From the NCBI RefSeq assembly GCF_041583195.1, contig NZ_JBFHGL010000010.1, positions 1-64,000 on the forward strand: a stretch of DNA of 64,000 bases. Direction: 5' to 3'. Under the pieces are notes generated by a model. It worked only from the letters and a program-made list of their open reading frames with translations. It did not search any database and was not told the DNA's origin. Position numbers and translations under genes: made by a program. Of the stretch, positions 1 through 64,000 are shown in pieces; position 1 is the first letter of the stretch, and each line of letters opens with the position of its first letter. This stretch comes from Sulfurimonas sp. (GTDB lineage: Bacteria > Campylobacterota > Campylobacteria > Campylobacterales > Sulfurimonadaceae).

Positions 1-1
1 A

Positions 2-145
2 GTAGTAGGTATCTTTACATTAGTTGGTACTATAATCGTTTACTATATAGCTTCAGCAATCACAGGTGGTGGTAGAGTAGATGAAGAGACTGAGCAAGTT
101 GGTCTTGACGAAGCTGTTCATGGTGAAAAAAGTCTTAACCTATAA
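2..145 (+). CDS. amtB: Ammonium transporter, C-terminal end (partial)
   Basis: Open from the left edge of the window in frame 2, giving 47 residues before TAA. It shows one hydrophobic segment (GIFTLVGTIIVYYIASAI) followed by an acidic cytoplasmic tail beginning GGGRVDEETEQ. This is the typical last helix and tail of Amt/MEP ammonium channels, where the tail docks PII. The PII gene follows 40 bases downstream on the same strand, the standard amtB-glnK pairing. The 5' part lies outside the window, so the assignment rests on this short end plus context. Confidence 0.8.
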   Translation, partial: VVGIFTLVGTIIVYYIASAITGGGRVDEETEQVGLDEAVHGEKSLNL

Positions 146-170
146 GGTTTTGACTTCAATAATATAATAA

Positions 171-524
<354 letters not shown>

Positions 525-535
525 TTTTATTATTT

Positions 536-566
536 CCTGCTCTAGCCAGCTAGGGCAGGTTTATTG
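536..566 (+). terminator. Rho-independent terminator after glnK
   Basis: CCTGCTCTAGC and GCTAGGGCAGG form an 11-bp stem with one G-T pair and a 2-base loop (536-559), followed by a T-rich run. It lies 12 bases after the PII stop codon. Confidence 0.75.
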
Positions 567-581
567 TTCTAATTAAGAACA

Positions 582-622
582 TTTGCCCATTTTTCTCCCA
601 TTCTACATTCAAAATGGGCAAA
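582..622. repeat. Perfect 12-bp inverted repeat upstream of glnA
   Basis: TTTGCCCATTTT (582-593) and AAAATGGGCAAA (611-622) are perfect inverted copies separated by 17 bases. The site lies about 70-110 bases upstream of the probable glnA promoter. It could be an operator for a dimeric regulator or an RNA stem; no U-tract follows, so a terminator is less likely. Confidence 0.6.
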
Positions 623-689
623 AACCTACTTTAAACTATCACAAAATAAATAAAAATTCACGCATGATTAAAAAATAAACAACAAACTG

Positions 690-718
690 TTCAAAAATAA
701 ATAAAAATTTGATATACT
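690..718 (+). promoter_or_regulatory. Probable sigma-70 promoter of glnA
   Basis: TTCAAA (690-695), 17-base spacer, TATACT (713-718), about 25 bases before the glnA start. The -35 is a weak match. No -24/-12 sigma-54 pattern was seen here, unlike the nif promoters. Confidence 0.5.
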
Positions 719-743
719 GTCGCAGACTAATAAGGAGAACTTA

Positions 744-2171
744 ATGGGTAAATTTGTTAACAATATAGATGAGTTTTTCTCTTTTTGTAAAGAGAATGAG
801 GTTGAATTCGTAGATTTAAGATTTACGGATATTAAAGGTGCTTGGCACCACTTAACTTACAGAATGAGTGCTGTAAATCCTGAGAATTTAGAAAACGGTT
901 TTCCGTTTGATGGTTCATCAATCGAAGCTTGGCAGCCGATCAATAAATCAGATATGCTTTTAAAGCCTGATGTAGGAACTGCTTTCTTAGATCCTTTTAC
1001 AGCTGATCAAACTATTATCGTATTTTGTGATGTTTATGATATCTACAAAGGTCAAGCTTATGAGAAATGTCCACGTTCAATCGCTAAAAAAGCACTTAAA
1101 CATGCTGATGAATTAGGTATTGCTGATGCAGCTTACTTCGGACCTGAGAATGAATTTTTCATTTTTGATGATGTAAAATTTGTAGACAATATCAATGAAG
1201 CTGGTTATAAAGTAGATTCATCTGAAGGTGACTGGAATTCAAATGCTGATTTTGAAGATTTAAATACAGCACACCGCCCAGGAACTAAAGGTGGTTACTT
1301 CCCTGTTCAACCAACTGATTCTATGGTTGATATGCGTGCAGAGATGATGCAAGTATTAGAGCAAGTAGGACTAGAAGTTGTTCTTGGTCACCACGAAGTT
1401 GCTCAAGCTCAAGGTGAGATTGGTATCGTATTCAGTGACATCATCGGTGCAGCTGATAATGTTCAAAAATATAAATATGTTGTAAAAATGATTGCACACC
1501 TAAACGGTAAAACTGCTACATTTATGCCAAAACCACTTTACGGTGACAACGGTAACGGTATGCACACACACCAATCATTATGGAAAGACGGTAAAAACCT
1601 TTTCTATAAAGAGGGTGAGTATGGTAACCTTTCTGAGACTGCTTTACACTACATCGGTGGTATCTTTAAACACGCTCGTGCAGTTGCTGCGTTTACAAAT
1701 GCGTCAACTAACTCTTACAAGCGTTTAATTCCAGGTTTCGAAGCTCCAAGTATTTTAACTTACTCTTCTCAAAACCGTTCTGCATCTTGCCGTATCCCTT
1801 ACGGTGCTGGTGAGAAAGCTACTCGTATTGAGATGAGATTCCCAGATTCTACTGCATGTCCATACTTAGCATTCGCTGCTATGATGATGGCTGGATTAGA
1901 CGGTATCAAAAATAAAGAGATTCCTGTTGGCCCAATGGATGAAGATCTATTCGAATTAACTTTAGATGAGATTCGTGAGAGAAAAATACCACAAATGCCT
2001 CATACACTAAGAGGATCACTTGAAGCACTTATCCGTGATAATGACTTCTTAAAACCTGTATTTACTCAAGATTTCATTGATACTTACCAAGGTTATAAAT
2101 TTGAGCGTGATGTATGGCCAGATGAAGGTCGTCCGACTGCTTACGAGTTTAAAACAACTTATCAGTGCTAG
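744..2171 (+). CDS. glnA: Glutamine synthetase, type I
   Basis: 475 residues, full GS-I length, with a strong ribosome site (AAGGAG) before ATG. It converts glutamate, ATP and ammonium to glutamine and so assimilates the ammonium produced by nitrogenase. Family motifs are visible: FDGSSIEAW near the start, the ATP-site stretch [18 protein letters not shown] and the [11 protein letters not shown] region. At the place where enteric GS-I carries the adenylylated Tyr (NLYDL) this protein has DLFEL. Covalent adenylylation control is therefore probably absent. It is followed by a strong terminator. Confidence 0.97.
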
Positions 2172-2186
2172 TTCACTGACTCTTTC

Positions 2187-2207
2187 AATTCCCCATTTTG
2201 GGGAATT
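2187..2207 (+). terminator. Terminator after glnA
   Basis: AATTCCCCA and TGGGGAATT form a perfect 9-bp stem with a 3-base loop, 16 bases after the glnA stop. The downstream tract is only moderately T-rich. It separates glnA from the nifN promoter. Confidence 0.75.
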
Positions 2208-2244
2208 TATATACTTCTAAAACTAATTTTTCTATAAACTTCAA

Positions 2245-2259
2245 TGGAATACTATATGT
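2245..2259 (+). promoter_or_regulatory. Sigma-54 promoter of nifN
   Basis: TGGAATACTATATGT has GG and GT at exact -24/-12 spacing, 28 bases before the nifN ATG. It matches six other sites in the window. Confidence 0.8.
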
Positions 2260-2287
2260 AAGTGTTTATGTAGAAAAGGAATTAATT

Positions 2288-3559
2288 ATGAACAAACCTT
2301 TACAGATAAATCCAATAAAATTATCCCAGCCAATGGGAGCATTGCTTTGCTTTTTAGGTATAAAAAACTGTATGCCTTTGATGCACGGAGCTCAAGGATG
2401 TGCATCTTTTTCAAAAGTATTTTTTACTAGACATTTCTCAGATCCAATAGCAATTCAAACAACAGCAGTAAATGATATTACCGCAGTAATTGACGGTGGT
2501 GATTACTCTATAAGTGAAGCTATAAAAAATATCACTAAAAAAGTTCAACCTGATCTAGTCGGGCTATTTACAACAGGTATAACTGAGACAAAAGGTGATG
2601 ATATTAAGGGTGCTACTTTTCTACTTAAAGATCAGCAACTAATGACTTATGTACATACACCTGATTTTGAAGGTGGTCTAGAAAGTGGTTTTGCTAAAAG
2701 TATTGAAGCAATAATAGAGCAGCTTGTAGAACCAAAAGATAATATAAATACAAATAAAGCCCTTTTAATTCCAAACGTAAACTTAACACCTATAGAAGTA
2801 GAAAAAATAAAAGAGCAGATATCAATGTTTGGCTTTGAAACATTTGCATTACCTGATTTGAGTGAATCTCTTGATGGTCATTTAGGATTAAAACAGGGTG
2901 CACTTAGTAGTGGTGGTATAAGTGTTGATGAGATTAAAGCTTTAGGCGATAGTGCTTTAGTTATCTCAATAGGAGATTCTGTTAAGAAAGCCGGTGAGAA
3001 ATTCTTAGAAAAAAATGAAAAAACAACACATATGCATTTTGATACTGTAAGTGGACTCTTAAAAGCAGATGATTTTTATAGACAGATAATGGAGTTTAAA
3101 AAACTATCAAAACCAAGCCCGAGTGTAGTTAGATGGAGAAAAAGACTTCAAGATGCACTGCTTGATACACATTTTGCCATAGGCGGTACAAAAGTAGTTA
3201 TCGCTTTAGAAGCGGATGAAGCTTTAAGTGTTGCAACTACCATTATCGAAGCTGGTGCAGATGTTAAGACAATTGTAATACCTACAAAAACAGATATTTT
3301 AGACGAGCTAGACTGTGAAATAATTATTGGTGATTTTGAAGATGTAGAAAATGCACTTGATGATGCTGATCTTTTAATTAGCAATTTTCACGGTGAAAGA
3401 ATTGCTCATAAACATAAAAAAGCACTTATCTTAAGAGGTTTTCCAAACTATGAGATTGTAGGAAACCAAATGATTAACGACACTTTATATGAAGGTTCAT
3501 GTTATCTTCTTTTTGAGATTGCAAATACAATGAACAATCATAACCATGGAGCACACTAA
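2288..3559 (+). CDS. nifN: Nitrogenase cofactor scaffold subunit NifN
   Basis: 423 residues. The ATG at 2288 has AAGGA 7 bases upstream; an upstream in-frame TTG (2198) lies inside the glnA terminator and before the promoter, so it is not used. The N-terminus (NPIKLSQPMGALLCFLGI, then MHGAQGCASF, FFTRHF, GITETKGDD) is diagnostic of NifN. NifN forms the NifEN alpha2-beta2 complex on which the iron-molybdenum cofactor precursor matures. Its usual partner nifE is not adjacent; it lies 14 kb away on the other strand (17841-19181). The stop overlaps the start of the hemerythrin gene (TAATG). Confidence 0.96.
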   Translation: MNKPLQINPIKLSQPMGALLCFLGIKNCMPLMHGAQGCASFSKVFFTRHFSDPIAIQTTAVNDITAVIDGGDYSISEAIKNITKKVQPDLVGLFTTGITETKGDDIKGATFLLKDQQLMTYVHTPDFEGGLESGFAKSIEAIIEQLVEPKDNINTNKALLIPNVNLTPIEVEKIKEQISMFGFETFALPDLSESLDGHLGLKQGALSSGGISVDEIKALGDSALVISIGDSVKKAGEKFLEKNEKTTHMHFDTVSGLLKADDFYRQIMEFKKLSKPSPSVVRWRKRLQDALLDTHFAIGGTKVVIALEADEALSVATTIIEAGADVKTIVIPTKTDILDELDCEIIIGDFEDVENALDDADLLISNFHGERIAHKHKKALILRGFPNYEIVGNQMINDTLYEGSCYLLFEIANTMNNHNHGAH

Positions 3560-3951
3560 TGAATTTCGATATTTCAAAGCATACATTAAATCATGAAGAG
3601 ATGGATTCACATCACAAAGATTTTATAGACATATATAACTCACTTGAAGATGAATCTCAAGAGAGTTACAAAAATGTAATGATTAAAATATTAGAACAAA
3701 CTAAAGTACATTTTTGTCATGAAGAAGAGTTGATGAAAGAGAATAACTATCCTAGACTTAAAGAACATTCTGATGAGCATAAAAAAGTGCTTTATGAGAT
3801 GGAGTATTTTATAAACGGTTCAAATACGATGATTGGCAAAAAAATTTTAAAATCATATTTTAAAGAGGGTCTGCCAAATTGGTTCAATTCACATCTTTTA
3901 AGTATGGACAGCGACCTTTCAAGTTTTTTAAAACAAAGAAAATGTGCATAA
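3559..3951 (+). CDS. Bacteriohemerythrin
   Basis: 130 residues with the hemerythrin di-iron pattern: an N-terminal His, HHKDF, HFCHEEELM, EHSDEHKK and a late HLLSMDSDL. Such proteins bind oxygen at a non-haem di-iron site. The start codon overlaps the nifN stop by one base (TAATG), so it is translationally coupled to nifN and under the same sigma-54 promoter. Oxygen delivery or scavenging near nitrogenase is an inference from this context. Confidence 0.9.
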   Translation: MNFDISKHTLNHEEMDSHHKDFIDIYNSLEDESQESYKNVMIKILEQTKVHFCHEEELMKENNYPRLKEHSDEHKKVLYEMEYFINGSNTMIGKKILKSYFKEGLPNWFNSHLLSMDSDLSSFLKQRKCA

Positions 3952-3958
3952 GTTTCTA

Positions 3959-3973
3959 GGGAACACTATATGC
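3959..3973 (+). promoter_or_regulatory. Sigma-54 promoter of the nifX-fdx operon
   Basis: GGGAACACTATATGC has GG at -24 and GC at -12, 35 bases before the nifX start. It overlaps the gap after the hemerythrin gene. It is the only site of the seven with the canonical GC at -12. Confidence 0.85.
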
Positions 3974-4008
3974 AACTAGTAATATAAATAATATAAATGG
4001 AGAACACA

Positions 4009-4407
4009 ATGAGCTCAACTATACAAGTAACTTCAAATACTGCTTCTGGTGGTACGATAAGAGTAGCTTTTGCTACAAATGATAATGAGAACGTAGATGC
4101 GCACTTCGGTAGTGCAAAACAGTTTAACATTTACGATATTAGCAAAGAGGGTTTTGAAATATCGACAATTATAAAAATTGAAGATAAAGATACTGATAAA
4201 ACAGTAGCCCTTTTAGCTGGTAACGACATTGTGTATTTTGTAAATATAGGTCCAACGGCTGCGGCTAAAATTATTAATAAGGGAATATTTCCTATAAAAT
4301 ATAAAGAAGTTATTTCTATAGATGAAGAGTTAAAAAAACTTGTAGAGATGTTAAATGGAAATCCTCCTCCGTTTATTAAAAAAATTATAGATAAAAAGGC
4401 TGCATAA
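4009..4407 (+). CDS. nifX: NifX, cofactor-binding protein
   Basis: 132 residues from ATG 4009, chosen because GGAG is 6 bases upstream; an earlier ATG at 3997 has no ribosome site and contains that GGAG. The NifX/NafY/NifB-C-terminal fold is visible: RVAFATND, DAHFGSAKQFNIYD and VNIGPTAAAKI. It ends in a basic tail with PPPF. NifX binds NifB-co and the VK-cluster and moves cofactor precursors to NifEN. It is first in an operon running to 7225. Confidence 0.92.
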   Translation: MSSTIQVTSNTASGGTIRVAFATNDNENVDAHFGSAKQFNIYDISKEGFEISTIIKIEDKDTDKTVALLAGNDIVYFVNIGPTAAAKIINKGIFPIKYKEVISIDEELKKLVEMLNGNPPPFIKKIIDKKAA

Positions 4408-4829
4408 TGGAAAATTTATTTATAGATACTTTAATATCTCAAGTTAGAGCACTTGATCAGTTTGGTACATGGGCTAATAGAGAAGATGAAGATATATTAA
4501 AAGAGAAGTATATAAAATCTAAAGAAGATTTAAAAAATATTCCTGTTATTGCAGATATCGATGAGATGCAAATTCAAGATATAAGACTTATATATCAAGC
4601 AATAGCTTTAGCTTTTGAGAAACAAACTGGAATTATGTGTTCAGTTGTTATGGAGATGAGTCACGAAGGTTTTGGTCGTGCTGTAGTAATAGCTGACAAA
4701 ATAGTGATTGTAAATAAATTTTTTAAAGATGCACATAGATTTTCATTCCGTACGTATGAAGATTTAGTAAAAGAAGGTGATAAACTTCTTAAAAATGCAC
4801 TTGAAATTTACGAAGAATATAAAAAATAA
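4407..4829 (+). CDS. NifX-associated DUF269 protein
   Basis: 140 residues. The body (DTLISQVRALDQFGTW, DIRLIYQAIALAFEKQTG, SHEGFGRAVV) matches the DUF269 family that almost always follows nifX. Its biochemical role is not established; cofactor trafficking is assumed from linkage. The start overlaps the nifX stop by one base (TAATG). The CCE_0567-type partner that often follows it is found instead at 63794-64000. Confidence 0.9.
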   Translation: MENLFIDTLISQVRALDQFGTWANREDEDILKEKYIKSKEDLKNIPVIADIDEMQIQDIRLIYQAIALAFEKQTGIMCSVVMEMSHEGFGRAVVIADKIVIVNKFFKDAHRFSFRTYEDLVKEGDKLLKNALEIYEEYKK

Positions 4830-4856
4830 ACTAAAAACACAAAGGAGAGATAGTAA

Positions 4857-5375
4857 ATGAGTAAAATAGGTATTTTTGTAGGAACTGCCGGTGGGACTAG
4901 TATGAAAGTTGCAGACGCTTTAGTAGAAGCGTTTGGTATTGATGAGGATGATGTAATAAATATGGAAGAGGACTTCGACGATGTTGAAGATCAGCTTTTA
5001 GAATATGATGTTCTATTTTTAGGTAGTTCTACATGGGGACAAGGTGATTTACACTTTTCTTGGGTTGATCCTATATTAGAGATAGAAGACGATGAAATAG
5101 ATTTCTCTGGAAAAACAGTTGCATTCTTTGGAGCAGGTGACTGTAAAAAACACGGTGAACACTTTTGTAGTGCGCTAGGAAAACTACATAAAACTTTCAC
5201 TGAAGCTGGAGCAAAAGCAATAGGTTTTATACCAAAAGATGACTATACATATGAATTTTCTTTAGCTGAAATGGATGACAAGTTATGTGGTCTAGCAATA
5301 GATGAACATAATGAATCTGATAAAACAGCTGAAAGAATAGAGAAGTGGATAGGTGTCTTAAAGTCAGAATTATAG
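4857..5375 (+). CDS. nifF: Flavodoxin (nitrogenase electron donor)
   Basis: 172 residues, long-chain flavodoxin. The FMN phosphate loop GTAGGTSMKVA is at the N-terminus and the ring-binding loops SSTWGQGDL and GAGDCKKHGEHFC follow. It has a strong ribosome site (AAAGGAGAGA). NifF-type flavodoxins pass low-potential electrons to NifH. The position inside the nifX-nifW operon supports this role over general flavodoxin use. Confidence 0.92.
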   Translation: MSKIGIFVGTAGGTSMKVADALVEAFGIDEDDVINMEEDFDDVEDQLLEYDVLFLGSSTWGQGDLHFSWVDPILEIEDDEIDFSGKTVAFFGAGDCKKHGEHFCSALGKLHKTFTEAGAKAIGFIPKDDYTYEFSLAEMDDKLCGLAIDEHNESDKTAERIEKWIGVLKSEL

Positions 5376-5384
5376 GAGGCTAAA

Positions 5385-5786
5385 ATGTATATGGTAATGG
5401 CAGTTGTAAATACTTACAACCTAAAAAGCATATTAGAAGATTTGTTTGCCAACAATATTGAAGGAATTACTGTAAGTGATGTTATCGGCAAGGGTTCTTT
5501 TGGACTAATTGAAGCTGATAACCAGCCTACAGATTTAGCAGCTAAAGTAAAGCTCGAAATTGTTGTTTCTGATGTAGAACATAGAGATATAGTAATGGAA
5601 TGTATTAGAAGCAATGCCCATGATTTAGGCCGTGGAGCTGGAAAAATGTGGTGGTTAGAAGTTGGCGGTGTTGAAAGAATCCGTACAGGTGAAAAAGATG
5701 CTGAAGCATTAACTACTCAGATAAACAAAAAAATAAGCAATGTACCAATGGCAATTACCACGCAAATTGATACACCTTGTAGTTAA
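5385..5786 (+). CDS. Divergent PII-like regulator in the nif operon
   Basis: 133 residues with PII signatures: an N-terminal strand/helix, EGITVSDVIGKG, a GRGAGKMW B-loop, and VERIRTGEKDAEAL at the end. The T-loop is rewritten (SFGLIEADNQPTDLAAK) and lacks Tyr51, so uridylylation is not expected. It differs from the canonical PII at 186 and does not look like archaeal NifI1/NifI2. GGAGG precedes the ATG by 6 bases. Placed between nifF and nifW, it probably senses energy or nitrogen status for nitrogenase expression or activity; the partner is unknown. Confidence 0.85.
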   Translation: MYMVMAVVNTYNLKSILEDLFANNIEGITVSDVIGKGSFGLIEADNQPTDLAAKVKLEIVVSDVEHRDIVMECIRSNAHDLGRGAGKMWWLEVGGVERIRTGEKDAEALTTQINKKISNVPMAITTQIDTPCS

Positions 5787-5798
5787 AAGGAATAATTT

Positions 5799-6140
5799 AT
5801 GAATACTGAAACAAAGTCATTGGATGAGTTTTATGAACTAACTGATGCGGAAGATTATTTTGAATTTTTTGACTTAGAATATGATTCAAGTCTGGTAAAC
5901 GTTAAAAGATTTCATATTATGAAAGAATATGGGACACTTATAAGAACTGGTATGCAAAATCTTGTGGGTCAAAATGAAAGACTACTGGATTTTTTAAAGT
6001 ATTCGCTTCTAAAAGTGTATGGAGAATTTGCTAATGGTTACGCACCTAGTGCAGCAGATGTTTGGAACATGTTTGAAGGCGGAAAATTAGGTGGTTGTAT
6101 GAGTTGTACACCACAACCAGGAAATAGTTGTGGCTGCTAA
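5799..6140 (+). CDS. nifW: Nitrogenase-protective protein NifW
   Basis: 113 residues, usual NifW length. LTDAEDYFEFFDLEYDSSLVNVKRFHIMK is split into the conserved blocks AEDYFEFF and VNVKRFHIMK. NifW associates with the MoFe protein and limits oxygen damage. Unlike many NifW proteins it ends in a Cys-rich tail (GGCMSCTPQPGNSCGC, four Cys). The 3' end overlaps nifZ by 11 bases. Confidence 0.9.
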   Translation: MNTETKSLDEFYELTDAEDYFEFFDLEYDSSLVNVKRFHIMKEYGTLIRTGMQNLVGQNERLLDFLKYSLLKVYGEFANGYAPSAADVWNMFEGGKLGGCMSCTPQPGNSCGC

Positions 6141-6534
6141 TAATGATGAAATGATGTTTGATCCGAACGTTAAGTTGCATGACAGCGTTACAGCAAGTCG
6201 TTCAGGCAGAGATGAAGAAGAACCGAAATTTAAAGTTGGACAAAAAGTAAAACTTTTAGCTGATGTTGTAAACGATGGAACATATCCTCATGCAAAAATT
6301 GGTACATTGATGATGCCAAAAGGTAGTATTGGGTATATTAAGGACATGGGAGAGTTCCTTCAAGTGATCAGAGTTTATGAAGTGCACTTTTTTGGAACTG
6401 AGATGGAGGTTGAGATTATCGGATGTCGTGAGCATGAGTTGGAATCAATGGAAGATGATTTTGTTGATGAGGATGAATTAGATCGTCAAGCAATGCAAGC
6501 TCACAGAGAGAAAATGAATAAGCTAGATAAATAG
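6130..6534 (+). CDS. nifZ: NifZ
   Basis: 134 residues from GTG 6130, with AGGA 9 bases upstream; ATG 6151 is an alternative. The core KFKVGQKVKLLADVVNDGTYP and the block GSIGYIKDMGEFLQ, split here, match NifZ. NifZ helps mature the second P-cluster pair of the MoFe protein. It overlaps nifW by 11 bases, the common nifW-nifZ pairing. The C-terminus is charged and probably disordered. Confidence 0.88.
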   Translation: MAANNDEMMFDPNVKLHDSVTASRSGRDEEEPKFKVGQKVKLLADVVNDGTYPHAKIGTLMMPKGSIGYIKDMGEFLQVIRVYEVHFFGTEMEVEIIGCREHELESMEDDFVDEDELDRQAMQAHREKMNKLDK

Positions 6535-6557
6535 CAATCTAATAATAAGGAGAAAAG

Positions 6558-6899
6558 ATGGCAAAAGTGATTTTTATGGGTTTTGATAAAGCCAAAGACG
6601 GTCTTTATCATGCAGCTATAGGTGAACCAATAGTTAGACTCGCAAAAGAAAATGGTATACCTATTAATTTTGAGTGTCAAGATGGTGAATGTGCTAGCTG
6701 TTTAATCAGTTATCAAAATATAGAGGACACAGAACCTACAAACTATATTGAAGATAAAGAATTAGATAAACTGGTTGAAATGGGCGTATTAAAACCTAAA
6801 GATGCAGAACATTGTCAACAGTTTACTATTAGCCCGAAAGTTAGATTAGCATGTCAAACATTGGTTAAAGGTGATGTAATCATCAAGCCGTTTGCATAA
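6558..6899 (+). CDS. [2Fe-2S] ferredoxin
   Basis: 113 residues of the plant-type ferredoxin fold. Cluster ligands are visible as ECQDGECASC (C-X4-C-X2-C) and a late ACQTL Cys. It has a good ribosome site (AAGGAG). It lies in the nifX operon with a second ferredoxin directly after it. The exact reaction is unknown; electron transfer to nitrogenase or cluster assembly is likely from context. Confidence 0.88.
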   Translation: MAKVIFMGFDKAKDGLYHAAIGEPIVRLAKENGIPINFECQDGECASCLISYQNIEDTEPTNYIEDKELDKLVEMGVLKPKDAEHCQQFTISPKVRLACQTLVKGDVIIKPFA

Positions 6900-6928
6900 A
6901 AAACATTAAACAAAAACAAGGAGAGATA

Positions 6929-7225
6929 ATGACAACAAGAGTAGAGATCGTAAACGATTTTTTAGCAATCAATGTAAAAGAAGGTAGTACAATTCAAGAT
7001 ATCGTAGAAGCAAGTGGTTCAGCACTTCCTTTCGGTTGCCGTGATGGTGAATGTGGTACATGTGTAGTAGAAGTTGAGTCTGGTATGGAATTTTTATCTG
7101 ATAAAACTGATAAAGAAGTTAAAGTTCTTAAAGAAGTATGTTCTGGAACTTGTACTCCAAACTCACGTCTTTCATGCCAAATGAAAATCGTTAAACCAAA
7201 CGGTCTAGTTAGATTAAAATATTAA
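6929..7225 (+). CDS. [2Fe-2S] ferredoxin
   Basis: 98 residues. The cluster motif GCRDGECGTC (C-X4-C-X2-C) plus SRLSCQM matches FdxB/FdI-like nif ferredoxins. Two extra Cys occur just before the last ligand (VCSGTC). It is the last gene of the nifX operon before the hairpin at 7256 and rpoN. Confidence 0.88.
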   Translation: MTTRVEIVNDFLAINVKEGSTIQDIVEASGSALPFGCRDGECGTCVVEVESGMEFLSDKTDKEVKVLKEVCSGTCTPNSRLSCQMKIVKPNGLVRLKY

Positions 7226-7255
7226 TCATAAAACTGTATAAAAAATATACATACT

Positions 7256-7287
7256 TTGTACTCAAACATGCTTAAGTTTGAGTACAA
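7256..7287 (+). promoter_or_regulatory. 12-bp hairpin immediately before rpoN
   Basis: TTGTACTCAAAC and GTTTGAGTACAA are perfect inverted copies around an 8-base loop and end 6 bases before the rpoN ATG. There is no U-run and no clear ribosome site between stem and ATG. The stem could be a partial terminator, an mRNA stabiliser or a block on rpoN translation. Confidence 0.6.
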
Positions 7288-7293
7288 TTAGAT

Positions 7294-8511
7294 ATGTCAA
7301 GTACGTTTAATTTAAGCACAACCCAAAAGCAGGGTTTACAACTATCATTAAGATTATGGTTGCCGTTATTACAGGCACCTCTACAAGATTTAGAAACAAT
7401 TTTTAAAGAACATAGTTTTGACAATCCATTTTTAGAATACAAGTCATCTTTTGAATCAAATTACTCTAGTGGCGAATTTATAGAAGATATAAATATATCT
7501 AAAGAATCATTATACGATGTTGTATCTAATCAGATTGAAGCACCTATATTTCCTACTCCAATATCACAAAAAGTGGCTAATGAGATACTCTCTAATATAA
7601 ATAGTGAAGGTTATTTTGACGGTGATATTGATAGTATTGCCGAGAGTTGTAATACTACAAAAGAGTTTGTCGAAAGTATTAGAAAAAGATTTGCTTATTT
7701 AGATCCTGCAGGTGTCGGAGCTCTAGACTTAACAGAGTCATTTTTATTTCAGTTATCTCAGATACCTGTTGATGAAGAACTTAACCTGTTTACTCAAAAG
7801 TTGATATCTAATTTAAAAAGTATAGATAAATTTCACAAACATCATAGATTTGAAGAAGCAACTGATCTTATTCATCGGTTTAAATCACCTCCTGCTGTTG
7901 ATTATCAAGAGGAAAATGCATATATAATTCCGGATTTTTTTGTTGATGTTAGCAATGATATTACTGTTACAATGAATAGCAGTTATTATCCTGACATAAC
8001 AATAAAAGATCCTTTTAAAAGCAAAAATGATGAGTTAAAAGATAAGCTTAAAGAGGCAAGGGATCTGGTAAACTTACTTGAACTTAGAAAGTCAACTTTA
8101 TATAAACTAGTTCTTTTAATTGTAGAGAAGCAGATGGGCTTTTTTATAGGAAGTGAGTTAAAACCTATGACGATGGCTCAAGTCGCTGACGATATAGGTT
8201 TTGAAGAGTCAACTATAAGTAGAGCAGTATCAAATAAGTATATAAAATGTGATCGCGGAATATTCTCTTTAAAATCATTTTTTACAAATGCAGTATCAAA
8301 AAATCTTTCATCTTCTGAGATAAAGAACTACATACAAAATCTGATCGAGAATGAAAATCATGAAGAACCATTAACAGATCAAGATTTAGTTGACAATGTT
8401 ATGAAAAGGTATAATATGAAGATGGTAAGACGTACCATTACAAAGTATAGAAAACTTCTTGATATCCCTTCTTCTAAAGAGCGAAAGAAAATATATAAAG
8501 TTAGGGATTAA
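7294..8511 (+). CDS. rpoN: RNA polymerase sigma-54 factor, nif-linked copy
   Basis: 405 residues. Region I (GLQLSLRLWLPLLQAPLQDL), the central core-binding part (VANEILSNINSEGYFDGD, FAYLDPAGVGALDL), the HTH (MTMAQVADDIGFEESTISRA) and an RpoN box (RRTITKYRKLLDIP) are all present. The protein is therefore complete. Sigma-54 reads -24/-12 promoters with an activator ATPase. Campylobacterota normally keep an rpoN for flagella elsewhere; this one inside the nif cluster may be a dedicated second copy (inference). Seven matching promoters and nifA lie in the window. The start has little ribosome site. It converges with the MerR gene, 2 bases between stops. Confidence 0.93.
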   Translation: MSSTFNLSTTQKQGLQLSLRLWLPLLQAPLQDLETIFKEHSFDNPFLEYKSSFESNYSSGEFIEDINISKESLYDVVSNQIEAPIFPTPISQKVANEILSNINSEGYFDGDIDSIAESCNTTKEFVESIRKRFAYLDPAGVGALDLTESFLFQLSQIPVDEELNLFTQKLISNLKSIDKFHKHHRFEEATDLIHRFKSPPAVDYQEENAYIIPDFFVDVSNDITVTMNSSYYPDITIKDPFKSKNDELKDKLKEARDLVNLLELRKSTLYKLVLLIVEKQMGFFIGSELKPMTMAQVADDIGFEESTISRAVSNKYIKCDRGIFSLKSFFTNAVSKNLSSSEIKNYIQNLIENENHEEPLTDQDLVDNVMKRYNMKMVRRTITKYRKLLDIPSSKERKKIYKVRD

Positions 8512-8513
8512 CT

Positions 8514-8852
8514 TTATATATCTGTTGCATCTTTTACATCTGTAGCAGATAGTTTTTCCATCTCTGTCTCCACAAGATCTAAAAAGTCGTTACGTGTTTT
8601 TTCATCCATATTGTCTTTTAGTATCTCTAAAATATATTTGATCCCATTAGCATTTATCTTTTTAACACTTGCCAAGTAATGTACATATGCTATAGATTTA
8701 ACATCATCTATAGAGTATAGCTTTTTTATATCATCTTTGATTGGAAGCAGCCCCTTATCTTCATACATTTTTAGAGTTCTAGGTTTTGCACTTAGTATTT
8801 CTGCAATACTGCTAAGTGGTAATACATTTTTTTTATTATTCAATAAAGCCAT
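8514..8852 (-). CDS. MerR-family transcriptional regulator
   Basis: 112 residues from ATG 8852, which has AAGG 8 bases upstream; a longer hydrophobic extension upstream is AT-rich noise. The N-terminal winged helix is visible (LPLSSIAEILSAKPRTLKMY, then EDKGLLP, YSIDDV), followed by a short helical dimerisation tail. No metal-binding Cys is seen. It is divergent from putA with inverted repeats between them, so control of the proline operon is plausible but unproven. Confidence 0.8.
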   Translation of the reverse strand: MALLNNKKNVLPLSSIAEILSAKPRTLKMYEDKGLLPIKDDIKKLYSIDDVKSIAYVHYLASVKKINANGIKYILEILKDNMDEKTRNDFLDLVETEMEKLSATDVKDATDI

Positions 8853-8920
8853 ATACAACCTTGTTTTTTCGAAATTATACAAAAAATAATAGATAAATAT
8901 ATTTAAAAGCATGGAATAGT

Positions 8921-8941
8921 TTATGTAAAATAATTACATAA
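8921..8941. promoter_or_regulatory. Possible operator between merR-like gene and putA
   Basis: TTATGTAA-N5-TTACATAA is a perfect inverted repeat in the divergent region. A related TTGTAAATATTATACATAA follows at 8944-8962. The symmetry fits a dimeric regulator such as the neighbouring MerR protein; AT-richness lowers certainty. Confidence 0.45.
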
Positions 8942-8969
8942 ATATTGTAAATATTATACATAAAATGAG

Positions 8970-8999
8970 TTGAGTTTGACATTTTAACTGTATTATACT
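8970..8999 (+). promoter_or_regulatory. Possible putA promoter
   Basis: TTGAGT (8970-8975), 18-base spacer, TATACT (8994-8999), 42 bases before putA. A better -35 hexamer, TTGACA at 8976, is only 12 bases from this -10. Confidence 0.4.
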
Positions 9000-9041
9000 A
9001 CAGTAAAGCAGAGATATAACATTGTATAAGGATAATATTTA

Positions 9042-12000
9042 ATGAGTATACCCGATAAAATTGTTCAAGATGTAAAAAGTGTTGCATATGAGTGGCAAAA
9101 AGAGATACAAGTTTCCCGTAAAAGTAAAGAACAAGATTTTCACGAGATGATGCTTAAGATGTTGAAAAATCCGGTTAACAAAATATTTCTTATTGAATTG
9201 CTAGATCAAAGTTTCCGCTCACACAATCCTGACAGAGTAGCTGATCAGTTAGAACATATATTTGATAAATATAAGGCTACGGATTTTTTCTCACAGTTTG
9301 AACAAATTTTGATATGGCTTTTTCGCGATATAGGTGTATATGTAAGCTCTATATCTATTCCAATGTTTGTAAAGTATCTTCGTGACGATATAAGCTCGAT
9401 CGTAATCAAAGGTGAGGACCCACTACTTTCAAAACATATGAAAGCTAGAAAAGATGAAGGTACTCGTGTAAATATAAATGTAATAGGTGAGATAGTCTTA
9501 AGTGAGCAAGAAGCTGCTAAAAGGGTTTCAAAATATATTAAACTTCTTCAAAATCCGGACGTGGATTATCTTTCAATCAAAATTTCAAATCTATTTTCTC
9601 AAATTATTCCGCATGCACACAATAATAATGTAGAACATATATCTTTACAACTTGAAAAGGTATATAGTGCAGCTAAAGAAAATACTTACATTGATAAAGA
9701 TAATGTAAAACATTACAAGTTTGTAAATTTAGACATGGAAGAGTATAGAGATGTTGAAACTACAATAGATGCATTCAAAAAAGTTCTATCAAAAGAGCAG
9801 TTTAAAGATCTAAAAGCGGGAATAGTTATTCAAACATATCTGCCTGATGCAATGATCTATATTAAAGACTTGTATAACTGGGCTAAAAGAAGAGTAGAGA
9901 GTGGCGGTGCACCTATAAAGATCCGTATTGTAAAAGGTGCAAATCAGGAGATGGAACTTACAGAAGCATCACTCAGAGGCTGGCCAAGTGTCACTTACTC
10001 TTCCAAGGCTGAATCTGATGCAAATTTTAAAATAGCTATGGACTTTTTACTTGATCCTAAAGTGGCACCTTATGTTCATACCGGTGTAGCTTCACACAAC
10101 TTGTTTGATCATGCACTAGCTATGCTTTTGGCAAAGACAAGGGGTGTAGAGAAGTATGTAACTGCTGAGATGCTTGAAGGGATGAGTGAAGCAGCTTATG
10201 AGATCTTAAAAAAACAAGGTCTTGATGTAATTCTTTATGCTCCGACTGCTACAAAAGATACATTTACAAATGCAATAGCATATTTGGTTAGAAGATTTGA
10301 TGAAAATACAGCTGAGCAAAACTTCTTAAGACACAGCTTTGGACTTGAAGTTGATACACCGGCTTGGGATACACTAGTAAAGACTTACGATGATGCAGTT
10401 GAGTTAATACCGACTCTAAGTCAAAAACCAAACCGAGATCAGGATAGAAATAAAGAGCTAAAGAAAGAAAATATTGATATAGAGCATTATCACTTTGCAA
10501 ATGAAAGTGACACTGATTTTGTTTTAAAAGCAAATAGAGAGTGGGCAGAAAAGATTCGCGAAAAATGGCAGAATATAAGTGATATAGGAGGCTTTAATGC
10601 TTATCCTGTTGTCGGCGGAAAAATTATTCAAGACGATAAGCATATAGATGTAATAGATAAGAGCCAATATCATGAAAACAAAATAGTAGGTCACTATGTA
10701 GAAGCTTCAGAAAATGATATGAAAGTAGCTATAGCTGCGGCAAAAGAAGATGCAGACGGTTGGAGAAAACTAAGTGTAGAGGATAGACAGAAGATCTTAA
10801 TGGATGTAGCTCATGAGATAAGAGCTAGCAGAGCTGATCTAATAGGTGTAGCTGCTGCTGAAGTTGGTAAGGTGTTTACAGAAACTGATGTAGAGGTAAG
10901 TGAAGCAATCGATTTTTTAAACTTCTATCCTTACAGCGTAGTAAAAACATCAGCACTTACTGGTGTACAGACATCACCTAAAGGCGTTGGACTCGTGATC
11001 AGTCCATGGAACTTTCCTGTTGCTATTCCTGCAGGCGGTGTTGCGGCAAGTTTAGCTGCTGGAAATACTGTAATTTTAAAACCTGCAGAAGATGCGATTT
11101 TATGTGCCTACAGATTATGTCAGTGTTTTTGGAATGCAGGGGTGAGCAAAAATACGCTTCAGTTTGTTCCGGCTCAGGGTTCAGATGTAGGTAAGCATAT
11201 GATTCCTAGTAAAGATATAGACTTTGTGATATTTACAGGTGGCGAAAAAACTGCTTACAACATCATAAAAGCTCGACCGGATATACATATAAGTGCAGAA
11301 ACAGGCGGTAAAGATGCAACTATAGTTACAGCTATGGCTGATCGCGATCAGGCACTTAAAAATGTAATTGTGTCAGCATTTCATAATTCTGGACAAAAAT
11401 GTTCTGCAACATCTCTTTTAGTTTTAGAAAAAGAGGTGTATGAAGACGAAAACTTTAAAAATGCACTAAAAGAAGCAGTCGAGTCATTAGAAACAGGTTC
11501 AGTATGGGATTTTAAAAATCGTATAGGTACATTAAGCAATCTTCCAAGCGGGGAGCTTAAAAAATCTCTTTCATATCTAGATGAGGGTGAAGAGTGGCTT
11601 GTTAAACCGGATTTTGCAGACAGAGGAAATCCTTATATGTTAAAGCCATCTGTTAGATGGGGTACTAAGAAAAATGACTTTTGTCATATGAATGAACTTT
11701 TTGGTCCGGTACTTAGTGTAATGTGTGCAGAAGATCTGGATGATGCTATTGATATAGTTAATTCTACCGGCTATGGTTTAACATCAGGAATTGAAACTTT
11801 AGATAAAAGAGAACAAGATTACTGGAGAGAAAAAATAATAGCCGGAAACTTATATATAAACCGTGGAACGACTGGTGCGATCGTAATCCGTCAACCTTTT
11901 GGAGGAATGAGAAAATCTGCTATAGGAAGCGGTAAAAAGGCAGGTGGATTTAATTATGTAAGTCAGTTTATGAATATAGATTACAAAGAGACAAACCTTT

Positions 12001-12626
12001 ATGAATCTTGTTCAAACCAGTTTATTGATCAGATGAGAATTATGCTCACAAGAGATACGGTATTTAATGAAGAGTGTGAAGCTGCTCTTAGACATATCTG
12101 TCATTTTGCACATTGGTTAGAGGCGGAATTTTTAAAAGAACATGACTATGCCCATATAAGAGGTGAGAGTAACATTATTCGATATCTTCCTGTAAAAAGT
12201 GTACTTCTCAGAATAGAAGAAAATGATCAACTTGATGAGATACTTACAACTATTATGGCCATTAAAATGGTTGGTGCATCTTTACATATATCTATCCCTG
12301 AAAAATCTAAAAAAGCAGAATTTATTTGGCTTGAGTCTAAACACAGATCTTTTATTGGTAAAGACGATAGTATAAATCGTGATAATGAAGAACAGTTGAT
12401 CTCTAAGATACCTGGAGTTCAAAGAGTAAGGTTTTTACATCCTGATAACGTAACACAAAAAATTTATGACTCTATAGCAGATAAAGCTATCTATATTGCA
12501 AGTGATAACTTCGTATCTCACGGAAGACTTGAACTAATGCATTATTTTATAGAACAAAGTGTATCTAATTCATATCACAGATATGGTAATTTAGGTATTC
12601 AAGGTCTTACGGTTGAGGAGGTGTAA
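9042..12626 (+). CDS. putA: Bifunctional proline dehydrogenase / P5C dehydrogenase
   Basis: 1194 residues. The first half is a FAD proline dehydrogenase barrel (IRIVKGANQEMELTEASLRG, APTATKD, FLRHSFG). The second half is an aldehyde dehydrogenase: ISPWNFPVAIPAGG, FTGG, SAETGGKDA with the general-base Glu, and the catalytic Cys787 in NSGQKCSAT. It oxidises proline to glutamate with substrate channelling. There is no ribbon-helix-helix domain at the N-terminus, so it is not the self-repressing PutA type. About 200 further residues after the ALDH core are of unclear role. It is followed by putP after 3 bases. Confidence 0.96.
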   Translation: MSIPDKIVQDVKSVAYEWQKEIQVSRKSKEQDFHEMMLKMLKNPVNKIFLIELLDQSFRSHNPDRVADQLEHIFDKYKATDFFSQFEQILIWLFRDIGVYVSSISIPMFVKYLRDDISSIVIKGEDPLLSKHMKARKDEGTRVNINVIGEIVLSEQEAAKRVSKYIKLLQNPDVDYLSIKISNLFSQIIPHAHNNNVEHISLQLEKVYSAAKENTYIDKDNVKHYKFVNLDMEEYRDVETTIDAFKKVLSKEQFKDLKAGIVIQTYLPDAMIYIKDLYNWAKRRVESGGAPIKIRIVKGANQEMELTEASLRGWPSVTYSSKAESDANFKIAMDFLLDPKVAPYVHTGVASHNLFDHALAMLLAKTRGVEKYVTAEMLEGMSEAAYEILKKQGLDVILYAPTATKDTFTNAIAYLVRRFDENTAEQNFLRHSFGLEVDTPAWDTLVKTYDDAVELIPTLSQKPNRDQDRNKELKKENIDIEHYHFANESDTDFVLKANREWAEKIREKWQNISDIGGFNAYPVVGGKIIQDDKHIDVIDKSQYHENKIVGHYVEASENDMKVAIAAAKEDADGWRKLSVEDRQKILMDVAHEIRASRADLIGVAAAEVGKVFTETDVEVSEAIDFLNFYPYSVVKTSALTGVQTSPKGVGLVISPWNFPVAIPAGGVAASLAAGNTVILKPAEDAILCAYRLCQCFWNAGVSKNTLQFVPAQGSDVGKHMIPSKDIDFVIFTGGEKTAYNIIKARPDIHISAETGGKDATIVTAMADRDQALKNVIVSAFHNSGQKCSATSLLVLEKEVYEDENFKNALKEAVESLETGSVWDFKNRIGTLSNLPSGELKKSLSYLDEGEEWLVKPDFADRGNPYMLKPSVRWGTKKNDFCHMNELFGPVLSVMCAEDLDDAIDIVNSTGYGLTSGIETLDKREQDYWREKIIAGNLYINRGTTGAIVIRQPFGGMRKSAIGSGKKAGGFNYVSQFMNIDYKETNLYESCSNQFIDQMRIMLTRDTVFNEECEAALRHICHFAHWLEAEFLKEHDYAHIRGESNIIRYLPVKSVLLRIEENDQLDEILTTIMAIKMVGASLHISIPEKSKKAEFIWLESKHRSFIGKDDSINRDNEEQLISKIPGVQRVRFLHPDNVTQKIYDSIADKAIYIASDNFVSHGRLELMHYFIEQSVSNSYHRYGNLGIQGLTVEEV

Positions 12627-12629
12627 AGG

Positions 12630-14099
12630 ATGCAGACTGAGATATTAATATCGTTTATAGGATATATGCTGGTAATGCTGGCAATAGGATTTTACTTTTA
12701 TTTTAAAACAAGTGATTTGAGTGATTATGTTCTAGGTGGGCGTGGACTTAATCCAAGTGTAACAGCTCTTAGTGCAGGGGCATCAGACATGAGTGGATGG
12801 CTTCTTTTGGGGTTGCCGGGTATGATGTATAGTGATGGACTTGTTGGTAGCTGGATCGCTGTGGGACTTTTAATAGGTGCTTATATTAACTGGAAGTATG
12901 TTGCAAAAAGATTACGTGTATATACACATCACTTAAACGATTCCATAACAATTCCTGATTATTTTGCAAATCGTTTTGAAGATAAGGGTAATACTTTAAG
13001 AGTTGTAACTGCTGTAGTGATTTTGGTTTTTTATACTTTATATACATCTTCAGGACTTGTAGGAGGTGCTAAACTTTTTGAAGCTACATTTAATATAGCA
13101 TACTCCGATGCACTTTTAATAGGTAGTTTTGTAATAGTGTCATATACATTTTTAGGTGGTTATAACGCTGTAAGCTGGACAGATTTTATTCAAGGAATAC
13201 TCATGATGTTAGCTCTTGTAATAACTCCTATAGTAGTTATTACTGAACTTGGTGGTGTGTCAAGTGCTTTAAGTACAATAGAATCTATCGATCCTACACA
13301 TCTGGATATGGTGGCTGGGGCATCTGTAATAAGTGTTATATCACTTTTAACATGGGGTCTTGGATATTTTGGTCAACCTCATATCTTAGTTAGATTTATG
13401 TCTATTAGAGATGAAGATGAGATGTGTGTAGCAAAAAATATTGGTATGGGTTGGATGGGTATTTCAATCATCGGATCACTTAGTGTAGGTTTTTTCGGAC
13501 TTGCTTATGTAACTGCAAATGGTGTAGACTTGGCCGATAGTGAAAAGATATTTATAACACTTTCACAACTTGTATTCAACCCTTGGATAGCAGGTTTTTT
13601 ACTTGCGGCAATACTTGCAGCAATTATGAGTACGGTTGATTCTCAATTACTAGTATCTTCTTCTGTCTTGACTCGTGATATATATCATTCGATTATACAT
13701 AAAGATGCAAGTGATAAGGAACTGGTATGGGTAGGTCGTGCTACCGTAATAGGTATAGCAGTTATTGCGTGGTATTTATCAACTGATGCAAATTCAAGCG
13801 TACTTAGTCTTGTCGCTTATGCGTGGGCAGGTTTTGGTGCTGCATTTGGACCAATTATCATTTTGAGTCTTTATAACAGAAATATTAATAGAATAGGGGC
13901 TATATCAGGTATGGTTGTAGGAGCTTTAACAGTGATAATTTATAAGCAGTTAGAGGGTGGTATATTTGACATATTTGAACTGTTACCGGGATTTATATTT
14001 TCTTGGATAACAATATTGATAGTCAGTAAATATACTCAAGTAAATTCAAGCTCAATATTGAAAAATTTTGATGAAGTACAAAAAAGATTAAATAAGTAG
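12630..14099 (+). CDS. putP: Sodium/proline symporter
   Basis: 489 residues, SSS family, with about 13 hydrophobic segments. The conserved early block YVLGGRGLNPSVTALSAGAS and DMSGWLLLGLPG are those of PutP. The ribosome site lies in the end of putA (GAGGAGGTG), so the genes are coupled. It imports proline for PutA. Confidence 0.95.
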   Translation: MQTEILISFIGYMLVMLAIGFYFYFKTSDLSDYVLGGRGLNPSVTALSAGASDMSGWLLLGLPGMMYSDGLVGSWIAVGLLIGAYINWKYVAKRLRVYTHHLNDSITIPDYFANRFEDKGNTLRVVTAVVILVFYTLYTSSGLVGGAKLFEATFNIAYSDALLIGSFVIVSYTFLGGYNAVSWTDFIQGILMMLALVITPIVVITELGGVSSALSTIESIDPTHLDMVAGASVISVISLLTWGLGYFGQPHILVRFMSIRDEDEMCVAKNIGMGWMGISIIGSLSVGFFGLAYVTANGVDLADSEKIFITLSQLVFNPWIAGFLLAAILAAIMSTVDSQLLVSSSVLTRDIYHSIIHKDASDKELVWVGRATVIGIAVIAWYLSTDANSSVLSLVAYAWAGFGAAFGPIIILSLYNRNINRIGAISGMVVGALTVIIYKQLEGGIFDIFELLPGFIFSWITILIVSKYTQVNSSSILKNFDEVQKRLNK

Positions 14100-14108
14100 G
14101 AGATATAT

Positions 14109-14873
14109 TTGAAAAGGATAGTAGTTAAAGTAGGTAGTTCAGTGTTGACAGAGACAACAAGTATAGCTAAGCAGAGGATGTTAAACCTTGTAGGTCTGAT
14201 AGCAGAAGCTAGAGAAAAATATGAAGTAATACTTGTTTCATCAGGTGCTGTTGCAGCAGGGTACACTGCAGTTCAACTTAACAGAAAAGTACCTACAAGT
14301 AAAAAAGTTTTAGCTTCTCTAGGGCAACCGATACTCATGAGTTCATATAAAAAACTATTTGATATCTATGATGTAACTATATCGCAAATACTTTTAACTG
14401 AAGAGGACTTTGATTCTCGTGTACATACACAGATAGTTCAAGATATTATTGAGCGAACTTTAAGAAACGACATTTTGCCAATTGTAAATGAAAATGATAT
14501 TTCAACAACACCGGAACAGCTTTTTGGTGACAATGATCAACTATCGGCTCATGTAGCTCATCATACTGGCGCAGATTTATTAGTTATCTTAAGTGATATA
14601 GACGGTTATTATGATTCTAATCCTCAAGATAATCCAAATGCAATAATAAGAAAAACAGTAAAAAAAATTGAAGATAATGAGTTAGAACAAAAACATACTC
14701 CAAATTCGGAATTTGCATCAGGTGGAATAGTTACAAAACTCAAAGCTGCTAAATATATGCTTGATAACGGTTTAGAGATGTTTTTATGTAACGGTTATGA
14801 TCTGAGTGCTGCCAGAGACTATCTACTAGAAGGTGTGCATAATAAAGGGACATTGTTTACAACTAAAAAATAA
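14109..14873 (+). CDS. proB: Glutamate 5-kinase (short form)
   Basis: 254 residues from TTG 14109, with AGGAG 6 bases upstream. The amino-acid kinase fold is clear: VVKVGSSVLT, LVSSGAVAAG, NENDIST, FGDNDQLSAHVA and GGIVTKLKAA. The C-terminal PUA domain of enteric ProB is absent, so this is the short form. It makes glutamyl-5-phosphate, the first step of proline synthesis. Finding it with the proline-degradation genes putA-putP is odd: both directions of the pathway would be co-transcribed. Confidence 0.92.
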   Translation: MKRIVVKVGSSVLTETTSIAKQRMLNLVGLIAEAREKYEVILVSSGAVAAGYTAVQLNRKVPTSKKVLASLGQPILMSSYKKLFDIYDVTISQILLTEEDFDSRVHTQIVQDIIERTLRNDILPIVNENDISTTPEQLFGDNDQLSAHVAHHTGADLLVILSDIDGYYDSNPQDNPNAIIRKTVKKIEDNELEQKHTPNSEFASGGIVTKLKAAKYMLDNGLEMFLCNGYDLSAARDYLLEGVHNKGTLFTTKK

Positions 14874-14879
14874 AATCAG

Positions 14880-14915
14880 AAATCTAAATAATGAAATTTA
14901 TTTTTTAGATTTTTT
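14880..14915. terminator. Probable terminator between proB and the cytochrome gene
   Basis: AAATCTAAA (14880-14888) and TTTAGATTT (14904-14912) form a 9-bp stem followed by T residues for the + strand. It overlaps the last codons of the minus-strand cytochrome gene. Confidence 0.5.
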
Positions 14916-15260
14916 GAATTGAGATATATATTCAGCAAGAATGTGGATCTCATGATCAGAAAAATCTGAGACTATCCCCTTCATTAAGTGACCAAACCTA
15001 TGTTTATTTCTTTTCCCTTTTTGATAGTCTTTTAATGCTTCAACTATTTCTTCTTTTTTATAAAAGGCTATTATGTCAGATTTTCTAATTGCATGAAGTT
15101 CACCTCTCTCACCATGACATCTTTGACATTTTTGAAACAGTTGTTTTGCTTTTATATTGTCCTTTGGAGTATTTTTTCCGTATTTTGATTCTGAAGTAGA
15201 GTTACTGCTTTGACATCCAAAAAATGTAAAGGTTAATATTATAGAAAATAATACTTTCAT
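14898..15260 (-). CDS. Small c-type cytochrome, probable lipoprotein
   Basis: 120 residues from ATG 15260, which has GAGGAG 6 bases upstream. It has a hydrophobic N-terminus ending FFGCQSS (a loose lipobox), then a haem motif CQRCH at mid-protein and a later Met (HLMKGIV) as likely sixth ligand. It is a periplasmic mono-haem class I cytochrome in style. It follows the AraC-type gene on the same strand. Its electron partners are unknown. Confidence 0.8.
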   Translation of the reverse strand: MKVLFSIILTFTFFGCQSSNSTSESKYGKNTPKDNIKAKQLFQKCQRCHGERGELHAIRKSDIIAFYKKEEIVEALKDYQKGKRNKHRFGHLMKGIVSDFSDHEIHILAEYISQFKKSKK

Positions 15261-15338
15261 ACTAGACTCCTCTTGAAGCATCTACCTATAACTATAACTT
15301 GTATAGATAAATATAGAGTTAAGTATTAAAACTAGAAA

Positions 15339-16214
15339 TTAAAACTTAATAGACAGATAGTAGCTTATATCAAATAAGCCATTATCTTCCAAATAACCGT
15401 TTTTATTGTAAATAATAAATGATGGTTTGGTAGTTGTTTCATATTCACTGTCAACTAACCAGTCATGATATACCCACTGAATAAACCTTAATATATCTTC
15501 ACTACTTCCTTGAATGTCAAATTTTGCATATACACCATCAGATATTTTAAACTTTGGAAGTCTTTTTGTAAACAACTCTTCTTTTTCACCGGTAATAATA
15601 CATGCTATATATTGACAATCATCCAAAGATGTAACCGTAGGATTATCATGTAAAAGAGCTGCCATTTTATATTTTTTTACTTTATTATTTAAAATAAATG
15701 TATACAGCTTTTGCCACGTCTCTTTTACATTTTTGATATAACCGTTGTTTCTGATGTAGTAGCTTTCAATATAGGGCATATTTACTATTGTTGCTGATAT
15801 GTTTGAAAAATCAATATCTGTTTTTGTCGATATGTTTGAAGCTTTTAATATCGAATTTGAATAACTTTTATATGCACCGTTCCTCCACTCTTTGGGTGAG
15901 ACGTTAAACTTACCTTTAAAAGCTTTTATAAATGATGAATGGGAACTGTAACCGCATAGGTTTGCAACTTCAGAAATGGATGAGAATTTATTTGTAAGAA
16001 GAAGGCTTGATGCTTTTTGAAGTCTGATAGATTTAATGCTCTCATATATATTTTTTCCAAATATTTTTTTAAAAACTTTGTGCATATGGAACTTACTTAT
16101 TTCCAGATCTTTACTTAACTCATCTAAATCTATATCAATGTCTATATGCGTGTATATGTAGTACATAATAGCATTGGCTATTTTTTTGTTTTTTTGCAAA
16201 GTATTTTTATTCAT
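15339..16214 (-). CDS. AraC-family regulator with GyrI-like domain
   Basis: 291 residues from ATG 16214; an upstream in-frame start would add a hydrophobic stretch, and neither start has a strong ribosome site. The N-terminal AraC double HTH is visible (LSKDLEISKFHMHKVFKKIF, then EVANLCGYSSHSSFIKAFK). The C-terminal half is a GyrI/SoxS-Rob-type ligand-binding fold (ATIVNMPYIESYYIR, CQYIACIITG, YHDWLVDS). Such proteins respond to small molecules or drugs. It is divergent from the biotin carboxylase gene. Confidence 0.85.
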   Translation of the reverse strand: MNKNTLQKNKKIANAIMYYIYTHIDIDIDLDELSKDLEISKFHMHKVFKKIFGKNIYESIKSIRLQKASSLLLTNKFSSISEVANLCGYSSHSSFIKAFKGKFNVSPKEWRNGAYKSYSNSILKASNISTKTDIDFSNISATIVNMPYIESYYIRNNGYIKNVKETWQKLYTFILNNKVKKYKMAALLHDNPTVTSLDDCQYIACIITGEKEELFTKRLPKFKISDGVYAKFDIQGSSEDILRFIQWVYHDWLVDSEYETTTKPSFIIYNKNGYLEDNGLFDISYYLSIKF

Positions 16215-16364
16215 AAACTTATTATAGCAACTTAAGATAATAAAAATAACAATTATGGACAATTTTATTGCATTTATTAAATAAAATAATTGACAAAAAA
16301 TAAGAAGACTAGTTGACTTTGTATTGATTAGAATATTGCAATCATTTTTATACTAGGATGGATT

Positions 16365-17834
16365 ATGGAAAGAATATCTAAAGTTTTGGTTGCAAATCGC
16401 GGTGAGATAGCTCTAAGAATAATAAGAGCATGTAAAGAGCTTGAGATAAAATCGGTAGTTGTTTTTTCTGAAGCAGATGTAAATGGTGTATGGGTTGCAA
16501 AAGCAGATGAATGTTATCCCATAGTCGGTAATAGTGTAAACGCTTATCTAAACTATAATAAAATAATAGATATAGCAAAAAAAGCAGGTTGTGATGCTAT
16601 TCATCCTGGTTACGGATTTTTATCTGAAAGTGCAGAGTTTGCACAGGCTTGTTTAGAAAATGGTTTAATATTTATAGGACCAAAACCGGCACACATAGAA
16701 CTCTTTGGTGATAAAATGGCTTCAAAGGTAGCTATGAAAAGAGTTGGAGTTCCTGTTCTTGAAGGTACTGATACGCCAATTATAGATAAAGAAGAGGGTA
16801 AAAAAATAGCTCAGGAAATAGGATATCCGATCATCATAAAAGCAGCATTTGGAGGCGGGGGACGCGGAATGAGAATAGTTCATTTTGCAGATCAGTTTTC
16901 AGATATGTTTGATTCGGCTACAAATGAATCATTAAAATATTTTGGTAAAGGTGATGTATTTATAGAAAAGTATGTTCAAAACCCTAGACATATAGAGATC
17001 CAGGTTGTAGCTGACAAATATGGAAACGTTGTACATTTAGGGGAAAGGGATTGTTCTATTCAAAGACGTCATCAAAAGGTAATTGAGATAACTCCATCTC
17101 CGCTTTTAAATAGTGAAGTTAGAGAAAAATTATGTGAAGTTTCTATAAATGCTATGAAAAAACTAGGTTATGAGAGTGTAGGAACAGTTGAGTTTTTACT
17201 TGATGAGAAAGATAATATATATTTTATAGAGATGAATACCAGAGTTCAAGTTGAACACCCTGTAACTGAGATAGTATCGGGTATAGATATTATTCAGCGT
17301 ATGATAGAGATAGCCGCAGGTGACAAGTTAAAATATTCTCAAGAGCAGATAAGCTTTCGTGGATATGCAATTGAATTTAGAATAAACTCTGAAGATCCGC
17401 AAAATAACTTTTTCCCTACAACCGGTACTGTACAAAAATATCTAACTCCTGGTGGTCCAGGTGTTAGGCTAGATACTAGTTTGTATAGTGGTTATGAACT
17501 GCCGACTTGCTATGATTCTATGGTTGGAAAGCTTATTGTTTGGGCACTTGACTGGGAAGGTGCTGTTGCTAAAGCTAGACGTGCATTGGATGAATTTCAT
17601 ATAGAAGGATTTAAAACAAATATACCGCTTCATAGAGAGATTGTCAGAGACAATGATTTTAAAGAAGGTAAGTTTGATACAGGTTATTTAGATGCAAATA
17701 TGGATAGTTTTAACTTGCAGGCACAATCATTGATTTCACAAGAGGAGGAAAAAGCAAAGCAGTTAGTTCAAACGATAAGAGAATTAAAAGAAAATAATCT
17801 CGTATCGCTCCAAAATAATTTCACACTTTACTAA
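16365..17834 (+). CDS. Biotin carboxylase (acetyl-CoA or pyruvate carboxylase subunit)
   Basis: 489 residues, full length for a stand-alone biotin carboxylase. It shows LVANRGEIALRIIRACKEL, AIHPGYGFLSE, the Gly-rich ATP loop AFGGGGRGMRIV, the RDCSIQRRHQKVIE block and EMNTRVQVEHPVTE. It carboxylates biotin on a carrier protein with ATP and bicarbonate. Campylobacterota use this subunit type both in acetyl-CoA carboxylase (AccC) and in two-subunit pyruvate carboxylase (PycA). The partner is not in the window, so the choice is open. It converges with nifE, 6 bases between the ends. Confidence 0.88.
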   Translation: MERISKVLVANRGEIALRIIRACKELEIKSVVVFSEADVNGVWVAKADECYPIVGNSVNAYLNYNKIIDIAKKAGCDAIHPGYGFLSESAEFAQACLENGLIFIGPKPAHIELFGDKMASKVAMKRVGVPVLEGTDTPIIDKEEGKKIAQEIGYPIIIKAAFGGGGRGMRIVHFADQFSDMFDSATNESLKYFGKGDVFIEKYVQNPRHIEIQVVADKYGNVVHLGERDCSIQRRHQKVIEITPSPLLNSEVREKLCEVSINAMKKLGYESVGTVEFLLDEKDNIYFIEMNTRVQVEHPVTEIVSGIDIIQRMIEIAAGDKLKYSQEQISFRGYAIEFRINSEDPQNNFFPTTGTVQKYLTPGGPGVRLDTSLYSGYELPTCYDSMVGKLIVWALDWEGAVAKARRALDEFHIEGFKTNIPLHREIVRDNDFKEGKFDTGYLDANMDSFNLQAQSLISQEEEKAKQLVQTIRELKENNLVSLQNNFTLY

Positions 17835-17840
17835 AAGTTA

Positions 17841-19181
17841 CTACTCCCAAGGTGCAGCTTCACCTACAACTTTAAATACAGGGTTGTTAACGGCTGCACA
17901 TACATCTTTTGCTAAGTTTTCAAGTCCACCGTAAGCTCCGTAACTTACTTTTTTCTCTTGGTTTACATCAACAAAGGCTACTTTTTTCTTAATAGCTGTA
18001 TATAAACTTCTACCACCTGCTAGTAGTATGTCTACTTTGTGTTCATCTATAAGTGGACCTTGCTCATTTGCGGGAACTTTCATAAGTATATCTACATATT
18101 GTTTTGCGATCTCAACATCTTCAAGTGTAGCTTTACGAACACTTGTAGCTACCACTTCAATTCCAATATCTTGCAGTGCAGATGCTATAGACCAAGATTT
18201 ATTTCCACCCGTATTTAAGATAGCTTTTTTACCATCAAGTATTTTTCTGTATGGAATTAGTCTCTCTTCTAGTTTTGCTTCTTCCTCTGCAATAATTTTA
18301 TCTGCTCTTTTTGAAAGCTCTTCATCACCAAATGCATTTACAATCGAGCGGATTGCATTTGTAGTATCACGCTTTCCGTAAAAAGATACAGAAATGTAAG
18401 GTATGTTGTACTTTTCCTGCATTTTGCGAGTTAGTGTCACTAAAGATTTTGCACAAACAATTACATTCAGTTTAGCAGTATGTGCAGTTTGTATATCTTC
18501 TATACGACCATCACCAGCTAGAGTTGAAACTACTTTAATCCCTATTTTCTCTAGTATAGGAGTGTACTGCCACATATCACCCGTTACGTTGTACTCGCCA
18601 ATCAGATTTATACCAAACGGGTGTATCTCTTCAGGTTCACGAGTACCTATCAACTGACTTAGAACTGCTTCACCGCCAAGACGGCTTCCAAGGTTTTTAC
18701 TACCTACAAAACCAGGTGAATGTACAACTACTATAGGTAAACCGTGTTTTTCTTGCATACGTTTACATACGTTATCCATATCATCACCGATCATTGCAGT
18801 TACACAGGTTTCATATACAAATACAGCTTTTGGATTTTTATGTTTTATTACATACTCTATAGAATCTTCAAGTTTTTGATCTCCACCGAATATAACATCG
18901 TTTGTAGTTACATCAGTATAGTAACCAGTCACAGTGTTGTTCTCACCCTTATAACTAGTAGGTGTAGCTCTTGTCTCCCAAGAAGCCCCCTGACAAGTAG
19001 CAGGTGCATGAACTAAATGCACAGCATCAGCGTATGGAAAAAGTGCAATTTGAGCACCTTCAAAAGCACATCCACCGCTAGTAGCACCAGGTTTTGGTTT
19101 ATCACATGAACTTTTCTTTTTATCATTATGTGAACATGCCGATTCATTTAACAGTTCACGAATTAATTTTCTATTTACCAT
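17841..19181 (-). CDS. nifE: Nitrogenase cofactor scaffold subunit NifE
   Basis: 446 residues from ATG 19181, which has GGAG 8 bases upstream; the GTG three codons earlier sits on that site. NifE hallmarks are LLNESACSH, GCAFEGAQIALFPYADAVHL, ETCVTAMIGDD and GTREPEEIHPFG. It pairs with NifN as the scaffold that matures the iron-molybdenum cofactor. It is a single-gene unit with its own sigma-54 promoter and is 14 kb from nifN. That is unusual, because nifE and nifN are commonly adjacent. Confidence 0.95.
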   Translation of the reverse strand: MVNRKLIRELLNESACSHNDKKKSSCDKPKPGATSGGCAFEGAQIALFPYADAVHLVHAPATCQGASWETRATPTSYKGENNTVTGYYTDVTTNDVIFGGDQKLEDSIEYVIKHKNPKAVFVYETCVTAMIGDDMDNVCKRMQEKHGLPIVVVHSPGFVGSKNLGSRLGGEAVLSQLIGTREPEEIHPFGINLIGEYNVTGDMWQYTPILEKIGIKVVSTLAGDGRIEDIQTAHTAKLNVIVCAKSLVTLTRKMQEKYNIPYISVSFYGKRDTTNAIRSIVNAFGDEELSKRADKIIAEEEAKLEERLIPYRKILDGKKAILNTGGNKSWSIASALQDIGIEVVATSVRKATLEDVEIAKQYVDILMKVPANEQGPLIDEHKVDILLAGGRSLYTAIKKKVAFVDVNQEKKVSYGAYGGLENLAKDVCAAVNNPVFKVVGEAAPWE

Positions 19182-19221
19182 GATAACCACTCCATATCAT
19201 ATTTATATATATTATATCTAT

Positions 19222-19236
19222 ACATATATTATTCCA
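19222..19236 (-). promoter_or_regulatory. Sigma-54 promoter of nifE
   Basis: On the minus strand TGGAATAATATATGT has GG and GT at exact -24/-12 spacing, 40 bases before the nifE ATG. It is divergent from the site at 19258. Confidence 0.75.
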
Positions 19237-19257
19237 TAAATTCTACATAATATTTTA

Positions 19258-19272
19258 GGGAACAGATAATGT
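19258..19272 (+). promoter_or_regulatory. Sigma-54 promoter of the 19307-25077 operon
   Basis: GGGAACAGATAATGT has GG and GT at -24/-12 spacing, 34 bases before the ATG at 19307. Together with the nifE site it forms a back-to-back pair about 20 bases apart, with room for one shared activator region at most. Confidence 0.78.
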
Positions 19273-19306
19273 ATATTTACTAGTATATTTTTAGAAGGAT
19301 AGATAG

Positions 19307-19687
19307 ATGTTAGCAATACCATTAGATGAAAAAAACTCAACAATAATTTCTCAACTTTTCGGAAAAGCTCCATATTTTGGGCTTTATGACGGTGAAGATT
19401 TTAAAGTAATAGAAAACGCTGTAAAAGGTGACGGACCTGCAAGTGCAGATTTTCTAAAAGAACATGGTGTAACATCTACAATTTTCTACCATATGGGCGA
19501 GGGTGTATATAAATCTTTTGTAAAAAACAATATGGATGTATTTACAGCTGAACATACAGATTTGGAAGTTTCTCAGGCTCATGAGTTAAAAAAGAGCGGG
19601 CAACTTATAAAACTTGATGAGAGTAACTACAAAGAGTTACTTGATCCGGGTAATGGTAGTTCATGCCAATGTGGTTGTGAAGGTTAA
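19307..19687 (+). CDS. NifX-like FeMo-cofactor family protein with Cys tail
   Basis: 126 residues. The fold is the NifX / NifB-C-terminal type (LAIPLDEKN, SQLFGKAPYFGLYD, EHGVTSTIFYHMGEGVYK). The C-terminus ends CQCGCEG, three Cys that could hold metal or a cluster. It is the first gene of the operon after the sigma-54 site and is followed by cowN after 3 bases. It is one of three NifX-family genes here (4009, 19307, 20972). Cofactor precursor binding is inferred. Confidence 0.8.
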   Translation: MLAIPLDEKNSTIISQLFGKAPYFGLYDGEDFKVIENAVKGDGPASADFLKEHGVTSTIFYHMGEGVYKSFVKNNMDVFTAEHTDLEVSQAHELKKSGQLIKLDESNYKELLDPGNGSSCQCGCEG

Positions 19688-19690
19688 AAA

Positions 19691-20002
19691 ATGGCACAAG
19701 AACAAGAGAGAGACAGATATATAACTTTTAACAATATAGATTGTTATGAGAATGCAGCATTAGTTTTAGATGCTATGAATGATTTATTTAAATTAGAACC
19801 AGAATCAAAAAATGAACTTTGGGTAAGATTTATGGATAAAATACCTGATAACTACAGAGAAGAGTTTAGAAAACCGACAAATGATCACGATACACTTTAT
19901 CTAATCTGTGCAAACGTATTTTATATATATGATCTGTTTGAAGATTATGATTATGATCCTGGTCTTTTAGTATTAGAACAAGTTGAGTTGGAGTGTTGTT
20001 AA
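19691..20002 (+). CDS. cowN: N2-fixation sustaining protein CowN
   Basis: 103 residues. The N-terminal DRYITFNNIDCYENA and the C-terminal YLICANVFYIYDLFEDY with LLVLEQVELECC match CowN. CowN protects Mo-nitrogenase from carbon monoxide inhibition. It lies between a NifX-like gene and the Sel1-NifU fusion in a sigma-54 operon. Confidence 0.9.
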   Translation: MAQEQERDRYITFNNIDCYENAALVLDAMNDLFKLEPESKNELWVRFMDKIPDNYREEFRKPTNDHDTLYLICANVFYIYDLFEDYDYDPGLLVLEQVELECC

Positions 20003-20003
20003 A

Positions 20004-20975
20004 ATGGCAAAAGATCTAGAGTATTACCTATCACTTGATTACCCAATAGAGTGTTTCGCAGGTGAACATGAGGTAGGTGATGCTTATCTGGCACAGTTTA
20101 CTGACTTTGATGTAAAAGCTGCTAGTGAAGATTATGATGAGGCTATAGAACTGGCACATGAATATTTAGAAAAACATATAAAAAGACAACTGGAACTTGG
20201 TAAAGAGTTACCAAATCCAGGAGAAGGAGTAAGGTTTATGGAACACCGTGAGGCATTAAAAGCGTATAGAGAAAGAGATTATGAAAAAGCTTTAAACCTT
20301 TGGATGGAAGAGGTTAAGCACAAAAATGATCAAGCAATGACAAATATAGGTCTTATGTATTTAAAAGGTGAGGGAGTTGAAAAAGACTTCATTAAAGCTA
20401 GAGAATGGTTTGAAAAAGCGAGTGAGTACGGTAACGATTCTGCTAACTACAATTTAGCATTAATGTATCAAACAAAACTTGGTGTTGAAGAAGATCAAGA
20501 TGCGGCAGCAGACTACTTTAGACGTGCCGTTATGAAAAATCACCAAGGTGCAAACTTTAGACTTGGTCTTATGCTGCTTAAAGACAGAACAAATGAAGAT
20601 GGAGTAAAAGAGGGGTTTGAATGTATGCTAAGTGCAGCAAAAACAGGTCACCCAATGGCTCTAGCACAAATGGGTGGTGTAGATAAAGAACCAAACACTG
20701 CTTGTAAACCAAATAGTATGTTTCGTTCTTACTCTATAGAGAAGCAAGTAGAAGTAATTGAGGATGCAATCGATAGATATATAAGACCTATCCTTGTTAA
20801 AGACGGCGGTGATATAAAACTGCTTGATTATATTAATGATCCTGAGATTGAGATTAGACTTGCTTATCAAGGTAATTGTGCAGGTTGTTCTATGGCTTCA
20901 ACTAGCACATACGGAATTATTATGGATACTCTATCTCAAGTTATAGATGAAAACATTAGGTTATATGTAATATGA
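20004..20975 (+). CDS. Sel1-repeat protein fused to a NifU C-terminal domain
   Basis: 323 residues from ATG 20004, directly after the cowN stop; GGAG lies 11 bases upstream. Residues about 75-230 hold Sel1/TPR-like helical repeats (ALKAYRERDYEKALNLW, AMTNIGLMYLKGEG, SANYNLALMYQ, GANFRLGLMLL). Residues about 245-323 are an Nfu/NifU C-terminal domain with the cluster-binding GNCAGCSMAS. It may carry Fe-S clusters to a protein partner held by the repeats. The combination is unusual; the role is inferred. The end overlaps the next gene by 4 bases. Confidence 0.85.
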   Translation: MAKDLEYYLSLDYPIECFAGEHEVGDAYLAQFTDFDVKAASEDYDEAIELAHEYLEKHIKRQLELGKELPNPGEGVRFMEHREALKAYRERDYEKALNLWMEEVKHKNDQAMTNIGLMYLKGEGVEKDFIKAREWFEKASEYGNDSANYNLALMYQTKLGVEEDQDAAADYFRRAVMKNHQGANFRLGLMLLKDRTNEDGVKEGFECMLSAAKTGHPMALAQMGGVDKEPNTACKPNSMFRSYSIEKQVEVIEDAIDRYIRPILVKDGGDIKLLDYINDPEIEIRLAYQGNCAGCSMASTSTYGIIMDTLSQVIDENIRLYVI

Positions 20976-21334
20976 TTAAAATAGCTTTTGCATCTAAAGA
21001 CGGTATAAATGTTAATGAACACTTTGGATGGTGTGAAAAGTTTTATATCTATGGTGTAGATCAAGAACATTATGAACTTATCAAAGAGGTTGACTCATCT
21101 CAAAAACATGAGGCTGAAGTTGACAAACTTGAATATAAAATAGAGTCAATTGATAACAGTGATATTGTTTATGTAACACAGATAGGTCCAAAAGCTGCAA
21201 ATATGGTTAAGTATGCAGGTACATACCCTATGAAAGCTTCTAACGAAGATGAAAAAATAGAAGATGTTTTAAAATCTATGCAAAAACTTATGGATAATCC
21301 TCCACTCTGGTTAAAAAGGATCCTTTTAAAATGA
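20972..21334 (+). CDS. NifX-family protein
   Basis: 120 residues with the NifX pattern: IKIAFASKDG, VNEHFGWCEKFYIYG, VYVTQIGPKAANMV and a PPLWLKRILLK tail like that of NifX (4009). Compared with that protein it has an extra Cys next to the HFG motif. It overlaps its neighbours by 4 bases on both sides. It probably binds a FeMo-cofactor precursor. Confidence 0.85.
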   Translation: MIKIAFASKDGINVNEHFGWCEKFYIYGVDQEHYELIKEVDSSQKHEAEVDKLEYKIESIDNSDIVYVTQIGPKAANMVKYAGTYPMKASNEDEKIEDVLKSMQKLMDNPPLWLKRILLK

Positions 21335-22551
21335 GTGGAGCAATCAAGGTAAATAAAGATATATACTATATTGGTGTAAGTGATCCTGATATCAGAACGT
21401 TTGATATCATTATGAAAACTGCCAATGGTACTACATATAATTCATACCTTGTAAAAACAGAAGAAGGTGTGATCATCTTCGATACTGTTAAAAAAGAGTT
21501 TCAGGATCAGTTTTTTGCTAAAGTTGAATCTTTGTGTGATTATAAAGATATAAAGTATATAGTGATGCACCATCTTGAACCTGATCATAGTGGGGCCTTA
21601 CCTGAACTAACCAAAAAAGCTCCAAACGCAAAAATATTTATCTCACCAATGGCTCAACCGATGTTAAAGTCGATTGCTCAAAGTGATAATATGGAGTTTG
21701 AAACTGTTTGGACAAACAAAGAGCTTAAACTTGGGTCTAAAACATTAAAGTTTTTAAGTACTCCAAATCTTCACTGGCCTGAAACGATGAGTAGTTATTT
21801 AGTTGAAGATAAGGTTTTATTTAGCGGTGACGTATTTGGATCGCACTATTATGACAGCAGGGTTTTTGATGATCTTGTAGGTGATTTTGACTACGCTTTT
21901 AAATATTATTATGAACATATTATGAGACCTTTTAAAAGTGACGTTATAAAAGCACTTTCATTATATGAGACTCTTGATATAGACACTATATGTAATCTTC
22001 ACGGACCTATTATAAGAAATAATCCGAACAAATATATAGAACTTTATAAAAAGTGGAGTACTAAAGAAGATAGACACCACGGTAAAAAAATTATCTCTAT
22101 ATTTTACGTAACAAGTTATAAAAATACTAAAGATATGGCAGAAAGTATATATAACGGCATAGAGTCAAATGAAAGTTTAATTGCAAATATATATGACTTG
22201 ACTGCATTAGATGAAGAGAACATGTTGAGCATTTTAGAAGAGAGTACTGGAATTTTAATCGGAGCACCGACAATTAATGGCGATGTACCAAAACCTGTTT
22301 GGGATCTTCTGTCTTGTATGATGCTTTTAGAGAAAAAAGGTAAATTCGGAGGTTGTTTTGGAAGTTATGGTTGGAGCGGTGAGGCAGTTGAGATGATGAA
22401 TAGTAGATTAAAGGCTTTAAAGTTCCGTGTACCATTACAGCCTATGAAAGTTAAACTTATACCTACAAAAGAGGAGCTATTTGATTGCTACAATTTTGGT
22501 GTAGAATTTGGCGAAATTGTAAATGGAAAAATGGTGGAGATGACATTATGA
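21331..22551 (+). CDS. Flavodiiron protein (A-type flavoprotein)
   Basis: 406 residues in two domains: a metallo-beta-lactamase di-iron domain (HHLEPDHSGALPEL, SGDVFGSHYYD, LHGPIIRNN) and a flavodoxin domain (SIFYVTSYKNTKDMA, GAPTINGDVPKPVWD, GSYGWSGEAVEMM). These enzymes reduce oxygen to water or NO to N2O. In a nif operon the likely job is to remove oxygen. The start overlaps the previous gene by 4 bases. Confidence 0.93.
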   Translation: MSGAIKVNKDIYYIGVSDPDIRTFDIIMKTANGTTYNSYLVKTEEGVIIFDTVKKEFQDQFFAKVESLCDYKDIKYIVMHHLEPDHSGALPELTKKAPNAKIFISPMAQPMLKSIAQSDNMEFETVWTNKELKLGSKTLKFLSTPNLHWPETMSSYLVEDKVLFSGDVFGSHYYDSRVFDDLVGDFDYAFKYYYEHIMRPFKSDVIKALSLYETLDIDTICNLHGPIIRNNPNKYIELYKKWSTKEDRHHGKKIISIFYVTSYKNTKDMAESIYNGIESNESLIANIYDLTALDEENMLSILEESTGILIGAPTINGDVPKPVWDLLSCMMLLEKKGKFGGCFGSYGWSGEAVEMMNSRLKALKFRVPLQPMKVKLIPTKEELFDCYNFGVEFGEIVNGKMVEMTL

Positions 22552-22862
22552 CAAAATATGAAGAATTAGAAGCTAAAGTTACAAATCTTTTACAACACTT
22601 TGCAATTGATGATTATAGTAAAAATACTGTAGCACCTCGTGTGGCTAAAGTTTCTTTAGAAATGAATCATCTGTACCAAGATTTAGGTTTTGCAAGTCGT
22701 GTGGAAATGGGAAGATATATGCAAAGACATTTCCCAAAACTAAGCAGAATGAAACCAAAAGAGACACTATGGAAAAAATATCTTTATGATCTACTTTTAG
22801 AGACTGCTCCGGCATGCTCAGAATGTGATGACCAAGAGACATGTTTTTCATGTAAGATATAA
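22548..22862 (+). CDS. Short NifQ-like Cys protein
   Basis: 104 residues from ATG 22548 (ATGA overlap with the flavodiiron stop). The C-terminus LWKKYLYDLLLE, then CSECDDQETCFSC resembles the end of NifQ, which reads RWKKFFYRQL then Cys-rich. Here the spacing is C-X2-C-X5-C-X2-C rather than NifQ's C-X4-C-X2-C-X5-C, and the protein is much shorter than usual NifQ. NifQ donates molybdenum for cofactor synthesis. A mini-NifQ is the best guess, not certain. Confidence 0.6.
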   Translation: MTKYEELEAKVTNLLQHFAIDDYSKNTVAPRVAKVSLEMNHLYQDLGFASRVEMGRYMQRHFPKLSRMKPKETLWKKYLYDLLLETAPACSECDDQETCFSCKI

Positions 22863-24074
<1,212 letters not shown>

Positions 24075-24096
24075 AATAAATTAAAGGATATTAGTT

Positions 24097-25077
24097 ATGG
24101 CAAAAGGTAGTTTAGTAAGCGGATCAATTTGGGATGAGTATAGTAATATAGTTGTAGATAGAATGAATAACCCACAACATCAAGGGCATATTACAGAGGA
24201 AGAAGCTGAAGCGATGAATGCAAAGCTTATCGTAGCTGACTTTGGAGCTGAGAGTTGTGGTGATGCAGTAAGACTTTACTGGGCGGTTGAAAAAGATACT
24301 GATAAGATTATTGGAAGTAAATTTAAAAGTTTCGGTTGTGGTACTGCGATCGCTAGTAGTGATATTATGACTGAGCTTTGTATGGGTAAAACTGTAGATG
24401 AAGCTGTTAAGATCACAAATATCGATGTTGAAAAAGCTATGCGTGATACTCCAGACGTTCCTGCTGTTCCACCTCAAAAAATGCACTGTTCTGTTATGGC
24501 ATATGACGTTATCAAAAAAGCGGCTGCAACTTACAAAGGTGTAGATATGGACAGCTTTGAAGAGGAACACATCATTTGTGAATGTGCTCGTGTAACTCAG
24601 GATAACCTGATTGATGTTATAAAAATCAATGATCTAAAAACTATAGAAGAGATTATAGACTTTACAAAAGCTGGTGGTTTTTGTAAATCTTGTATTGAAC
24701 CGGGTGGACACGAAGCAAAAGACGTATATTTAGTAGATATATTAAAACAAACTCGTGAAGAGATGGAGCGTGAACGTCTTCAAGAAGCTGCAAATACAGC
24801 GCCGGATGCAAAACCAGAGTTTAATAACATGAGCCTAGTTCAAAAAATTCGTGCTGTTGATGCAGTTATTGAAGAGTATGTACGTCCTATGCTTATCATG
24901 GATGGTGGAGATATGGAAGTTATAGATATCAAAGAAAATGGTGAACACCATGATATCTATATAAAATACCTTGGAGCATGTTCAACTTGTTCAACAGGTA
25001 GTACAGGTACACTTTATGCGATCGAGAGTACGCTAAAACAAAACCTTGATGACAACATAAGGGTAATGCCTATATAA
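24097..25077 (+). CDS. nifU: Fe-S scaffold protein NifU
   Basis: 326 residues with all three NifU domains: an IscU-like N-terminal domain (DFGAESCGDAVRLY, SFGCGTAIASSD), a central [2Fe-2S] domain (ICECARVTQDN, GGFCKSC) and a C-terminal Nfu domain (VRPMLIMDGGDMEV, LGACSTCSTGS). It assembles clusters for NifH and cofactor synthesis. It closes the operon; a perfect palindrome follows. Confidence 0.96.
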   Translation: MAKGSLVSGSIWDEYSNIVVDRMNNPQHQGHITEEEAEAMNAKLIVADFGAESCGDAVRLYWAVEKDTDKIIGSKFKSFGCGTAIASSDIMTELCMGKTVDEAVKITNIDVEKAMRDTPDVPAVPPQKMHCSVMAYDVIKKAAATYKGVDMDSFEEEHIICECARVTQDNLIDVIKINDLKTIEEIIDFTKAGGFCKSCIEPGGHEAKDVYLVDILKQTREEMERERLQEAANTAPDAKPEFNNMSLVQKIRAVDAVIEEYVRPMLIMDGGDMEVIDIKENGEHHDIYIKYLGACSTCSTGSTGTLYAIESTLKQNLDDNIRVMPI

Positions 25078-25086
25078 ATCTTCATA

Positions 25087-25114
25087 CATAACCAATATTT
25101 AAATATTGGTTATG
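25087..25114 (+). terminator. Perfect 28-bp palindrome after nifU
   Basis: CATAACCAATATTT (25087-25100) is followed at once by its inverse complement (25101-25114). A strong RNA hairpin results, 9 bases after the nifU stop. There is no long U-run, so it may terminate weakly or stabilise the nifSU end. Confidence 0.6.
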
Positions 25115-25173
25115 TTCCAAAAACTACAGGTTTTTGCATAAGATGTTCTGCAGTTATTTCAGAATAATCTAGC

Positions 25174-25179
25174 TATAAT
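25174..25179 (+). promoter_or_regulatory. Possible -10 element for the 25229 gene
   Basis: TATAAT, 49 bases before the ATG at 25229. No good -35 lies 16-18 bases upstream, and no sigma-54 pattern was seen. Confidence 0.35.
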
Positions 25180-25228
25180 ACTACACTCGTTTGTTCCACT
25201 TGATGAGATATTTTTTTTAAGGAAACCC

Positions 25229-26026
25229 ATGTTGTCTTCCATTACCATCAAGCGCAACAATCACTGGCTGTATCATTGCGAATCTGCAAACAAGCAAGAA
25301 ATGTTGACAAAGCTCATCTCTTATTATGCCAACAAATCAATACTCATTGCCGTTTCAAATAAAAACAACCTTTCACTTGAAGGTGCTGAGAACATTACCA
25401 TCATGAGCGATGATGAGATCATGGTTGCTGATGAGCAAAAGTTTGACCTCATAATCCATGCTGATCTTCCAGCACAAGCATCGCATTACATTAAGCGTTT
25501 GTCATGTGCAAAAGAACTATCAATTGGTCTATTGTTTCAAGATGAATCACAACTCCTTTACCAAATTGAAACCTTGTTAGGACGGACTATCACACAAAAA
25601 TATTTAGAGGGCTTTGAAGCAGTTAAAACTGTTCAAAAAGAGTTTCCAAAGCAGACTGAACATACTTCTAAAAACCACTCGCAAGAAACTCAAAAACCAC
25701 GCTATGAAAAGAAAAAGTTTGGCAAACCGTCAGATACTACCAAGCCTCGTCAGCGTAATCATCATAAAGACGGAACACTCCGTACAGACGAAGAGCGTGC
25801 AGAATATCATTCGCGCCGTACTGAATCTGGGATGAAGAAGAAAGCTGAACAAGACAAAAAACCTTTTACAAATAAGAAAAAATATGATAAAAAAGAGCCG
25901 TTTAATAAAAAGGGTAACTTTGAGAATAAAAAAAATGATCGTAATTCTGAGAACAAATTTGCACAACCAAAGAGAAAACCACGTGTCTTCAAGCTAAAAG
26001 TCTCAAAAAAAGATGGTGACAAGTAA
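25229..26026 (+). CDS. Helicase-C-like protein with a basic tail
   Basis: 265 residues with AAGGAAA before the ATG. Residues about 1-125 resemble the second RecA-like domain of DEAD-box RNA helicases (KSILIAVSNKN, FDLIIHADLPAQASHYIKRL), but no ATPase domain or Walker motif is present. Residues about 135-265 are rich in Lys, Arg, Asn and Gln and look disordered and RNA-binding. The function is unknown; an RNA-binding helper is possible. It is followed by YwbE after 2 bases. Confidence 0.65.
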   Translation: MLSSITIKRNNHWLYHCESANKQEMLTKLISYYANKSILIAVSNKNNLSLEGAENITIMSDDEIMVADEQKFDLIIHADLPAQASHYIKRLSCAKELSIGLLFQDESQLLYQIETLLGRTITQKYLEGFEAVKTVQKEFPKQTEHTSKNHSQETQKPRYEKKKFGKPSDTTKPRQRNHHKDGTLRTDEERAEYHSRRTESGMKKKAEQDKKPFTNKKKYDKKEPFNKKGNFENKKNDRNSENKFAQPKRKPRVFKLKVSKKDGDK

Positions 26027-26028
26027 GA

Positions 26029-26220
26029 ATGGATGGGAAAAAAAGAACAGATATAAAATCAGGTTCCAACGTCAGTATCGTTTTAAAGCAAGACCAAAGA
26101 AGCGGTAAATTGACAGACGGAATCGTAAAAGATATCCTTACAAATTCTGCAACACATCCACACGGCATAAAAGTAAGATTAACCAATGGGCATGTTGGAA
26201 GAGTCAAAGTAATTCATTAA
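26029..26220 (+). CDS. YwbE-family protein
   Basis: 63 residues. RTDIKSGSNVSIVLKQDQRS, then GKLTDGIVKDILTNS and HGIKVRLTNGHVGRV match the YwbE (DUF2196) family of small beta proteins of unknown function. It is coupled to the preceding basic protein and has no evident nif link. A weak 7-bp hairpin (26230-26246) follows. Confidence 0.85.
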   Translation: MDGKKRTDIKSGSNVSIVLKQDQRSGKLTDGIVKDILTNSATHPHGIKVRLTNGHVGRVKVIH

Positions 26221-26335
26221 TGAAGTTTTTTCTTATTTGATAAGAATATCTATTAGTAATCTACTTCAATTAAGACTTACTTTTGGAAAACAAAACATTC
26301 TTACATTTTCAAGTGTTCCAAAAAGCTTTAAAAAA

Positions 26336-26497
26336 TTAAAGATAAACAACTTCCTCAACATCCTCATAGTCATACGAATCTTTTTCTATATCATAATCAC
26401 AATCGTAATCATAACTCTCATGGCTCTGATTGTCCTCAGTTTCATTTTCTTCGTTTAACTCTTCGTCATCCCTGTAATCATATATATAAACTAACAT
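26336..26497 (-). CDS. Small acidic protein, 53 residues
   Basis: ATG at 26497 with AAAAGGA 6-7 bases upstream; TAA at 26338-26336. The peptide begins MLVYIYDYRDDEELNEEN and goes on as a run rich in Asp, Glu and Tyr (YDYDCDYDIEKD, YDYEDVEEVVYL), with one Cys. It is divergent from nifH, in a gap otherwise empty of genes. Good start signals and biased composition support a real gene; no family is recognised. It could be a metal or cation binder or a DNA mimic, but nothing proves either. Confidence 0.55.
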   Translation of the reverse strand: MLVYIYDYRDDEELNEENETEDNQSHESYDYDCDYDIEKDSYDYEDVEEVVYL

Positions 26498-26732
26498 GAT
26501 AAATCCTTTTATCTATAGAGTTAATAATATATCGACATAAATTACATCAATTTACACTTTTTGTATGTCAAAAACATTTTTGTTTGAGCAAAATTTGCAA
26601 AATTGTCAGCTTATAAAACAAATAATATTCTGTTATAAAAAAAGACAAAAAATCTCCGATTTAAATTTTTAATCCCTAAAATAGGGCTCTGTAGACAAAT
26701 TTGCAAATTCTTTTGCTTCAATGGTACATCTA
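26498..26732 (+). promoter_or_regulatory. nifH upstream control region with candidate NifA sites
   Basis: About 235 bases without a gene. Two TGT-N11-ACA elements occur at 26604-26620 and 26631-26647, some 85-130 bases before the -24 element, where NifA-bound upstream sequences normally lie. The classic spacing is TGT-N10-ACA, so these are off by one. AAATTTGCAAA also occurs twice (26591, 26698). No other signal was seen. Confidence 0.4.
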
Positions 26733-27696
<964 letters not shown>

Positions 27697-27777
27697 TTAA
27701 TACGTTGACCTTTTATTAAGTCACTAGTAGCTTTAAATACTAGAAAAAAATTAAAACGAAATACATAGGAGAAAAAT

Positions 27778-28137
27778 ATGTTTGTATGTGGTTATCATTT
27801 TCCAGCAAGTGAAGGGAACGATGTAGCTTTTGATAAAGTTATAGCAAAAGTTGAAGAAGGTGTAGATGCATCAGGTAAAACTGTTACATTAACAAGTGAA
27901 ACAAGAGAAGGTGTTCAGTTAGAAACTTTAGAAGTTCCTGCAGGTACTTTTGCTCATACTGCGTTCGTAGATTTCTTTGAATCAACTGAAGTAGAAGCTA
28001 AAGATGGATTCAAAATGGTTTATTACACTAATAAATACCAAATCAGTGAAATCTCTAAAACTGTTGATGGAGATGCAACAAAAGATTTATGTAAAAAATT
28101 AGATGACATGAATCTTTACAGAGTTAAAGTAGCGTAA
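27778..28137 (+). CDS. Unrecognised protein between nifH and nifD
   Basis: 119 residues with AGGAG 6 bases before the ATG. It begins MFVCGYHFPASEGND, has one N-terminal Cys and one late Cys (DLCKKLDD), and is mildly acidic and soluble in style. No PII (NifI) features are present, though NifI genes take this position in other diazotrophs. It lies 81 bases after nifH and 100 before nifD, in the same orientation, and uses similar codons. Co-expression with the structural genes suggests a nitrogenase partner; the family is not recognised. Confidence 0.8.
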   Translation: MFVCGYHFPASEGNDVAFDKVIAKVEEGVDASGKTVTLTSETREGVQLETLEVPAGTFAHTAFVDFFESTEVEAKDGFKMVYYTNKYQISEISKTVDGDATKDLCKKLDDMNLYRVKVA

Positions 28138-28170
28138 TTAGCTATTTTATATAAAGATATGGCTTTTGCC

Positions 28171-28212
28171 AATCTTTAAACATGTAATACATTAAAGATT
28201 TTCTTTAATGTA
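28171..28212 (+). promoter_or_regulatory. Alternative hairpins in the nifD leader
   Basis: AATCTTTAA (28171-28179) can pair with TTAAAGATT (28192-28200). The latter overlaps TACATTAAAGA (28188-28198), which pairs perfectly with TCTTTAATGTA (28202-28212) over 11 bp with a 3-base loop. The two folds exclude each other and end 25 bases before the nifD ATG. This could set mRNA processing or the NifH:NifDK ratio. Confidence 0.55.
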
Positions 28213-28237
28213 CTACAAATATGAAGAAGGAGAATAT

Positions 28238-29704
28238 ATGGGTCCAGAAACATTAGAAGCTTTACAGAAAGAAGCTATCGAAGAAGTTTTAGAGGTTTAT
28301 CCAGCTAAAGCTGCGAAAAACAGAGCAAAACACTTAGGTGTAGATTCACCAGAAGGTGTTAAAGGTGCTTGTGACAAAACAAGAAGTAACAAGCAAACTG
28401 TACCAGGTGTTATGAGTCAACGTGGTTGTGCATATGCAGGTTCTAAGGGTGTTGTTTGGGGACCGATCAAAGATATGATTCATATCTCTCACGGACCGAT
28501 CGGTTGTGGTCAGTACTCACGTGGTGGTCGTCGTAACTACTATATCGGTACTACTGGTGTTGATACATTCGTAACTATGAACTTTTCAACTGACTTTACT
28601 GAAAAAGATATCGTTTTCGGTGGTGATACTAAACTTAAAAAAGCTCTTACAGAGATTGATGAGTTATTCCCATTAAACAATGGTATTTCTATCCAGTCTG
28701 AGTGTCCAATCGGTCTAATCGGTGATGATATTCAAGCTGTTGCGAAAGTACACAAAAAAGAAAGTTCTAAACCAACTATCGCTGTATCTTGTGAAGGTTT
28801 CCGTGGTGTTTCTCAATCACTTGGTCACCACCTTGCAAATGATGCGATTCGTGATGAAGTTATGACTGATACTTCTGCTAGAAGTGAGTTTGAATCTACT
28901 GATTATGATGTAGCTATCATTGGTGACTACAATATCGGTGGTGATGCTTGGGCAACTCGTATTCTTTTAGAAGAAATCGGTTTAAGAGTTATTGCACAAT
29001 GGTCAGGTGATGCTACTTATAAAGAGATGGCAATCGCTCCAAAAGCAAAACTTAACTTATTACACTGTTACCGTTCAATGAACTACATTTCACGTCACAT
29101 GGAACAAGAGTTCAACATTCCTTGGATGGAATATAACTTCTTTGGACCAAGTAAAACTACTGAGTCTTTAAGAAAAATTGCTGAATTCTTCGGTAAAGAT
29201 ATCCAAGATAAAGCAGAAGCTGTAATCGCTAAATATACTGCTATGACTGACGCTGTTATCGCTAAGTACAAACCAGTACTTGAAGGTAAAAAAGTAATGT
29301 TATACGTTGGTGGTTTACGTCCTCGTCACGTAATCGGTGCTTACGAAGATCTAGGTATGGAAGTTATCGGTACTGGTTATGAGTTCGCTCACGGTGATGA
29401 CTATAAACGTACTAAAGAAGATATCGAACGTTCAACTCTAATTTACGATGACGTAAATGAGTATGAATTAGAAAAATTCGTACACAAACTAAAACCAGAT
29501 TTAGTTGCTGCTGGTGTTAAAGAGAAATATGTATTCCAAAAAATGGGTCTTCCATTTAGACAAATGCACTCATGGGATTACTCTGGTCCATACCACGGGT
29601 ATGACGCATTCGCAGTATTCGCAAAAGATATGGATTTAGCTATGAACTCTCCAGTTTGGAATCATACTAAAGCACCATGGGAAAAAGAAGAGGTAGGAGC
29701 TTAA
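28238..29704 (+). CDS. nifD: Nitrogenase MoFe protein alpha chain
   Basis: 488 residues from ATG 28238, chosen because AAGGAG is 5-6 bases upstream; an earlier in-frame start lies in the leader hairpin. P-cluster ligands are in [20 protein letters not shown] and [11 protein letters not shown]; the FeMo-cofactor Cys is in [11 protein letters not shown] and the His in [11 protein letters not shown]. No large insertion is present, so it is of the ordinary proteobacterial type. It forms the alpha2-beta2 MoFe protein with NifK, whose gene follows after one base. Confidence 0.98.
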
Positions 29705-29705
29705 T

Positions 29706-31253
29706 ATGCAAGACGTAGATAAAATTGTTAATGGTCAGAAACTATTCTTAAAAGAAGAGTATCAAGAAGTATTAGCTAACAAAAAACAATTTGAAAGTAG
29801 TATGGGTTCTATCAATCCTGCTAAAGTTGATGAAGTTCAAGAGTGGACTAAATCATGGGATTATAGAGAGAAAAACCTTGCTCGTGAAGCTATTACAGTT
29901 AACCCTGCTAAAGCTTGTCAACCACTAGGTGCTATCATGGCAGCTCTTGGTTTTGAGAACACTATGCCATATGTACATGGTTCTCACGGTTGTGTTGCAT
30001 ATTTCAGAAGTTACTTTACTCGTCACTTCAAAGAGCCGACTCCATGTGTATCTGATTCAATGTCAGAGTCTGCAGCGGTTTTTGGTGGTCTTTCAAATAT
30101 GAAAGATGGTTTACGTAACTGTAACGCTATGTATAAGCCAGATCACATTGCTGTTTCTACTACTTGTATGGCAGAAGTTATCGGTGATGACTTAAATGCT
30201 TTCGTTGTAGGTGCTAGAGAAGATGCTGAAGGTGAGTTAGATAACTTACCAATTACATATGCTCACACTCCATCATTCGTAGGTAGCCACATTACTGGTT
30301 ACGATAACATGATGAAAGCTATGTTAGAGCAACTTAACCCAGCAAGAAGCGAAAAAGTTGTTGAAGAAGGTCGTATCAATATTATCCCTGGTTTCGAACC
30401 GTACTTAGGTTCTTTAGCAGAGGTTAAAGAGATCTGTGCTGAATTCAGTGACAAAATCGTAATGATCGGTGACCACGAAGCACAATGGAATACTGGTGCT
30501 GGTGAATACCAATTATACGCTGGTGGTACTCCATTAGAAGTAGCTAAAACTGCAATCAATGCTGAAACTACTATCTCTTTACAAAAATATTCTACAGTGC
30601 AAACTGCTAAGACTATTAAAAATAAATGGAAACAAGGTTATGCAACTTGTAACCCAATCGGTTTAGCTGGTACTGACGAATTCGTTATGAAATTAGCTGA
30701 ATTAACTGGTAAAGAAGTTTCTGACAAATTAAAATCTGAGCGTGCTCAACTTGTTGATGCTATGCAAGATTCTTATCCGTATATGCACGGTAAAAAAGTA
30801 GCTATCTATGGTGATCCTGATTTCCTACTAGGTATGGTTTCATTCTTAGTTGAAATGGGTGCTATTCCAACTCACGTATTATGTAATAATGCGCCAAGAA
30901 AAGGTTGGGAAGAAGATATGCAAGCTATCATTGATAAATCTCAATGGGCTAAAGATTGTCAAATTTGGGCTGGTAAAGATTTATGGCACTTAAGAAGTTT
31001 ACTGTTCACTGAGCCTGTAGACTTCATGATTGGTAACGTATATGGTAAAGAGCTTTACCGTGATACTAAAACGCCATTAATAAGAATTGGTTTCCCTATC
31101 TTTGATAGACACCACCTACATAGATATTCTATGAGTGGTTATAAAGGTGCACTTAACCTTTTAACTTGGATTACTAACGGTATCCTTGATCAACTTGATG
31201 AAGAAACTAAAGATATCGGAGAAACAGATTATTTCTTCGATGCTGTAAGATAA
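29706..31253 (+). CDS. nifK: Nitrogenase MoFe protein beta chain
   Basis: 515 residues. P-cluster Cys are in KACQPLGAIMAAL, GSHGCVAYFRSYFTRHF and STTCMAEVIGDD, and the FDRHHLHRYS block is at the C-terminus. The ribosome site (AGGAGC) lies in the end of nifD, so the two are coupled. A very strong terminator follows, so the operon ends here. Confidence 0.98.
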   Translation: MQDVDKIVNGQKLFLKEEYQEVLANKKQFESSMGSINPAKVDEVQEWTKSWDYREKNLAREAITVNPAKACQPLGAIMAALGFENTMPYVHGSHGCVAYFRSYFTRHFKEPTPCVSDSMSESAAVFGGLSNMKDGLRNCNAMYKPDHIAVSTTCMAEVIGDDLNAFVVGAREDAEGELDNLPITYAHTPSFVGSHITGYDNMMKAMLEQLNPARSEKVVEEGRINIIPGFEPYLGSLAEVKEICAEFSDKIVMIGDHEAQWNTGAGEYQLYAGGTPLEVAKTAINAETTISLQKYSTVQTAKTIKNKWKQGYATCNPIGLAGTDEFVMKLAELTGKEVSDKLKSERAQLVDAMQDSYPYMHGKKVAIYGDPDFLLGMVSFLVEMGAIPTHVLCNNAPRKGWEEDMQAIIDKSQWAKDCQIWAGKDLWHLRSLLFTEPVDFMIGNVYGKELYRDTKTPLIRIGFPIFDRHHLHRYSMSGYKGALNLLTWITNGILDQLDEETKDIGETDYFFDAVR

Positions 31254-31286
31254 TATCTTTCAGTTTCATTCATTCCTTGTGTTTAT

Positions 31287-31315
31287 ACCGGAAGATTTTT
31301 CTTCCGGTTTTTTTT
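31287..31315 (+). terminator. Strong intrinsic terminator after nifK
   Basis: ACCGGAAGA and TCTTCCGGT form a perfect 9-bp stem with a TTTT loop, followed by eight T residues. Confidence 0.95.
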
Positions 31316-31322
31316 ACCTATT

Positions 31323-31346
31323 CATTATATATTAAGATATATAACG
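31323..31346. promoter_or_regulatory. ModE box upstream of modE
   Basis: CATTATATA-N6-TATATAACG; the right half is a perfect ModE half-site. It lies 31 bases before modE and implies autoregulation. Confidence 0.8.
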
Positions 31347-31377
31347 ATAATATTTTTAAAAATTTTAAGGTCGTAAA

Positions 31378-32160
31378 ATGGAATTTGCTTCGTCTCTAAC
31401 ACTTTTTAATTCAGATGTACCTTTTTTACTTGAAAAAAGGATAGCTTTACTAAAAGCAATTGATACAGCAGGATCAATAAGCAAAGCTGCAAAAATGGTA
31501 CCTATGAGTTACAAAGCTGCCTGGGATGCGATAGATGCAATTAACAACCTTTGTCCACATGCCGTTGTAAGTAAAGAGACAGGCGGAAAAGGCGGTGGTG
31601 GTGCTAAGATAACTCCTTATGGGCACAATCTTATCAACACATATACTTTGTTACAAGAAGAACATAAAAAATTTTTACAAACATTATCTAAAAATACAGA
31701 TTTTGATAAGGGTACTTTAAAATCATTACAAAGGTTTTCTATGAATATAAGTGCGAGAAACAAGATACACGGTAAGATCGAATTTATTGAGAGCGGAAAA
31801 GTAAATGCACAGGTTTATGTAAAGCTAAAAAGCGGTTACACAATAGTTTCAGTTATTACTAATTCTGCGGTTAAAGAGTTAGAGCTTAAAGTAGGCGATG
31901 ACGTAAGTGCTATTTTTAAATCAAGCTCTGTAATACTTAGTACAGATAATGCACTCTCAATCAGTGCCAGAAACAAGTTTAAAGGTAAGATCGACACTAT
32001 AGATATTGGTGAAGTTAACAGTGAAGTTGTAGTAGATATTGGAAACGATGACAAGCTTGTTGCGGTTATAACTAGCTCATCTGTTGAAGCATTAGATATA
32101 AAAATAGGCAGGGAAGTTAGTCTGATCATTAAATCTTCTGACATAATGATCGGTAAGTAG
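31378..32160 (+). CDS. modE: Molybdate-responsive regulator ModE
   Basis: 260 residues. The N-terminal winged helix (RIALLKAIDTAGSISKAAKM, MSYKAAWDAIDAIN, GGKGGGGAKITPYG) is the ModE DNA-binding domain. Two Mop/TOBE molybdate-binding domains follow, each opening with SARNK (about residues 122-190 and 195-260). Molybdate-bound ModE usually represses uptake genes. Five groups of genes downstream carry matching boxes, and one precedes modE itself. Confidence 0.95.
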   Translation: MEFASSLTLFNSDVPFLLEKRIALLKAIDTAGSISKAAKMVPMSYKAAWDAIDAINNLCPHAVVSKETGGKGGGGAKITPYGHNLINTYTLLQEEHKKFLQTLSKNTDFDKGTLKSLQRFSMNISARNKIHGKIEFIESGKVNAQVYVKLKSGYTIVSVITNSAVKELELKVGDDVSAIFKSSSVILSTDNALSISARNKFKGKIDTIDIGEVNSEVVVDIGNDDKLVAVITSSSVEALDIKIGREVSLIIKSSDIMIGK

Positions 32161-32175
32161 TTTTTTTTAATATAT

Positions 32176-32199
32176 CGTTATATATTTGAAAATACAATG
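32176..32199. promoter_or_regulatory. ModE box upstream of modA
   Basis: CGTTATATA-N6-AATACAATG; perfect left half, weaker right half; 24 bases before modA. Confidence 0.75.
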
Positions 32200-32223
32200 A
32201 ATAGAATTTAGAAAAGGATTAAG

Positions 32224-32970
32224 ATGTTAAAGTTATTACTTGGAAGTTTGTTACTTGGAACTTTATTACAAGCAGGGAGTATAAACATTGCTGTAGCTGC
32301 AAATGTTAGCTACGCAATGGAGGATCTCAAATATGAGTTTAATAAACTATATCCTAATACTAATATAAAAGTTACACTTGGCAGTAGCGGTAAGCTGACT
32401 GCCCAGATTAAAAATGGTGCACCGTATGAGCTTTTTATGGCTGCTAATATGAAATATCCTGAAGCTCTTTATAAAGATTCTATTGCCGTTACAAAACCTG
32501 TTATATACGCACAGGGTTCATTAGCATATCTAAGTAGTAAAAAACTAGACTTCTCAAAAGGGATTAAAATTGTAGAAGATTCAAAAATTTCTAAAATAGC
32601 CATAGCTAATCCTAAAACTGCACCTTATGGTAAAGCTGCTATTGAAGCTTTAAAAAATGGAGGTATATATGAAAAGGTTAGTAAAAAATTCATATATGCC
32701 GAATCTATATCTCAGACAGTTGCTTATGCAGTTACTGCAGCTGATTTAGGTTTTATTGCAAAGTCTTCACTGTACTCACCTAAGATGAAAAAATATAAAA
32801 AAGGTGTTAATTGGGAAGCGGTAGACATAAAACTGTATACGCCTATTAACCAAGGTATAGTTATACTTAAAAATGCACAAAACAATAAAGAAGTAAAGGC
32901 ATTTTATGACTTTATGCTTAGCAAAAAGGCTAAAGATATTTTAGAAAGTTACGGATATTTAATACCATGA
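32224..32970 (+). CDS. modA: Molybdate-binding periplasmic protein ModA
   Basis: 248 residues with a signal peptide (LLLGSLLLGTLLQAGS). ModA features are INIAVAANVSYAMEDL, the oxyanion-binding LGSSGKLTAQIKNGAPYELF and NPKTAPYGKAA. It delivers molybdate to ModBC. It overlaps the Mop gene by 4 bases (ATGA). Confidence 0.94.
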   Translation: MLKLLLGSLLLGTLLQAGSINIAVAANVSYAMEDLKYEFNKLYPNTNIKVTLGSSGKLTAQIKNGAPYELFMAANMKYPEALYKDSIAVTKPVIYAQGSLAYLSSKKLDFSKGIKIVEDSKISKIAIANPKTAPYGKAAIEALKNGGIYEKVSKKFIYAESISQTVAYAVTAADLGFIAKSSLYSPKMKKYKKGVNWEAVDIKLYTPINQGIVILKNAQNNKEVKAFYDFMLSKKAKDILESYGYLIP

Positions 32971-33368
32971 GTTCAATAATAGCTAAAGTTAGCTCTATAG
33001 AGAATTGTGACAGCTTGCATATAGTAAAGTTTGAGTGTAATTCCCAAACTTTATCTATGATGAGTTTAGATATCGATTCTCGTATTAAAACAGGTACCAA
33101 AGTAAGACTCGTTGTAAAACCATCACATGTAGCTATAGCAAAAAACTTCAGCGGAGAAGTCAGTTACTCTAATATTTTAAAAGTAAAAGTAATGTCTTGC
33201 GAAAACGGACAACTCTTAAGTAGTGTAAAATTAAAATACTTTGATACTACTTTGGAGTCTATAATAACCGTGACTTCATCTAAAAGGCTTGATCTAAAAG
33301 AGGGTGATGAAGTATTGGCTTTTATAAAAGCAAGCGAACTTTCAATAGGTGAGATTTTAGATGTTTGA
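32967..33368 (+). CDS. Stand-alone double Mop/TOBE molybdate-binding protein
   Basis: 133 residues made of two TOBE/Mop folds (about 1-65, ending [14 protein letters not shown]; about 68-130, ending [14 protein letters not shown]). There is no DNA-binding or ATPase part. Molbindin-type proteins store or buffer molybdate in the cytoplasm. It sits between modA and modB with overlaps at both ends (4 and 8 bases), so it is an integral part of the operon. Confidence 0.85.
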
Positions 33369-34050
33369 TATATTAAATGTTATAGAGTTAGAACCGTTTT
33401 TACTATCTTTTAAATTAGCTGCAATCACCACAGTTATACTTTTTATCTTAAGTGTGCCTCTAGCGTGGTATCTGTCTCAAACTTCTTCACGTGCAAAACC
33501 TTTTTTAGAGGCTTTAACCGCACTTCCAATAGTGCTTCCTCCATCAGTTTTAGGTTTTTATATACTTGTTGCACTCTCACACAACTCTCCAATAGGCGAG
33601 TTTTTTGAAGATACATTTGGAGTAAGACTTGTATTTAACTTTACGGGACTTGTAGTGGCTAGTTGTTTTTACTCTCTGCCGTTTATGGTACAACCTCTGC
33701 AGAGCGGTTTTGAGTCTATAAATAAAAATATGTTAGAAGCAAGTTATATTAGCGGAAAAGGTAAATTAGAAACAATAATTAAAGTAGCTCTGCCAAATAT
33801 AAAACCGGCTTTACTAACTGCGATTATTGTGACGTTTGCACATACTGTAGGTGAGTTTGGAGTTGTTTTAATGGTCGGTGGAAGTATACCTGAAGAGACA
33901 AAAGTAGCTTCTGTCGCTATATACGAATTTGTTGAGATTATGGATTATAAATCGGCTCATATCTACAGTGCGATTATGGTGATCATAAGCTTCTTGGTGC
34001 TTTTAAGCGTTTATGTATTTAACTCCAAGATGAAAAAAGTCGGTGTATAG
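33361..34050 (+). CDS. modB: Molybdate ABC transporter permease ModB
   Basis: 229 residues with five to six membrane helices. The region [18 protein letters not shown] and the cytoplasmic [20 protein letters not shown] (EAA motif) are ModB-like, and [14 protein letters not shown] is the conserved late block. It forms the channel with ModC. It overlaps the Mop gene by 8 bases. Confidence 0.93.
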
Positions 34051-34053
34051 TAT

Positions 34054-34845
34054 ATGATGAAAAATATAAAAGCTTTTTTTGGCGGTGGAACTATCGGTAT
34101 TTTGGGAGGACTTGTCGGTTTAGGCGGTGCCGAGTTTCGTCTGCCTATGCTTATTGGCATTTTTAGTTTCAGCGCTATTAGTGCTGTAATATTGAATAAA
34201 GCTATGAGCCTTCTGGTTGTCGGTTTTTCACTTCTATTTAGATCATCTGAGATCTCGTTTTCATTTTTGATGGAATATTCTCAGATTATAGTTTTTATGC
34301 TTTTGGGAAGTGTTGTCGGTGCATGGTTTGGTGCAGGGATTGCTCTAAAGCTAAAAAGTGATATTTTGTATAAAACAATAGCTTTTTTACTTTTGTTTAT
34401 AGCAGGAGTTTTACTATTTGAACAATTTAGTTTTGAGAGTAACGGTGCACTTTTTAATAAAGAGTCGTACAATCTTGCATTTGGAGTTTTTACAGGTGCT
34501 TTTATAGGTATTGTAGCAGCCATCTTAGGTGTAGCCGGAGGTGAGCTGTATATACCTGCAATAATATTGATCTATGGAGTAGATGCAAAACTGGCAGGTA
34601 GTTTATCACTAGCAATCTCTTTGCCGACTATGTTAGTGGCATTTTTTAGATACAGCAGGGATGAGAGTTTTAAAGTTATATTTGAAAATAAAAGCTTTGT
34701 AGTCGTTATGGGGATAGGTTCCATAGCAGGGGCGTATATAGGGGCACTTTTATTAGGTGTTGTCTCTAACGAAATATTGATACCGCTTCTTTGCAGTATA
34801 TTACTTGTTTCATCTTATAAGATGTATGGGCATAAGGAACATTAA
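34054..34845 (+). CDS. TSUP (TauE/SafE) permease in the mod operon
   Basis: 263 residues, about eight hydrophobic helices in two related halves (GILGGLVGLGGAEFRLPML and GIVAAILGVAGGELYIPAI). This repeat is the TSUP signature of anion exporters for sulfite, sulfoacetate and similar anions. It lies between modB and modC, 3 bases after modB, so it is co-transcribed. A role in balancing an anion such as sulfate, sulfite or thiomolybdate is possible but unproven. The ribosome site is weak. Confidence 0.82.
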   Translation: MMKNIKAFFGGGTIGILGGLVGLGGAEFRLPMLIGIFSFSAISAVILNKAMSLLVVGFSLLFRSSEISFSFLMEYSQIIVFMLLGSVVGAWFGAGIALKLKSDILYKTIAFLLLFIAGVLLFEQFSFESNGALFNKESYNLAFGVFTGAFIGIVAAILGVAGGELYIPAIILIYGVDAKLAGSLSLAISLPTMLVAFFRYSRDESFKVIFENKSFVVVMGIGSIAGAYIGALLLGVVSNEILIPLLCSILLVSSYKMYGHKEH

Positions 34846-34847
34846 CT

Positions 34848-35699
34848 ATGATAAAAATAGATATAAATAAAAAACTCCACGGTGTAAGAGGTGATATGGA
34901 TCTGAATGTAAATCTTGAGATCCAAAACGGTGACTTTATAGCCCTTGCAGGTCGTAGCGGAAGTGGGAAAACTACACTGTTACGTATCCTTGCAGGACTT
35001 GAGGATGCGACAGGGAATATACAAATTGGTAATGAAGTTTGGCTCGATGACAAAAATGTAATGCCGCCGCAAAAAAGAGGTATAGGTTTTGTATTTCAAG
35101 ACTACGCTCTTTTTCCAAATATGAGTGTACTGGAGAATCTTTTATTTGTAAAAAAAGATATAGAACTTGCTGAACATCTGCTTGAGTTAACTGAACTCTC
35201 AGAGTTAAAAGAGAGGCTTCCAAATACACTAAGCGGGGGTCAAAAACAGCGTGTATCTCTTTGTCGAGCTATGATGAATAAGCCTAAACTTTTACTTATG
35301 GACGAGCCTCTCTCGGCGCTTGATCCATCTATGCGCACAAAGCTTCAAAATGAAATATTGGCACTGCATAAGGAGTTTGGTACAACTACAATAATGGTAA
35401 GTCATGATCCTAGTGAGATATACAGACTTGCCAACAGAGTAGTTGTTCTAAATAACGGCGAGATCATAAATGACGGGACTGCGAGAGAGGTGCTTCTCAA
35501 AACAAAAGGGAGTGCCAAGTTTGCTTTTGAAGGTGAGCTTTTAGATATTGTCAAAGTTGATGTGATCTATATAGCAATAGTGTCCATTGGTCAACAACTT
35601 GTAGAGATAGTCGTAAGTCAAGATGAAAGAGAAAAACTTGAAATTGGTCAAGTTGTGCAGGTGGGTACTAAAGCCTTTAGTCCCAATATTGTTACATAA
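34848..35699 (+). CDS. modC: Molybdate ABC transporter ATPase ModC
   Basis: 283 residues. Walker A GRSGSGKTTLLR, Q-loop FQDYALFP, signature LSGGQKQRVSL, Walker B LLLMDEPLSALD and switch His MVSHD are all present. The last 70 or so residues form a TOBE-like domain, short for ModC. It energises ModB. The separation of modC from modB by the TSUP gene is unusual. Confidence 0.92.
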   Translation: MIKIDINKKLHGVRGDMDLNVNLEIQNGDFIALAGRSGSGKTTLLRILAGLEDATGNIQIGNEVWLDDKNVMPPQKRGIGFVFQDYALFPNMSVLENLLFVKKDIELAEHLLELTELSELKERLPNTLSGGQKQRVSLCRAMMNKPKLLLMDEPLSALDPSMRTKLQNEILALHKEFGTTTIMVSHDPSEIYRLANRVVVLNNGEIINDGTAREVLLKTKGSAKFAFEGELLDIVKVDVIYIAIVSIGQQLVEIVVSQDEREKLEIGQVVQVGTKAFSPNIVT

Positions 35700-35726
35700 A
35701 TTACGGTATTGGTTTTTTAGGTAAAG

Positions 35727-35750
35727 CGTTGTATAAATGAATATATAAAG
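35727..35750. promoter_or_regulatory. ModE box upstream of exbB
   Basis: CGTTGTATA-N6-TATATAAAG; one mismatch in each half; 13 bases before the exbB ATG. Confidence 0.65.
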
Positions 35751-35763
35751 AAAGGATAAATAG

Positions 35764-36231
35764 ATGCAAATTGAAGAGATAATGAAACTGGCTGAAAAAT
35801 GGATTGACTATGGTGTTATAGGTATATTAGTACTGATGAGTATTGTTACATTATGGCTGTTTATTGAGCGTATGATGTTTTACTCAAGTGTTAAAATAGA
35901 AAAGTTTGATCATCGCGATACGTTAGATGCAGTATTGACGGAGAACTTAACGACTATCAGTACTATAGGGTCAAATGCCCCGTATGTAGGTTTGCTTGGA
36001 ACGGTTCTTGGGATCATGATAACTTTTTATTCTATGGGCAATGTTGAACAGATAGATCCTAAGGCTATTATGAGCGGATTGGCACTGGCTCTTAAAGCTA
36101 CGGCTATGGGTCTGGTTGTAGCGATTCCGGCTACCATAGTGTATAACGCTTTAATGAGAAAAGTGGACATAATAATAACCAGATATGACAGATATGTAGA
36201 AGTTATTGAAAAAAGAGAAGTTGATGCCTAA
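35764..36231 (+). CDS. exbB: ExbB-type proton channel subunit
   Basis: 155 residues with three membrane helices (GVIGILVLMSIVTLWLFIE; the conserved NAPYVGLLGTVLGIMITFY; LALKATAMGLVVAIPAT). These are ExbB/TolQ/MotA features, and its short form is common in Campylobacterota. With ExbD and TonB it couples proton flow to outer-membrane receptors. A ModE box lies directly upstream. It overlaps exbD by 8 bases. Confidence 0.92.
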   Translation: MQIEEIMKLAEKWIDYGVIGILVLMSIVTLWLFIERMMFYSSVKIEKFDHRDTLDAVLTENLTTISTIGSNAPYVGLLGTVLGIMITFYSMGNVEQIDPKAIMSGLALALKATAMGLVVAIPATIVYNALMRKVDIIITRYDRYVEVIEKREVDA

Positions 36232-36616
36232 GTGTAGAAAAGCCCGAAAACGTTTCGATCAGATAAATGTTATTCCATTTATCGATATTATGTTAGTGCT
36301 TTTGGTAATGGTGTTAACAACGGCTACATTTATCCGCTACGGTCTTATTAAAGTTGAGCTTCCCTCCTCGGAACAAGCTCAAAAAAAACATGAGCCTAAA
36401 GAGGTAAAAGTGTTTATCAAAGCTGATTCTACACTTTTTTTTAATGATAAAGAGGTTAGTTTATCTGCTCTTAAAGATAAGCTTAGATCTATTGATAAAA
36501 ACGATGTAGTCGTACTTCACAGTGATAAAGCTGCACGCTTTGAGAGTTTTGTTTTTGTAATGGATATACTAAAGGGATTAAACCATACAAAAATGTATAT
36601 AGTGACGAAAGAGTAA
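36224..36616 (+). CDS. exbD: ExbD-type proton channel subunit
   Basis: 130 residues from ATG 36224 (an upstream TTG in exbB is possible). One N-terminal membrane helix carries the proton-path Asp (NVIPFIDIMLVLLVMVL), followed by a periplasmic ExbD/TolR domain. It partners exbB in the overlapping gene. Confidence 0.92.
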   Translation: MPKCRKARKRFDQINVIPFIDIMLVLLVMVLTTATFIRYGLIKVELPSSEQAQKKHEPKEVKVFIKADSTLFFNDKEVSLSALKDKLRSIDKNDVVVLHSDKAARFESFVFVMDILKGLNHTKMYIVTKE

Positions 36617-36651
36617 TATAAATGGAACAAAAAATGTATCTAATTCTTTAC

Positions 36652-36675
36652 CGTTATATACTCAAGTATATAATG
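36652..36675. promoter_or_regulatory. Distal ModE box upstream of tonB
   Basis: CGTTATATA-N6-TATATAATG; one mismatch in the right half. It is the first of a tandem pair whose starts are 51 bases apart. Confidence 0.8.
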
Positions 36676-36702
36676 AAAGAAAATTGGTTTTTTAATATAT
36701 AC

Positions 36703-36726
36703 CGTTATATAGTTAAATATACAAGG
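36703..36726. promoter_or_regulatory. Proximal ModE box upstream of tonB
   Basis: CGTTATATA-N6-TATACAAGG; perfect left half; ends 7 bases before tonB and overlaps its ribosome site, a placement suited to repression. Confidence 0.75.
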
Positions 36727-36733
36727 AGAGAAA

Positions 36734-37444
36734 ATGTCGCCAAAACGTTCATCTAAAGTAATTGCACTTTTTATATCTGTATTTGTACACAGTAGTTTAG
36801 TGGCTGCAAGTATCTTTATGCTTTTAGAACCTGCTCAAACTCAAAGCAGCAGCAATCAGAAAATGGTAGTGACACTTAATGAGTATGTTGCTTTGGCAGA
36901 ACCAAAAGTAGAAAAAAAAGTTGAGAAAACAGAACAGCCAAAACCAAAGGTAGAGCCAAAACCTAAGAAAATAAAAGAAGTAAAAAAAGAGAAGAAAGTT
37001 CCTAAAAATCCTTTAAAAAAAGTAGTCAAAGAGGTTAAAAAACCAGCTCCAAAGCCAGTTGAGACTAAAACAAAAGAGAAAGTAGAGGACAAAATTGTAA
37101 CTAAAGAAATAGTGGCATTAGAAAAGTCTGAAACTGTATCTGTTGAACCTAAAAAAGAAGCTGTAGATCCGACACTGCTGCAGATTATTCGCTCAATGAT
37201 ACAAAAATCTCTTGTTTATCCTTCTATGGCCAGACGTCTTAAAATAGAGGGTATTGTCACAATCGGTTTTAAACTAAATAAAAATGCCCAAGTTGTTTTG
37301 GCTAATGTTGAAAATAGCAGCGGAAGCAGCCTTCTGGATGCTCGTGCACTTGAAACTGTCGAGTCGTTAAGCGGTAGTTATCCAAGCTTATCCAAACCTA
37401 TAGAATTGAAAATACCGATTGCATTTTCATTAAAAAAATCATAA
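36734..37444 (+). CDS. tonB: TonB energy-transducing protein
   Basis: 236 residues: an N-terminal membrane anchor (VIALFISVFVHSSLVAASIF), a long Pro/Lys/Glu periplasmic spacer, and a C-terminal TonB domain (YPSMARRLKIEGIVTIGF). It transmits the ExbBD proton force to TonB-dependent receptors. Two ModE boxes precede it and molA-like and receptor genes follow, so it is a system-specific TonB rather than the general one. Confidence 0.93.
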   Translation: MSPKRSSKVIALFISVFVHSSLVAASIFMLLEPAQTQSSSNQKMVVTLNEYVALAEPKVEKKVEKTEQPKPKVEPKPKKIKEVKKEKKVPKNPLKKVVKEVKKPAPKPVETKTKEKVEDKIVTKEIVALEKSETVSVEPKKEAVDPTLLQIIRSMIQKSLVYPSMARRLKIEGIVTIGFKLNKNAQVVLANVENSSGSSLLDARALETVESLSGSYPSLSKPIELKIPIAFSLKKS

Positions 37445-37454
37445 AGGAGAGATG

Positions 37455-38435
37455 ATGTTACGAATGATATCAATATTAATTTTTACAGTGGTGCTACAAG
37501 CACAGACGGATACGGTTATACCAAAGAAGGTATTTGGTTCTTCACCGCCGATGAACTATCTACTATATGCCATTAATCCTGAGAAGATGGTGGGTTTAAA
37601 CTTTAGTGCAAAAAATCTTAACAATAATGCAGACGAGAAGTTTTTAAAACAAAGTTTTTTAGAGCTGCCTGTTATAGGTTCTTTTCACGGTTCAGGGCAG
37701 GGTATGAACGTTGAGACAATTATAAAGTATTCGCCTGAACTTATTTTAATCTGGAAAGATGATTATTTAAATAGCAAAGTTACAGAGGCTATCAACAGGA
37801 CAAAGATTCCAAGTATCTCTTTAGAGTTTAGAAAAATAGAGTCTATGGCCGACTCAATTTTAAAAGCCTCCGAAGCTATCGGTGAGAAAGAAAGAGGCGA
37901 GATTTTAAGCAGTTATACAAAGGAGCGTATGGAGTATATAAAAAATACGGTTAAAACTCTAAAACCTGTTAAATACTACTATGCTGAGGGTGTTGACGGG
38001 CTTGCGACAGAGTGTGACAAGTCGTTTCATGTTGAAGCACTTAATTTTGCCGGCGGTGAAAACGTACACAAATGTACACAAAGTAACTTAAGAGGGTTAG
38101 AACGCATTACATTTGAGACACTCTTAGGTTATGACCCGGAAGTGATCATTGTACAAAATAGGATGGTTTACAACAAAATAAACTCAAATGACTTATGGAA
38201 ACATTTACGTGTGGTAAAAAACAAAAAGGTTTATTTAGTGCCAAACACACCTTTTCACTGGTTAGACAGACCACCGTCGTTTATGCGCATTATCGGTATA
38301 GAGTGGCTGGTAGAGAAGTTTTATCCTAAATTTTATAAAGGAGATTTAAAAGAACAGACAAGGAAGTTTTATAAGCTCTTTTTAGATGTAGAGCTAAGCA
38401 ATAAAGATATTAATCAAATTTTACAAGGAAAATAA
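37455..38435 (+). CDS. MolA/BtuF-type periplasmic binding protein 1
   Basis: 326 residues from ATG 37455 (AAGGAG 5-6 bases upstream). It has a signal peptide (ILIFTVVLQAQ) then a class III binding-protein fold (VFGSSPPMNYLLYAINPEK, DPEVIIVQNR, PNTPFHWLDRPPSFMR). In Haemophilus the MolA protein of this type binds molybdate or tungstate. Linkage to ModE boxes points to Mo or a Mo complex. It shares the PPSFMR block with the second copy at 42532. Confidence 0.85.
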   Translation: MLRMISILIFTVVLQAQTDTVIPKKVFGSSPPMNYLLYAINPEKMVGLNFSAKNLNNNADEKFLKQSFLELPVIGSFHGSGQGMNVETIIKYSPELILIWKDDYLNSKVTEAINRTKIPSISLEFRKIESMADSILKASEAIGEKERGEILSSYTKERMEYIKNTVKTLKPVKYYYAEGVDGLATECDKSFHVEALNFAGGENVHKCTQSNLRGLERITFETLLGYDPEVIIVQNRMVYNKINSNDLWKHLRVVKNKKVYLVPNTPFHWLDRPPSFMRIIGIEWLVEKFYPKFYKGDLKEQTRKFYKLFLDVELSNKDINQILQGK

Positions 38436-38436
38436 T

Positions 38437-40680
38437 ATGAAAAGAAAAACAATAATTTTGTCACTAGTGGCAACCGCTACATTGATGGCAAACCCTATCA
38501 GTGTAGAAAAAATCGTAGTAGATACCACTGCTTATGAAGATGAGTCTCTTTTTATGGCCGATTCAAATCTATCAAAGGCTGAAAATAAAGAGCGCTTTAC
38601 ATCTAAGAGTATTGCTAAATTATCAACTCATGCTAATATGAACCCGTATACTGTTATAGCATTCTCACCGTCTGTAAACTTTACACCTGTTGATACTATA
38701 GGTTCAAACGAACCTTCATTTCACGATCCTATCCGTATACGCGGTAAAAGCCAATCAGGTCCCGGAGGCGTATATATGATCAATAGTATGCCGCTATCTT
38801 CTAATCCAGGCGGCGGTAAACATATGGTTGATATGGAAAACATAGCATCAATTGATCTGCTAAAGGGTTATTTGCCTGTTGATAAAAATTTAGGTTTTTC
38901 GAGTTTAATAGGAAAAGTTGATCTAAATGTACTTTCTGCTAAAAAAGAAGCAGGGGCGACTATTTCGCAGTCATTTGGTTCGGAAGATTTTAAAAGAACA
39001 TTTTTACGTTTTGATACAGGTAAATTCGGTGATTTTTCAGCTTTTGGATCTATCTCTGTGATTTCAAATGATAAGTATAAAGGTGATGGTGATCTTCAAA
39101 GAGTTAACGGTATGCTTGGTTTAACTTATGAGCCAAACAGCAGTTTTAAAGCAGAACTTTATGCAATTCGCAACAGTGACGAACACCATAATTACGACTC
39201 TTTAAGTTATGCCCAGACTCAAAACCTGGGTGTTTATTTTGACAAAGATTTCGGCACTGTAAAACCTACAACTGCAAACGATGTTGACTATTACGACTGG
39301 AACAGACAGGACTTTATAACTACAAATATTTTTGCAGATATACTTTATAAGCCTACATCTGATGATACTATCACTTTTAAGCCTTACTATAAGCAGGACG
39401 AAGGGGAGATTTTCTTTTCCAAATTTGATGCAACACCTGCAAAACAAGGTGTAGTAAACTGGCAGATGGATCATGACCTTTACGGTGCTGTAGCTGCGTA
39501 TGAGCATAGTTTCAGCCAAGCACTTAAAAGTAAAATAGGGTATTGGTATCATAAACAGCTTCCTCCCGGCCCACCGACTGACAGACGTTTTTACGGTGTA
39601 AATGCTACTGGTGATCTGTTCTTTAAAAAATATGCATCTTTAGCGGATGTTGATCATCACGTACTGCAGTCTCCTTTTGTTGAGATCAGCGGTGATATAA
39701 ACAACTTTATCTATTCTGTAGGTGTGCAGTATCAAAACTTTAAATTAAGCTCAATTAAAAACTATCTAACAGATGCAAACACGAGTTTGGATTATGATAC
39801 GGCAATCGCTACATCCACACTAGATACATGGGGTAGTGTAGATGCAAAAACATTTAAAACATGGCTTCCTTCACTTTATGCGGCATATAAACTTGATGAT
39901 CTAAGTTCAGTATATCTTGATTACTCACGTTCATACGGTTTTGATGTAAATCTTTACCCTACATATACAAGTAACTATGCTAACTTTAAAGGCAAAGGTA
40001 TAACGCTGCAACAACTTTGGAACGACCTTGAACTTGAAACATCTGATAATATTGATCTTGGTTACAAAACAACTGTTGGTGCAGTTACTCTGCAACCAAG
40101 TCTTTTTGTATCTTTTGTAAGTAACAAACAAGCAAATGTTTATGACACTGCTTTAGATGTAAGTTATCCTGCAAATCTGGGTGATGCTGTAGGTTACGGT
40201 GCAGAATTCTCAGCTTACGGCGCTCTTCGTGAAGACTTGGAATTTATGATGGGACTATCATACAACAGCTATTCTTTTGATCAGGACTTTACAACAAGTG
40301 CCACGACGACAAGTAATATAAAAGGCAACCAACTGCCTGATGCACCTAAAGTGATGGCAAAAGGGGCACTTTCGTATTATCTTGATAAATGGACGTTTAC
40401 ACCTAGTGTGCGCTATACGTCAAGCCGTTACGGTGATGTAGAAAACACACAAAAAGTGGATGCTTTTACAGTAGTCGATCTAGATGTATCATATAAAGCC
40501 AAAGGTTTTCTGGGCTCAAAAAACACAATGTTTCGTCTTAGTGCGACAAACATAAGCGATGAAGAATACATTGCAACGATCAACACGCCTGATAATGTTT
40601 TAGCCGCATCTACTACATCTAGTACATATCAAACAGGTGCACCTAGAATGGTGTTTTTTAGCGCGAATCTAAGGTATTAA
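38437..40680 (+). CDS. TonB-dependent outer-membrane receptor 1
   Basis: 747 residues with a signal peptide (ILSLVATATLMA), a plug-domain block (IRIRGKSQSGPGGVYM, IASIDLLKGYLP) and a beta-barrel ending in Tyr after FFSANLR, as outer-membrane proteins do. The TonB box is not obvious. The substrate is unknown; the position between a MolA-like protein and a MolBC-like ABC transporter under ModE suggests Mo uptake. Confidence 0.9.
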   Translation: MKRKTIILSLVATATLMANPISVEKIVVDTTAYEDESLFMADSNLSKAENKERFTSKSIAKLSTHANMNPYTVIAFSPSVNFTPVDTIGSNEPSFHDPIRIRGKSQSGPGGVYMINSMPLSSNPGGGKHMVDMENIASIDLLKGYLPVDKNLGFSSLIGKVDLNVLSAKKEAGATISQSFGSEDFKRTFLRFDTGKFGDFSAFGSISVISNDKYKGDGDLQRVNGMLGLTYEPNSSFKAELYAIRNSDEHHNYDSLSYAQTQNLGVYFDKDFGTVKPTTANDVDYYDWNRQDFITTNIFADILYKPTSDDTITFKPYYKQDEGEIFFSKFDATPAKQGVVNWQMDHDLYGAVAAYEHSFSQALKSKIGYWYHKQLPPGPPTDRRFYGVNATGDLFFKKYASLADVDHHVLQSPFVEISGDINNFIYSVGVQYQNFKLSSIKNYLTDANTSLDYDTAIATSTLDTWGSVDAKTFKTWLPSLYAAYKLDDLSSVYLDYSRSYGFDVNLYPTYTSNYANFKGKGITLQQLWNDLELETSDNIDLGYKTTVGAVTLQPSLFVSFVSNKQANVYDTALDVSYPANLGDAVGYGAEFSAYGALREDLEFMMGLSYNSYSFDQDFTTSATTTSNIKGNQLPDAPKVMAKGALSYYLDKWTFTPSVRYTSSRYGDVENTQKVDAFTVVDLDVSYKAKGFLGSKNTMFRLSATNISDEEYIATINTPDNVLAASTTSSTYQTGAPRMVFFSANLRY

Positions 40681-40685
40681 TATTT

Positions 40686-41711
40686 ATGTTGTTATCAAAA
40701 GAGACGCGATTTTTAATCATAGGCATAATACTTTTAACTTTTTTGGCACTGTTTTCTTTGTTATGGGGACAGTACCCTATAAGTTTTGAAGTGTTTTATG
40801 CATATATTAAAAATATACTTTTCTCAATACCTGTAGATGAATCTTATAATATTGAATTGATTCACAATATTATTGCCGAGATCCGCCTGCCGAGAATACT
40901 CTTGGCAATCCTTATAGGTGCTGCACTTGCAACCAGCGGTGCGGTATTTCAGGCTATGTTTGTAAATCCGCTTGTATCTCCGGGTATTTTAGGTGTGCTT
41001 GCAGGTGCATCTTTTGGAGCAGCGTGTGGAATGCTGATCAGCGAGAACTGGTTTATAGTACAGATTATGGCTTTTGTGTTTGGTTTTATTGCAGTTGGTT
41101 TTGCGGTATTTGTCGGCTCTATGGTTACATCTTCAAGATCAACAGTTATGCTTGTTCTTGGCGGTGTAATTAGCGGTTCTTTATTTACATCTTTACTCTC
41201 TATTGTAAAGTATGTAGCAGATCCATATAGCACTTTACCGGCAATTGTTTACTGGTTAATGGGTTCACTATCAATGGCTCAGATAAATGAGGTTTTACTG
41301 GTAGCTATTCCAATACTGCTAAGTATTGCAGGAATGATCTTTATGAGTAAATATTTTGATCTTTTAAGTCTTGGTGATGAAGAGGCAAAAGCACTTGGTG
41401 TGAATGTTAAACTGGTTCGAATCGTTGCAATTATCTTAGCTACACTTGCAAGTTCGCTTGCAGTGGTGATGGCAGGAATTATCGGTTGGGTAGGGCTTAT
41501 TATTCCACATATAATCCGTATGGCAATAGGCCCTGCACACAGACTGCTGATCCCTTTAAGCGCAATTATAGGCGGGGCATTTTTACTTGCTGCTGATGCT
41601 ATCTCAAGGCTCGCACTCAGTGTTGAGATCCCAATTGGAATTCTTACTTCTCTTATCGGGATACCAATATTTATTATTGTACTTAAAAACGCGAGGGCAG
41701 CATGGAACTAA
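40686..41711 (+). CDS. FecCD/BtuC-type ABC permease (MolB-like)
   Basis: 341 residues, about ten membrane helices. The block EIRLPRILLAILIGAALATS then GAVFQAMFVNPLVSPG is the FecCD/BtuC signature, with GIIGWVGLIIPHIIRM later. It is the inner-membrane channel partner of the ATPase that overlaps its end by 10 bases. Together with the MolA-like protein it resembles Haemophilus MolBCA. Confidence 0.92.
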   Translation: MLLSKETRFLIIGIILLTFLALFSLLWGQYPISFEVFYAYIKNILFSIPVDESYNIELIHNIIAEIRLPRILLAILIGAALATSGAVFQAMFVNPLVSPGILGVLAGASFGAACGMLISENWFIVQIMAFVFGFIAVGFAVFVGSMVTSSRSTVMLVLGGVISGSLFTSLLSIVKYVADPYSTLPAIVYWLMGSLSMAQINEVLLVAIPILLSIAGMIFMSKYFDLLSLGDEEAKALGVNVKLVRIVAIILATLASSLAVVMAGIIGWVGLIIPHIIRMAIGPAHRLLIPLSAIIGGAFLLAADAISRLALSVEIPIGILTSLIGIPIFIIVLKNARAAWN

Positions 41712-42478
41712 AACCTGTATTAGAAGTGAATGAACTTCATTTTGGATATAAAAACAACAAGGTACTAAGAGGCATTAATTTTGATTTGTATAAAGGTGAA
41801 GTAGTTTCCCTTTTAGGACCAAACGGTTGCGGTAAAAGTACACTGATCCGTTTGATGCTTAAACTATTAGATGCAGATGATGTAATAAGTTTAAACGGTG
41901 TCTCTTTAAAAGATTACTCCCATAAACAGATAGCAGAGCATATTGCTTATATTCCGCAATACCATAATGTCCCGTTTAACTATTCCGTACTTGAAATGGT
42001 TGTAATGGGGCGTATATCAAAGCTTGGTTTTTTTGCATCACCTTCAAAAAATGATTATAAGATTGCAAAAGACGCACTGGAGCGTGCAGGTATATTGGAA
42101 CTTCAAGACAGAGCGTTCGGACAACTCAGCGGTGGGCAAAAGCAACTTGTCCTTCTTGCACGTGCCATTGCACAAGAGGTGAATGTGTTTTTTATGGATG
42201 AACCTGTTAACGGGCTGGATTACGGTAATCAGATACGTCTTTTAGAGTTGATAGATTCACTCGCTCGTGATGGATACACATTTTTAAAAACTACGCATTA
42301 TCCGGATCATGCACTGCTGATCTCAAGCCGTGTAGTTGTAATGGACGGCGGTGTGATCATAGCAAACGGGGCACCTGAAGATGTGATCCACAGCGAGATG
42401 ATCGAAGACGTGTACGGGATAAAAGCTGAGATTATCACACACGATACACATAAAAGGTGTGTACCTATTTTTAGGTAG
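41702..42478 (+). CDS. FecE/BtuD-type ABC ATPase (MolC-like)
   Basis: 258 residues. Walker A LLGPNGCGKSTLIR, signature LSGGQKQLVLLARA, Walker B VFFMDEPVNGLD and switch His LKTTHYPDH are present. It powers the overlapping permease. The next gene is preceded by a ModE box, so the operon probably ends here or reads through. Confidence 0.92.
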   Translation: MELKPVLEVNELHFGYKNNKVLRGINFDLYKGEVVSLLGPNGCGKSTLIRLMLKLLDADDVISLNGVSLKDYSHKQIAEHIAYIPQYHNVPFNYSVLEMVVMGRISKLGFFASPSKNDYKIAKDALERAGILELQDRAFGQLSGGQKQLVLLARAIAQEVNVFFMDEPVNGLDYGNQIRLLELIDSLARDGYTFLKTTHYPDHALLISSRVVVMDGGVIIANGAPEDVIHSEMIEDVYGIKAEIITHDTHKRCVPIFR

Positions 42479-42496
42479 CAAAAAATTTTTACATAT

Positions 42497-42520
42497 CGTT
42501 ATATAGTTGAGTATATAACA
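42497..42520. promoter_or_regulatory. ModE box upstream of the second MolA-like gene
   Basis: CGTTATATA-N6-TATATAACA; one mismatch, the best of the six. It ends 11 bases before the ATG at 42532. Confidence 0.85.
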
Positions 42521-42531
42521 AAGGAGTTAAG

Positions 42532-43500
42532 ATGAGAATTATTATTTTATGGTTTTTACTGCTTGGTTTAAGTATGGAAGCCAGAGTTGTAACAGATGAC
42601 TACGGTAGAAAAGTAGAATTGCCTGAAAAGGTAACTAAAATCTATGCATCCTCACCGCCTCTGAGCATGAGCCTTTTAGCTTTTGATCCTGAGTTGATAG
42701 CAGCACTTAATATGCCGTGGAAGGAAAACCAGAAGCCTTATGTTGGCACTGCATATGATAAACCCGTAGCAGGCGGTTTTTTTGGACAGGGACAGAGACC
42801 TAACTTTGAGGTGCTTGCAAAATCAAAACCGGACGTGATCATTATGTGGGGACGCATGAGTGGTGCAGACAAGATTTTAAAAAAGTTGGAAAAGCTAGGT
42901 ATTCCGGTACTAATGATACGTAACGACTCTATAAAAGATCTTGTAAGCCAGTTTAATCTTTACGGCGAGCTTACCGGTAACACAAAAAGAGCAAAAGAGC
43001 TTGTTGATTACACACAAGAGACACTCTCTCTTATAGATTCGCTTCAAGAGAAGTTGGCAAAACAAAAACCAGTGCGTTACTACTTTGCACAAGGTGTAGA
43101 CGGGCTTTTTAGCGAGTGTAAGGGTTCGTTCCACCTTGAGCCATTTAGCTACAGCTGGGCTGAAAATGCACTTGATTGTGACATGAGTTCAAACTACGGA
43201 ATGGAGAAAATCTCCATAGAGAGTATTGTGATGGCTGATCCTGACGTAATTGTAGCGATGGAGCCTTTTTTTGTAAAAAAGATCAACCAAAACAAACACT
43301 TTAAGTATCTCCGTTCAGTTCGTAAAGGGAAGGTTTATCTTGTCCCATCCACACCATTTAACTACATTACAAGACCTCCGTCATTTATGAGGCTAATGGG
43401 GATAAGATGGCTTATACACAACTTTTATCCGGAGATTTTGGATGTATCGTTTGTATCAGAACAGAAAAGATTTGAAAAAGTCTTTTTTAAAAATTTATAA
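42532..43500 (+). CDS. MolA/BtuF-type periplasmic binding protein 2
   Basis: 322 residues with a signal peptide (IILWFLLLGLSMEA), then a class III binding fold that opens VVTDDYGRKVELPEKVTKIY. It shares YYFAQGVDGL and TRPPSFMRLMGI with the copy at 37455, so the two are paralogues. No own permease follows; it may feed the MolBC pair at 40686. It is the first gene of an operon reaching to modD. Confidence 0.85.
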   Translation: MRIIILWFLLLGLSMEARVVTDDYGRKVELPEKVTKIYASSPPLSMSLLAFDPELIAALNMPWKENQKPYVGTAYDKPVAGGFFGQGQRPNFEVLAKSKPDVIIMWGRMSGADKILKKLEKLGIPVLMIRNDSIKDLVSQFNLYGELTGNTKRAKELVDYTQETLSLIDSLQEKLAKQKPVRYYFAQGVDGLFSECKGSFHLEPFSYSWAENALDCDMSSNYGMEKISIESIVMADPDVIVAMEPFFVKKINQNKHFKYLRSVRKGKVYLVPSTPFNYITRPPSFMRLMGIRWLIHNFYPEILDVSFVSEQKRFEKVFFKNL

Positions 43501-43512
43501 AAAGGAAAATAG

Positions 43513-45555
43513 ATGAATAAAAATATAAAGTTAAGCTCATTATTGAGTCTTTTGATAGTTAGTAGTGAAGTTATGGCACAGAGCCAAACTTTAGATGTTG
43601 TAAACGTAAATGATACCGGAGTATATCAGCGTGATGATATCTCTTTAGATAGTCCGACAAACATATATAAAGTTGAAAAAAGTACACATGCCAATACTGA
43701 GATCATAACTAAAGAGGAGATCGAAGCGCAAAAAGCAAAAGATGTTTTTGACCTTTTAAATAAAGTAACAGGACTGGATTTAACATATCATGGTCGCCGC
43801 AGCCCTTTTACATTAAGTATGAGAGGAAGTTCAAATATAACTTATATTGTAGACGGTGCGATACTTCCTCCATCTGTGAGTCGTATACTTTACAAGTTGC
43901 CAATGGTAGCTATAGAGGAGATACAGGTTGTTAAAAGTGCTACATCCTTATCAATAGCACCATCGATTAATGTCGGAGCTTCAAACAGCGGCTCAGGAGT
44001 AAATATAGGGTATGTGATAATCCGCACAAAACAGCCGAAAAAGACAGAAGGAATTTTAAGCGCATTTTATGAAAAGGCAGTAAGTCAGCCGAGTGCTAAC
44101 GGGCAGAATCTCTATGCTGGTACACGTTTTGGGGATGCTAACTCTTGGAACGGTTATATAGGTGCGATGCTTTCACGCTTTGATAGAAAAAGTAAAGATT
44201 CATGGTTTGACGGGAGTGACGGTGAATCAGGTATGCTTAACGGAGGAATAAGTAACGGAGCTTTCTCACTTAACTTTATGGCGTATAAAGATAAGGGGCG
44301 TTTTGAGATGCAGCGCGGTGTTACACACGATGATAGTCTTCATAGTGCAAAATGGTATTACGAACCACTGAAAACAAATATTTTTTCTCTTGATGGAAGC
44401 ATGGTTTGGAATGAAAATCATGTGACTCTTTTTTCTTTCGCACAAACAGAGTATGAGCAAAATGAGCATAATGAAGACTTTTTAGATCCAAGTGTACTTT
44501 CTACACGTGATTATGAGGAAAAAACTAAAAACTACAGCCTGCGCCATAATGCACGCTTTGGAAATACTAAACTTCAAATAGGAGGGCAATATGTTGATGC
44601 ACAAGGTTCAGGTTCAGACCTTTTTAACCCGTATATAAAATACGACACTACTATTAAAGGAGCTTCTGCATCTGTTGAACAGACATTATTAGGCGGTGAT
44701 CTTGTATTAGATGCAGGTTATAGATGGGATCAAAAAACAATAGAGGATTCAACAGCTGCAAAATCGCCTGCACTTGCTAAGCTAAATGCAAATAACGGTG
44801 TAGATTTAGCACCTGCATCTATTTTTACTATAGGCGGTGTTTTCGATATTGTTGATTCACATAGTTTGAGTGCGCGTTATTTTTACGGTGATCAAGGTAT
44901 ATCCGGTGATTTCACAATGCAAACACAAGACAGCAGCCCTTTAGATTCGGAGAAGCAAAAACGTTATGAACTTAGTTTAGATTCAAAATTTGCTCCGTAT
45001 TTTAATTCACTAATCACTTACTTTGACACAGATGTCGAAAATGAGAAAAGAGCTACCTCAAATACTTATTTTATCGGTGCTGAAGAATATTATTATTACA
45101 GCCAAGTTGATTCTAGAACCAAAGGTTTAGAGATGAGTGTAAAAGGGAAAGTAGCAGACTCAACAAGCTATAAATTTTCATGGACGAGAATACTTTCCAA
45201 AGAGACTCAGGATTATGCAAACGTAAGTGATGAGGTTGGCGTGATCATTCCTAAAAATACTTTTACGGTACTTATCACTCATACATATAATGACTACCGT
45301 TTTAATATCTCAGGAAAAAATGCAAGTGCGTATACAAGTTCAAAAAGCCCGATGGGCTTATCTAATGCAGATCTAGGCGACTATACTCGTATAGATGCAA
45401 ACATAGCCAAAGACTTTAAGCTTGATAAATACATAGCTACAGCAAAGATTTACGGAAGAAACATAACACACGATCAATACGCTACAAAATACACGACAGG
45501 GTATTACTATGACAGAGGGCGTACATTAGGTTGTGAGTTGAGCTTCTCATTTTAA
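43513..45555 (+). CDS. TonB-dependent outer-membrane receptor 2
   Basis: 680 residues with a signal peptide (LLSLLIVSSEVMAQS). The plug domain is clear (EIITKEEIEAQKAKDVFDLL, TLSMRGSSNITYIVDG, VAIEEIQVVKS) and the barrel ends in Phe (LSFSF). The substrate is unknown; it follows a MolA-like gene under a ModE box. Confidence 0.9.
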   Translation: MNKNIKLSSLLSLLIVSSEVMAQSQTLDVVNVNDTGVYQRDDISLDSPTNIYKVEKSTHANTEIITKEEIEAQKAKDVFDLLNKVTGLDLTYHGRRSPFTLSMRGSSNITYIVDGAILPPSVSRILYKLPMVAIEEIQVVKSATSLSIAPSINVGASNSGSGVNIGYVIIRTKQPKKTEGILSAFYEKAVSQPSANGQNLYAGTRFGDANSWNGYIGAMLSRFDRKSKDSWFDGSDGESGMLNGGISNGAFSLNFMAYKDKGRFEMQRGVTHDDSLHSAKWYYEPLKTNIFSLDGSMVWNENHVTLFSFAQTEYEQNEHNEDFLDPSVLSTRDYEEKTKNYSLRHNARFGNTKLQIGGQYVDAQGSGSDLFNPYIKYDTTIKGASASVEQTLLGGDLVLDAGYRWDQKTIEDSTAAKSPALAKLNANNGVDLAPASIFTIGGVFDIVDSHSLSARYFYGDQGISGDFTMQTQDSSPLDSEKQKRYELSLDSKFAPYFNSLITYFDTDVENEKRATSNTYFIGAEEYYYYSQVDSRTKGLEMSVKGKVADSTSYKFSWTRILSKETQDYANVSDEVGVIIPKNTFTVLITHTYNDYRFNISGKNASAYTSSKSPMGLSNADLGDYTRIDANIAKDFKLDKYIATAKIYGRNITHDQYATKYTTGYYYDRGRTLGCELSFSF

Positions 45556-45567
45556 AAGGAGAGAGAG

Positions 45568-46203
45568 ATGCAGGCAAAAAAGAGATATCCGGGAGGGAGT
45601 GATCCTAAAGGTTTTGATTCAATAGTTCGTGAGGTTTTTGCACCGATCTATCCAGTTATAGCGGAGCAGATACTCTCAAAAACACAAAAAAAAGATGGCA
45701 TGTGCTTAGATGTAGGATGCGGTACAGGTGCCCTTGGACGCGCTGTAGCAAAACTTTCAAACATGAATATTACTTTTTTTGATCAATCACCTGAGATGAT
45801 AGATCTATCTATAAGTTATGCCCATGATGAAAATCTGATCGAGCGAAGTGAGTTTATAGTGGGTGATATTCATGACTTGGCACTAAATGACAATAGTGTT
45901 GATCTTATTGTCAGTCGCGGTTCTGTTCCGTTTTGGAGTGATTTGGAAATGGCATACAAAGAGCTGTTTCGTGTTTTGAAAAAAGGAGGGCATGCATATA
46001 TTGGCGGCGGCTTTGGAAATGAAGAGCTGCGTGAAGAGATAGTTCGTACTATGAATGAGCGCAATAAAGAGTGGCGCAGCCCGTTTAAAGATAAAGCCCG
46101 CAAGCATCAGGAGATAATGCCGTCTATTTTAAATGGATTAAATAGCAGCTATTCCAATATTATTAATGATGAAAGTGGCTTTTGGGTTCATATAGTTAAA
46201 TAA
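45568..46203 (+). CDS. SAM-dependent methyltransferase 1
   Basis: 211 residues. Motif I CLDVGCGTGALGRA and the acidic loop ITFFDQSPEM are class I SAM features, with VDLIVSRGSVPFW as a later block. The substrate is unknown. Inside a TonB-receptor operon it may modify a metal-binding small molecule; arsenic or selenium style methylation is another option. Confidence 0.82.
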   Translation: MQAKKRYPGGSDPKGFDSIVREVFAPIYPVIAEQILSKTQKKDGMCLDVGCGTGALGRAVAKLSNMNITFFDQSPEMIDLSISYAHDENLIERSEFIVGDIHDLALNDNSVDLIVSRGSVPFWSDLEMAYKELFRVLKKGGHAYIGGGFGNEELREEIVRTMNERNKEWRSPFKDKARKHQEIMPSILNGLNSSYSNIINDESGFWVHIVK

Positions 46204-46212
46204 GGATAAAAA

Positions 46213-46812
46213 ATGCAAAACAATAGACAAAACAACAGTTGTCAAAATGGAAAAATAAACTCATTTACGCAAGTAAACCAGATGCAAAAACAGCCGAATA
46301 AATTCCGTTTTGGAGGGGAGGATGTACGTGTGGTTAATTCGATGATAGATATTATATACCCGCCTGTACCTTTTCCCTCAAACAAGATCTACAAAGCACT
46401 TGGGGAGGTGAAAATTCGCGAGATGGTAGATCATCACCACCAGCTTTTACTAAATACAAAGGTCGGGAAGCTTTTCCCTGCTAATGAAGAAGCATTGAAG
46501 ATGGCTATAGATAAAAGTGCAGACTTTTTTGTCGAAGCACTTGGAGGCGATGATGTTTTTACATCTGCTCACGGAGAACCGCATCTAAGAATGCGCCATT
46601 TTAAGATCCCCATTGATGAAAGCGATAGAGAGATTTGGCTGGCGATGTATAAAAAAACACTCAAAGAGATATCTTTTCCTGAAGAACACTTAGAGGAGTT
46701 TTGGAACTGGATTGAGCCGTTGTCAATACGTATGATCAACCGTCGTACAAATATGGATGAGATTAAACGTCACCATTGGCATGAGATTAAATCAGGATTT
46801 GTAAGCGCATGA
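46213..46812 (+). CDS. Truncated-globin family protein with N-terminal extension
   Basis: 199 residues. Residues about 60-190 are a truncated haemoglobin (KIREMVDHHHQLLL, HLRMRHFKIPIDESDREIWL with the probable proximal His and a distal-side Trp). The first 50 or so residues are polar and Asn/Gln-rich with one Cys. Such globins bind oxygen or NO. Its place in a molybdenum-uptake operon is unexpected. Confidence 0.82.
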   Translation: MQNNRQNNSCQNGKINSFTQVNQMQKQPNKFRFGGEDVRVVNSMIDIIYPPVPFPSNKIYKALGEVKIREMVDHHHQLLLNTKVGKLFPANEEALKMAIDKSADFFVEALGGDDVFTSAHGEPHLRMRHFKIPIDESDREIWLAMYKKTLKEISFPEEHLEEFWNWIEPLSIRMINRRTNMDEIKRHHWHEIKSGFVSA

Positions 46813-47783
46813 AGGTAGGTATTTTTTTATTGACGGAGAACTATAGTAATTCAGCACATCTAAGCATAGCAAACGACATAGAACTTGGAGTTTATGCAGA
46901 GCAGTTGGGTTTTGATGAAGTATGGTTTGCAGAACATCATTTTAATGCTTTTAGTGTAATACCGAGTCCGACACTTATGATGGCCGCTCTTGCAGCGCGC
47001 ACAAAGCATATACGTATCGGGAGTGCTGCATTTTTAGCACCTTTTTATCACAATACGCGCTTGTCTGAAGAGATAGCTACGCTTGATAATTTATCTTTTG
47101 GACGGATAGATGCAGGTTTTGCCAAAGGCGGTTTTGCTTACGATGTAGAGTCTTTTGACAAAAGCCCGCAAAACTTACGTCAGGAGATGTTTGAGAATGT
47201 ACAAAATATTGATCAAACACTTTGTAACAACTGGCTATTAGAGCCAAAACCTCTGCAAGCAAAAGTTCCTTTTTATATTGCGACTTTCTCTACTGTTGAG
47301 ACGATTGAGTTTGCCGCAAAAAATGGATACGGCCTGATGTTTTCACAAGGGGCTACTATTAAGCAGTGTGAAGATGCTCAGAAGATTTATAAACATATAG
47401 CAGGTTATGAACCCCAGATCGTTTTAATGAGAGTGTTTTGTATAGAAGAAAATTATGAACGTGCCTATAACAAAGCTTTACCTGAGACAGACCATTTTAT
47501 TAAATGTATGCGTGCAGTTAAATCACGTCAGATGCAACCTACTTTTAAGAAAGAGAATTATGAGGCTCTTTTAAAACAAAGGTTTAGCTTTTTTGATGGT
47601 AAAAATTTTTTAGATAATGCAATTTTAGGCAATGAAAAGGAGTGTATAGAGCAGATAAAAAATATAAATAAGAAAATAAAAAACCTTCATTTAGTTTTAA
47701 AAGTATCATCGTCTAATGCTATGCAGACAAGAGGAATGCTAAAGACATTTAGCCAAAAAATCAAACCAAATATAAAGGATTAA
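46809..47783 (+). CDS. Luciferase-like flavin monooxygenase
   Basis: 324 residues of the LLM class (VGIFLLTENY, GFDEVWFAEHHFNAFSVIPS, TKHIRIGSAAFLAPF, GRIDAGFAKGGF). These enzymes use reduced flavin and oxygen to oxidise small molecules, including opening C-S bonds. It overlaps the globin gene by 4 bases. The substrate is not evident. Processing of an imported ligand is an inference. Confidence 0.85.
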   Translation: MKVGIFLLTENYSNSAHLSIANDIELGVYAEQLGFDEVWFAEHHFNAFSVIPSPTLMMAALAARTKHIRIGSAAFLAPFYHNTRLSEEIATLDNLSFGRIDAGFAKGGFAYDVESFDKSPQNLRQEMFENVQNIDQTLCNNWLLEPKPLQAKVPFYIATFSTVETIEFAAKNGYGLMFSQGATIKQCEDAQKIYKHIAGYEPQIVLMRVFCIEENYERAYNKALPETDHFIKCMRAVKSRQMQPTFKKENYEALLKQRFSFFDGKNFLDNAILGNEKECIEQIKNINKKIKNLHLVLKVSSSNAMQTRGMLKTFSQKIKPNIKD

Positions 47784-47786
47784 TAG

Positions 47787-49763
47787 ATGAAAAAAAGTTT
47801 ACTAGTTTTATCCGCGGCGGCAACATTTGCTTTAGCAGAAGGAAGTTACACATTAGGGCAGGTTAGTGTTGGTGCTAATACGGCAGATGATATCAATATG
47901 ATAGAAGAGAGCATATCTTCAGACACTATTTCTAGGGACAGCTCTTTGATCGTTTCAGAAGCACTTGATAACATAAGTGGTATTAACCAGGATGTTCAAG
48001 GCGGACGCGGTGAAGGTACTTTGTATATTAGAGGTTTTGATGCAAAACGTATAGGTGTATTTATTGACGGTATTCCAATCTACGTACCGTATGACGGTAA
48101 TTTTGATTATGTCCGTTTTTTAACTAGCGATGTAGCTAAGATAGATATATCAAAAGGTTACTCGTCTGTAGCATACGGCGGAAATACGATGGGTGGGGTT
48201 GTAAATATCGTTTCTAAAAAGCCAACTAAAGAGTTAGAGGGAAATATCAAAGCAACTATGGTTTTAGATAGTAATACTCAAATGGCCCGCCATATTGAGA
48301 CGTTAAACGTTGGAACTATGTTAGACGGTTTTTATGCACAACTGGGCGCTTCATATTCAAAACAAAATCACTTTCGTATGAGTGATGATTTTCAAGCGGT
48401 AGATACACAGCCTGAGGGCGAGAGACTTCGTTCAGAGAGTGAAGATAAAAAAGTAAGCCTTAAAGCCGGATATGTAGCTGATGATATGAGTGAAGTAGCT
48501 GTAAACTATGCTAATCAAAAAGGTAAAAAACAACAACCTCCTGTAACAGATACCGATTTTGCTAAAAGTAAAAACTGGGATTGGCCGTATTGGAATAAAG
48601 AGACTATATCTATTACGGGACAAAAGAATTTTGGAGCAAGCTATATAAAAGCACTTGCTTATTATGATAAAAGCGAAAACTCTTTATATAGTTATGATGA
48701 TGATACATTCAGATCATTTACTCAAAAATGGGCATGGAAAAGCCGCTATGACGATTACAGTTACGGTGCCCGTTTAGAATACGCTACTGAGTTTGGCAGC
48801 AACTTTTTAAAAGTGGCAGCTAACTATAAAAAAGATGTACACCGCGGATATGATATTGAAAAAGATGATTCAGGTGAGACACTTACTGAGAGATATAAAG
48901 ATTATACTGTCTCTGTAGGTATAGAAGATATCTATACTATTTCCTCAAGTTTACAACTATTAGCTGGGATCAACTACGATAGACGTAAAGGGCAGGAGAT
49001 ATTTGACACAAATGATGCAAACCTTGATATGCTAAACCTTACATCTGAAGATGCTTTGAGTCCGCAGGCTGCACTTATCTATGCACTGGACTCTAACTCT
49101 AAAGTACGTGGGAGTATATCTCGTAAGACCTATATGCCGTCTATGAAAGACAGATACTCTCGTAAACTTGGAACTGCCGTACCGAACGTTAACTTGAAAA
49201 ATGAGATAGCTACACACTACGAACTTGGGTATACAAGAGTTAAAGACTCTCTCTCAACAGGTGTAAATGTTTATTATACAAGGGTAAAAGATGCGATTCA
49301 AAACAACCCTTGGGATCAAAATACATCGTTAAGCCAGAACCAAAATGTCGGTACGTTTGATCATCGTGGTATAGAGCTTGACGTAGAGTATAGTTTTGAT
49401 GGAACTGATGTAGGTGGAAACTACAGCTACATTAATATAAAAGATACTAAAAATACTGGTGCGAAGATAGTAGATGTACCAAAGCACCAACTTTTTGCAT
49501 ATGCGCGTCAAGAAGTAGGTGCAGGTTTTGCTGTATATGCAAATATGAAAGTAAGAAAAGGTGCGTACGAGAATAAAATGGATGCTACATTTGTCATCAA
49601 CCCTACTTTTACAACATATGATCTGAAAGTTATATATAACCCTTTAGAGGAGTTTGCGGCAGAGATTGGCGTGAAGAACTTGTCTGATAAACTAGTTCGC
49701 TACGATTATGCGTATCCTATGGCAGGACGTGAATTTTTTGCTTCTTTAGAGTATAAATTCTAA
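47787..49763 (+). CDS. TonB-dependent outer-membrane receptor 3
   Basis: 658 residues with a signal peptide (LLVLSAAATFALAEGS), a plug domain (SEALDNISGINQDVQGGRGE, IDISKGYSSVAYGG, NTMGGVVNIVSKKP) and a barrel ending in Phe (SLEYKF). It is siderophore-receptor-like. It ends one base into the next gene, a ModA/TupA-like protein, which suggests an oxyanion or metal-complex substrate. Confidence 0.9.
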   Translation: MKKSLLVLSAAATFALAEGSYTLGQVSVGANTADDINMIEESISSDTISRDSSLIVSEALDNISGINQDVQGGRGEGTLYIRGFDAKRIGVFIDGIPIYVPYDGNFDYVRFLTSDVAKIDISKGYSSVAYGGNTMGGVVNIVSKKPTKELEGNIKATMVLDSNTQMARHIETLNVGTMLDGFYAQLGASYSKQNHFRMSDDFQAVDTQPEGERLRSESEDKKVSLKAGYVADDMSEVAVNYANQKGKKQQPPVTDTDFAKSKNWDWPYWNKETISITGQKNFGASYIKALAYYDKSENSLYSYDDDTFRSFTQKWAWKSRYDDYSYGARLEYATEFGSNFLKVAANYKKDVHRGYDIEKDDSGETLTERYKDYTVSVGIEDIYTISSSLQLLAGINYDRRKGQEIFDTNDANLDMLNLTSEDALSPQAALIYALDSNSKVRGSISRKTYMPSMKDRYSRKLGTAVPNVNLKNEIATHYELGYTRVKDSLSTGVNVYYTRVKDAIQNNPWDQNTSLSQNQNVGTFDHRGIELDVEYSFDGTDVGGNYSYINIKDTKNTGAKIVDVPKHQLFAYARQEVGAGFAVYANMKVRKGAYENKMDATFVINPTFTTYDLKVIYNPLEEFAAEIGVKNLSDKLVRYDYAYPMAGREFFASLEYKF

Positions 49764-50563
49764 TGAAAACAGCTTTGTTAAAACTACTGCTTATATTAAT
49801 TTGCACGGCATCTATATATGCAAAAGAGGAGCCTATTCGCGTTGCAGTTATAGGCGGCGTTGTAATAAGCGGTATGTGGGAGAAAGTTGCCAATGCTTTT
49901 GAAGAGCGTTACGGTATTGAAACCGAACTGGTTATAAGCGGTAACAAAAAACAGCTTAACAGCTTTGTGAGAAAAAAGCAAGTTGATTTTATAACAATGC
50001 ACTCTAGTGATACTATCAGTAATCTGGTGGCAGACGGATTGTTTGAACAACTTACTCCATGGATGAGAAACTCGCAGATGTTAGTAGGAGTGAAAAATAA
50101 CCCAGCCGATATAACTTTAAGAGACTCTCTTAGAGTAGCATTAGAAAAAATTTCAAGAACTAAAACTCCTTTTTTAATCCCTCCAAGCGGAGGGACAATT
50201 GAAGTTCTTCACGGATTAAAAGAACAATATAACTTTAATCCGGATATAACTTTTTTAAAAACAAAAAGAGGGTTCTTAAAAGAGGTGGCAGACAAAGGCG
50301 GATATACACTTTTTGGTGTTATTCCGTTTTTAATGAAAAAGCATCATCATCCAATGATTACAGGATATTACAGTGAAGATGAAAATCTTAAAAGACCGTA
50401 TCTTGCGTGTATTGTTGAAAAAACAAAAACAACAAAACAAAAATTTGAAAAAGCTAAAAAGCTACTTGAATTTTTGACTTCTAAAGAGGTTCAAACACTT
50501 ATTTTAACGCATAGACTAGATGGATTTAAAGAATATCCGCTTTTTTTTGCAATTAAAAAATAA
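49763..50563 (+). CDS. ModA/TupA-like periplasmic binding protein
   Basis: 266 residues with a signal peptide (LLKLLLILICTASIYA). A class II binding fold is seen (IRVAVIGGVVISGMWEKVAN, AFEERYGIETELVISG, IPPSGGTIEVLHGL). It resembles molybdate/tungstate binding proteins distantly. No permease is adjacent; it overlaps the third receptor gene by one base. Tungstate or molybdate is the likely ligand, with low certainty. Confidence 0.7.
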   Translation: MKTALLKLLLILICTASIYAKEEPIRVAVIGGVVISGMWEKVANAFEERYGIETELVISGNKKQLNSFVRKKQVDFITMHSSDTISNLVADGLFEQLTPWMRNSQMLVGVKNNPADITLRDSLRVALEKISRTKTPFLIPPSGGTIEVLHGLKEQYNFNPDITFLKTKRGFLKEVADKGGYTLFGVIPFLMKKHHHPMITGYYSEDENLKRPYLACIVEKTKTTKQKFEKAKKLLEFLTSKEVQTLILTHRLDGFKEYPLFFAIKK

Positions 50564-50583
50564 AAATAATAAAAGGATTAATA

Positions 50584-51393
50584 ATGGGATTGATACAAAC
50601 AAACTTGGACAGTTTAGGTTTTGCAAGTTTATATTCGCAGCAGATGGACGTTTCTACGTTTAAAGGTAAAAACAGTGAAGATTGGGATAAACGTGCAAAC
50701 AGCATGAACAATAATGTTCACAATAGCATATATACAAAAACTTTCATTGATAAAATAGATACGAGTGATGCTGATTCACTTTTAGACGTAGGGTGTGGTC
50801 CAGGTACTATATCACTGGCTATAGCCGATAAACTCTCAAATGTTTATGCTCTTGATTATTCATCCGGTATGCTTGATTGTGTTGAGAAAAATTGTGAAGA
50901 AAAAAAGATAGATAATATCTCAACAATAAATAAGTCCTGGTATGATGATTGGGATGAGGTTCCAAATGCCGACATTGTCGTAGCTTCACGTTCAATGGAG
51001 GTAAAAGATATTAAAGATGCACTGATGAAATTAAACTCAAAGGCAAATAAAAGAGTATACCTGACTACGAAAGTCGGAGGAAGTTTTATAGATAACAAGA
51101 TCTTAAACCAACTAAGCAGAGAGATCTATCCAAGGCCTGATTATATATATCTTGTAAATGTATTACATAGTATGGGGATATATGCAAAAGTTGATTTTAT
51201 TAAAAGTGAAAACACAAAGTTTTCAAGTTCAAGAGATGATGAGTTTGTAGAAAAAGTCGCTTGGAGTTTGGGCGAACTATCCAACGATGAGAAAGAAGTT
51301 TTAAAAAAATATTATAATACAACTTATAAATTTAAAAAAACTGATGAATATATGGATTGGGCATTAATATCTTGGGATGTAAAGTCGCTATAA
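50584..51393 (+). CDS. SAM-dependent methyltransferase 2
   Basis: 269 residues. Motif I LLDVGCGPGTISLAIAD, then VYALDYSSGMLD and NADIVVASRSMEV are class I SAM features. It is only distantly like the methyltransferase at 45568. The substrate is unknown. It lies between the binding protein and modD in the ModE-controlled operon. Confidence 0.82.
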   Translation: MGLIQTNLDSLGFASLYSQQMDVSTFKGKNSEDWDKRANSMNNNVHNSIYTKTFIDKIDTSDADSLLDVGCGPGTISLAIADKLSNVYALDYSSGMLDCVEKNCEEKKIDNISTINKSWYDDWDEVPNADIVVASRSMEVKDIKDALMKLNSKANKRVYLTTKVGGSFIDNKILNQLSREIYPRPDYIYLVNVLHSMGIYAKVDFIKSENTKFSSSRDDEFVEKVAWSLGELSNDEKEVLKKYYNTTYKFKKTDEYMDWALISWDVKSL

Positions 51394-51439
51394 TTTCAAT
51401 TTATAATATTTAGAATAAAAACTTATTTATGGAGAAAAA

Positions 51440-52288
51440 ATGTATAGATTGAATGATAGTGAGTTATTAAGATATATTGAAGAGGATGTACCGTATTTGG
51501 ATCTTACAACGCATCTACAAGATATTGAAAATAAAAAAGCAAGACTAAAAATTATAACTAGAGAAGAGTTATTAGTTTCATGTATGGAAGAAGCTTGCAG
51601 AATTGTAGAATTATTGAACTGTAAAGTTGATAGTTTTATTCCATCAAAGCAAAATGCAGGAAAAGGTGATGTTTTGCTTACTTTTTCAGGGGATTATAAC
51701 GATGTTCATAAAGCTTGGAGATCAGCACAGGTACTACTTGAATATAGTTGTAAAATGTCTACATATACACATAGTATGAAAAAAGAGATCGAGAGTGCAA
51801 ATAAACACTGTGAACTATTAACTACAAGAAAAACATTTCCTCTTGCTAAAAAGTTTTGCATAAAGTCTATTATGAGCGGTGGAGCAATGCCACACAGACT
51901 AAACTTGGGTGAGACTATAGTTTTCTTTAATAATCACAGAATCGTTTATAACACCAATCAAGAGTTCTACGAGAATATTCAAAAGTTTAAAATAAAAGTG
52001 CCTGAGAAGAAAATAGTTGTAGAGTCTGACAATTTTGAAGATGCTGTGCAGCTGATGAAGTATGGTGTTGATGTTTTACAGCTTGATAAAGTAGAGATAG
52101 AGTTATTAAAAACTATTGTGAAATACAAAGAAGAAAATTATCCAAATGTTAAAATATTGGCATCTGGCGGTATAGATATAAACAATGCTGCAGAGTTTGC
52201 ATCTACTGGCATAGATGGAATAGTAACAAGTAAACCTTACATATGCGGTATGGCAAATATTGGTACAAAAATGGAACTTATCGCATAA
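51440..52288 (+). CDS. modD: ModD, QPRTase-like molybdenum protein
   Basis: 282 residues of the nicotinate-nucleotide pyrophosphorylase fold (EEDVPYLDLTTHL, LEYSCKMSTYTHSM, TTRKTFPLAKKFCIKSIM, ILASGGIDINNAAEFAST). ModD members of this family occur in molybdenum operons; the reaction is not established. It closes the operon from 42532, 46 bases after the methyltransferase. Confidence 0.85.
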   Translation: MYRLNDSELLRYIEEDVPYLDLTTHLQDIENKKARLKIITREELLVSCMEEACRIVELLNCKVDSFIPSKQNAGKGDVLLTFSGDYNDVHKAWRSAQVLLEYSCKMSTYTHSMKKEIESANKHCELLTTRKTFPLAKKFCIKSIMSGGAMPHRLNLGETIVFFNNHRIVYNTNQEFYENIQKFKIKVPEKKIVVESDNFEDAVQLMKYGVDVLQLDKVEIELLKTIVKYKEENYPNVKILASGGIDINNAAEFASTGIDGIVTSKPYICGMANIGTKMELIA

Positions 52289-52353
52289 AAAATATTTTTG
52301 CAGTTTAAAAAATAATATATAAATTGCACAAAAAAGAAACAGTTTTTTCTCTA

Positions 52354-52368
52354 AGGAATGTAATATGT
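52354..52368 (+). promoter_or_regulatory. Sigma-54 promoter of the 52406-nifT operon
   Basis: AGGAATGTAATATGT has GG and GT at -24/-12 spacing, 37 bases before the small ORF at 52406. Confidence 0.72.
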
Positions 52369-52405
52369 ATTATAGAATTATATATTATATTTTTTTGGAG
52401 AGATT

Positions 52406-52495
52406 ATGGAAACTATTATATTACCACTGGCACTTTTGACATATGCGGCTACAGTTGTTATGTATGCTAAAAAAGTTGAAAGCAAGAGGGCATAA
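52406..52495 (+). CDS. 29-residue membrane peptide
   Basis: ATG with GGAGA 6 bases upstream, TAA overlapping the next ATG by one base (TAATG). The peptide METIILPLALLTYAATVV then MYAKKVESKRA is one membrane helix with a basic cytoplasmic end. It is directly behind the sigma-54 promoter and is translationally coupled to the aldo/keto reductase. No family is recognised. Confidence 0.7.
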   Translation: METIILPLALLTYAATVVMYAKKVESKRA

Positions 52496-53595
52496 TGAGT
52501 TTCGCAACGCAAGAAGACACACTTAATTTTGCTAAAAAATTCTCAAACTATAAAGATTTTTATACTCAACATAACGGGTTGATATTTTCTAAACTTGGTC
52601 TTGGTACTTTTAATAAAGAACCTTATAAAGAGGAAAATTATGTATTTCACTATATTGAAGCTGTAAAGCAGGCAATAAGAAGTGGAATAAATTTGATAGA
52701 TACAGCTAGTAACTATAGATACGGGCAAAGTGAAAAAGAGATAGGTGAAGCTTTAGTTGAACTTGGTGATGAGGTTAAACGTGAAGAGCTTATAATCTGT
52801 TCTAAAGGCGGATTTATTCAGCTAGATTTCCCTTTCCCTGAAAATCCGTATACATGGATCAAAGAAAACATAACAGATGCAGGTCTTGCAACTGAAGATG
52901 AGATAGAACTAGATCAGCACTGTATGACACCTGATTATTTAGAGTGGAGCTGTAGACGCTCTCTTGAGAATCTTGGAGTTGAATCGTTAGATATATACTA
53001 TCTTCACAATCCTGAGATGCAAATATTAAAGCTTGGAAAAAAAGACTTTTATAAACAAATTGAAAAAGTGTTTCAAAGGTTTGAAAAACTTGCTGACGAA
53101 GGCTTATTTAAAACTTACGGTGTAGCTGTATGGAACGGTTTTACTGCTGAGAACGAAGAACTTATAAGTTTAGAAAAACTTGTAGAGATCGCAGAAAAAG
53201 TTGGTGGAGAAAACCACAGGTTTAAATATATCCAGCTTCCGTTTAATATGGGTAAAACAAACGCTTATACTACTCCTACGCAGAAAGTAAATAATCAAGA
53301 GTGTTCTATTATTAATGCTGCGTATAAACTTGGAATTGGTGTAATAAGTTCATCTTCACTGCTTCAGATGAACCTGTTTAAAAAATCTTTTACGGCTGAG
53401 ACAGGTGTAGTTTTAGATAGTTCAATGACTCTAAAGAGTGATATACAACTTGCACTTCAGTTTGTTCGCTCAACTCCGGGAATTGTTAGTTCATTATTTG
53501 GTTCTAAAGTTCCTGTTCATATTAAAGAGAACTGTGAGATCTCAAAAGTTAAGTCAGTAAAAAGAGAAAAATATGACTTACTGTACAGGCTGTAA
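52495..53595 (+). CDS. Aldo/keto reductase
   Basis: 366 residues with the AKR barrel (SKLGLGTFN, NLIDTASNYRYGQSEKEIGE, SLENLGVESLDIYYLHNP, GVISSSSLLQMNL). Catalytic Asp and Tyr are in LIDTASNYRYG. NAD(P)H-dependent reduction of a carbonyl is expected. AKR genes occur in nif clusters of other bacteria, but the role there is unknown. It is under the nif-type sigma-54 promoter. Confidence 0.88.
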   Translation: MSFATQEDTLNFAKKFSNYKDFYTQHNGLIFSKLGLGTFNKEPYKEENYVFHYIEAVKQAIRSGINLIDTASNYRYGQSEKEIGEALVELGDEVKREELIICSKGGFIQLDFPFPENPYTWIKENITDAGLATEDEIELDQHCMTPDYLEWSCRRSLENLGVESLDIYYLHNPEMQILKLGKKDFYKQIEKVFQRFEKLADEGLFKTYGVAVWNGFTAENEELISLEKLVEIAEKVGGENHRFKYIQLPFNMGKTNAYTTPTQKVNNQECSIINAAYKLGIGVISSSSLLQMNLFKKSFTAETGVVLDSSMTLKSDIQLALQFVRSTPGIVSSLFGSKVPVHIKENCEISKVKSVKREKYDLLYRL

Positions 53596-53598
53596 GTT

Positions 53599-55242
53599 TT
53601 GATTTATGACGTAATCGTAGTCGGTGGTGGAATTGCAGGTTTAATGGCTGCAATAGAAGCTAAGACCAATTCCAATAAAGTAGCTATAGTTACAAAAGGA
53701 AATATATTTAAATCAAACTCTTCACTTGCCAGTGGAGGGATAAATTCTGTTTTAGATAAAAATGACACTCATGAGATAAAAAAACATATAGATGATACAC
53801 TTAAAGGCGGTTACGGTTTAAGTGACAAAAAAAGTGTATCTTATATGTGTAACCGTGCTCCGCATATAATCAAAAAACTTGTATCTTACGGTGTTGAGTT
53901 TGACAAAGATGAAAACGGTGAGATAGCACAAAGAAGTTTCGGCGGTGGTATATCTAAGAGAACTTGTTATGTGGGTGATAAAACAGGTTCAGCTATTATG
54001 CAGGCTCTTATTAAAAAAGCAAAAATTATGGGTGTTACATTTGTAGCAAACAATTTTGTTATGAATATTACAAAACTAAATAATCAAATAAGCGGTGTAG
54101 TAGCTATAAGAAGAATAGATTCATCACTTATGGTATATCCAGCAAAGGCAGTAATACTTGCCGGTGGTGGTTATGCAGGTATATATAGAGGACACTCTAC
54201 TAATGCACAAGATTATACAGGTGATATGCTTGCAATCGCTCTAAGAGCAGGGTTGAATTTAAAAGATATGGAGTTTGTTCAGTTCCATCCTACAGGAATG
54301 AATAAAAGCTCTTATCTTATCAGTGAAGCTGCTCGTGGTGAAGGCGGACACTTAGTAAATAGTGACGGAAAGCGTTTTGTAGATGAACTTGCTACAAGAG
54401 ATATTGTCTCACGCGCTATTTTAAAAGAGATTAATGATGGTAAAAAAGTATATTTAGATCTTAGACATTTAGATAAAGAACATATTGAAACAAAACTCCC
54501 AAGTCTATATAAGGCAGCTTATAATCAAGCAGGGATTGACGTTACAACTGAATTACTTGAAGTTACTCCGGTTGCTCATTACTCTATGGGTGGTATAGAA
54601 TCTTTAATGACAAAAACAGATATCAAAGGTCTGTTCGTTTGTGGAGAATGTGCAGTTAATAATATACACGGTGCAAACAGATTAGGCGGTAACTCATTAC
54701 TAGAAGGTGCAGTATTTGGTGAACTTGCAGGTGAAAATGCAAGAGAATTCGCGAAACATAAAGATTTTTTACCGATCGATTACAATATTGTAGTCAAAGA
54801 TCAAAAAGTTGTAGATAACATTTTTGACAGAGATACTACAAAAAACTTTAACTCCATGCGTATAAGTATGGGGGAAACTATGTTTAAGTATGCAGGTATA
54901 CATAGAGATTATGACTCTCTAATTAAGGCATTTGATTATATAAAATATTTGAGAAAGCAAGCAGGTAGCTTACACTGTATAGATAAAGGAAGAAACAATA
55001 ATGTAGAACTTATATCTATCCTTGAGCTAAAAAATGCACTTGAGGTTGCTGAAGCAGTCGTCTTGAGTGCACTCGAGAGAGAGGAAAGCCGCGGTGCTCA
55101 TTCAAGAGATGATTTTCTTGAGTCTGATGCAGACAAAGAGAGATCAATCTTAGTGAATGAGCCAAAAAAAGGTTTTTTCAAAGTGTGGTATGAAAATAAA
55201 AGCGCTTTATTAAACCAAGTAATCAAACTAATCAAAAATTAA
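53599..55242 (+). CDS. FAD flavoprotein, fumarate reductase / aspartate oxidase type
   Basis: 547 residues from TTG 53599 (AGG 9 bases upstream). N-terminal FAD loop VIVVGGGIAGLMAAIEA; covalent-type and active-site blocks QFHPTGM, SEAARGEGGHLVN, TRDIVSRAI, VTPVAHYSMGGI and HGANRLGGNSLLE. It is a soluble subunit-like protein without its usual Fe-S or membrane partner nearby. The reaction is unknown; electron supply to nitrogenase is possible. It is co-transcribed with the AKR and nifT. Confidence 0.85.
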   Translation: MIYDVIVVGGGIAGLMAAIEAKTNSNKVAIVTKGNIFKSNSSLASGGINSVLDKNDTHEIKKHIDDTLKGGYGLSDKKSVSYMCNRAPHIIKKLVSYGVEFDKDENGEIAQRSFGGGISKRTCYVGDKTGSAIMQALIKKAKIMGVTFVANNFVMNITKLNNQISGVVAIRRIDSSLMVYPAKAVILAGGGYAGIYRGHSTNAQDYTGDMLAIALRAGLNLKDMEFVQFHPTGMNKSSYLISEAARGEGGHLVNSDGKRFVDELATRDIVSRAILKEINDGKKVYLDLRHLDKEHIETKLPSLYKAAYNQAGIDVTTELLEVTPVAHYSMGGIESLMTKTDIKGLFVCGECAVNNIHGANRLGGNSLLEGAVFGELAGENAREFAKHKDFLPIDYNIVVKDQKVVDNIFDRDTTKNFNSMRISMGETMFKYAGIHRDYDSLIKAFDYIKYLRKQAGSLHCIDKGRNNNVELISILELKNALEVAEAVVLSALEREESRGAHSRDDFLESDADKERSILVNEPKKGFFKVWYENKSALLNQVIKLIKN

Positions 55243-55252
55243 AGGAGAAATG

Positions 55253-55462
55253 ATGGCAAAAGTAATGTTAAGAGAAAATAATGGAGAGATCTCTTTCTAT
55301 GTAGCAAAAAAAGATATGGAAGAGACTATTGAGAGTATAGAGTTTAACACTGATGAAAAATGGGGTGGAGAAGTAGAACTTAGCAATGGTGAGACATGGT
55401 GGATTGAACCAGGTCCAAAAAATTTACCTAAAGAAACTGTTTGTAAAAAGATAGCTGATTAA
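55253..55462 (+). CDS. nifT: NifT/FixU
   Basis: 69 residues from the second ATG of an ATGATG pair (AAGGAG 6 bases upstream). KVMLRENNGEISFYVAKKD and KWGGEVELSNGETWWI match NifT/FixU. The function is not known. It usually follows nifK; here it is 24 kb away, after the FAD gene. Confidence 0.9.
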   Translation: MAKVMLRENNGEISFYVAKKDMEETIESIEFNTDEKWGGEVELSNGETWWIEPGPKNLPKETVCKKIAD

Positions 55463-55503
55463 TAATTAGTCACATATCTGCTTTTTTTTTATATATATTT
55501 GAG

Positions 55504-55509
55504 TATAAT
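55504..55509 (+). promoter_or_regulatory. Probable -10 element of nifA
   Basis: TATAAT, 34 bases before the nifA ATG, with a T-run in the -35 region. No -24/-12 pattern occurs, so nifA is likely a housekeeping-type promoter. Confidence 0.5.
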
Positions 55510-55543
55510 ATCATCATATAAATAAAATAAGAAGATATGTAGA

Positions 55544-57067
55544 ATGAATCCACAATGTGATATGTGTTTAACACACAAAGAATTATTAGTTTTATATGAT
55601 ATAGCATCATTAATATCAGATTCTAGAGATATTCAAAAATCTCTAGAGAAATCATTGACTGCGTTAAAAAATGCGCTAAATTTAGGTAATTGTGTCATCT
55701 ATAAACTAGAAGACGAGAATCTAAGTATTTGTGCATCTACAGGTTTTAGCAAGCATCAAAAAAATATTTCAGAATATAAACTTGGTGAGGGTGCTACTGG
55801 TTTAGCTGCCAAGAGTATGGAACCTGTTGTTATCGAAAATATTCATAATGATATTATATTTTTAAACAAATCTGGAAGTAGAAACAGTGATGCTATATCT
55901 TACATAGCAGTTCCTCTAATTGCAGAAGATAAAGTTATAGGTGTAATAGGTGCAAATCTTACAAAATCTACACAAATAGATTTTGAAGAGACAGTAAGAA
56001 TAATGAGTATTATCAGTTCATTATTTGCACAATATATAAATTCTAATATGTCTATTGAGAAAGAAAAAGAAAGGCTTACAGAATTAAAACAGTACTACAA
56101 AATGGAATGGGATTCTAAGGTGCATAACTTTGGAGATATTATAGGTGATAGCCCAAAAATGCAAACTGTTTACCAAGTTATAGAACGTATAGCTCAAAGT
56201 GAAGTTACGGTTCTTGTTCGTGGTGAAACAGGTACAGGTAAAGAACTTGTTGCAGCTTCTATCCATAAAAGAAGTAAAAGAAGTGATGAACCTTTTATCA
56301 AACTAAACTGTGCAGCTATTACAGATACACTTTTAGAGAGTGAACTTTTTGGTCATGAAAAAGGTGCATTTACAGATGCTAAAGAGACTAGAAAAGGTAG
56401 GTTTGAGCTGGCTGATGGCGGTACACTTTTCCTAGATGAGATAGGGGACATCTCTGCATCTGCTCAAGTTAAACTTTTACGTGTATTACAAGAGCGTGAG
56501 TTTGAGCGTGTAGGTGGTTCTAAAACTATCCGCGTGAATGTTCGTCTGGTTGCTGCGACAAACAGAGATTTGGAGCAAATGGTAAAAGATGGAGAGTTTA
56601 GAGAGGATCTATATTACAGACTAAATGTTATACCGATAGATCTTCCGCCACTTCGTGAAAGAGGTGAAGATATAAAACTTTTAGTTAACTTCTTTTTAGA
56701 ACGTTCAATGCTTAACCATAAAAAAAGAGTAAGCATTACTGATGAAGCTATGCAAAAACTTATGGCTTATCCATGGCCTGGTAATGTGCGTGAACTTGAA
56801 AATACGATTGAGCGTATAGTTCTTATGGGTAATGAAGACGGAATCACAGCAAGTGATATGATGCTTCTTTTACCAGCACTTAATAATGAGAAACTGAAAG
56901 ATGAATACACTCAAATTCCATTAGAGAATAAAACTCTAGATGAATTGGAAAAAGAAGCTATCGTAAATGCTTTAGAAAATAGTGGGGGCAATCAAGCTGA
57001 AGCTGCTAAGTCTTTAGGAATTACTCAAAGACAAATAGGATATAAGGTAAAAAAATATGGAATCTAG
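55544..57067 (+). CDS. nifA: NifA, sigma-54-dependent activator
   Basis: 507 residues in three parts: GAF domain (about 15-165), AAA+ domain (about 195-430; Walker A VRGETGTGKEL at 225-235, Walker B LFLDEIGD) and a Fis-type HTH (NQAEAAKSLGITQRQIGYKV). The loop that touches sigma-54 reads GAFTDA (274-279) instead of GAFTGA. The N-terminus has a CDMC motif (Cys5, Cys8). The linker Cys cluster of rhizobial oxygen-sensing NifA is absent. It probably activates all seven -24/-12 sites here. The start is 81 bases after nifT. Confidence 0.95.
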   Translation: MNPQCDMCLTHKELLVLYDIASLISDSRDIQKSLEKSLTALKNALNLGNCVIYKLEDENLSICASTGFSKHQKNISEYKLGEGATGLAAKSMEPVVIENIHNDIIFLNKSGSRNSDAISYIAVPLIAEDKVIGVIGANLTKSTQIDFEETVRIMSIISSLFAQYINSNMSIEKEKERLTELKQYYKMEWDSKVHNFGDIIGDSPKMQTVYQVIERIAQSEVTVLVRGETGTGKELVAASIHKRSKRSDEPFIKLNCAAITDTLLESELFGHEKGAFTDAKETRKGRFELADGGTLFLDEIGDISASAQVKLLRVLQEREFERVGGSKTIRVNVRLVAATNRDLEQMVKDGEFREDLYYRLNVIPIDLPPLRERGEDIKLLVNFFLERSMLNHKKRVSITDEAMQKLMAYPWPGNVRELENTIERIVLMGNEDGITASDMMLLLPALNNEKLKDEYTQIPLENKTLDELEKEAIVNALENSGGNQAEAAKSLGITQRQIGYKVKKYGI

Positions 57068-57593
57068 TATAAAATACAATGACGAAGAATTAGAGCTTTG
57101 TGAAGATTTTATAGATGTAGGCTATATGGCTGAAAATATAGAAGTTACAGATGCAAAGGGTGATTCTTTAGAGATTAGAAGAAGTCATCCTGATAAATCT
57201 ATGACACTTCTTGTATCGTTTCCAAACGACAAAAACGGTTTTATGGATGAGATATTATTAATGGATGAGCTTTTAAGTAAGATACAAGTACCTCTTAATT
57301 GCTACTTCATTTTTGATAAAGACTATGAAGTAGATACGGTTTTAAAAAATAGACTTAAAAAATTCACACTTGTTTTAGATTCAGAAGATGAGTTTGGAAA
57401 TATGTACGGTGCAAAACTAGTTAGTGGTTCATTAGAAGACAAACTGACTAAGTCAATGTTTTTAATCTCTAAAGACGGTGCTATTTTTTACCTTGAGATG
57501 CCAAATGATCTAAGTAAACCTTTTGATCTAGATAGACTAAGAGTAGAACTTAACAAAGCTTATACTAGCTACACAGGAACTGGATGCCATTAA
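57057..57593 (+). CDS. Peroxiredoxin-like protein lacking the active-site Cys
   Basis: 178 residues, overlapping nifA by 11 bases. The thioredoxin fold of thiol peroxidases is visible (TLLVSFPNDKNGFMDEIL, FTLVLDSEDEFGNMYGAKL, SMFLISKDGAIFYLEM). Where Tpx has a catalytic Cys after the first strand the sequence is DKNGFMDEIL. The remaining Cys are C-terminal or scattered (ELCEDF, LNCYF, GTGCH). It is therefore probably not a peroxidase but a partner or sensor. Coupling to nifA suggests control. Confidence 0.72.
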   Translation: MESSIKYNDEELELCEDFIDVGYMAENIEVTDAKGDSLEIRRSHPDKSMTLLVSFPNDKNGFMDEILLMDELLSKIQVPLNCYFIFDKDYEVDTVLKNRLKKFTLVLDSEDEFGNMYGAKLVSGSLEDKLTKSMFLISKDGAIFYLEMPNDLSKPFDLDRLRVELNKAYTSYTGTGCH

Positions 57594-57688
57594 TATAGGG
57601 CATCGTTTCAACCTTTTCTTAAACTTTTCCACCAACTAAATTTCCTTAACAATTTCAAATGTCAAAAATGTGATAAATATATAATAAA

Positions 57689-57703
57689 AGGAACACTTTG
57701 TGT
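57689..57703 (+). promoter_or_regulatory. Sigma-54 promoter of the SIR2-clpX cassette
   Basis: AGGAACACTTTGTGT has GG and GT at -24/-12 spacing, 34 bases before the ATG at 57738. The -12 reads GTGT rather than ATGT. Confidence 0.65.
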
Positions 57704-57737
57704 ATAAGTTCTAATATATAAATACATTGGACGAATT

Positions 57738-58559
57738 ATGGAAAATATAAAAGAGAAACTACAAGACGGAAGTTTAGTTCCGTTTATAGGTATGGGTGTA
57801 TTTAAAAATACAACTTCAAAAGATGGCGCTACACTGCCACATGATAGTGATTCGATGATTTTAGCACTTAATAACGGTCGTGCTATGAGTGAAAGACTTA
57901 TGTATGAATATAGTCGTGCTGCAATGAGTTTGGAGCAAAGAAAGGGTAGAGAGTACATCATTCAGATGACAAACCACATCTACGCATCAAAAGAATACGA
58001 TATACCATTCGCTTATGAATTTTTTAAAGATATTAAACCAAAGTATATGATAGATACTAATGTTGATGATAGCTCATGTAAAATATATGAAGATGTTGAG
58101 CATTTCATGATAACTGGTGTATCGAGAATTACAGCTGATTATGACAGATTTTTAATCTACAAATTTGATCCTTCTACAAAAGAATATACAAGAATAGACA
58201 AAGAAGAGTTAAACGATTCACTTCCTATACTTTTCAAACCAATGGGGTGTATGATCCCAGAGATGAACTTCATTATTAGTGATGCAGACTTTGTTGACTG
58301 GTTAACAGAAGCGATGGGCGGTTATGCACTTCCTCCATTTTTAAAAGATTATAAAAAAGACAAGTCTTACATGTTCCTGGGTGTTGATTTCTCACGCGAT
58401 ACTTTTAGAATGGTGGCACATGAGATAACACTAGGTTTAGATACTGGTATAATAGTTACGGATAAAGATGAATTAACTAAAAAAGAAAACAAGTTTGTAG
58501 ACACTCATAATCTTGAAATTGTTAAAGATGAGTGTGATAACTTTTTAAAGAGTTTATAA
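57738..58559 (+). CDS. SIR2-like protein, nif-linked
   Basis: 273 residues. The N-terminus LQDGSLVPFIGMGVFKN resembles the SIR2-like (SIR2_2) family opening, where PFIGAGVS marks the nucleotide site; here it reads GMG. The end (YMFLGVDFSRDTFRMVAHEI) also fits. NAD cleavage or deacylation is possible. It lies behind a sigma-54 promoter and overlaps clpX by one base. SIR2-like proteins also occur in phage defence, but here the context is nif. Confidence 0.7.
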   Translation: MENIKEKLQDGSLVPFIGMGVFKNTTSKDGATLPHDSDSMILALNNGRAMSERLMYEYSRAAMSLEQRKGREYIIQMTNHIYASKEYDIPFAYEFFKDIKPKYMIDTNVDDSSCKIYEDVEHFMITGVSRITADYDRFLIYKFDPSTKEYTRIDKEELNDSLPILFKPMGCMIPEMNFIISDADFVDWLTEAMGGYALPPFLKDYKKDKSYMFLGVDFSRDTFRMVAHEITLGLDTGIIVTDKDELTKKENKFVDTHNLEIVKDECDNFLKSL

Positions 58560-59794
58560 TGAGTAAAGATTTAATTTGTGATTTTTGTGGTAAAGGCGTT
58601 AAAGAAGTAGATAAGATTTTCAGTGCTGAGAATGCACATATTTGTAACGAGTGTATAGGTACTTGTTCAGACATAATTCATAAAGAAGAGTTAAAAAAAG
58701 AGCGTGCTGAGTTTCAAAGAGGGCTTAGCATACCTACACAGATAAAAGATCACCTTGACAATTATGTAATTGGTCAAGAGGAAGCTAAGAAAGTTTTATC
58801 TGTTGCTCTGTACTCACACTATAAGAGAATCGATAAACCTGTATTTAACAATGTAGAGATCGAGAAGAGTAATATTTTACTTGTTGGTCCAACAGGTTCT
58901 GGTAAAACACTTTTAGCAAAATCTCTAGCTAAAATTATGGATGTACCTTTCGCAGTTGCAGATGCTACGGCACTTACTGAAGCTGGTTATGTAGGTGAAG
59001 ATGTTGAGTCTATTTTATCACGTCTTTTAGCTTCTGCTGATTTTGATATTGAGCGTGCTCAAAAAGGTATTATCTACATAGATGAGATCGATAAGATCGC
59101 TAATAAAAGCGAGAGTGCGACAAGCGGTAGAGACGTAAGTGGTGAGGGTGTTCAACAAGGTCTTTTAAAAATCTTAGAAGGCGGTGAAGTATATGTACCT
59201 GTAAAGGGTAGTAGAAAAAGTTCAGGTGCTGAGACTGTACTTTTTGATACTACACATATTTTATTTATTTGTGGTGGTGCGTTTGTCGGTCTTGTAAAAG
59301 ATGCGAATGTCGATAAAAAGAAACAGCCTAAAAAGATGGGATTCCTTACTCACAAAGAGGAAGAATTAATCGGAGAAGAGATAGAATCAAAAGATCTTAT
59401 TAACTTTGGTCTTATTCCTGAATTCATAGGTAGAATCCCTGTTGTAGCAACTCTAAACCAATTATCATTAGATGATCTAATCAAGGTATTAACTGAGCCT
59501 AAAAACGCTATTACTAAACAATATCAAGCTCTATTTGAATTAGACGGAATTGAATTAGAATTCAGTGAAGATGCACTTCAAGAGATAGCAAAAATGGCAG
59601 AAGAGAAGGGTGTTGGTGCACGTGGTCTTCGTGGTATCATAGAAAAGATTATGTTACCTCTTCAATATGAACTTCCTGCAAAAGAAGATGTAGAGGGTTG
59701 TGTTATTACAAAAAGCTTCATCAACGGTGAGAGTGAAATTGAGCTTAAAAAAGCTAAGAAAACTTCTGCTAAAAGCAAGAAGGAGGCAAACTAA
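58559..59794 (+). CDS. clpX: ClpX unfoldase, nif-linked copy
   Basis: 411 residues, complete: N-terminal zinc finger (CDFCGKG, CNECIGTC), Walker A LVGPTGSGKTLLAK, pore loop AGYVGED, Walker B IIYIDEIDKIA and an MGF loop at 260-262 where ClpX has IGF for ClpP. In Azotobacter a second ClpX (ClpX2) in the nif cluster lowers NifB and NifEN levels. The same role is likely. Whether it binds ClpP depends on the loop. It is coupled to the next gene (TAATG). Confidence 0.93.
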   Translation: MSKDLICDFCGKGVKEVDKIFSAENAHICNECIGTCSDIIHKEELKKERAEFQRGLSIPTQIKDHLDNYVIGQEEAKKVLSVALYSHYKRIDKPVFNNVEIEKSNILLVGPTGSGKTLLAKSLAKIMDVPFAVADATALTEAGYVGEDVESILSRLLASADFDIERAQKGIIYIDEIDKIANKSESATSGRDVSGEGVQQGLLKILEGGEVYVPVKGSRKSSGAETVLFDTTHILFICGGAFVGLVKDANVDKKKQPKKMGFLTHKEEELIGEEIESKDLINFGLIPEFIGRIPVVATLNQLSLDDLIKVLTEPKNAITKQYQALFELDGIELEFSEDALQEIAKMAEEKGVGARGLRGIIEKIMLPLQYELPAKEDVEGCVITKSFINGESEIELKKAKKTSAKSKKEAN

Positions 59795-60147
59795 TGGATG
59801 ATCAATCAACAGCTTATGAGTGGGCTAAAACTCATAACTTCACTGAAGAAGAGATTCAATATGCTACGATTTTAGCACTTAAGATCTTGGATGATGAGTG
59901 TCAGATGGATTATGACAACTATAATTTATTCATGTCTGTGTATGATGGTATAAACGATAAGCCAAATACTCCATTTAACCTAAGTGTCCATAAGATCATA
60001 GATCTTGCCCGTGCAAAGGATCCTATAAAAGCTGATCCTATTTATAAAGATGCAATCGGTGAGCTTAGAGTTACTATGATGAAAGATATGCAAAAGCCTA
60101 TCATGAAGGCATATAAAAATTTAGTATGGGACGTAGTTAGCTGTTAA
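59794..60147 (+). CDS. Unknown 117-residue protein coupled to clpX
   Basis: Start overlaps the clpX stop by one base. It is helical, acidic and soluble (AYEWAKTHNFTEEEIQYATI, then ALKILDDECQMDYDNY, KIIDLARAKDP, LVWDVVSC), with Cys at mid-protein and at the end. No family is recognised. Coupling suggests a ClpX adaptor or a substrate, but nothing in the sequence proves this. Confidence 0.75.
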   Translation: MDDQSTAYEWAKTHNFTEEEIQYATILALKILDDECQMDYDNYNLFMSVYDGINDKPNTPFNLSVHKIIDLARAKDPIKADPIYKDAIGELRVTMMKDMQKPIMKAYKNLVWDVVSC

Positions 60148-60151
60148 TTAT

Positions 60152-60181
60152 TTGACATACTATAGCTATTAGTTATATAAT
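60152..60181 (+). promoter_or_regulatory. Sigma-70 promoter of the AMMECR1 operon
   Basis: TTGACA (60152-60157), 18-base spacer, TATAAT (60176-60181), both perfect hexamers, 20 bases before the ATG at 60202. Confidence 0.8.
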
Positions 60182-60201
60182 CTTCTTTTAGGAGTTTATT
60201 G

Positions 60202-60774
60202 ATGCTAGATCCTATATTATTAAAAATTGCAAAAACTGCAATACTTAGTAGATTTGATGACAGCTTTGTCATAGATAAAGATCTATTGCTAAAAGAGTAT
60301 CCATTTTTAAACAAAGACGGTGCATCTTTTGTAACACTAAATTACAATGGTGCTTTACGCGGTTGTATAGGCTCTATAATAGCACATAGAACACTTTTGG
60401 ATGACATTATAAGCAATGCAAACTCCGCTGCTTTTTCAGATCCTAGATTTTCCCCTTTAAAAACTGACGAACTAGATAAGCTGAACTTGGAAGTATCCGT
60501 ATTGACCAAGCCAGAACTTTTAAACTATAAAGACTATAATGACTTAAAAGATAAAATAAATGCAGGTACAGACGGACTTATTTTAAAATACGGCTCTTAT
60601 CAAGGTACATTCTTACCTCAAGTTTGGGAACAGCTACCAGATAAGGAACGTTTTTTAGAACATCTAAGTTACAAAGCAGGCACAAACCCGTCTATTTATG
60701 AACATAATCCTGATATTTACGTATATCAGGTCGATGCAATAGAGGAAGATTTCGATGCAGTACTTCCGTTATAA
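60202..60774 (+). CDS. AMMECR1-family protein (AmrA)
   Basis: 190 residues from ATG 60202 (AGGAG 7 bases upstream). The AMMECR1 core is clear: SFVTLNYNGALRGCIGSI, SAAFSDPRFSPL, NLEVSVLTKPE and FLPQVWEQ. It is the A part of the AmmeMemoRadiSam system, whose chemistry is not settled. It overlaps the radical SAM gene by 20 bases. Confidence 0.92.
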   Translation: MLDPILLKIAKTAILSRFDDSFVIDKDLLLKEYPFLNKDGASFVTLNYNGALRGCIGSIIAHRTLLDDIISNANSAAFSDPRFSPLKTDELDKLNLEVSVLTKPELLNYKDYNDLKDKINAGTDGLILKYGSYQGTFLPQVWEQLPDKERFLEHLSYKAGTNPSIYEHNPDIYVYQVDAIEEDFDAVLPL

Positions 60775-61744
60775 AAATGAAAATGCGATCACTTGTATAC
60801 TATGCAGACACTATTGTACTTTAAAAGAAAACTCTCATGGTATCTGCGGAATCAACTTTAATGAGAATCAGACACTCGTAAATAAAACATACAATCATCC
60901 CTCAGCCGTTCATATAGATCCAATCGAAAAAAAGCCTCTTTACCATTTTTTACCTGCATCAAGTTCTTTGTCTTTAGGTACTGTTGGATGTAACTTCAGG
61001 TGCCCGTTTTGTCAGAACTACTCCATATCCCAAACATCTGTAATAGATGAGAATGTAGTGTATACACCTCAAGATATCGTAAGCTTAGCTTTGCAGAATA
61101 ACTGTAAAAGTATAAGCTATACGTATAATGAACCTACAATTTGGTATCCGTATGCAAAAGATATAGGTATGCTTGCAAAAGAGCATGGTTTGAAAAATGT
61201 TTTTGTCTCAAACGGTTATGAGTCACCTGAGACTATAGAAGATATGAACAGTTGGGTAGATGCAATAAATGTAGATCTTAAAAGTTTTTCAAAAGAGTAT
61301 TATAAAAAGAAACTCAAAGCTGATTTAGACGGCATATTGGATTCTTTAGAGCTGTTTGCAAAAAGTGACATCTGGCTTGAGATCACTACTCTTTTAATAC
61401 CAGGTGATAATGACAGCGATGAAGAGATAAGAGCTATGGCTGAGTTTGTATCTCAAAAACTAGGGCTTAATATACCTTGGCACTTTAGTGCATTTCATCC
61501 TGATTATAAGATGAATAATACTCCTGCTACTTCATTAGAACTTTTAGACAGAGCAAAAAGCATAGCACAAGAGTATGGAATAAAATATATTTATTTAGGT
61601 AATGTAAATGTCGATACTAATACTTACTGTAATAAGTGCGGCAGTACATTAATACAAAGGGATTATTTCAATACAAAGGTGTTGTCCATAAAGGATAATG
61701 AGTGTACAAAATGTCAAAATAAAATAGACGGAGTATTTGAATGA
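60755..61744 (+). CDS. AmmeMemoRadiSam radical SAM enzyme (AmrS)
   Basis: 329 residues. Radical SAM cluster motif CNFRCPFC (C-X3-C-X2-C) follows a Cys-rich N-terminus (CILCRHYC). The body resembles pyruvate-formate-lyase activating enzymes (SYTYNEPTIWYPYAKDIG, AINVDLKSFSKEYYKK). Two further Cys pairs near the C-terminus (CNKC, CTKC) are zinc-like. Target and product are unknown. It overlaps the Memo gene by 4 bases. Confidence 0.92.
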   Translation: MQYFRYKNENAITCILCRHYCTLKENSHGICGINFNENQTLVNKTYNHPSAVHIDPIEKKPLYHFLPASSSLSLGTVGCNFRCPFCQNYSISQTSVIDENVVYTPQDIVSLALQNNCKSISYTYNEPTIWYPYAKDIGMLAKEHGLKNVFVSNGYESPETIEDMNSWVDAINVDLKSFSKEYYKKKLKADLDGILDSLELFAKSDIWLEITTLLIPGDNDSDEEIRAMAEFVSQKLGLNIPWHFSAFHPDYKMNNTPATSLELLDRAKSIAQEYGIKYIYLGNVNVDTNTYCNKCGSTLIQRDYFNTKVLSIKDNECTKCQNKIDGVFE

Positions 61745-62520
61745 AAAGAGATATGAGTGTAGCCGGAGCTTTTTATCCCGATAATGAATTTGAAATAAAC
61801 CAGTACTTGGAGCATTTTAATAAGCTGTGTAGTCTCTTAGATGATATACCAAGTTCAAAAGCTATAATTGTTCCCCATGCCGGGTATATATATTCAGGTT
61901 ATACAGCAAGTCTTTCTTACAAAGCTTTGAAAAAAAGCGGAGTGAAGAAGTTTGTAGTTATAGGACCTTCACACAGAATCGCTTTTAACGGTATTTCCCT
62001 ATGTACATACGATAGTTATAAAACACCTCTTGGGGATATATCTTCTAATTCATCTATGGTTGAAAAACTAGGAGAAAAGTTTTCACTAGGGTGTCTAAGT
62101 CAGGCTCATATGGAACACTCAACAGAGGTTCAGTTTCCTTTTTTAAGACACTACATTGATGATGTAGAGATCATTGAATTGGTTTATAGCAGTATAGATC
62201 CGAGTTTAGTATCAGACATTATAGATTTTGTATATGCAGATGATGATTGGGGAGTTGTAATAAGTACAGATTTGAGCCATTTTTACAATATAAAAGATGC
62301 AAATACTCTGGATAGTATATGTGTTGATGCAGTTAAAAATCTAGATATTGACGAGCTTCACAGCGGTTGCGAGGCTTGTGGAATGATCGGTGTTGAAGCT
62401 ATGCTTATGAGTGCTAAAAAATTAAATTTAAAATCTAAAATCATAGACTACAGAACAAGTGCCGATGCAAGCGGAGACGAGTCAAGAGTTGTCGGTTATA
62501 TGAGTGCGTGTTTTATATAA
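61741..62520 (+). CDS. Memo-family protein (AmrB)
   Basis: 259 residues of the Memo / extradiol dioxygenase-like fold (AIIVPHAGYIYSGYTA, VIGPSHRIAF, AHMEHSTEVQFPFLRHY, STDLSHF). The metal-site His residues are in PHAG, PSH and EHS. Its gene converges with the minus-strand LRR gene 2 bases away. It completes the triad with AMMECR1 and the radical SAM enzyme. Confidence 0.92.
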   Translation: MKRDMSVAGAFYPDNEFEINQYLEHFNKLCSLLDDIPSSKAIIVPHAGYIYSGYTASLSYKALKKSGVKKFVVIGPSHRIAFNGISLCTYDSYKTPLGDISSNSSMVEKLGEKFSLGCLSQAHMEHSTEVQFPFLRHYIDDVEIIELVYSSIDPSLVSDIIDFVYADDDWGVVISTDLSHFYNIKDANTLDSICVDAVKNLDIDELHSGCEACGMIGVEAMLMSAKKLNLKSKIIDYRTSADASGDESRVVGYMSACFI

Positions 62521-62522
62521 AA

Positions 62523-63521
62523 CTATTCTACGTCACAAAACTCTAATGAAGGTAGTTTAGGATTTTCTAGACCATTGTTTTCATCTATATAAAGCGTTTT
62601 TAGCTTTTTAAGTTCATAAAAAGATTCAGGGAATTTTTCTATCTCATTCTCATCTATATCAAGCTCAAGAAGATTCTCTAACTTTCCTATACACTCAGGC
62701 AGCTCTTTTAAGTTATTAGCGCTTATACTTAGACAGTTTAGCTTAGCTAGTTTACATACACTCTCAGGTAGGTATTCTATATTATTGTTGTCAAGACTTA
62801 AAAGCTGTAAGTCTTCTAACTTGCTAAGGTCAAAATCTATCTTACTTAGATGATTATCGTTTAGGTTTAGTTTTATAAGCATATCGTGAGATTCTAAAGA
62901 TGGCAGGTCTTTTATATGGTTACCCTCTAGTAAAAGTGTTTCAAGCTCATCTATCTCTCCTATAGATTTAGGAAGATACGTAAAATGGTTATATGACAGG
63001 TCTAAATAATATAATGAAGCCATTTTATCAAATGCATCTGGTAACTCTTTTAACTCATTTGTATCAAGTGAAAAGTAGAGCAGGTGTGTCAGGTTACCTA
63101 GTTTGTCTGAAAGAGATTCTATAGAGTTTGCAGCTATTGTCAAACGTGTCAGTTTCGTAAGCTTATAAAACTCATCAGGTAGTTGTGTTAGTCTATTTCC
63201 GTTTAGATTTAAAATAACCAGAGAATCAAGATCACCTATACTTGCCGGAAGTTCCTCTAAAAGGTTGTTCTCACATTGAAGGTTTCTTAGGTTTTTAAGG
63301 TTCCCTATATTTGATGGAAGTTTTGTAAGTCTGTTACCTGATAGTTTTAAAACACTAAGGTTTTCTAAGTAACATATAGACTCAGGAAGTTCATGAAGTT
63401 TTGACTTTGTTAAGTCCAGTATAGATAGGTTTTTTAATTTATCAATATCTGAAGGTATCTTTGCACTTAGTCCTTTATTTCTCATCCATCTCGAAAAATC
63501 TTCTAAATACTTATTTTCCAT
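62523..63521 (-). CDS. Leucine-rich-repeat protein
   Basis: 332 residues from ATG 63521 (AGG 7 bases upstream); ATG 63536 would overlap the previous gene by 11 bases and has no ribosome site. It contains about 12 repeats of 23 residues (pattern LxxLxLxxNxLxxLPxxIGxL), a curved binding surface. A short helical cap (about 35 residues) precedes. It is cytoplasmic (no signal). It is third in a minus-strand operon with nif-type proteins; the partner is unknown. Confidence 0.88.
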   Translation of the reverse strand: MENKYLEDFSRWMRNKGLSAKIPSDIDKLKNLSILDLTKSKLHELPESICYLENLSVLKLSGNRLTKLPSNIGNLKNLRNLQCENNLLEELPASIGDLDSLVILNLNGNRLTQLPDEFYKLTKLTRLTIAANSIESLSDKLGNLTHLLYFSLDTNELKELPDAFDKMASLYYLDLSYNHFTYLPKSIGEIDELETLLLEGNHIKDLPSLESHDMLIKLNLNDNHLSKIDFDLSKLEDLQLLSLDNNNIEYLPESVCKLAKLNCLSISANNLKELPECIGKLENLLELDIDENEIEKFPESFYELKKLKTLYIDENNGLENPKLPSLEFCDVE

Positions 63522-63525
63522 CTCT

Positions 63526-63759
63526 TTACCTGTCATTCATTTGATCGATTAAAAAATCTATCTCTTCATAATCTATTTCACCAAATTGTATCATATTAAA
63601 CAGAGCCATCAAAGGTCTTCTGCAACATGTCTTATTACATTCTGTAACTAATTTTTTGGCTTTTTTATATGGAAGATCAGTCTCTTTTAAAATCTCTACT
63701 GCTTGTGAAACTGTCTTAGAGCCGCACTCACATATGATTTTAGTATTTGGATCTTCCAT
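63526..63759 (-). CDS. Small Cys protein, BFD-like
   Basis: 77 residues. KIICECGSKTVSQAVEIL and TECNKTCCRR give CXC and CX3CC pairs around a helix, the layout of BFD-type [2Fe-2S] domains. Metal or cluster binding is expected. The ATG lies next to a stem GAGG-AAA-CCTC that would hide the ribosome site. It is followed by the LRR gene. Confidence 0.7.
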   Translation of the reverse strand: MEDPNTKIICECGSKTVSQAVEILKETDLPYKKAKKLVTECNKTCCRRPLMALFNMIQFGEIDYEEIDFLIDQMNDR

Positions 63760-63793
63760 GGAGGTTTCCTCGATGATACTGTAAAGTGTCTTA

Positions 63794-64000
63794 CTATTTT
63801 AGAAAGTCGTGTTGAGCTTTAAACTCATTTACATCTTTCATTAGTACTGCAACTTTTTCACTAAGTTCTGGTAGTCTAGTGTAGTCAGTCCATATTGTAT
63901 CTTCAACTATATCATGAATCTCACCAGCTACTTCAGTAACTTTTCTTTTATAACCTGCAAACTCTTTTTTAATCTCTTTTTGTTCTTCTGTTAATGCCAT
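63794..64000 (-). CDS. CCE_0567-type small nif protein
   Basis: 68 residues with the start codon exactly at the window edge (64000). It is helical and charged (KKEFAGYKRKVTEVAGEIHD, LPELSEKVAVLMKDVNEF), fitting the CCE_0567 / DUF683 nif-linked family of small metal-binding proteins. Its usual partner, DUF269, is at 4407. Its promoter is outside the window. Confidence 0.75.
   Translation of the reverse strand: MALTEEQKEIKKEFAGYKRKVTEVAGEIHDIVEDTIWTDYTRLPELSEKVAVLMKDVNEFKAQHDFLK

Follow-up and report, generated by a model that had tools for sequence, protein, structure and literature searches.

The locus lies in the window analysed here, a stretch of 64,000 nucleotides from a Sulfurimonas sp., where it is flanked by nifHDK on one side and a nifA-like gene on the other, with all named genes on the + strand. 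It combines modE and mod genes with exbB-exbD-tonB, two MolA-related binding proteins, a FecCD-type importer and three TonB-dependent receptors, and further holds genes for a TupA-like binding protein, two methyltransferases, a globin, a luciferase-like monooxygenase and modD. A preliminary description had placed a TonB-energised molybdenum uptake locus at 35764-52288; the uptake module does occupy this span, but modE and the mod genes, at 31323-35699, fall outside it. The TupA-like protein, the methyltransferases, the globin, the monooxygenase and modD had been left unnamed. The features are as follows (boxes carry no strand).

31323..31346, putative ModE box before modE; 1 mismatch, 31 bp to the start codon
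31378..32160, +, modE, molybdate-responsive regulator with a DNA-binding domain and two Mop stretches (TIGR00637 101.6 bits, above its cut-off of 98.5; TIGR00638 in two stretches)
32176..32199, putative ModE box before modA; 2 mismatches, 24 bp to the start codon
32224..35699, +, modA, a Mop-like 133-aa protein, modB, a TauE/SafE-like permease and a modC-like ATPase (TIGR01256 and TIGR02141 above cut-off; PF01925)
35727..35750, putative ModE box before exbB; 2 mismatches, 13 bp to the start codon
35764..36231, +, exbB (TIGR02805 above cut-off)
36206..36616, +, exbD (TIGR02804 above cut-off)
36652-36675 and 36703-36726, two putative ModE boxes before tonB; 1 and 2 mismatches, 58 and 7 bp to the start codon
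36734..37444, +, tonB (PF03544; TIGR01352 above cut-off)
37452..38435, +, binding protein 1, Peripla_BP_2, MolA-related (4pag E 6.2e-77; 3psa E 1.4e-11)
38437..40680, +, TonB-dependent receptor 1 (PF00593 105.6 bits; plug below cut-off)
40686..41711, +, FecCD-type permease (PF01032 271.9 bits)
41702..42478, +, importer ATPase (PF00005)
42497..42520, putative ModE box at the head of the second gene run, before binding protein 2; 1 mismatch, 11 bp to the start codon
42532..43500, +, binding protein 2, Peripla_BP_2, more distant MolA kin (PF01497; 4pag E 3.8e-52; 3psa E 8.2e-7)
43513..45555, +, TonB-dependent receptor 2 (plug 45.8 bits)
45568..46203, +, SAM methyltransferase 1 (PF08241)
46213..46812, +, truncated globin (PF01152; alignment)
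46809..47783, +, luciferase-like (flavin) monooxygenase (PF00296 140.8 bits; alignment)
47787..49763, +, TonB-dependent receptor 3 (PF00593 and PF07715)
49763..50563, +, TupA-like oxyanion binding protein (NF041772 33.7 bits, below cut-off; tungstate-binding 3lr1 E 1.2e-5)
50584..51393, +, SAM methyltransferase 2 (PF13649; alignment)
51440..52288, +, modD (TIGR01334 199.5 bits, above its cut-off of 178.85)

Profile matches recovered the transport machinery that had been listed beforehand, namely exbB-exbD-tonB, two binding proteins, ABC parts and three receptors. The features of a TonB-dependent system are present, with ExbB, ExbD, TonB and receptors that carry plug and barrel domains; the exbB of the locus is one of three matches above cut-off in the genome. 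Receptor 1 matches the barrel model above cut-off and the plug model at 20.9 bits (cut-off 23.9), receptor 2 has a plug match only, with no barrel match and no solved relative at E 0.001, and receptor 3 matches both domains. Among NCBIfam models the receptors come nearest to siderophore and haem groups, with scores below cut-off. The modC-like ATPase matches the modC model below that model's cut-off, and the TupA-like protein gene stands without a permease gene of its own alongside. TonB-dependent receptors usually carry cargo too big or too scarce for porins, and molybdate uptake is usually told from the periplasm inward.

The MolBC-like ABC parts are there as a FecCD permease, an ATPase and a MolA-related Peripla_BP_2 protein. 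When binding protein 1 was compared with solved structures, MolA (chain 3psa) came third, behind 4ovk and 4pag, the latter a solved binding protein of the same group from a Sulfurospirillum species. Its predicted model (pLDDT 88) gave Z scores of 37.2 to 4pag and 23.9 to 3psa; in the fold ranking 4hn9 (iron), 4ovk and 4mo9 (FepB) followed 4pag and still outranked MolA, with YiuA (iron) and CeuE within 2 Z of it. For binding protein 2, no single stretch of the match to 3psa is significant alone, and 4m7o and 2etv, both titled iron-binding, outscore MolA by sequence. The term MolA-like is therefore fair for the first binding protein but weaker for the second, for which iron-titled proteins score better. 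The fold is common to iron, nickel, haem and B12 binders, and we rejected naming a ligand from it, since iron and nickel chelate binders fit it as well.

To locate ModE sites we used the pattern CGNTATAT-N8-ATATANCG, allowing up to two mismatches. This gave seven matches in the window against 0.29 expected, a count reached by none of 100 shuffles, and six of the seven are intergenic, 7-58 bp ahead of start codons; the seventh, at 51470 inside modD, is probably a chance match. Only three sites with one mismatch occur in the entire 2.38 Mb genome, all of them in the locus. At two mismatches the genome holds 23 matches, level with the 22 of the reversed control, so that the weaker boxes of the window rest on their position. 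The receptors have no ModE box of their own and sit in two runs, headed by the tonB boxes and by the binding protein 2 box; together with the box before exbB, this agrees with the earlier statement that all these genes stand under or behind ModE boxes. Two features of a ModE regulon were found, a regulator gene above the TIGR00637 cut-off and conserved palindromes, above chance, before operons.

The conservation of these boxes was then examined in 74 loci. They were selected for similarity of the binding protein, from the best 80 of 209 relatives; many end at contig edges, and they represent fewer than 74 genomes (L126/L127 and L136/L140, for example). The module is common to relatives in several bacterial groups. 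Boxes with at most one mismatch numbered 67, nine of them perfect, across 45 loci (29 had none), against zero for the reversed pattern, which bears out the expected conservation; those with two mismatches numbered 143 against 8 reversed controls. Sixty of the 67 fall in the zone from -60 to 350 bp ahead of a module, mod or porin gene, which makes up 22.4% of the bases, and position 3, where the pattern allows any base, is a T in 87% of boxes, in agreement with the E. coli ModE consensus as quoted in a passage of PMC545781. Perfect boxes precede modAB of two genomes (G074 and G032; L067 and L068), and four boxes stand ahead of an OprD-family porin gene. Across 12 whole genomes, 13 of the 125 receptors with a plug domain have a box no more than 5 kb away, against 1.55 expected, a figure that rests on a rounded genome size, with one genome (G027) alone contributing 35 of the 125. 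A genome-wide scan of 14 relatives returned 35 boxes against 11 controls, some within unrelated genes, and single weak boxes are therefore unsafe. That molybdenum governs a dedicated TonB system through putative ModE boxes is strongly supported at the level of sequence, also by operons that carry a perfect box with no mod gene within the stretch examined (L031, L038 and L041).

The proposal that the locus serves nitrogenase holds as an association. The nifD model scored above cut-off in 12 of the 15 genomes with the binding protein and in 17 of the 134 others (Fisher p 1e-7, kinship ignored), the two genomes G027 and G065 being among the 15 and giving no nifD match. Seventeen of the 29 nifD genomes lack the binding protein, and the genome itself has six PF00384 molybdopterin-family matches, a family that also includes NuoG-type proteins without molybdenum. 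nifH and nifD were absent from 73 of the 74 loci within the up to 21 kb examined per locus. In the genome studied here the nifD model finds two genes, nifD and nifE, only, and there is therefore no sign of an alternative nitrogenase.

Among the accessory genes, 38 of the 74 loci have a monooxygenase or globin, 15 have FmdE or DUF364, 21 have neither and none has both, a split that mostly tracks phylum, with locus classes taken from our reading of titles and L108 ('bacterium') and L116 ('Proteobacteria') put under Campylobacterota. Counts of 'methyltransferase' over relatives mix families, and methyltransferase 2 was rejected as a single conserved family: three of six (L037, L042 and L071) show 75, 62 and 37% identity, and the other three 18-21%. 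The TupA-like protein was likewise rejected as a core part, recurring in G089 (L043) and in 1 of the 74 loci.

Gene content, boxes, box positions and conservation were all observed directly, and with a probability of about 0.64 we read the locus as a TonB-energised uptake system under ModE control, with a compound of molybdenum, or possibly of tungsten, as its cargo. When molybdate in the cell runs low, ModE, presumably a repressor here, would leave its boxes, and the two gene runs, from tonB to the ATPase and from binding protein 2 to modD, would be expressed. ExbB-ExbD-TonB would energise the three receptors; in the periplasm the MolA-related proteins would capture the cargo and the TupA-like protein free oxyanion, and the FecCD-type importer and ModBC would carry the cargo into the cell, where imported molybdenum would supply nitrogenase and molybdopterin enzymes. 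The monooxygenase, globin and methyltransferases may process or release the cargo. Regulation and gene company make a molybdenum or tungsten compound the most likely cargo, as the preliminary description had concluded from the receptors; the carrier that it offered as one option is plausible, and may be organic, but none was seen. In the genome (99.91% complete), searches that covered canonical routes alone gave no match for the NRPS condensation domain or the IucA/IucC synthetase, and five for DHB-AMP ligase, none above cut-off. A bolder version, which we regard as rather unlikely, is that distant bacteria use this molybdenum-starvation-induced TonB system to import an organic chelate of molybdenum that other organisms or a non-canonical pathway supply, the metal being freed by alteration of the carrier, through a flavin monooxygenase and an O2-feeding globin in oxygen users and, in anaerobes, through FmdE and DUF364 'heavy-metal chelation' proteins.

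Against the uptake of a molybdenum compound stand the iron-type entries that outrank MolA in the comparisons of both binding proteins, the siderophore and haem groups nearest to the receptors, the 29 loci with no box of at most one mismatch and the MolBC-A system of Haemophilus, which the account in PMC4031551 gives as low-affinity, the opposite of a scavenger. The receptors and the FecCD-type importer might instead take in ferric siderophores, and ModABC and the TupA-like protein molybdate, with ModE switching this joint supply of iron and molybdenum. A similar cluster of Acidithiobacillus ferrooxidans has been read in this way in print, in the section of PMC2631029 devoted to it; receptor and permease models that point to siderophore groups and the closeness of binding protein 2 to iron-type proteins also speak for it. 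We nevertheless judge it unlikely, given ModE boxes ahead of the module in many relatives, the 73 loci without nifH or nifD in the up to 21 kb examined and the two binding-protein genomes without a nifD match. Iron sites were also sought, using Fur consensus letters, with no proven positive control: an E. coli-type Fur box gave no match at up to three mismatches, the 7-1-7 pattern gave 9 matches in the window against 13.2 expected, and one of these, with three mismatches (42533), overlaps the beginning of the binding protein 2 gene, none of the six sites with at most one mismatch in the genome being in the window. This lack of a Fur-type excess argues weakly against iron control. A scan for sigma-54 sites gave two matches where 0.59 were expected, both away from the locus; it also missed any nifH promoter and so carries no weight on sigma-54 control.

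If what the receptors gather is free molybdate or tungstate, no carrier would be needed, which would suit extreme molybdenum scarcity, the oxyanion-binding families of ModA and the TupA-like protein and the absence of the canonical siderophore synthetases sought; but TonB receptors generally take cargo unfit for porins, the OprD-family porin behind ModE boxes in relatives could already serve the free oxyanion, and the monooxygenase, methyltransferase and globin genes would be left unexplained, so that we consider this quite improbable. ModE control alone would also fit the import of something other than molybdenum that is needed in its absence, such as vanadium or a cofactor for molybdenum-free enzymes, and three VnfA1-dependent TonB siderophore receptor genes are described for Azotobacter vinelandii in a passage of PMC9542535; with no alternative-nitrogenase match in the genome, and with a module that carries TupA-like and ModD proteins and adjoins modABC, this seems very improbable indeed.

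On this reading, active import of molybdenum, perhaps bound to a carrier, probably takes the place of passive leakage in some bacteria. If so, the outer membrane would be a site of competition for molybdenum among many microaerobic, anaerobic and nitrogen-fixing bacteria, as it is for iron among others, and molybdenum carriers may be common in nature. The old question of whether molybdenum needs an outer-membrane transporter, and on which carrier, becomes directly testable in culturable Sulfurospirillum species, and an alternative reading is offered for TonB receptors of nif clusters that are currently labelled iron-associated.

Several known systems share parts of this arrangement. MolBC-A of Haemophilus influenzae (3psa) likewise pairs a related binding protein with a type II importer, but serves high molybdate, and TonB goes unmentioned in that account (PMC4031551). 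A dedicated outer-membrane molybdate route is also described for the type VI secretion system of Pseudomonas aeruginosa, where, in the portion of PMC8602904 concerned, it consists of secreted ModA and the metalloproteinase-type outer membrane protein IcmP. The nif cluster of Zymomonas mobilis, which we liken to the present locus by description only, likewise brings together receptors, modD and modE, also with a SIR2-like gene, but its two TonB-dependent transporters are labelled 'iron-associated' in the relevant part of PMC8594446. In the diazotroph Azotobacter chroococcum, a 'TonB receptor potentially for molybdate' and an ABC transporter (Achr_39320-39290) adjoin modG, modE and modA1B1C1; the passage on them mentions no dedicated exbBD-tonB, monooxygenase, globin or ModE boxes, and gives A. 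vinelandii as lacking the receptor gene (PMC4465626, 2015). Closest, by gene content only, is the 'Fe-Mo transport' cluster of A. ferrooxidans (PMC2631029, 2008), likewise nif-adjacent and with TonB receptors and a TonB system, partial ABC importers, three binding proteins (one ModA-like) and a truncated globin. It differs in having two receptors rather than three and in being read as serving iron and molybdate, with a symbol for a Fur box in its figure legend and the globin as an oxygen sensor, and ModE boxes are unmentioned in the section on it. That section describes the cluster as a genomic island, a character that the patchy spread of the module suggests here also. Among the matches listed in the open-licence literature we found no ModE-controlled TonB system and no experiment on TonB-dependent molybdenum uptake; older ModE-site work may hold prior art. 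The idea is thus partly in print, in the nif-linked Fe-Mo cluster (2008) and the Azotobacter receptor (2015), and what is new here is the conserved ModE control over a dedicated TonB system.

The TonB-energised uptake locus under ModE boxes that the preliminary description had proposed was confirmed, with all of the gene types present and six intergenic boxes. In the window, nifN, nifE, nifS and nifD score above the cut-offs of their family models, the nifU match falls below its own cut-off, and the labels nifH and nifK are putative, assigned from the sequence. The genes then run in this order:

Downstream of nif: modE, modA, Mop-like protein, modB, TauE/SafE-like permease, modC-like ATPase
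After the mod run: exbB, exbD, tonB
Next: binding protein 1, receptor 1, FecCD permease, ATPase, binding protein 2, receptor 2
Next: methyltransferase 1, truncated globin, luciferase-like monooxygenase, receptor 3, TupA-like binding protein, methyltransferase 2, modD
Three further reading frames past modD: nifA-like gene (528.2 bits; cut-off 528.85)

Since adjacent genes overlap or are separated by at most 46 bases from tonB to the ATPase, and again from binding protein 2 to modD, these runs likely form two operons. Other features of the region are:

9042-14873: proline dehydrogenase/aldehyde dehydrogenase, PutP-type symporter and glutamate 5-kinase genes, inside the nif region
27778-28137: 119-aa protein without a Pfam match, between nifH and nifD; a relative's stretch (L037) has a 119-aa frame in the same place, matched by length and position
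34054-34845: TauE/SafE (TSUP) permease within the mod run, which could be an extra oxyanion permease; counterparts lie near the module in six relatives (L099, L102, L103, L104, L112, L123)
52495-55242: aldo/keto reductase and aspartate-oxidase/fumarate-reductase-like flavoprotein, flanked by modD (itself related to QPRTase) and the nifA-like gene

Matched with up to two mismatches, the ModE-type palindrome (N8 spacer) occurs seven times in the window against 0.29 expected. Six of these boxes are intergenic and stand 7 to 58 bases upstream of start codons, and the seventh, inside modD, is probably a chance match. Across the host genome (2.38 Mb, 22 contigs), two-mismatch boxes show no excess (23 versus 22 for the reversed control pattern), and all three one-mismatch boxes fall in the module locus. 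ModE control of the TonB module is well supported. A second ModE-type DNA-binding domain is located outside the window (G000:C6:84525-84776; 43 bits, below cut-off, in a 139-aa frame).

Binding protein 1, whose nearest named relatives are from Campylobacterales such as Sulfurovum, Sulfurimonas and Sulfuricurvum, is matched at an E-value of 1e-20 or lower in 15/149 genomes and 9/61 genera of the order. The module is patchily distributed, since none of seven other sampled genomes of the same genus carries this protein. G+C at 40-50 kb (37.5-39.0%) is slightly above that of every other 2-kb block (maximum 37.2%). Fifteen of 20 fetched stretches contain a binding-protein match, and 11 of these have a box at up to one mismatch; by similarity to the window proteins, they also include FecCD (12), a receptor (13), the monooxygenase (9) and the globin (6). 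In L037 the module set adjoins nifHDK and modABC, and in L031, L038 and L041 a binding protein and receptor-2 type receptor form an operon with a perfect box, and none of the matched neighbours is a mod gene. A genome-wide scan of 14 relatives at up to one mismatch gave 35 boxes versus 11 reversed controls, some of them within unrelated genes (e.g. L065, L066, L073, L081), and in 12 genomes 13 of 125 plug-domain receptors have a box within 5 kb, where 1.55 would be expected. Outside the first loci, boxes accompany:

L067, L068: modAB, perfect boxes
L070: receptor-FecCD-ATPase operon
L071: methyltransferase 2 counterpart
L075: second exbB-exbD-tonB set
L083: exbB-exbD-tonB next to a receptor 1-globin pair

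Boxes, one of them perfect, also lie between two divergent operons without an assigned role in three Sulfurospirillum-group genomes (L076 3717, L079 4093, L080 4047).

For a wider sample, an alignment of 14 binding proteins (A1) was used to scan named genomes, and the best 80 of 209 relatives yielded 74 loci, from Campylobacterota, Desulfobulbus, Geobacter, Syntrophus, Rhodomicrobium, Halothiobacillus, Pseudomonas lopnurensis and others. In 64 of them there is a relative of one of the window's three receptors. In these loci, drawn from the best 80 relatives, we counted 67 boxes at up to one mismatch, nine of them perfect, in 45/74 loci, versus none for the reversed pattern (143 versus 8 at two mismatches). 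Sixty lie directly upstream of a named gene, three inside named genes and four elsewhere; the genes downstream are those for binding protein (13), receptor (11), globin (9), methyltransferase (9), tonB (4), OprD-type porin (4), modE (3), modA (3), DUF364 (2), monooxygenase (1) and FecCD (1). The conservation of boxes that had been set for checking therefore holds for Campylobacterota and delta-type bacteria, where box control is well supported, and is not shown for every carrier of the binding protein: six loci from other lineages (L123, L144, L151, L152, L153, L155), searched at up to three mismatches, have nothing closer than two mismatches, or no site at all.

Unlabelled genes beside the module in relatives group into families, and single representatives of these matched an OprD porin, FmdE, and the 'putative heavy-metal chelation' domains DUF364/DUF4213. 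OprD-family porin genes occur in 12/74 loci (e.g. L115 5309-6685), and the four boxes upstream of such genes suggest possible ModE control. The monooxygenase or globin is found in 36/45 Campylobacterota loci versus 2/29 others (Halothiobacillus, Rhodomicrobium), FmdE or DUF364 in 0/45 versus 15/29, and the two sets never together (0/74); this split, which is confounded with phylum, fits oxygen-dependent versus oxygen-independent cargo handling.

The proposal that the cargo serves nitrogenase stood in part. Counting genomes singly and ignoring kinship, nifD exceeds its cut-off in 29/149 genomes, comprising 12/15 with the binding protein versus 17/134 without; a further carrier, G014, has a nifD-like match just below it (645 versus 653.55 bits). 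Nitrogenase is therefore a likely user, and not the sole one, since two carriers (G027, G065) have no nifD match listed and the host genome has six PF00384 matches.

The cargo itself we infer to be a Mo, possibly W, compound, one rival reading being a supply of iron plus molybdate. Binding protein 1 resembles the solved Sulfurospirillum deleyianum protein 4pag (6e-77) and, more distantly, MolA (1.4e-11), and its predicted model (pLDDT 88) aligns best with 4pag (Z 37.2). Sequence and fold thus allow Mo without proving it, as 4hn9, 4ovk and 4mo9 rank ahead of MolA (Z 23.9), YiuA and CeuE are next, near 22, and binding protein 2 resembles iron-type proteins (4m7o, 2etv) more closely than it does MolA. 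Siderophore synthetase families were sought in the host genome (rated 99.91% complete) and none was found above cut-off; a carrier, if any, would come from neighbouring organisms or by an unusual route.

Searches of an open-licence library turned up no report of modules of this kind being under ModE control in several groups, nor of a ModE-controlled ExbBD-TonB system, and the module is of clear interest because it is amenable to direct testing. It is unlike the ModA-IcmP outer-membrane route of P. aeruginosa (PMC8602904). The Zymomonas nif cluster includes modD, modE and two TonB-dependent transporters labelled iron-associated, together with a SIR2-like gene (PMC8594446), as here at 57738-58559, where a SIR2-like domain protein is encoded downstream of the nifA-like gene. 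A 2008 acidophile paper reads the nif-linked set of A. ferrooxidans as iron and molybdate uptake, and that set is very similar to the window's, truncated globin included (PMC2631029).
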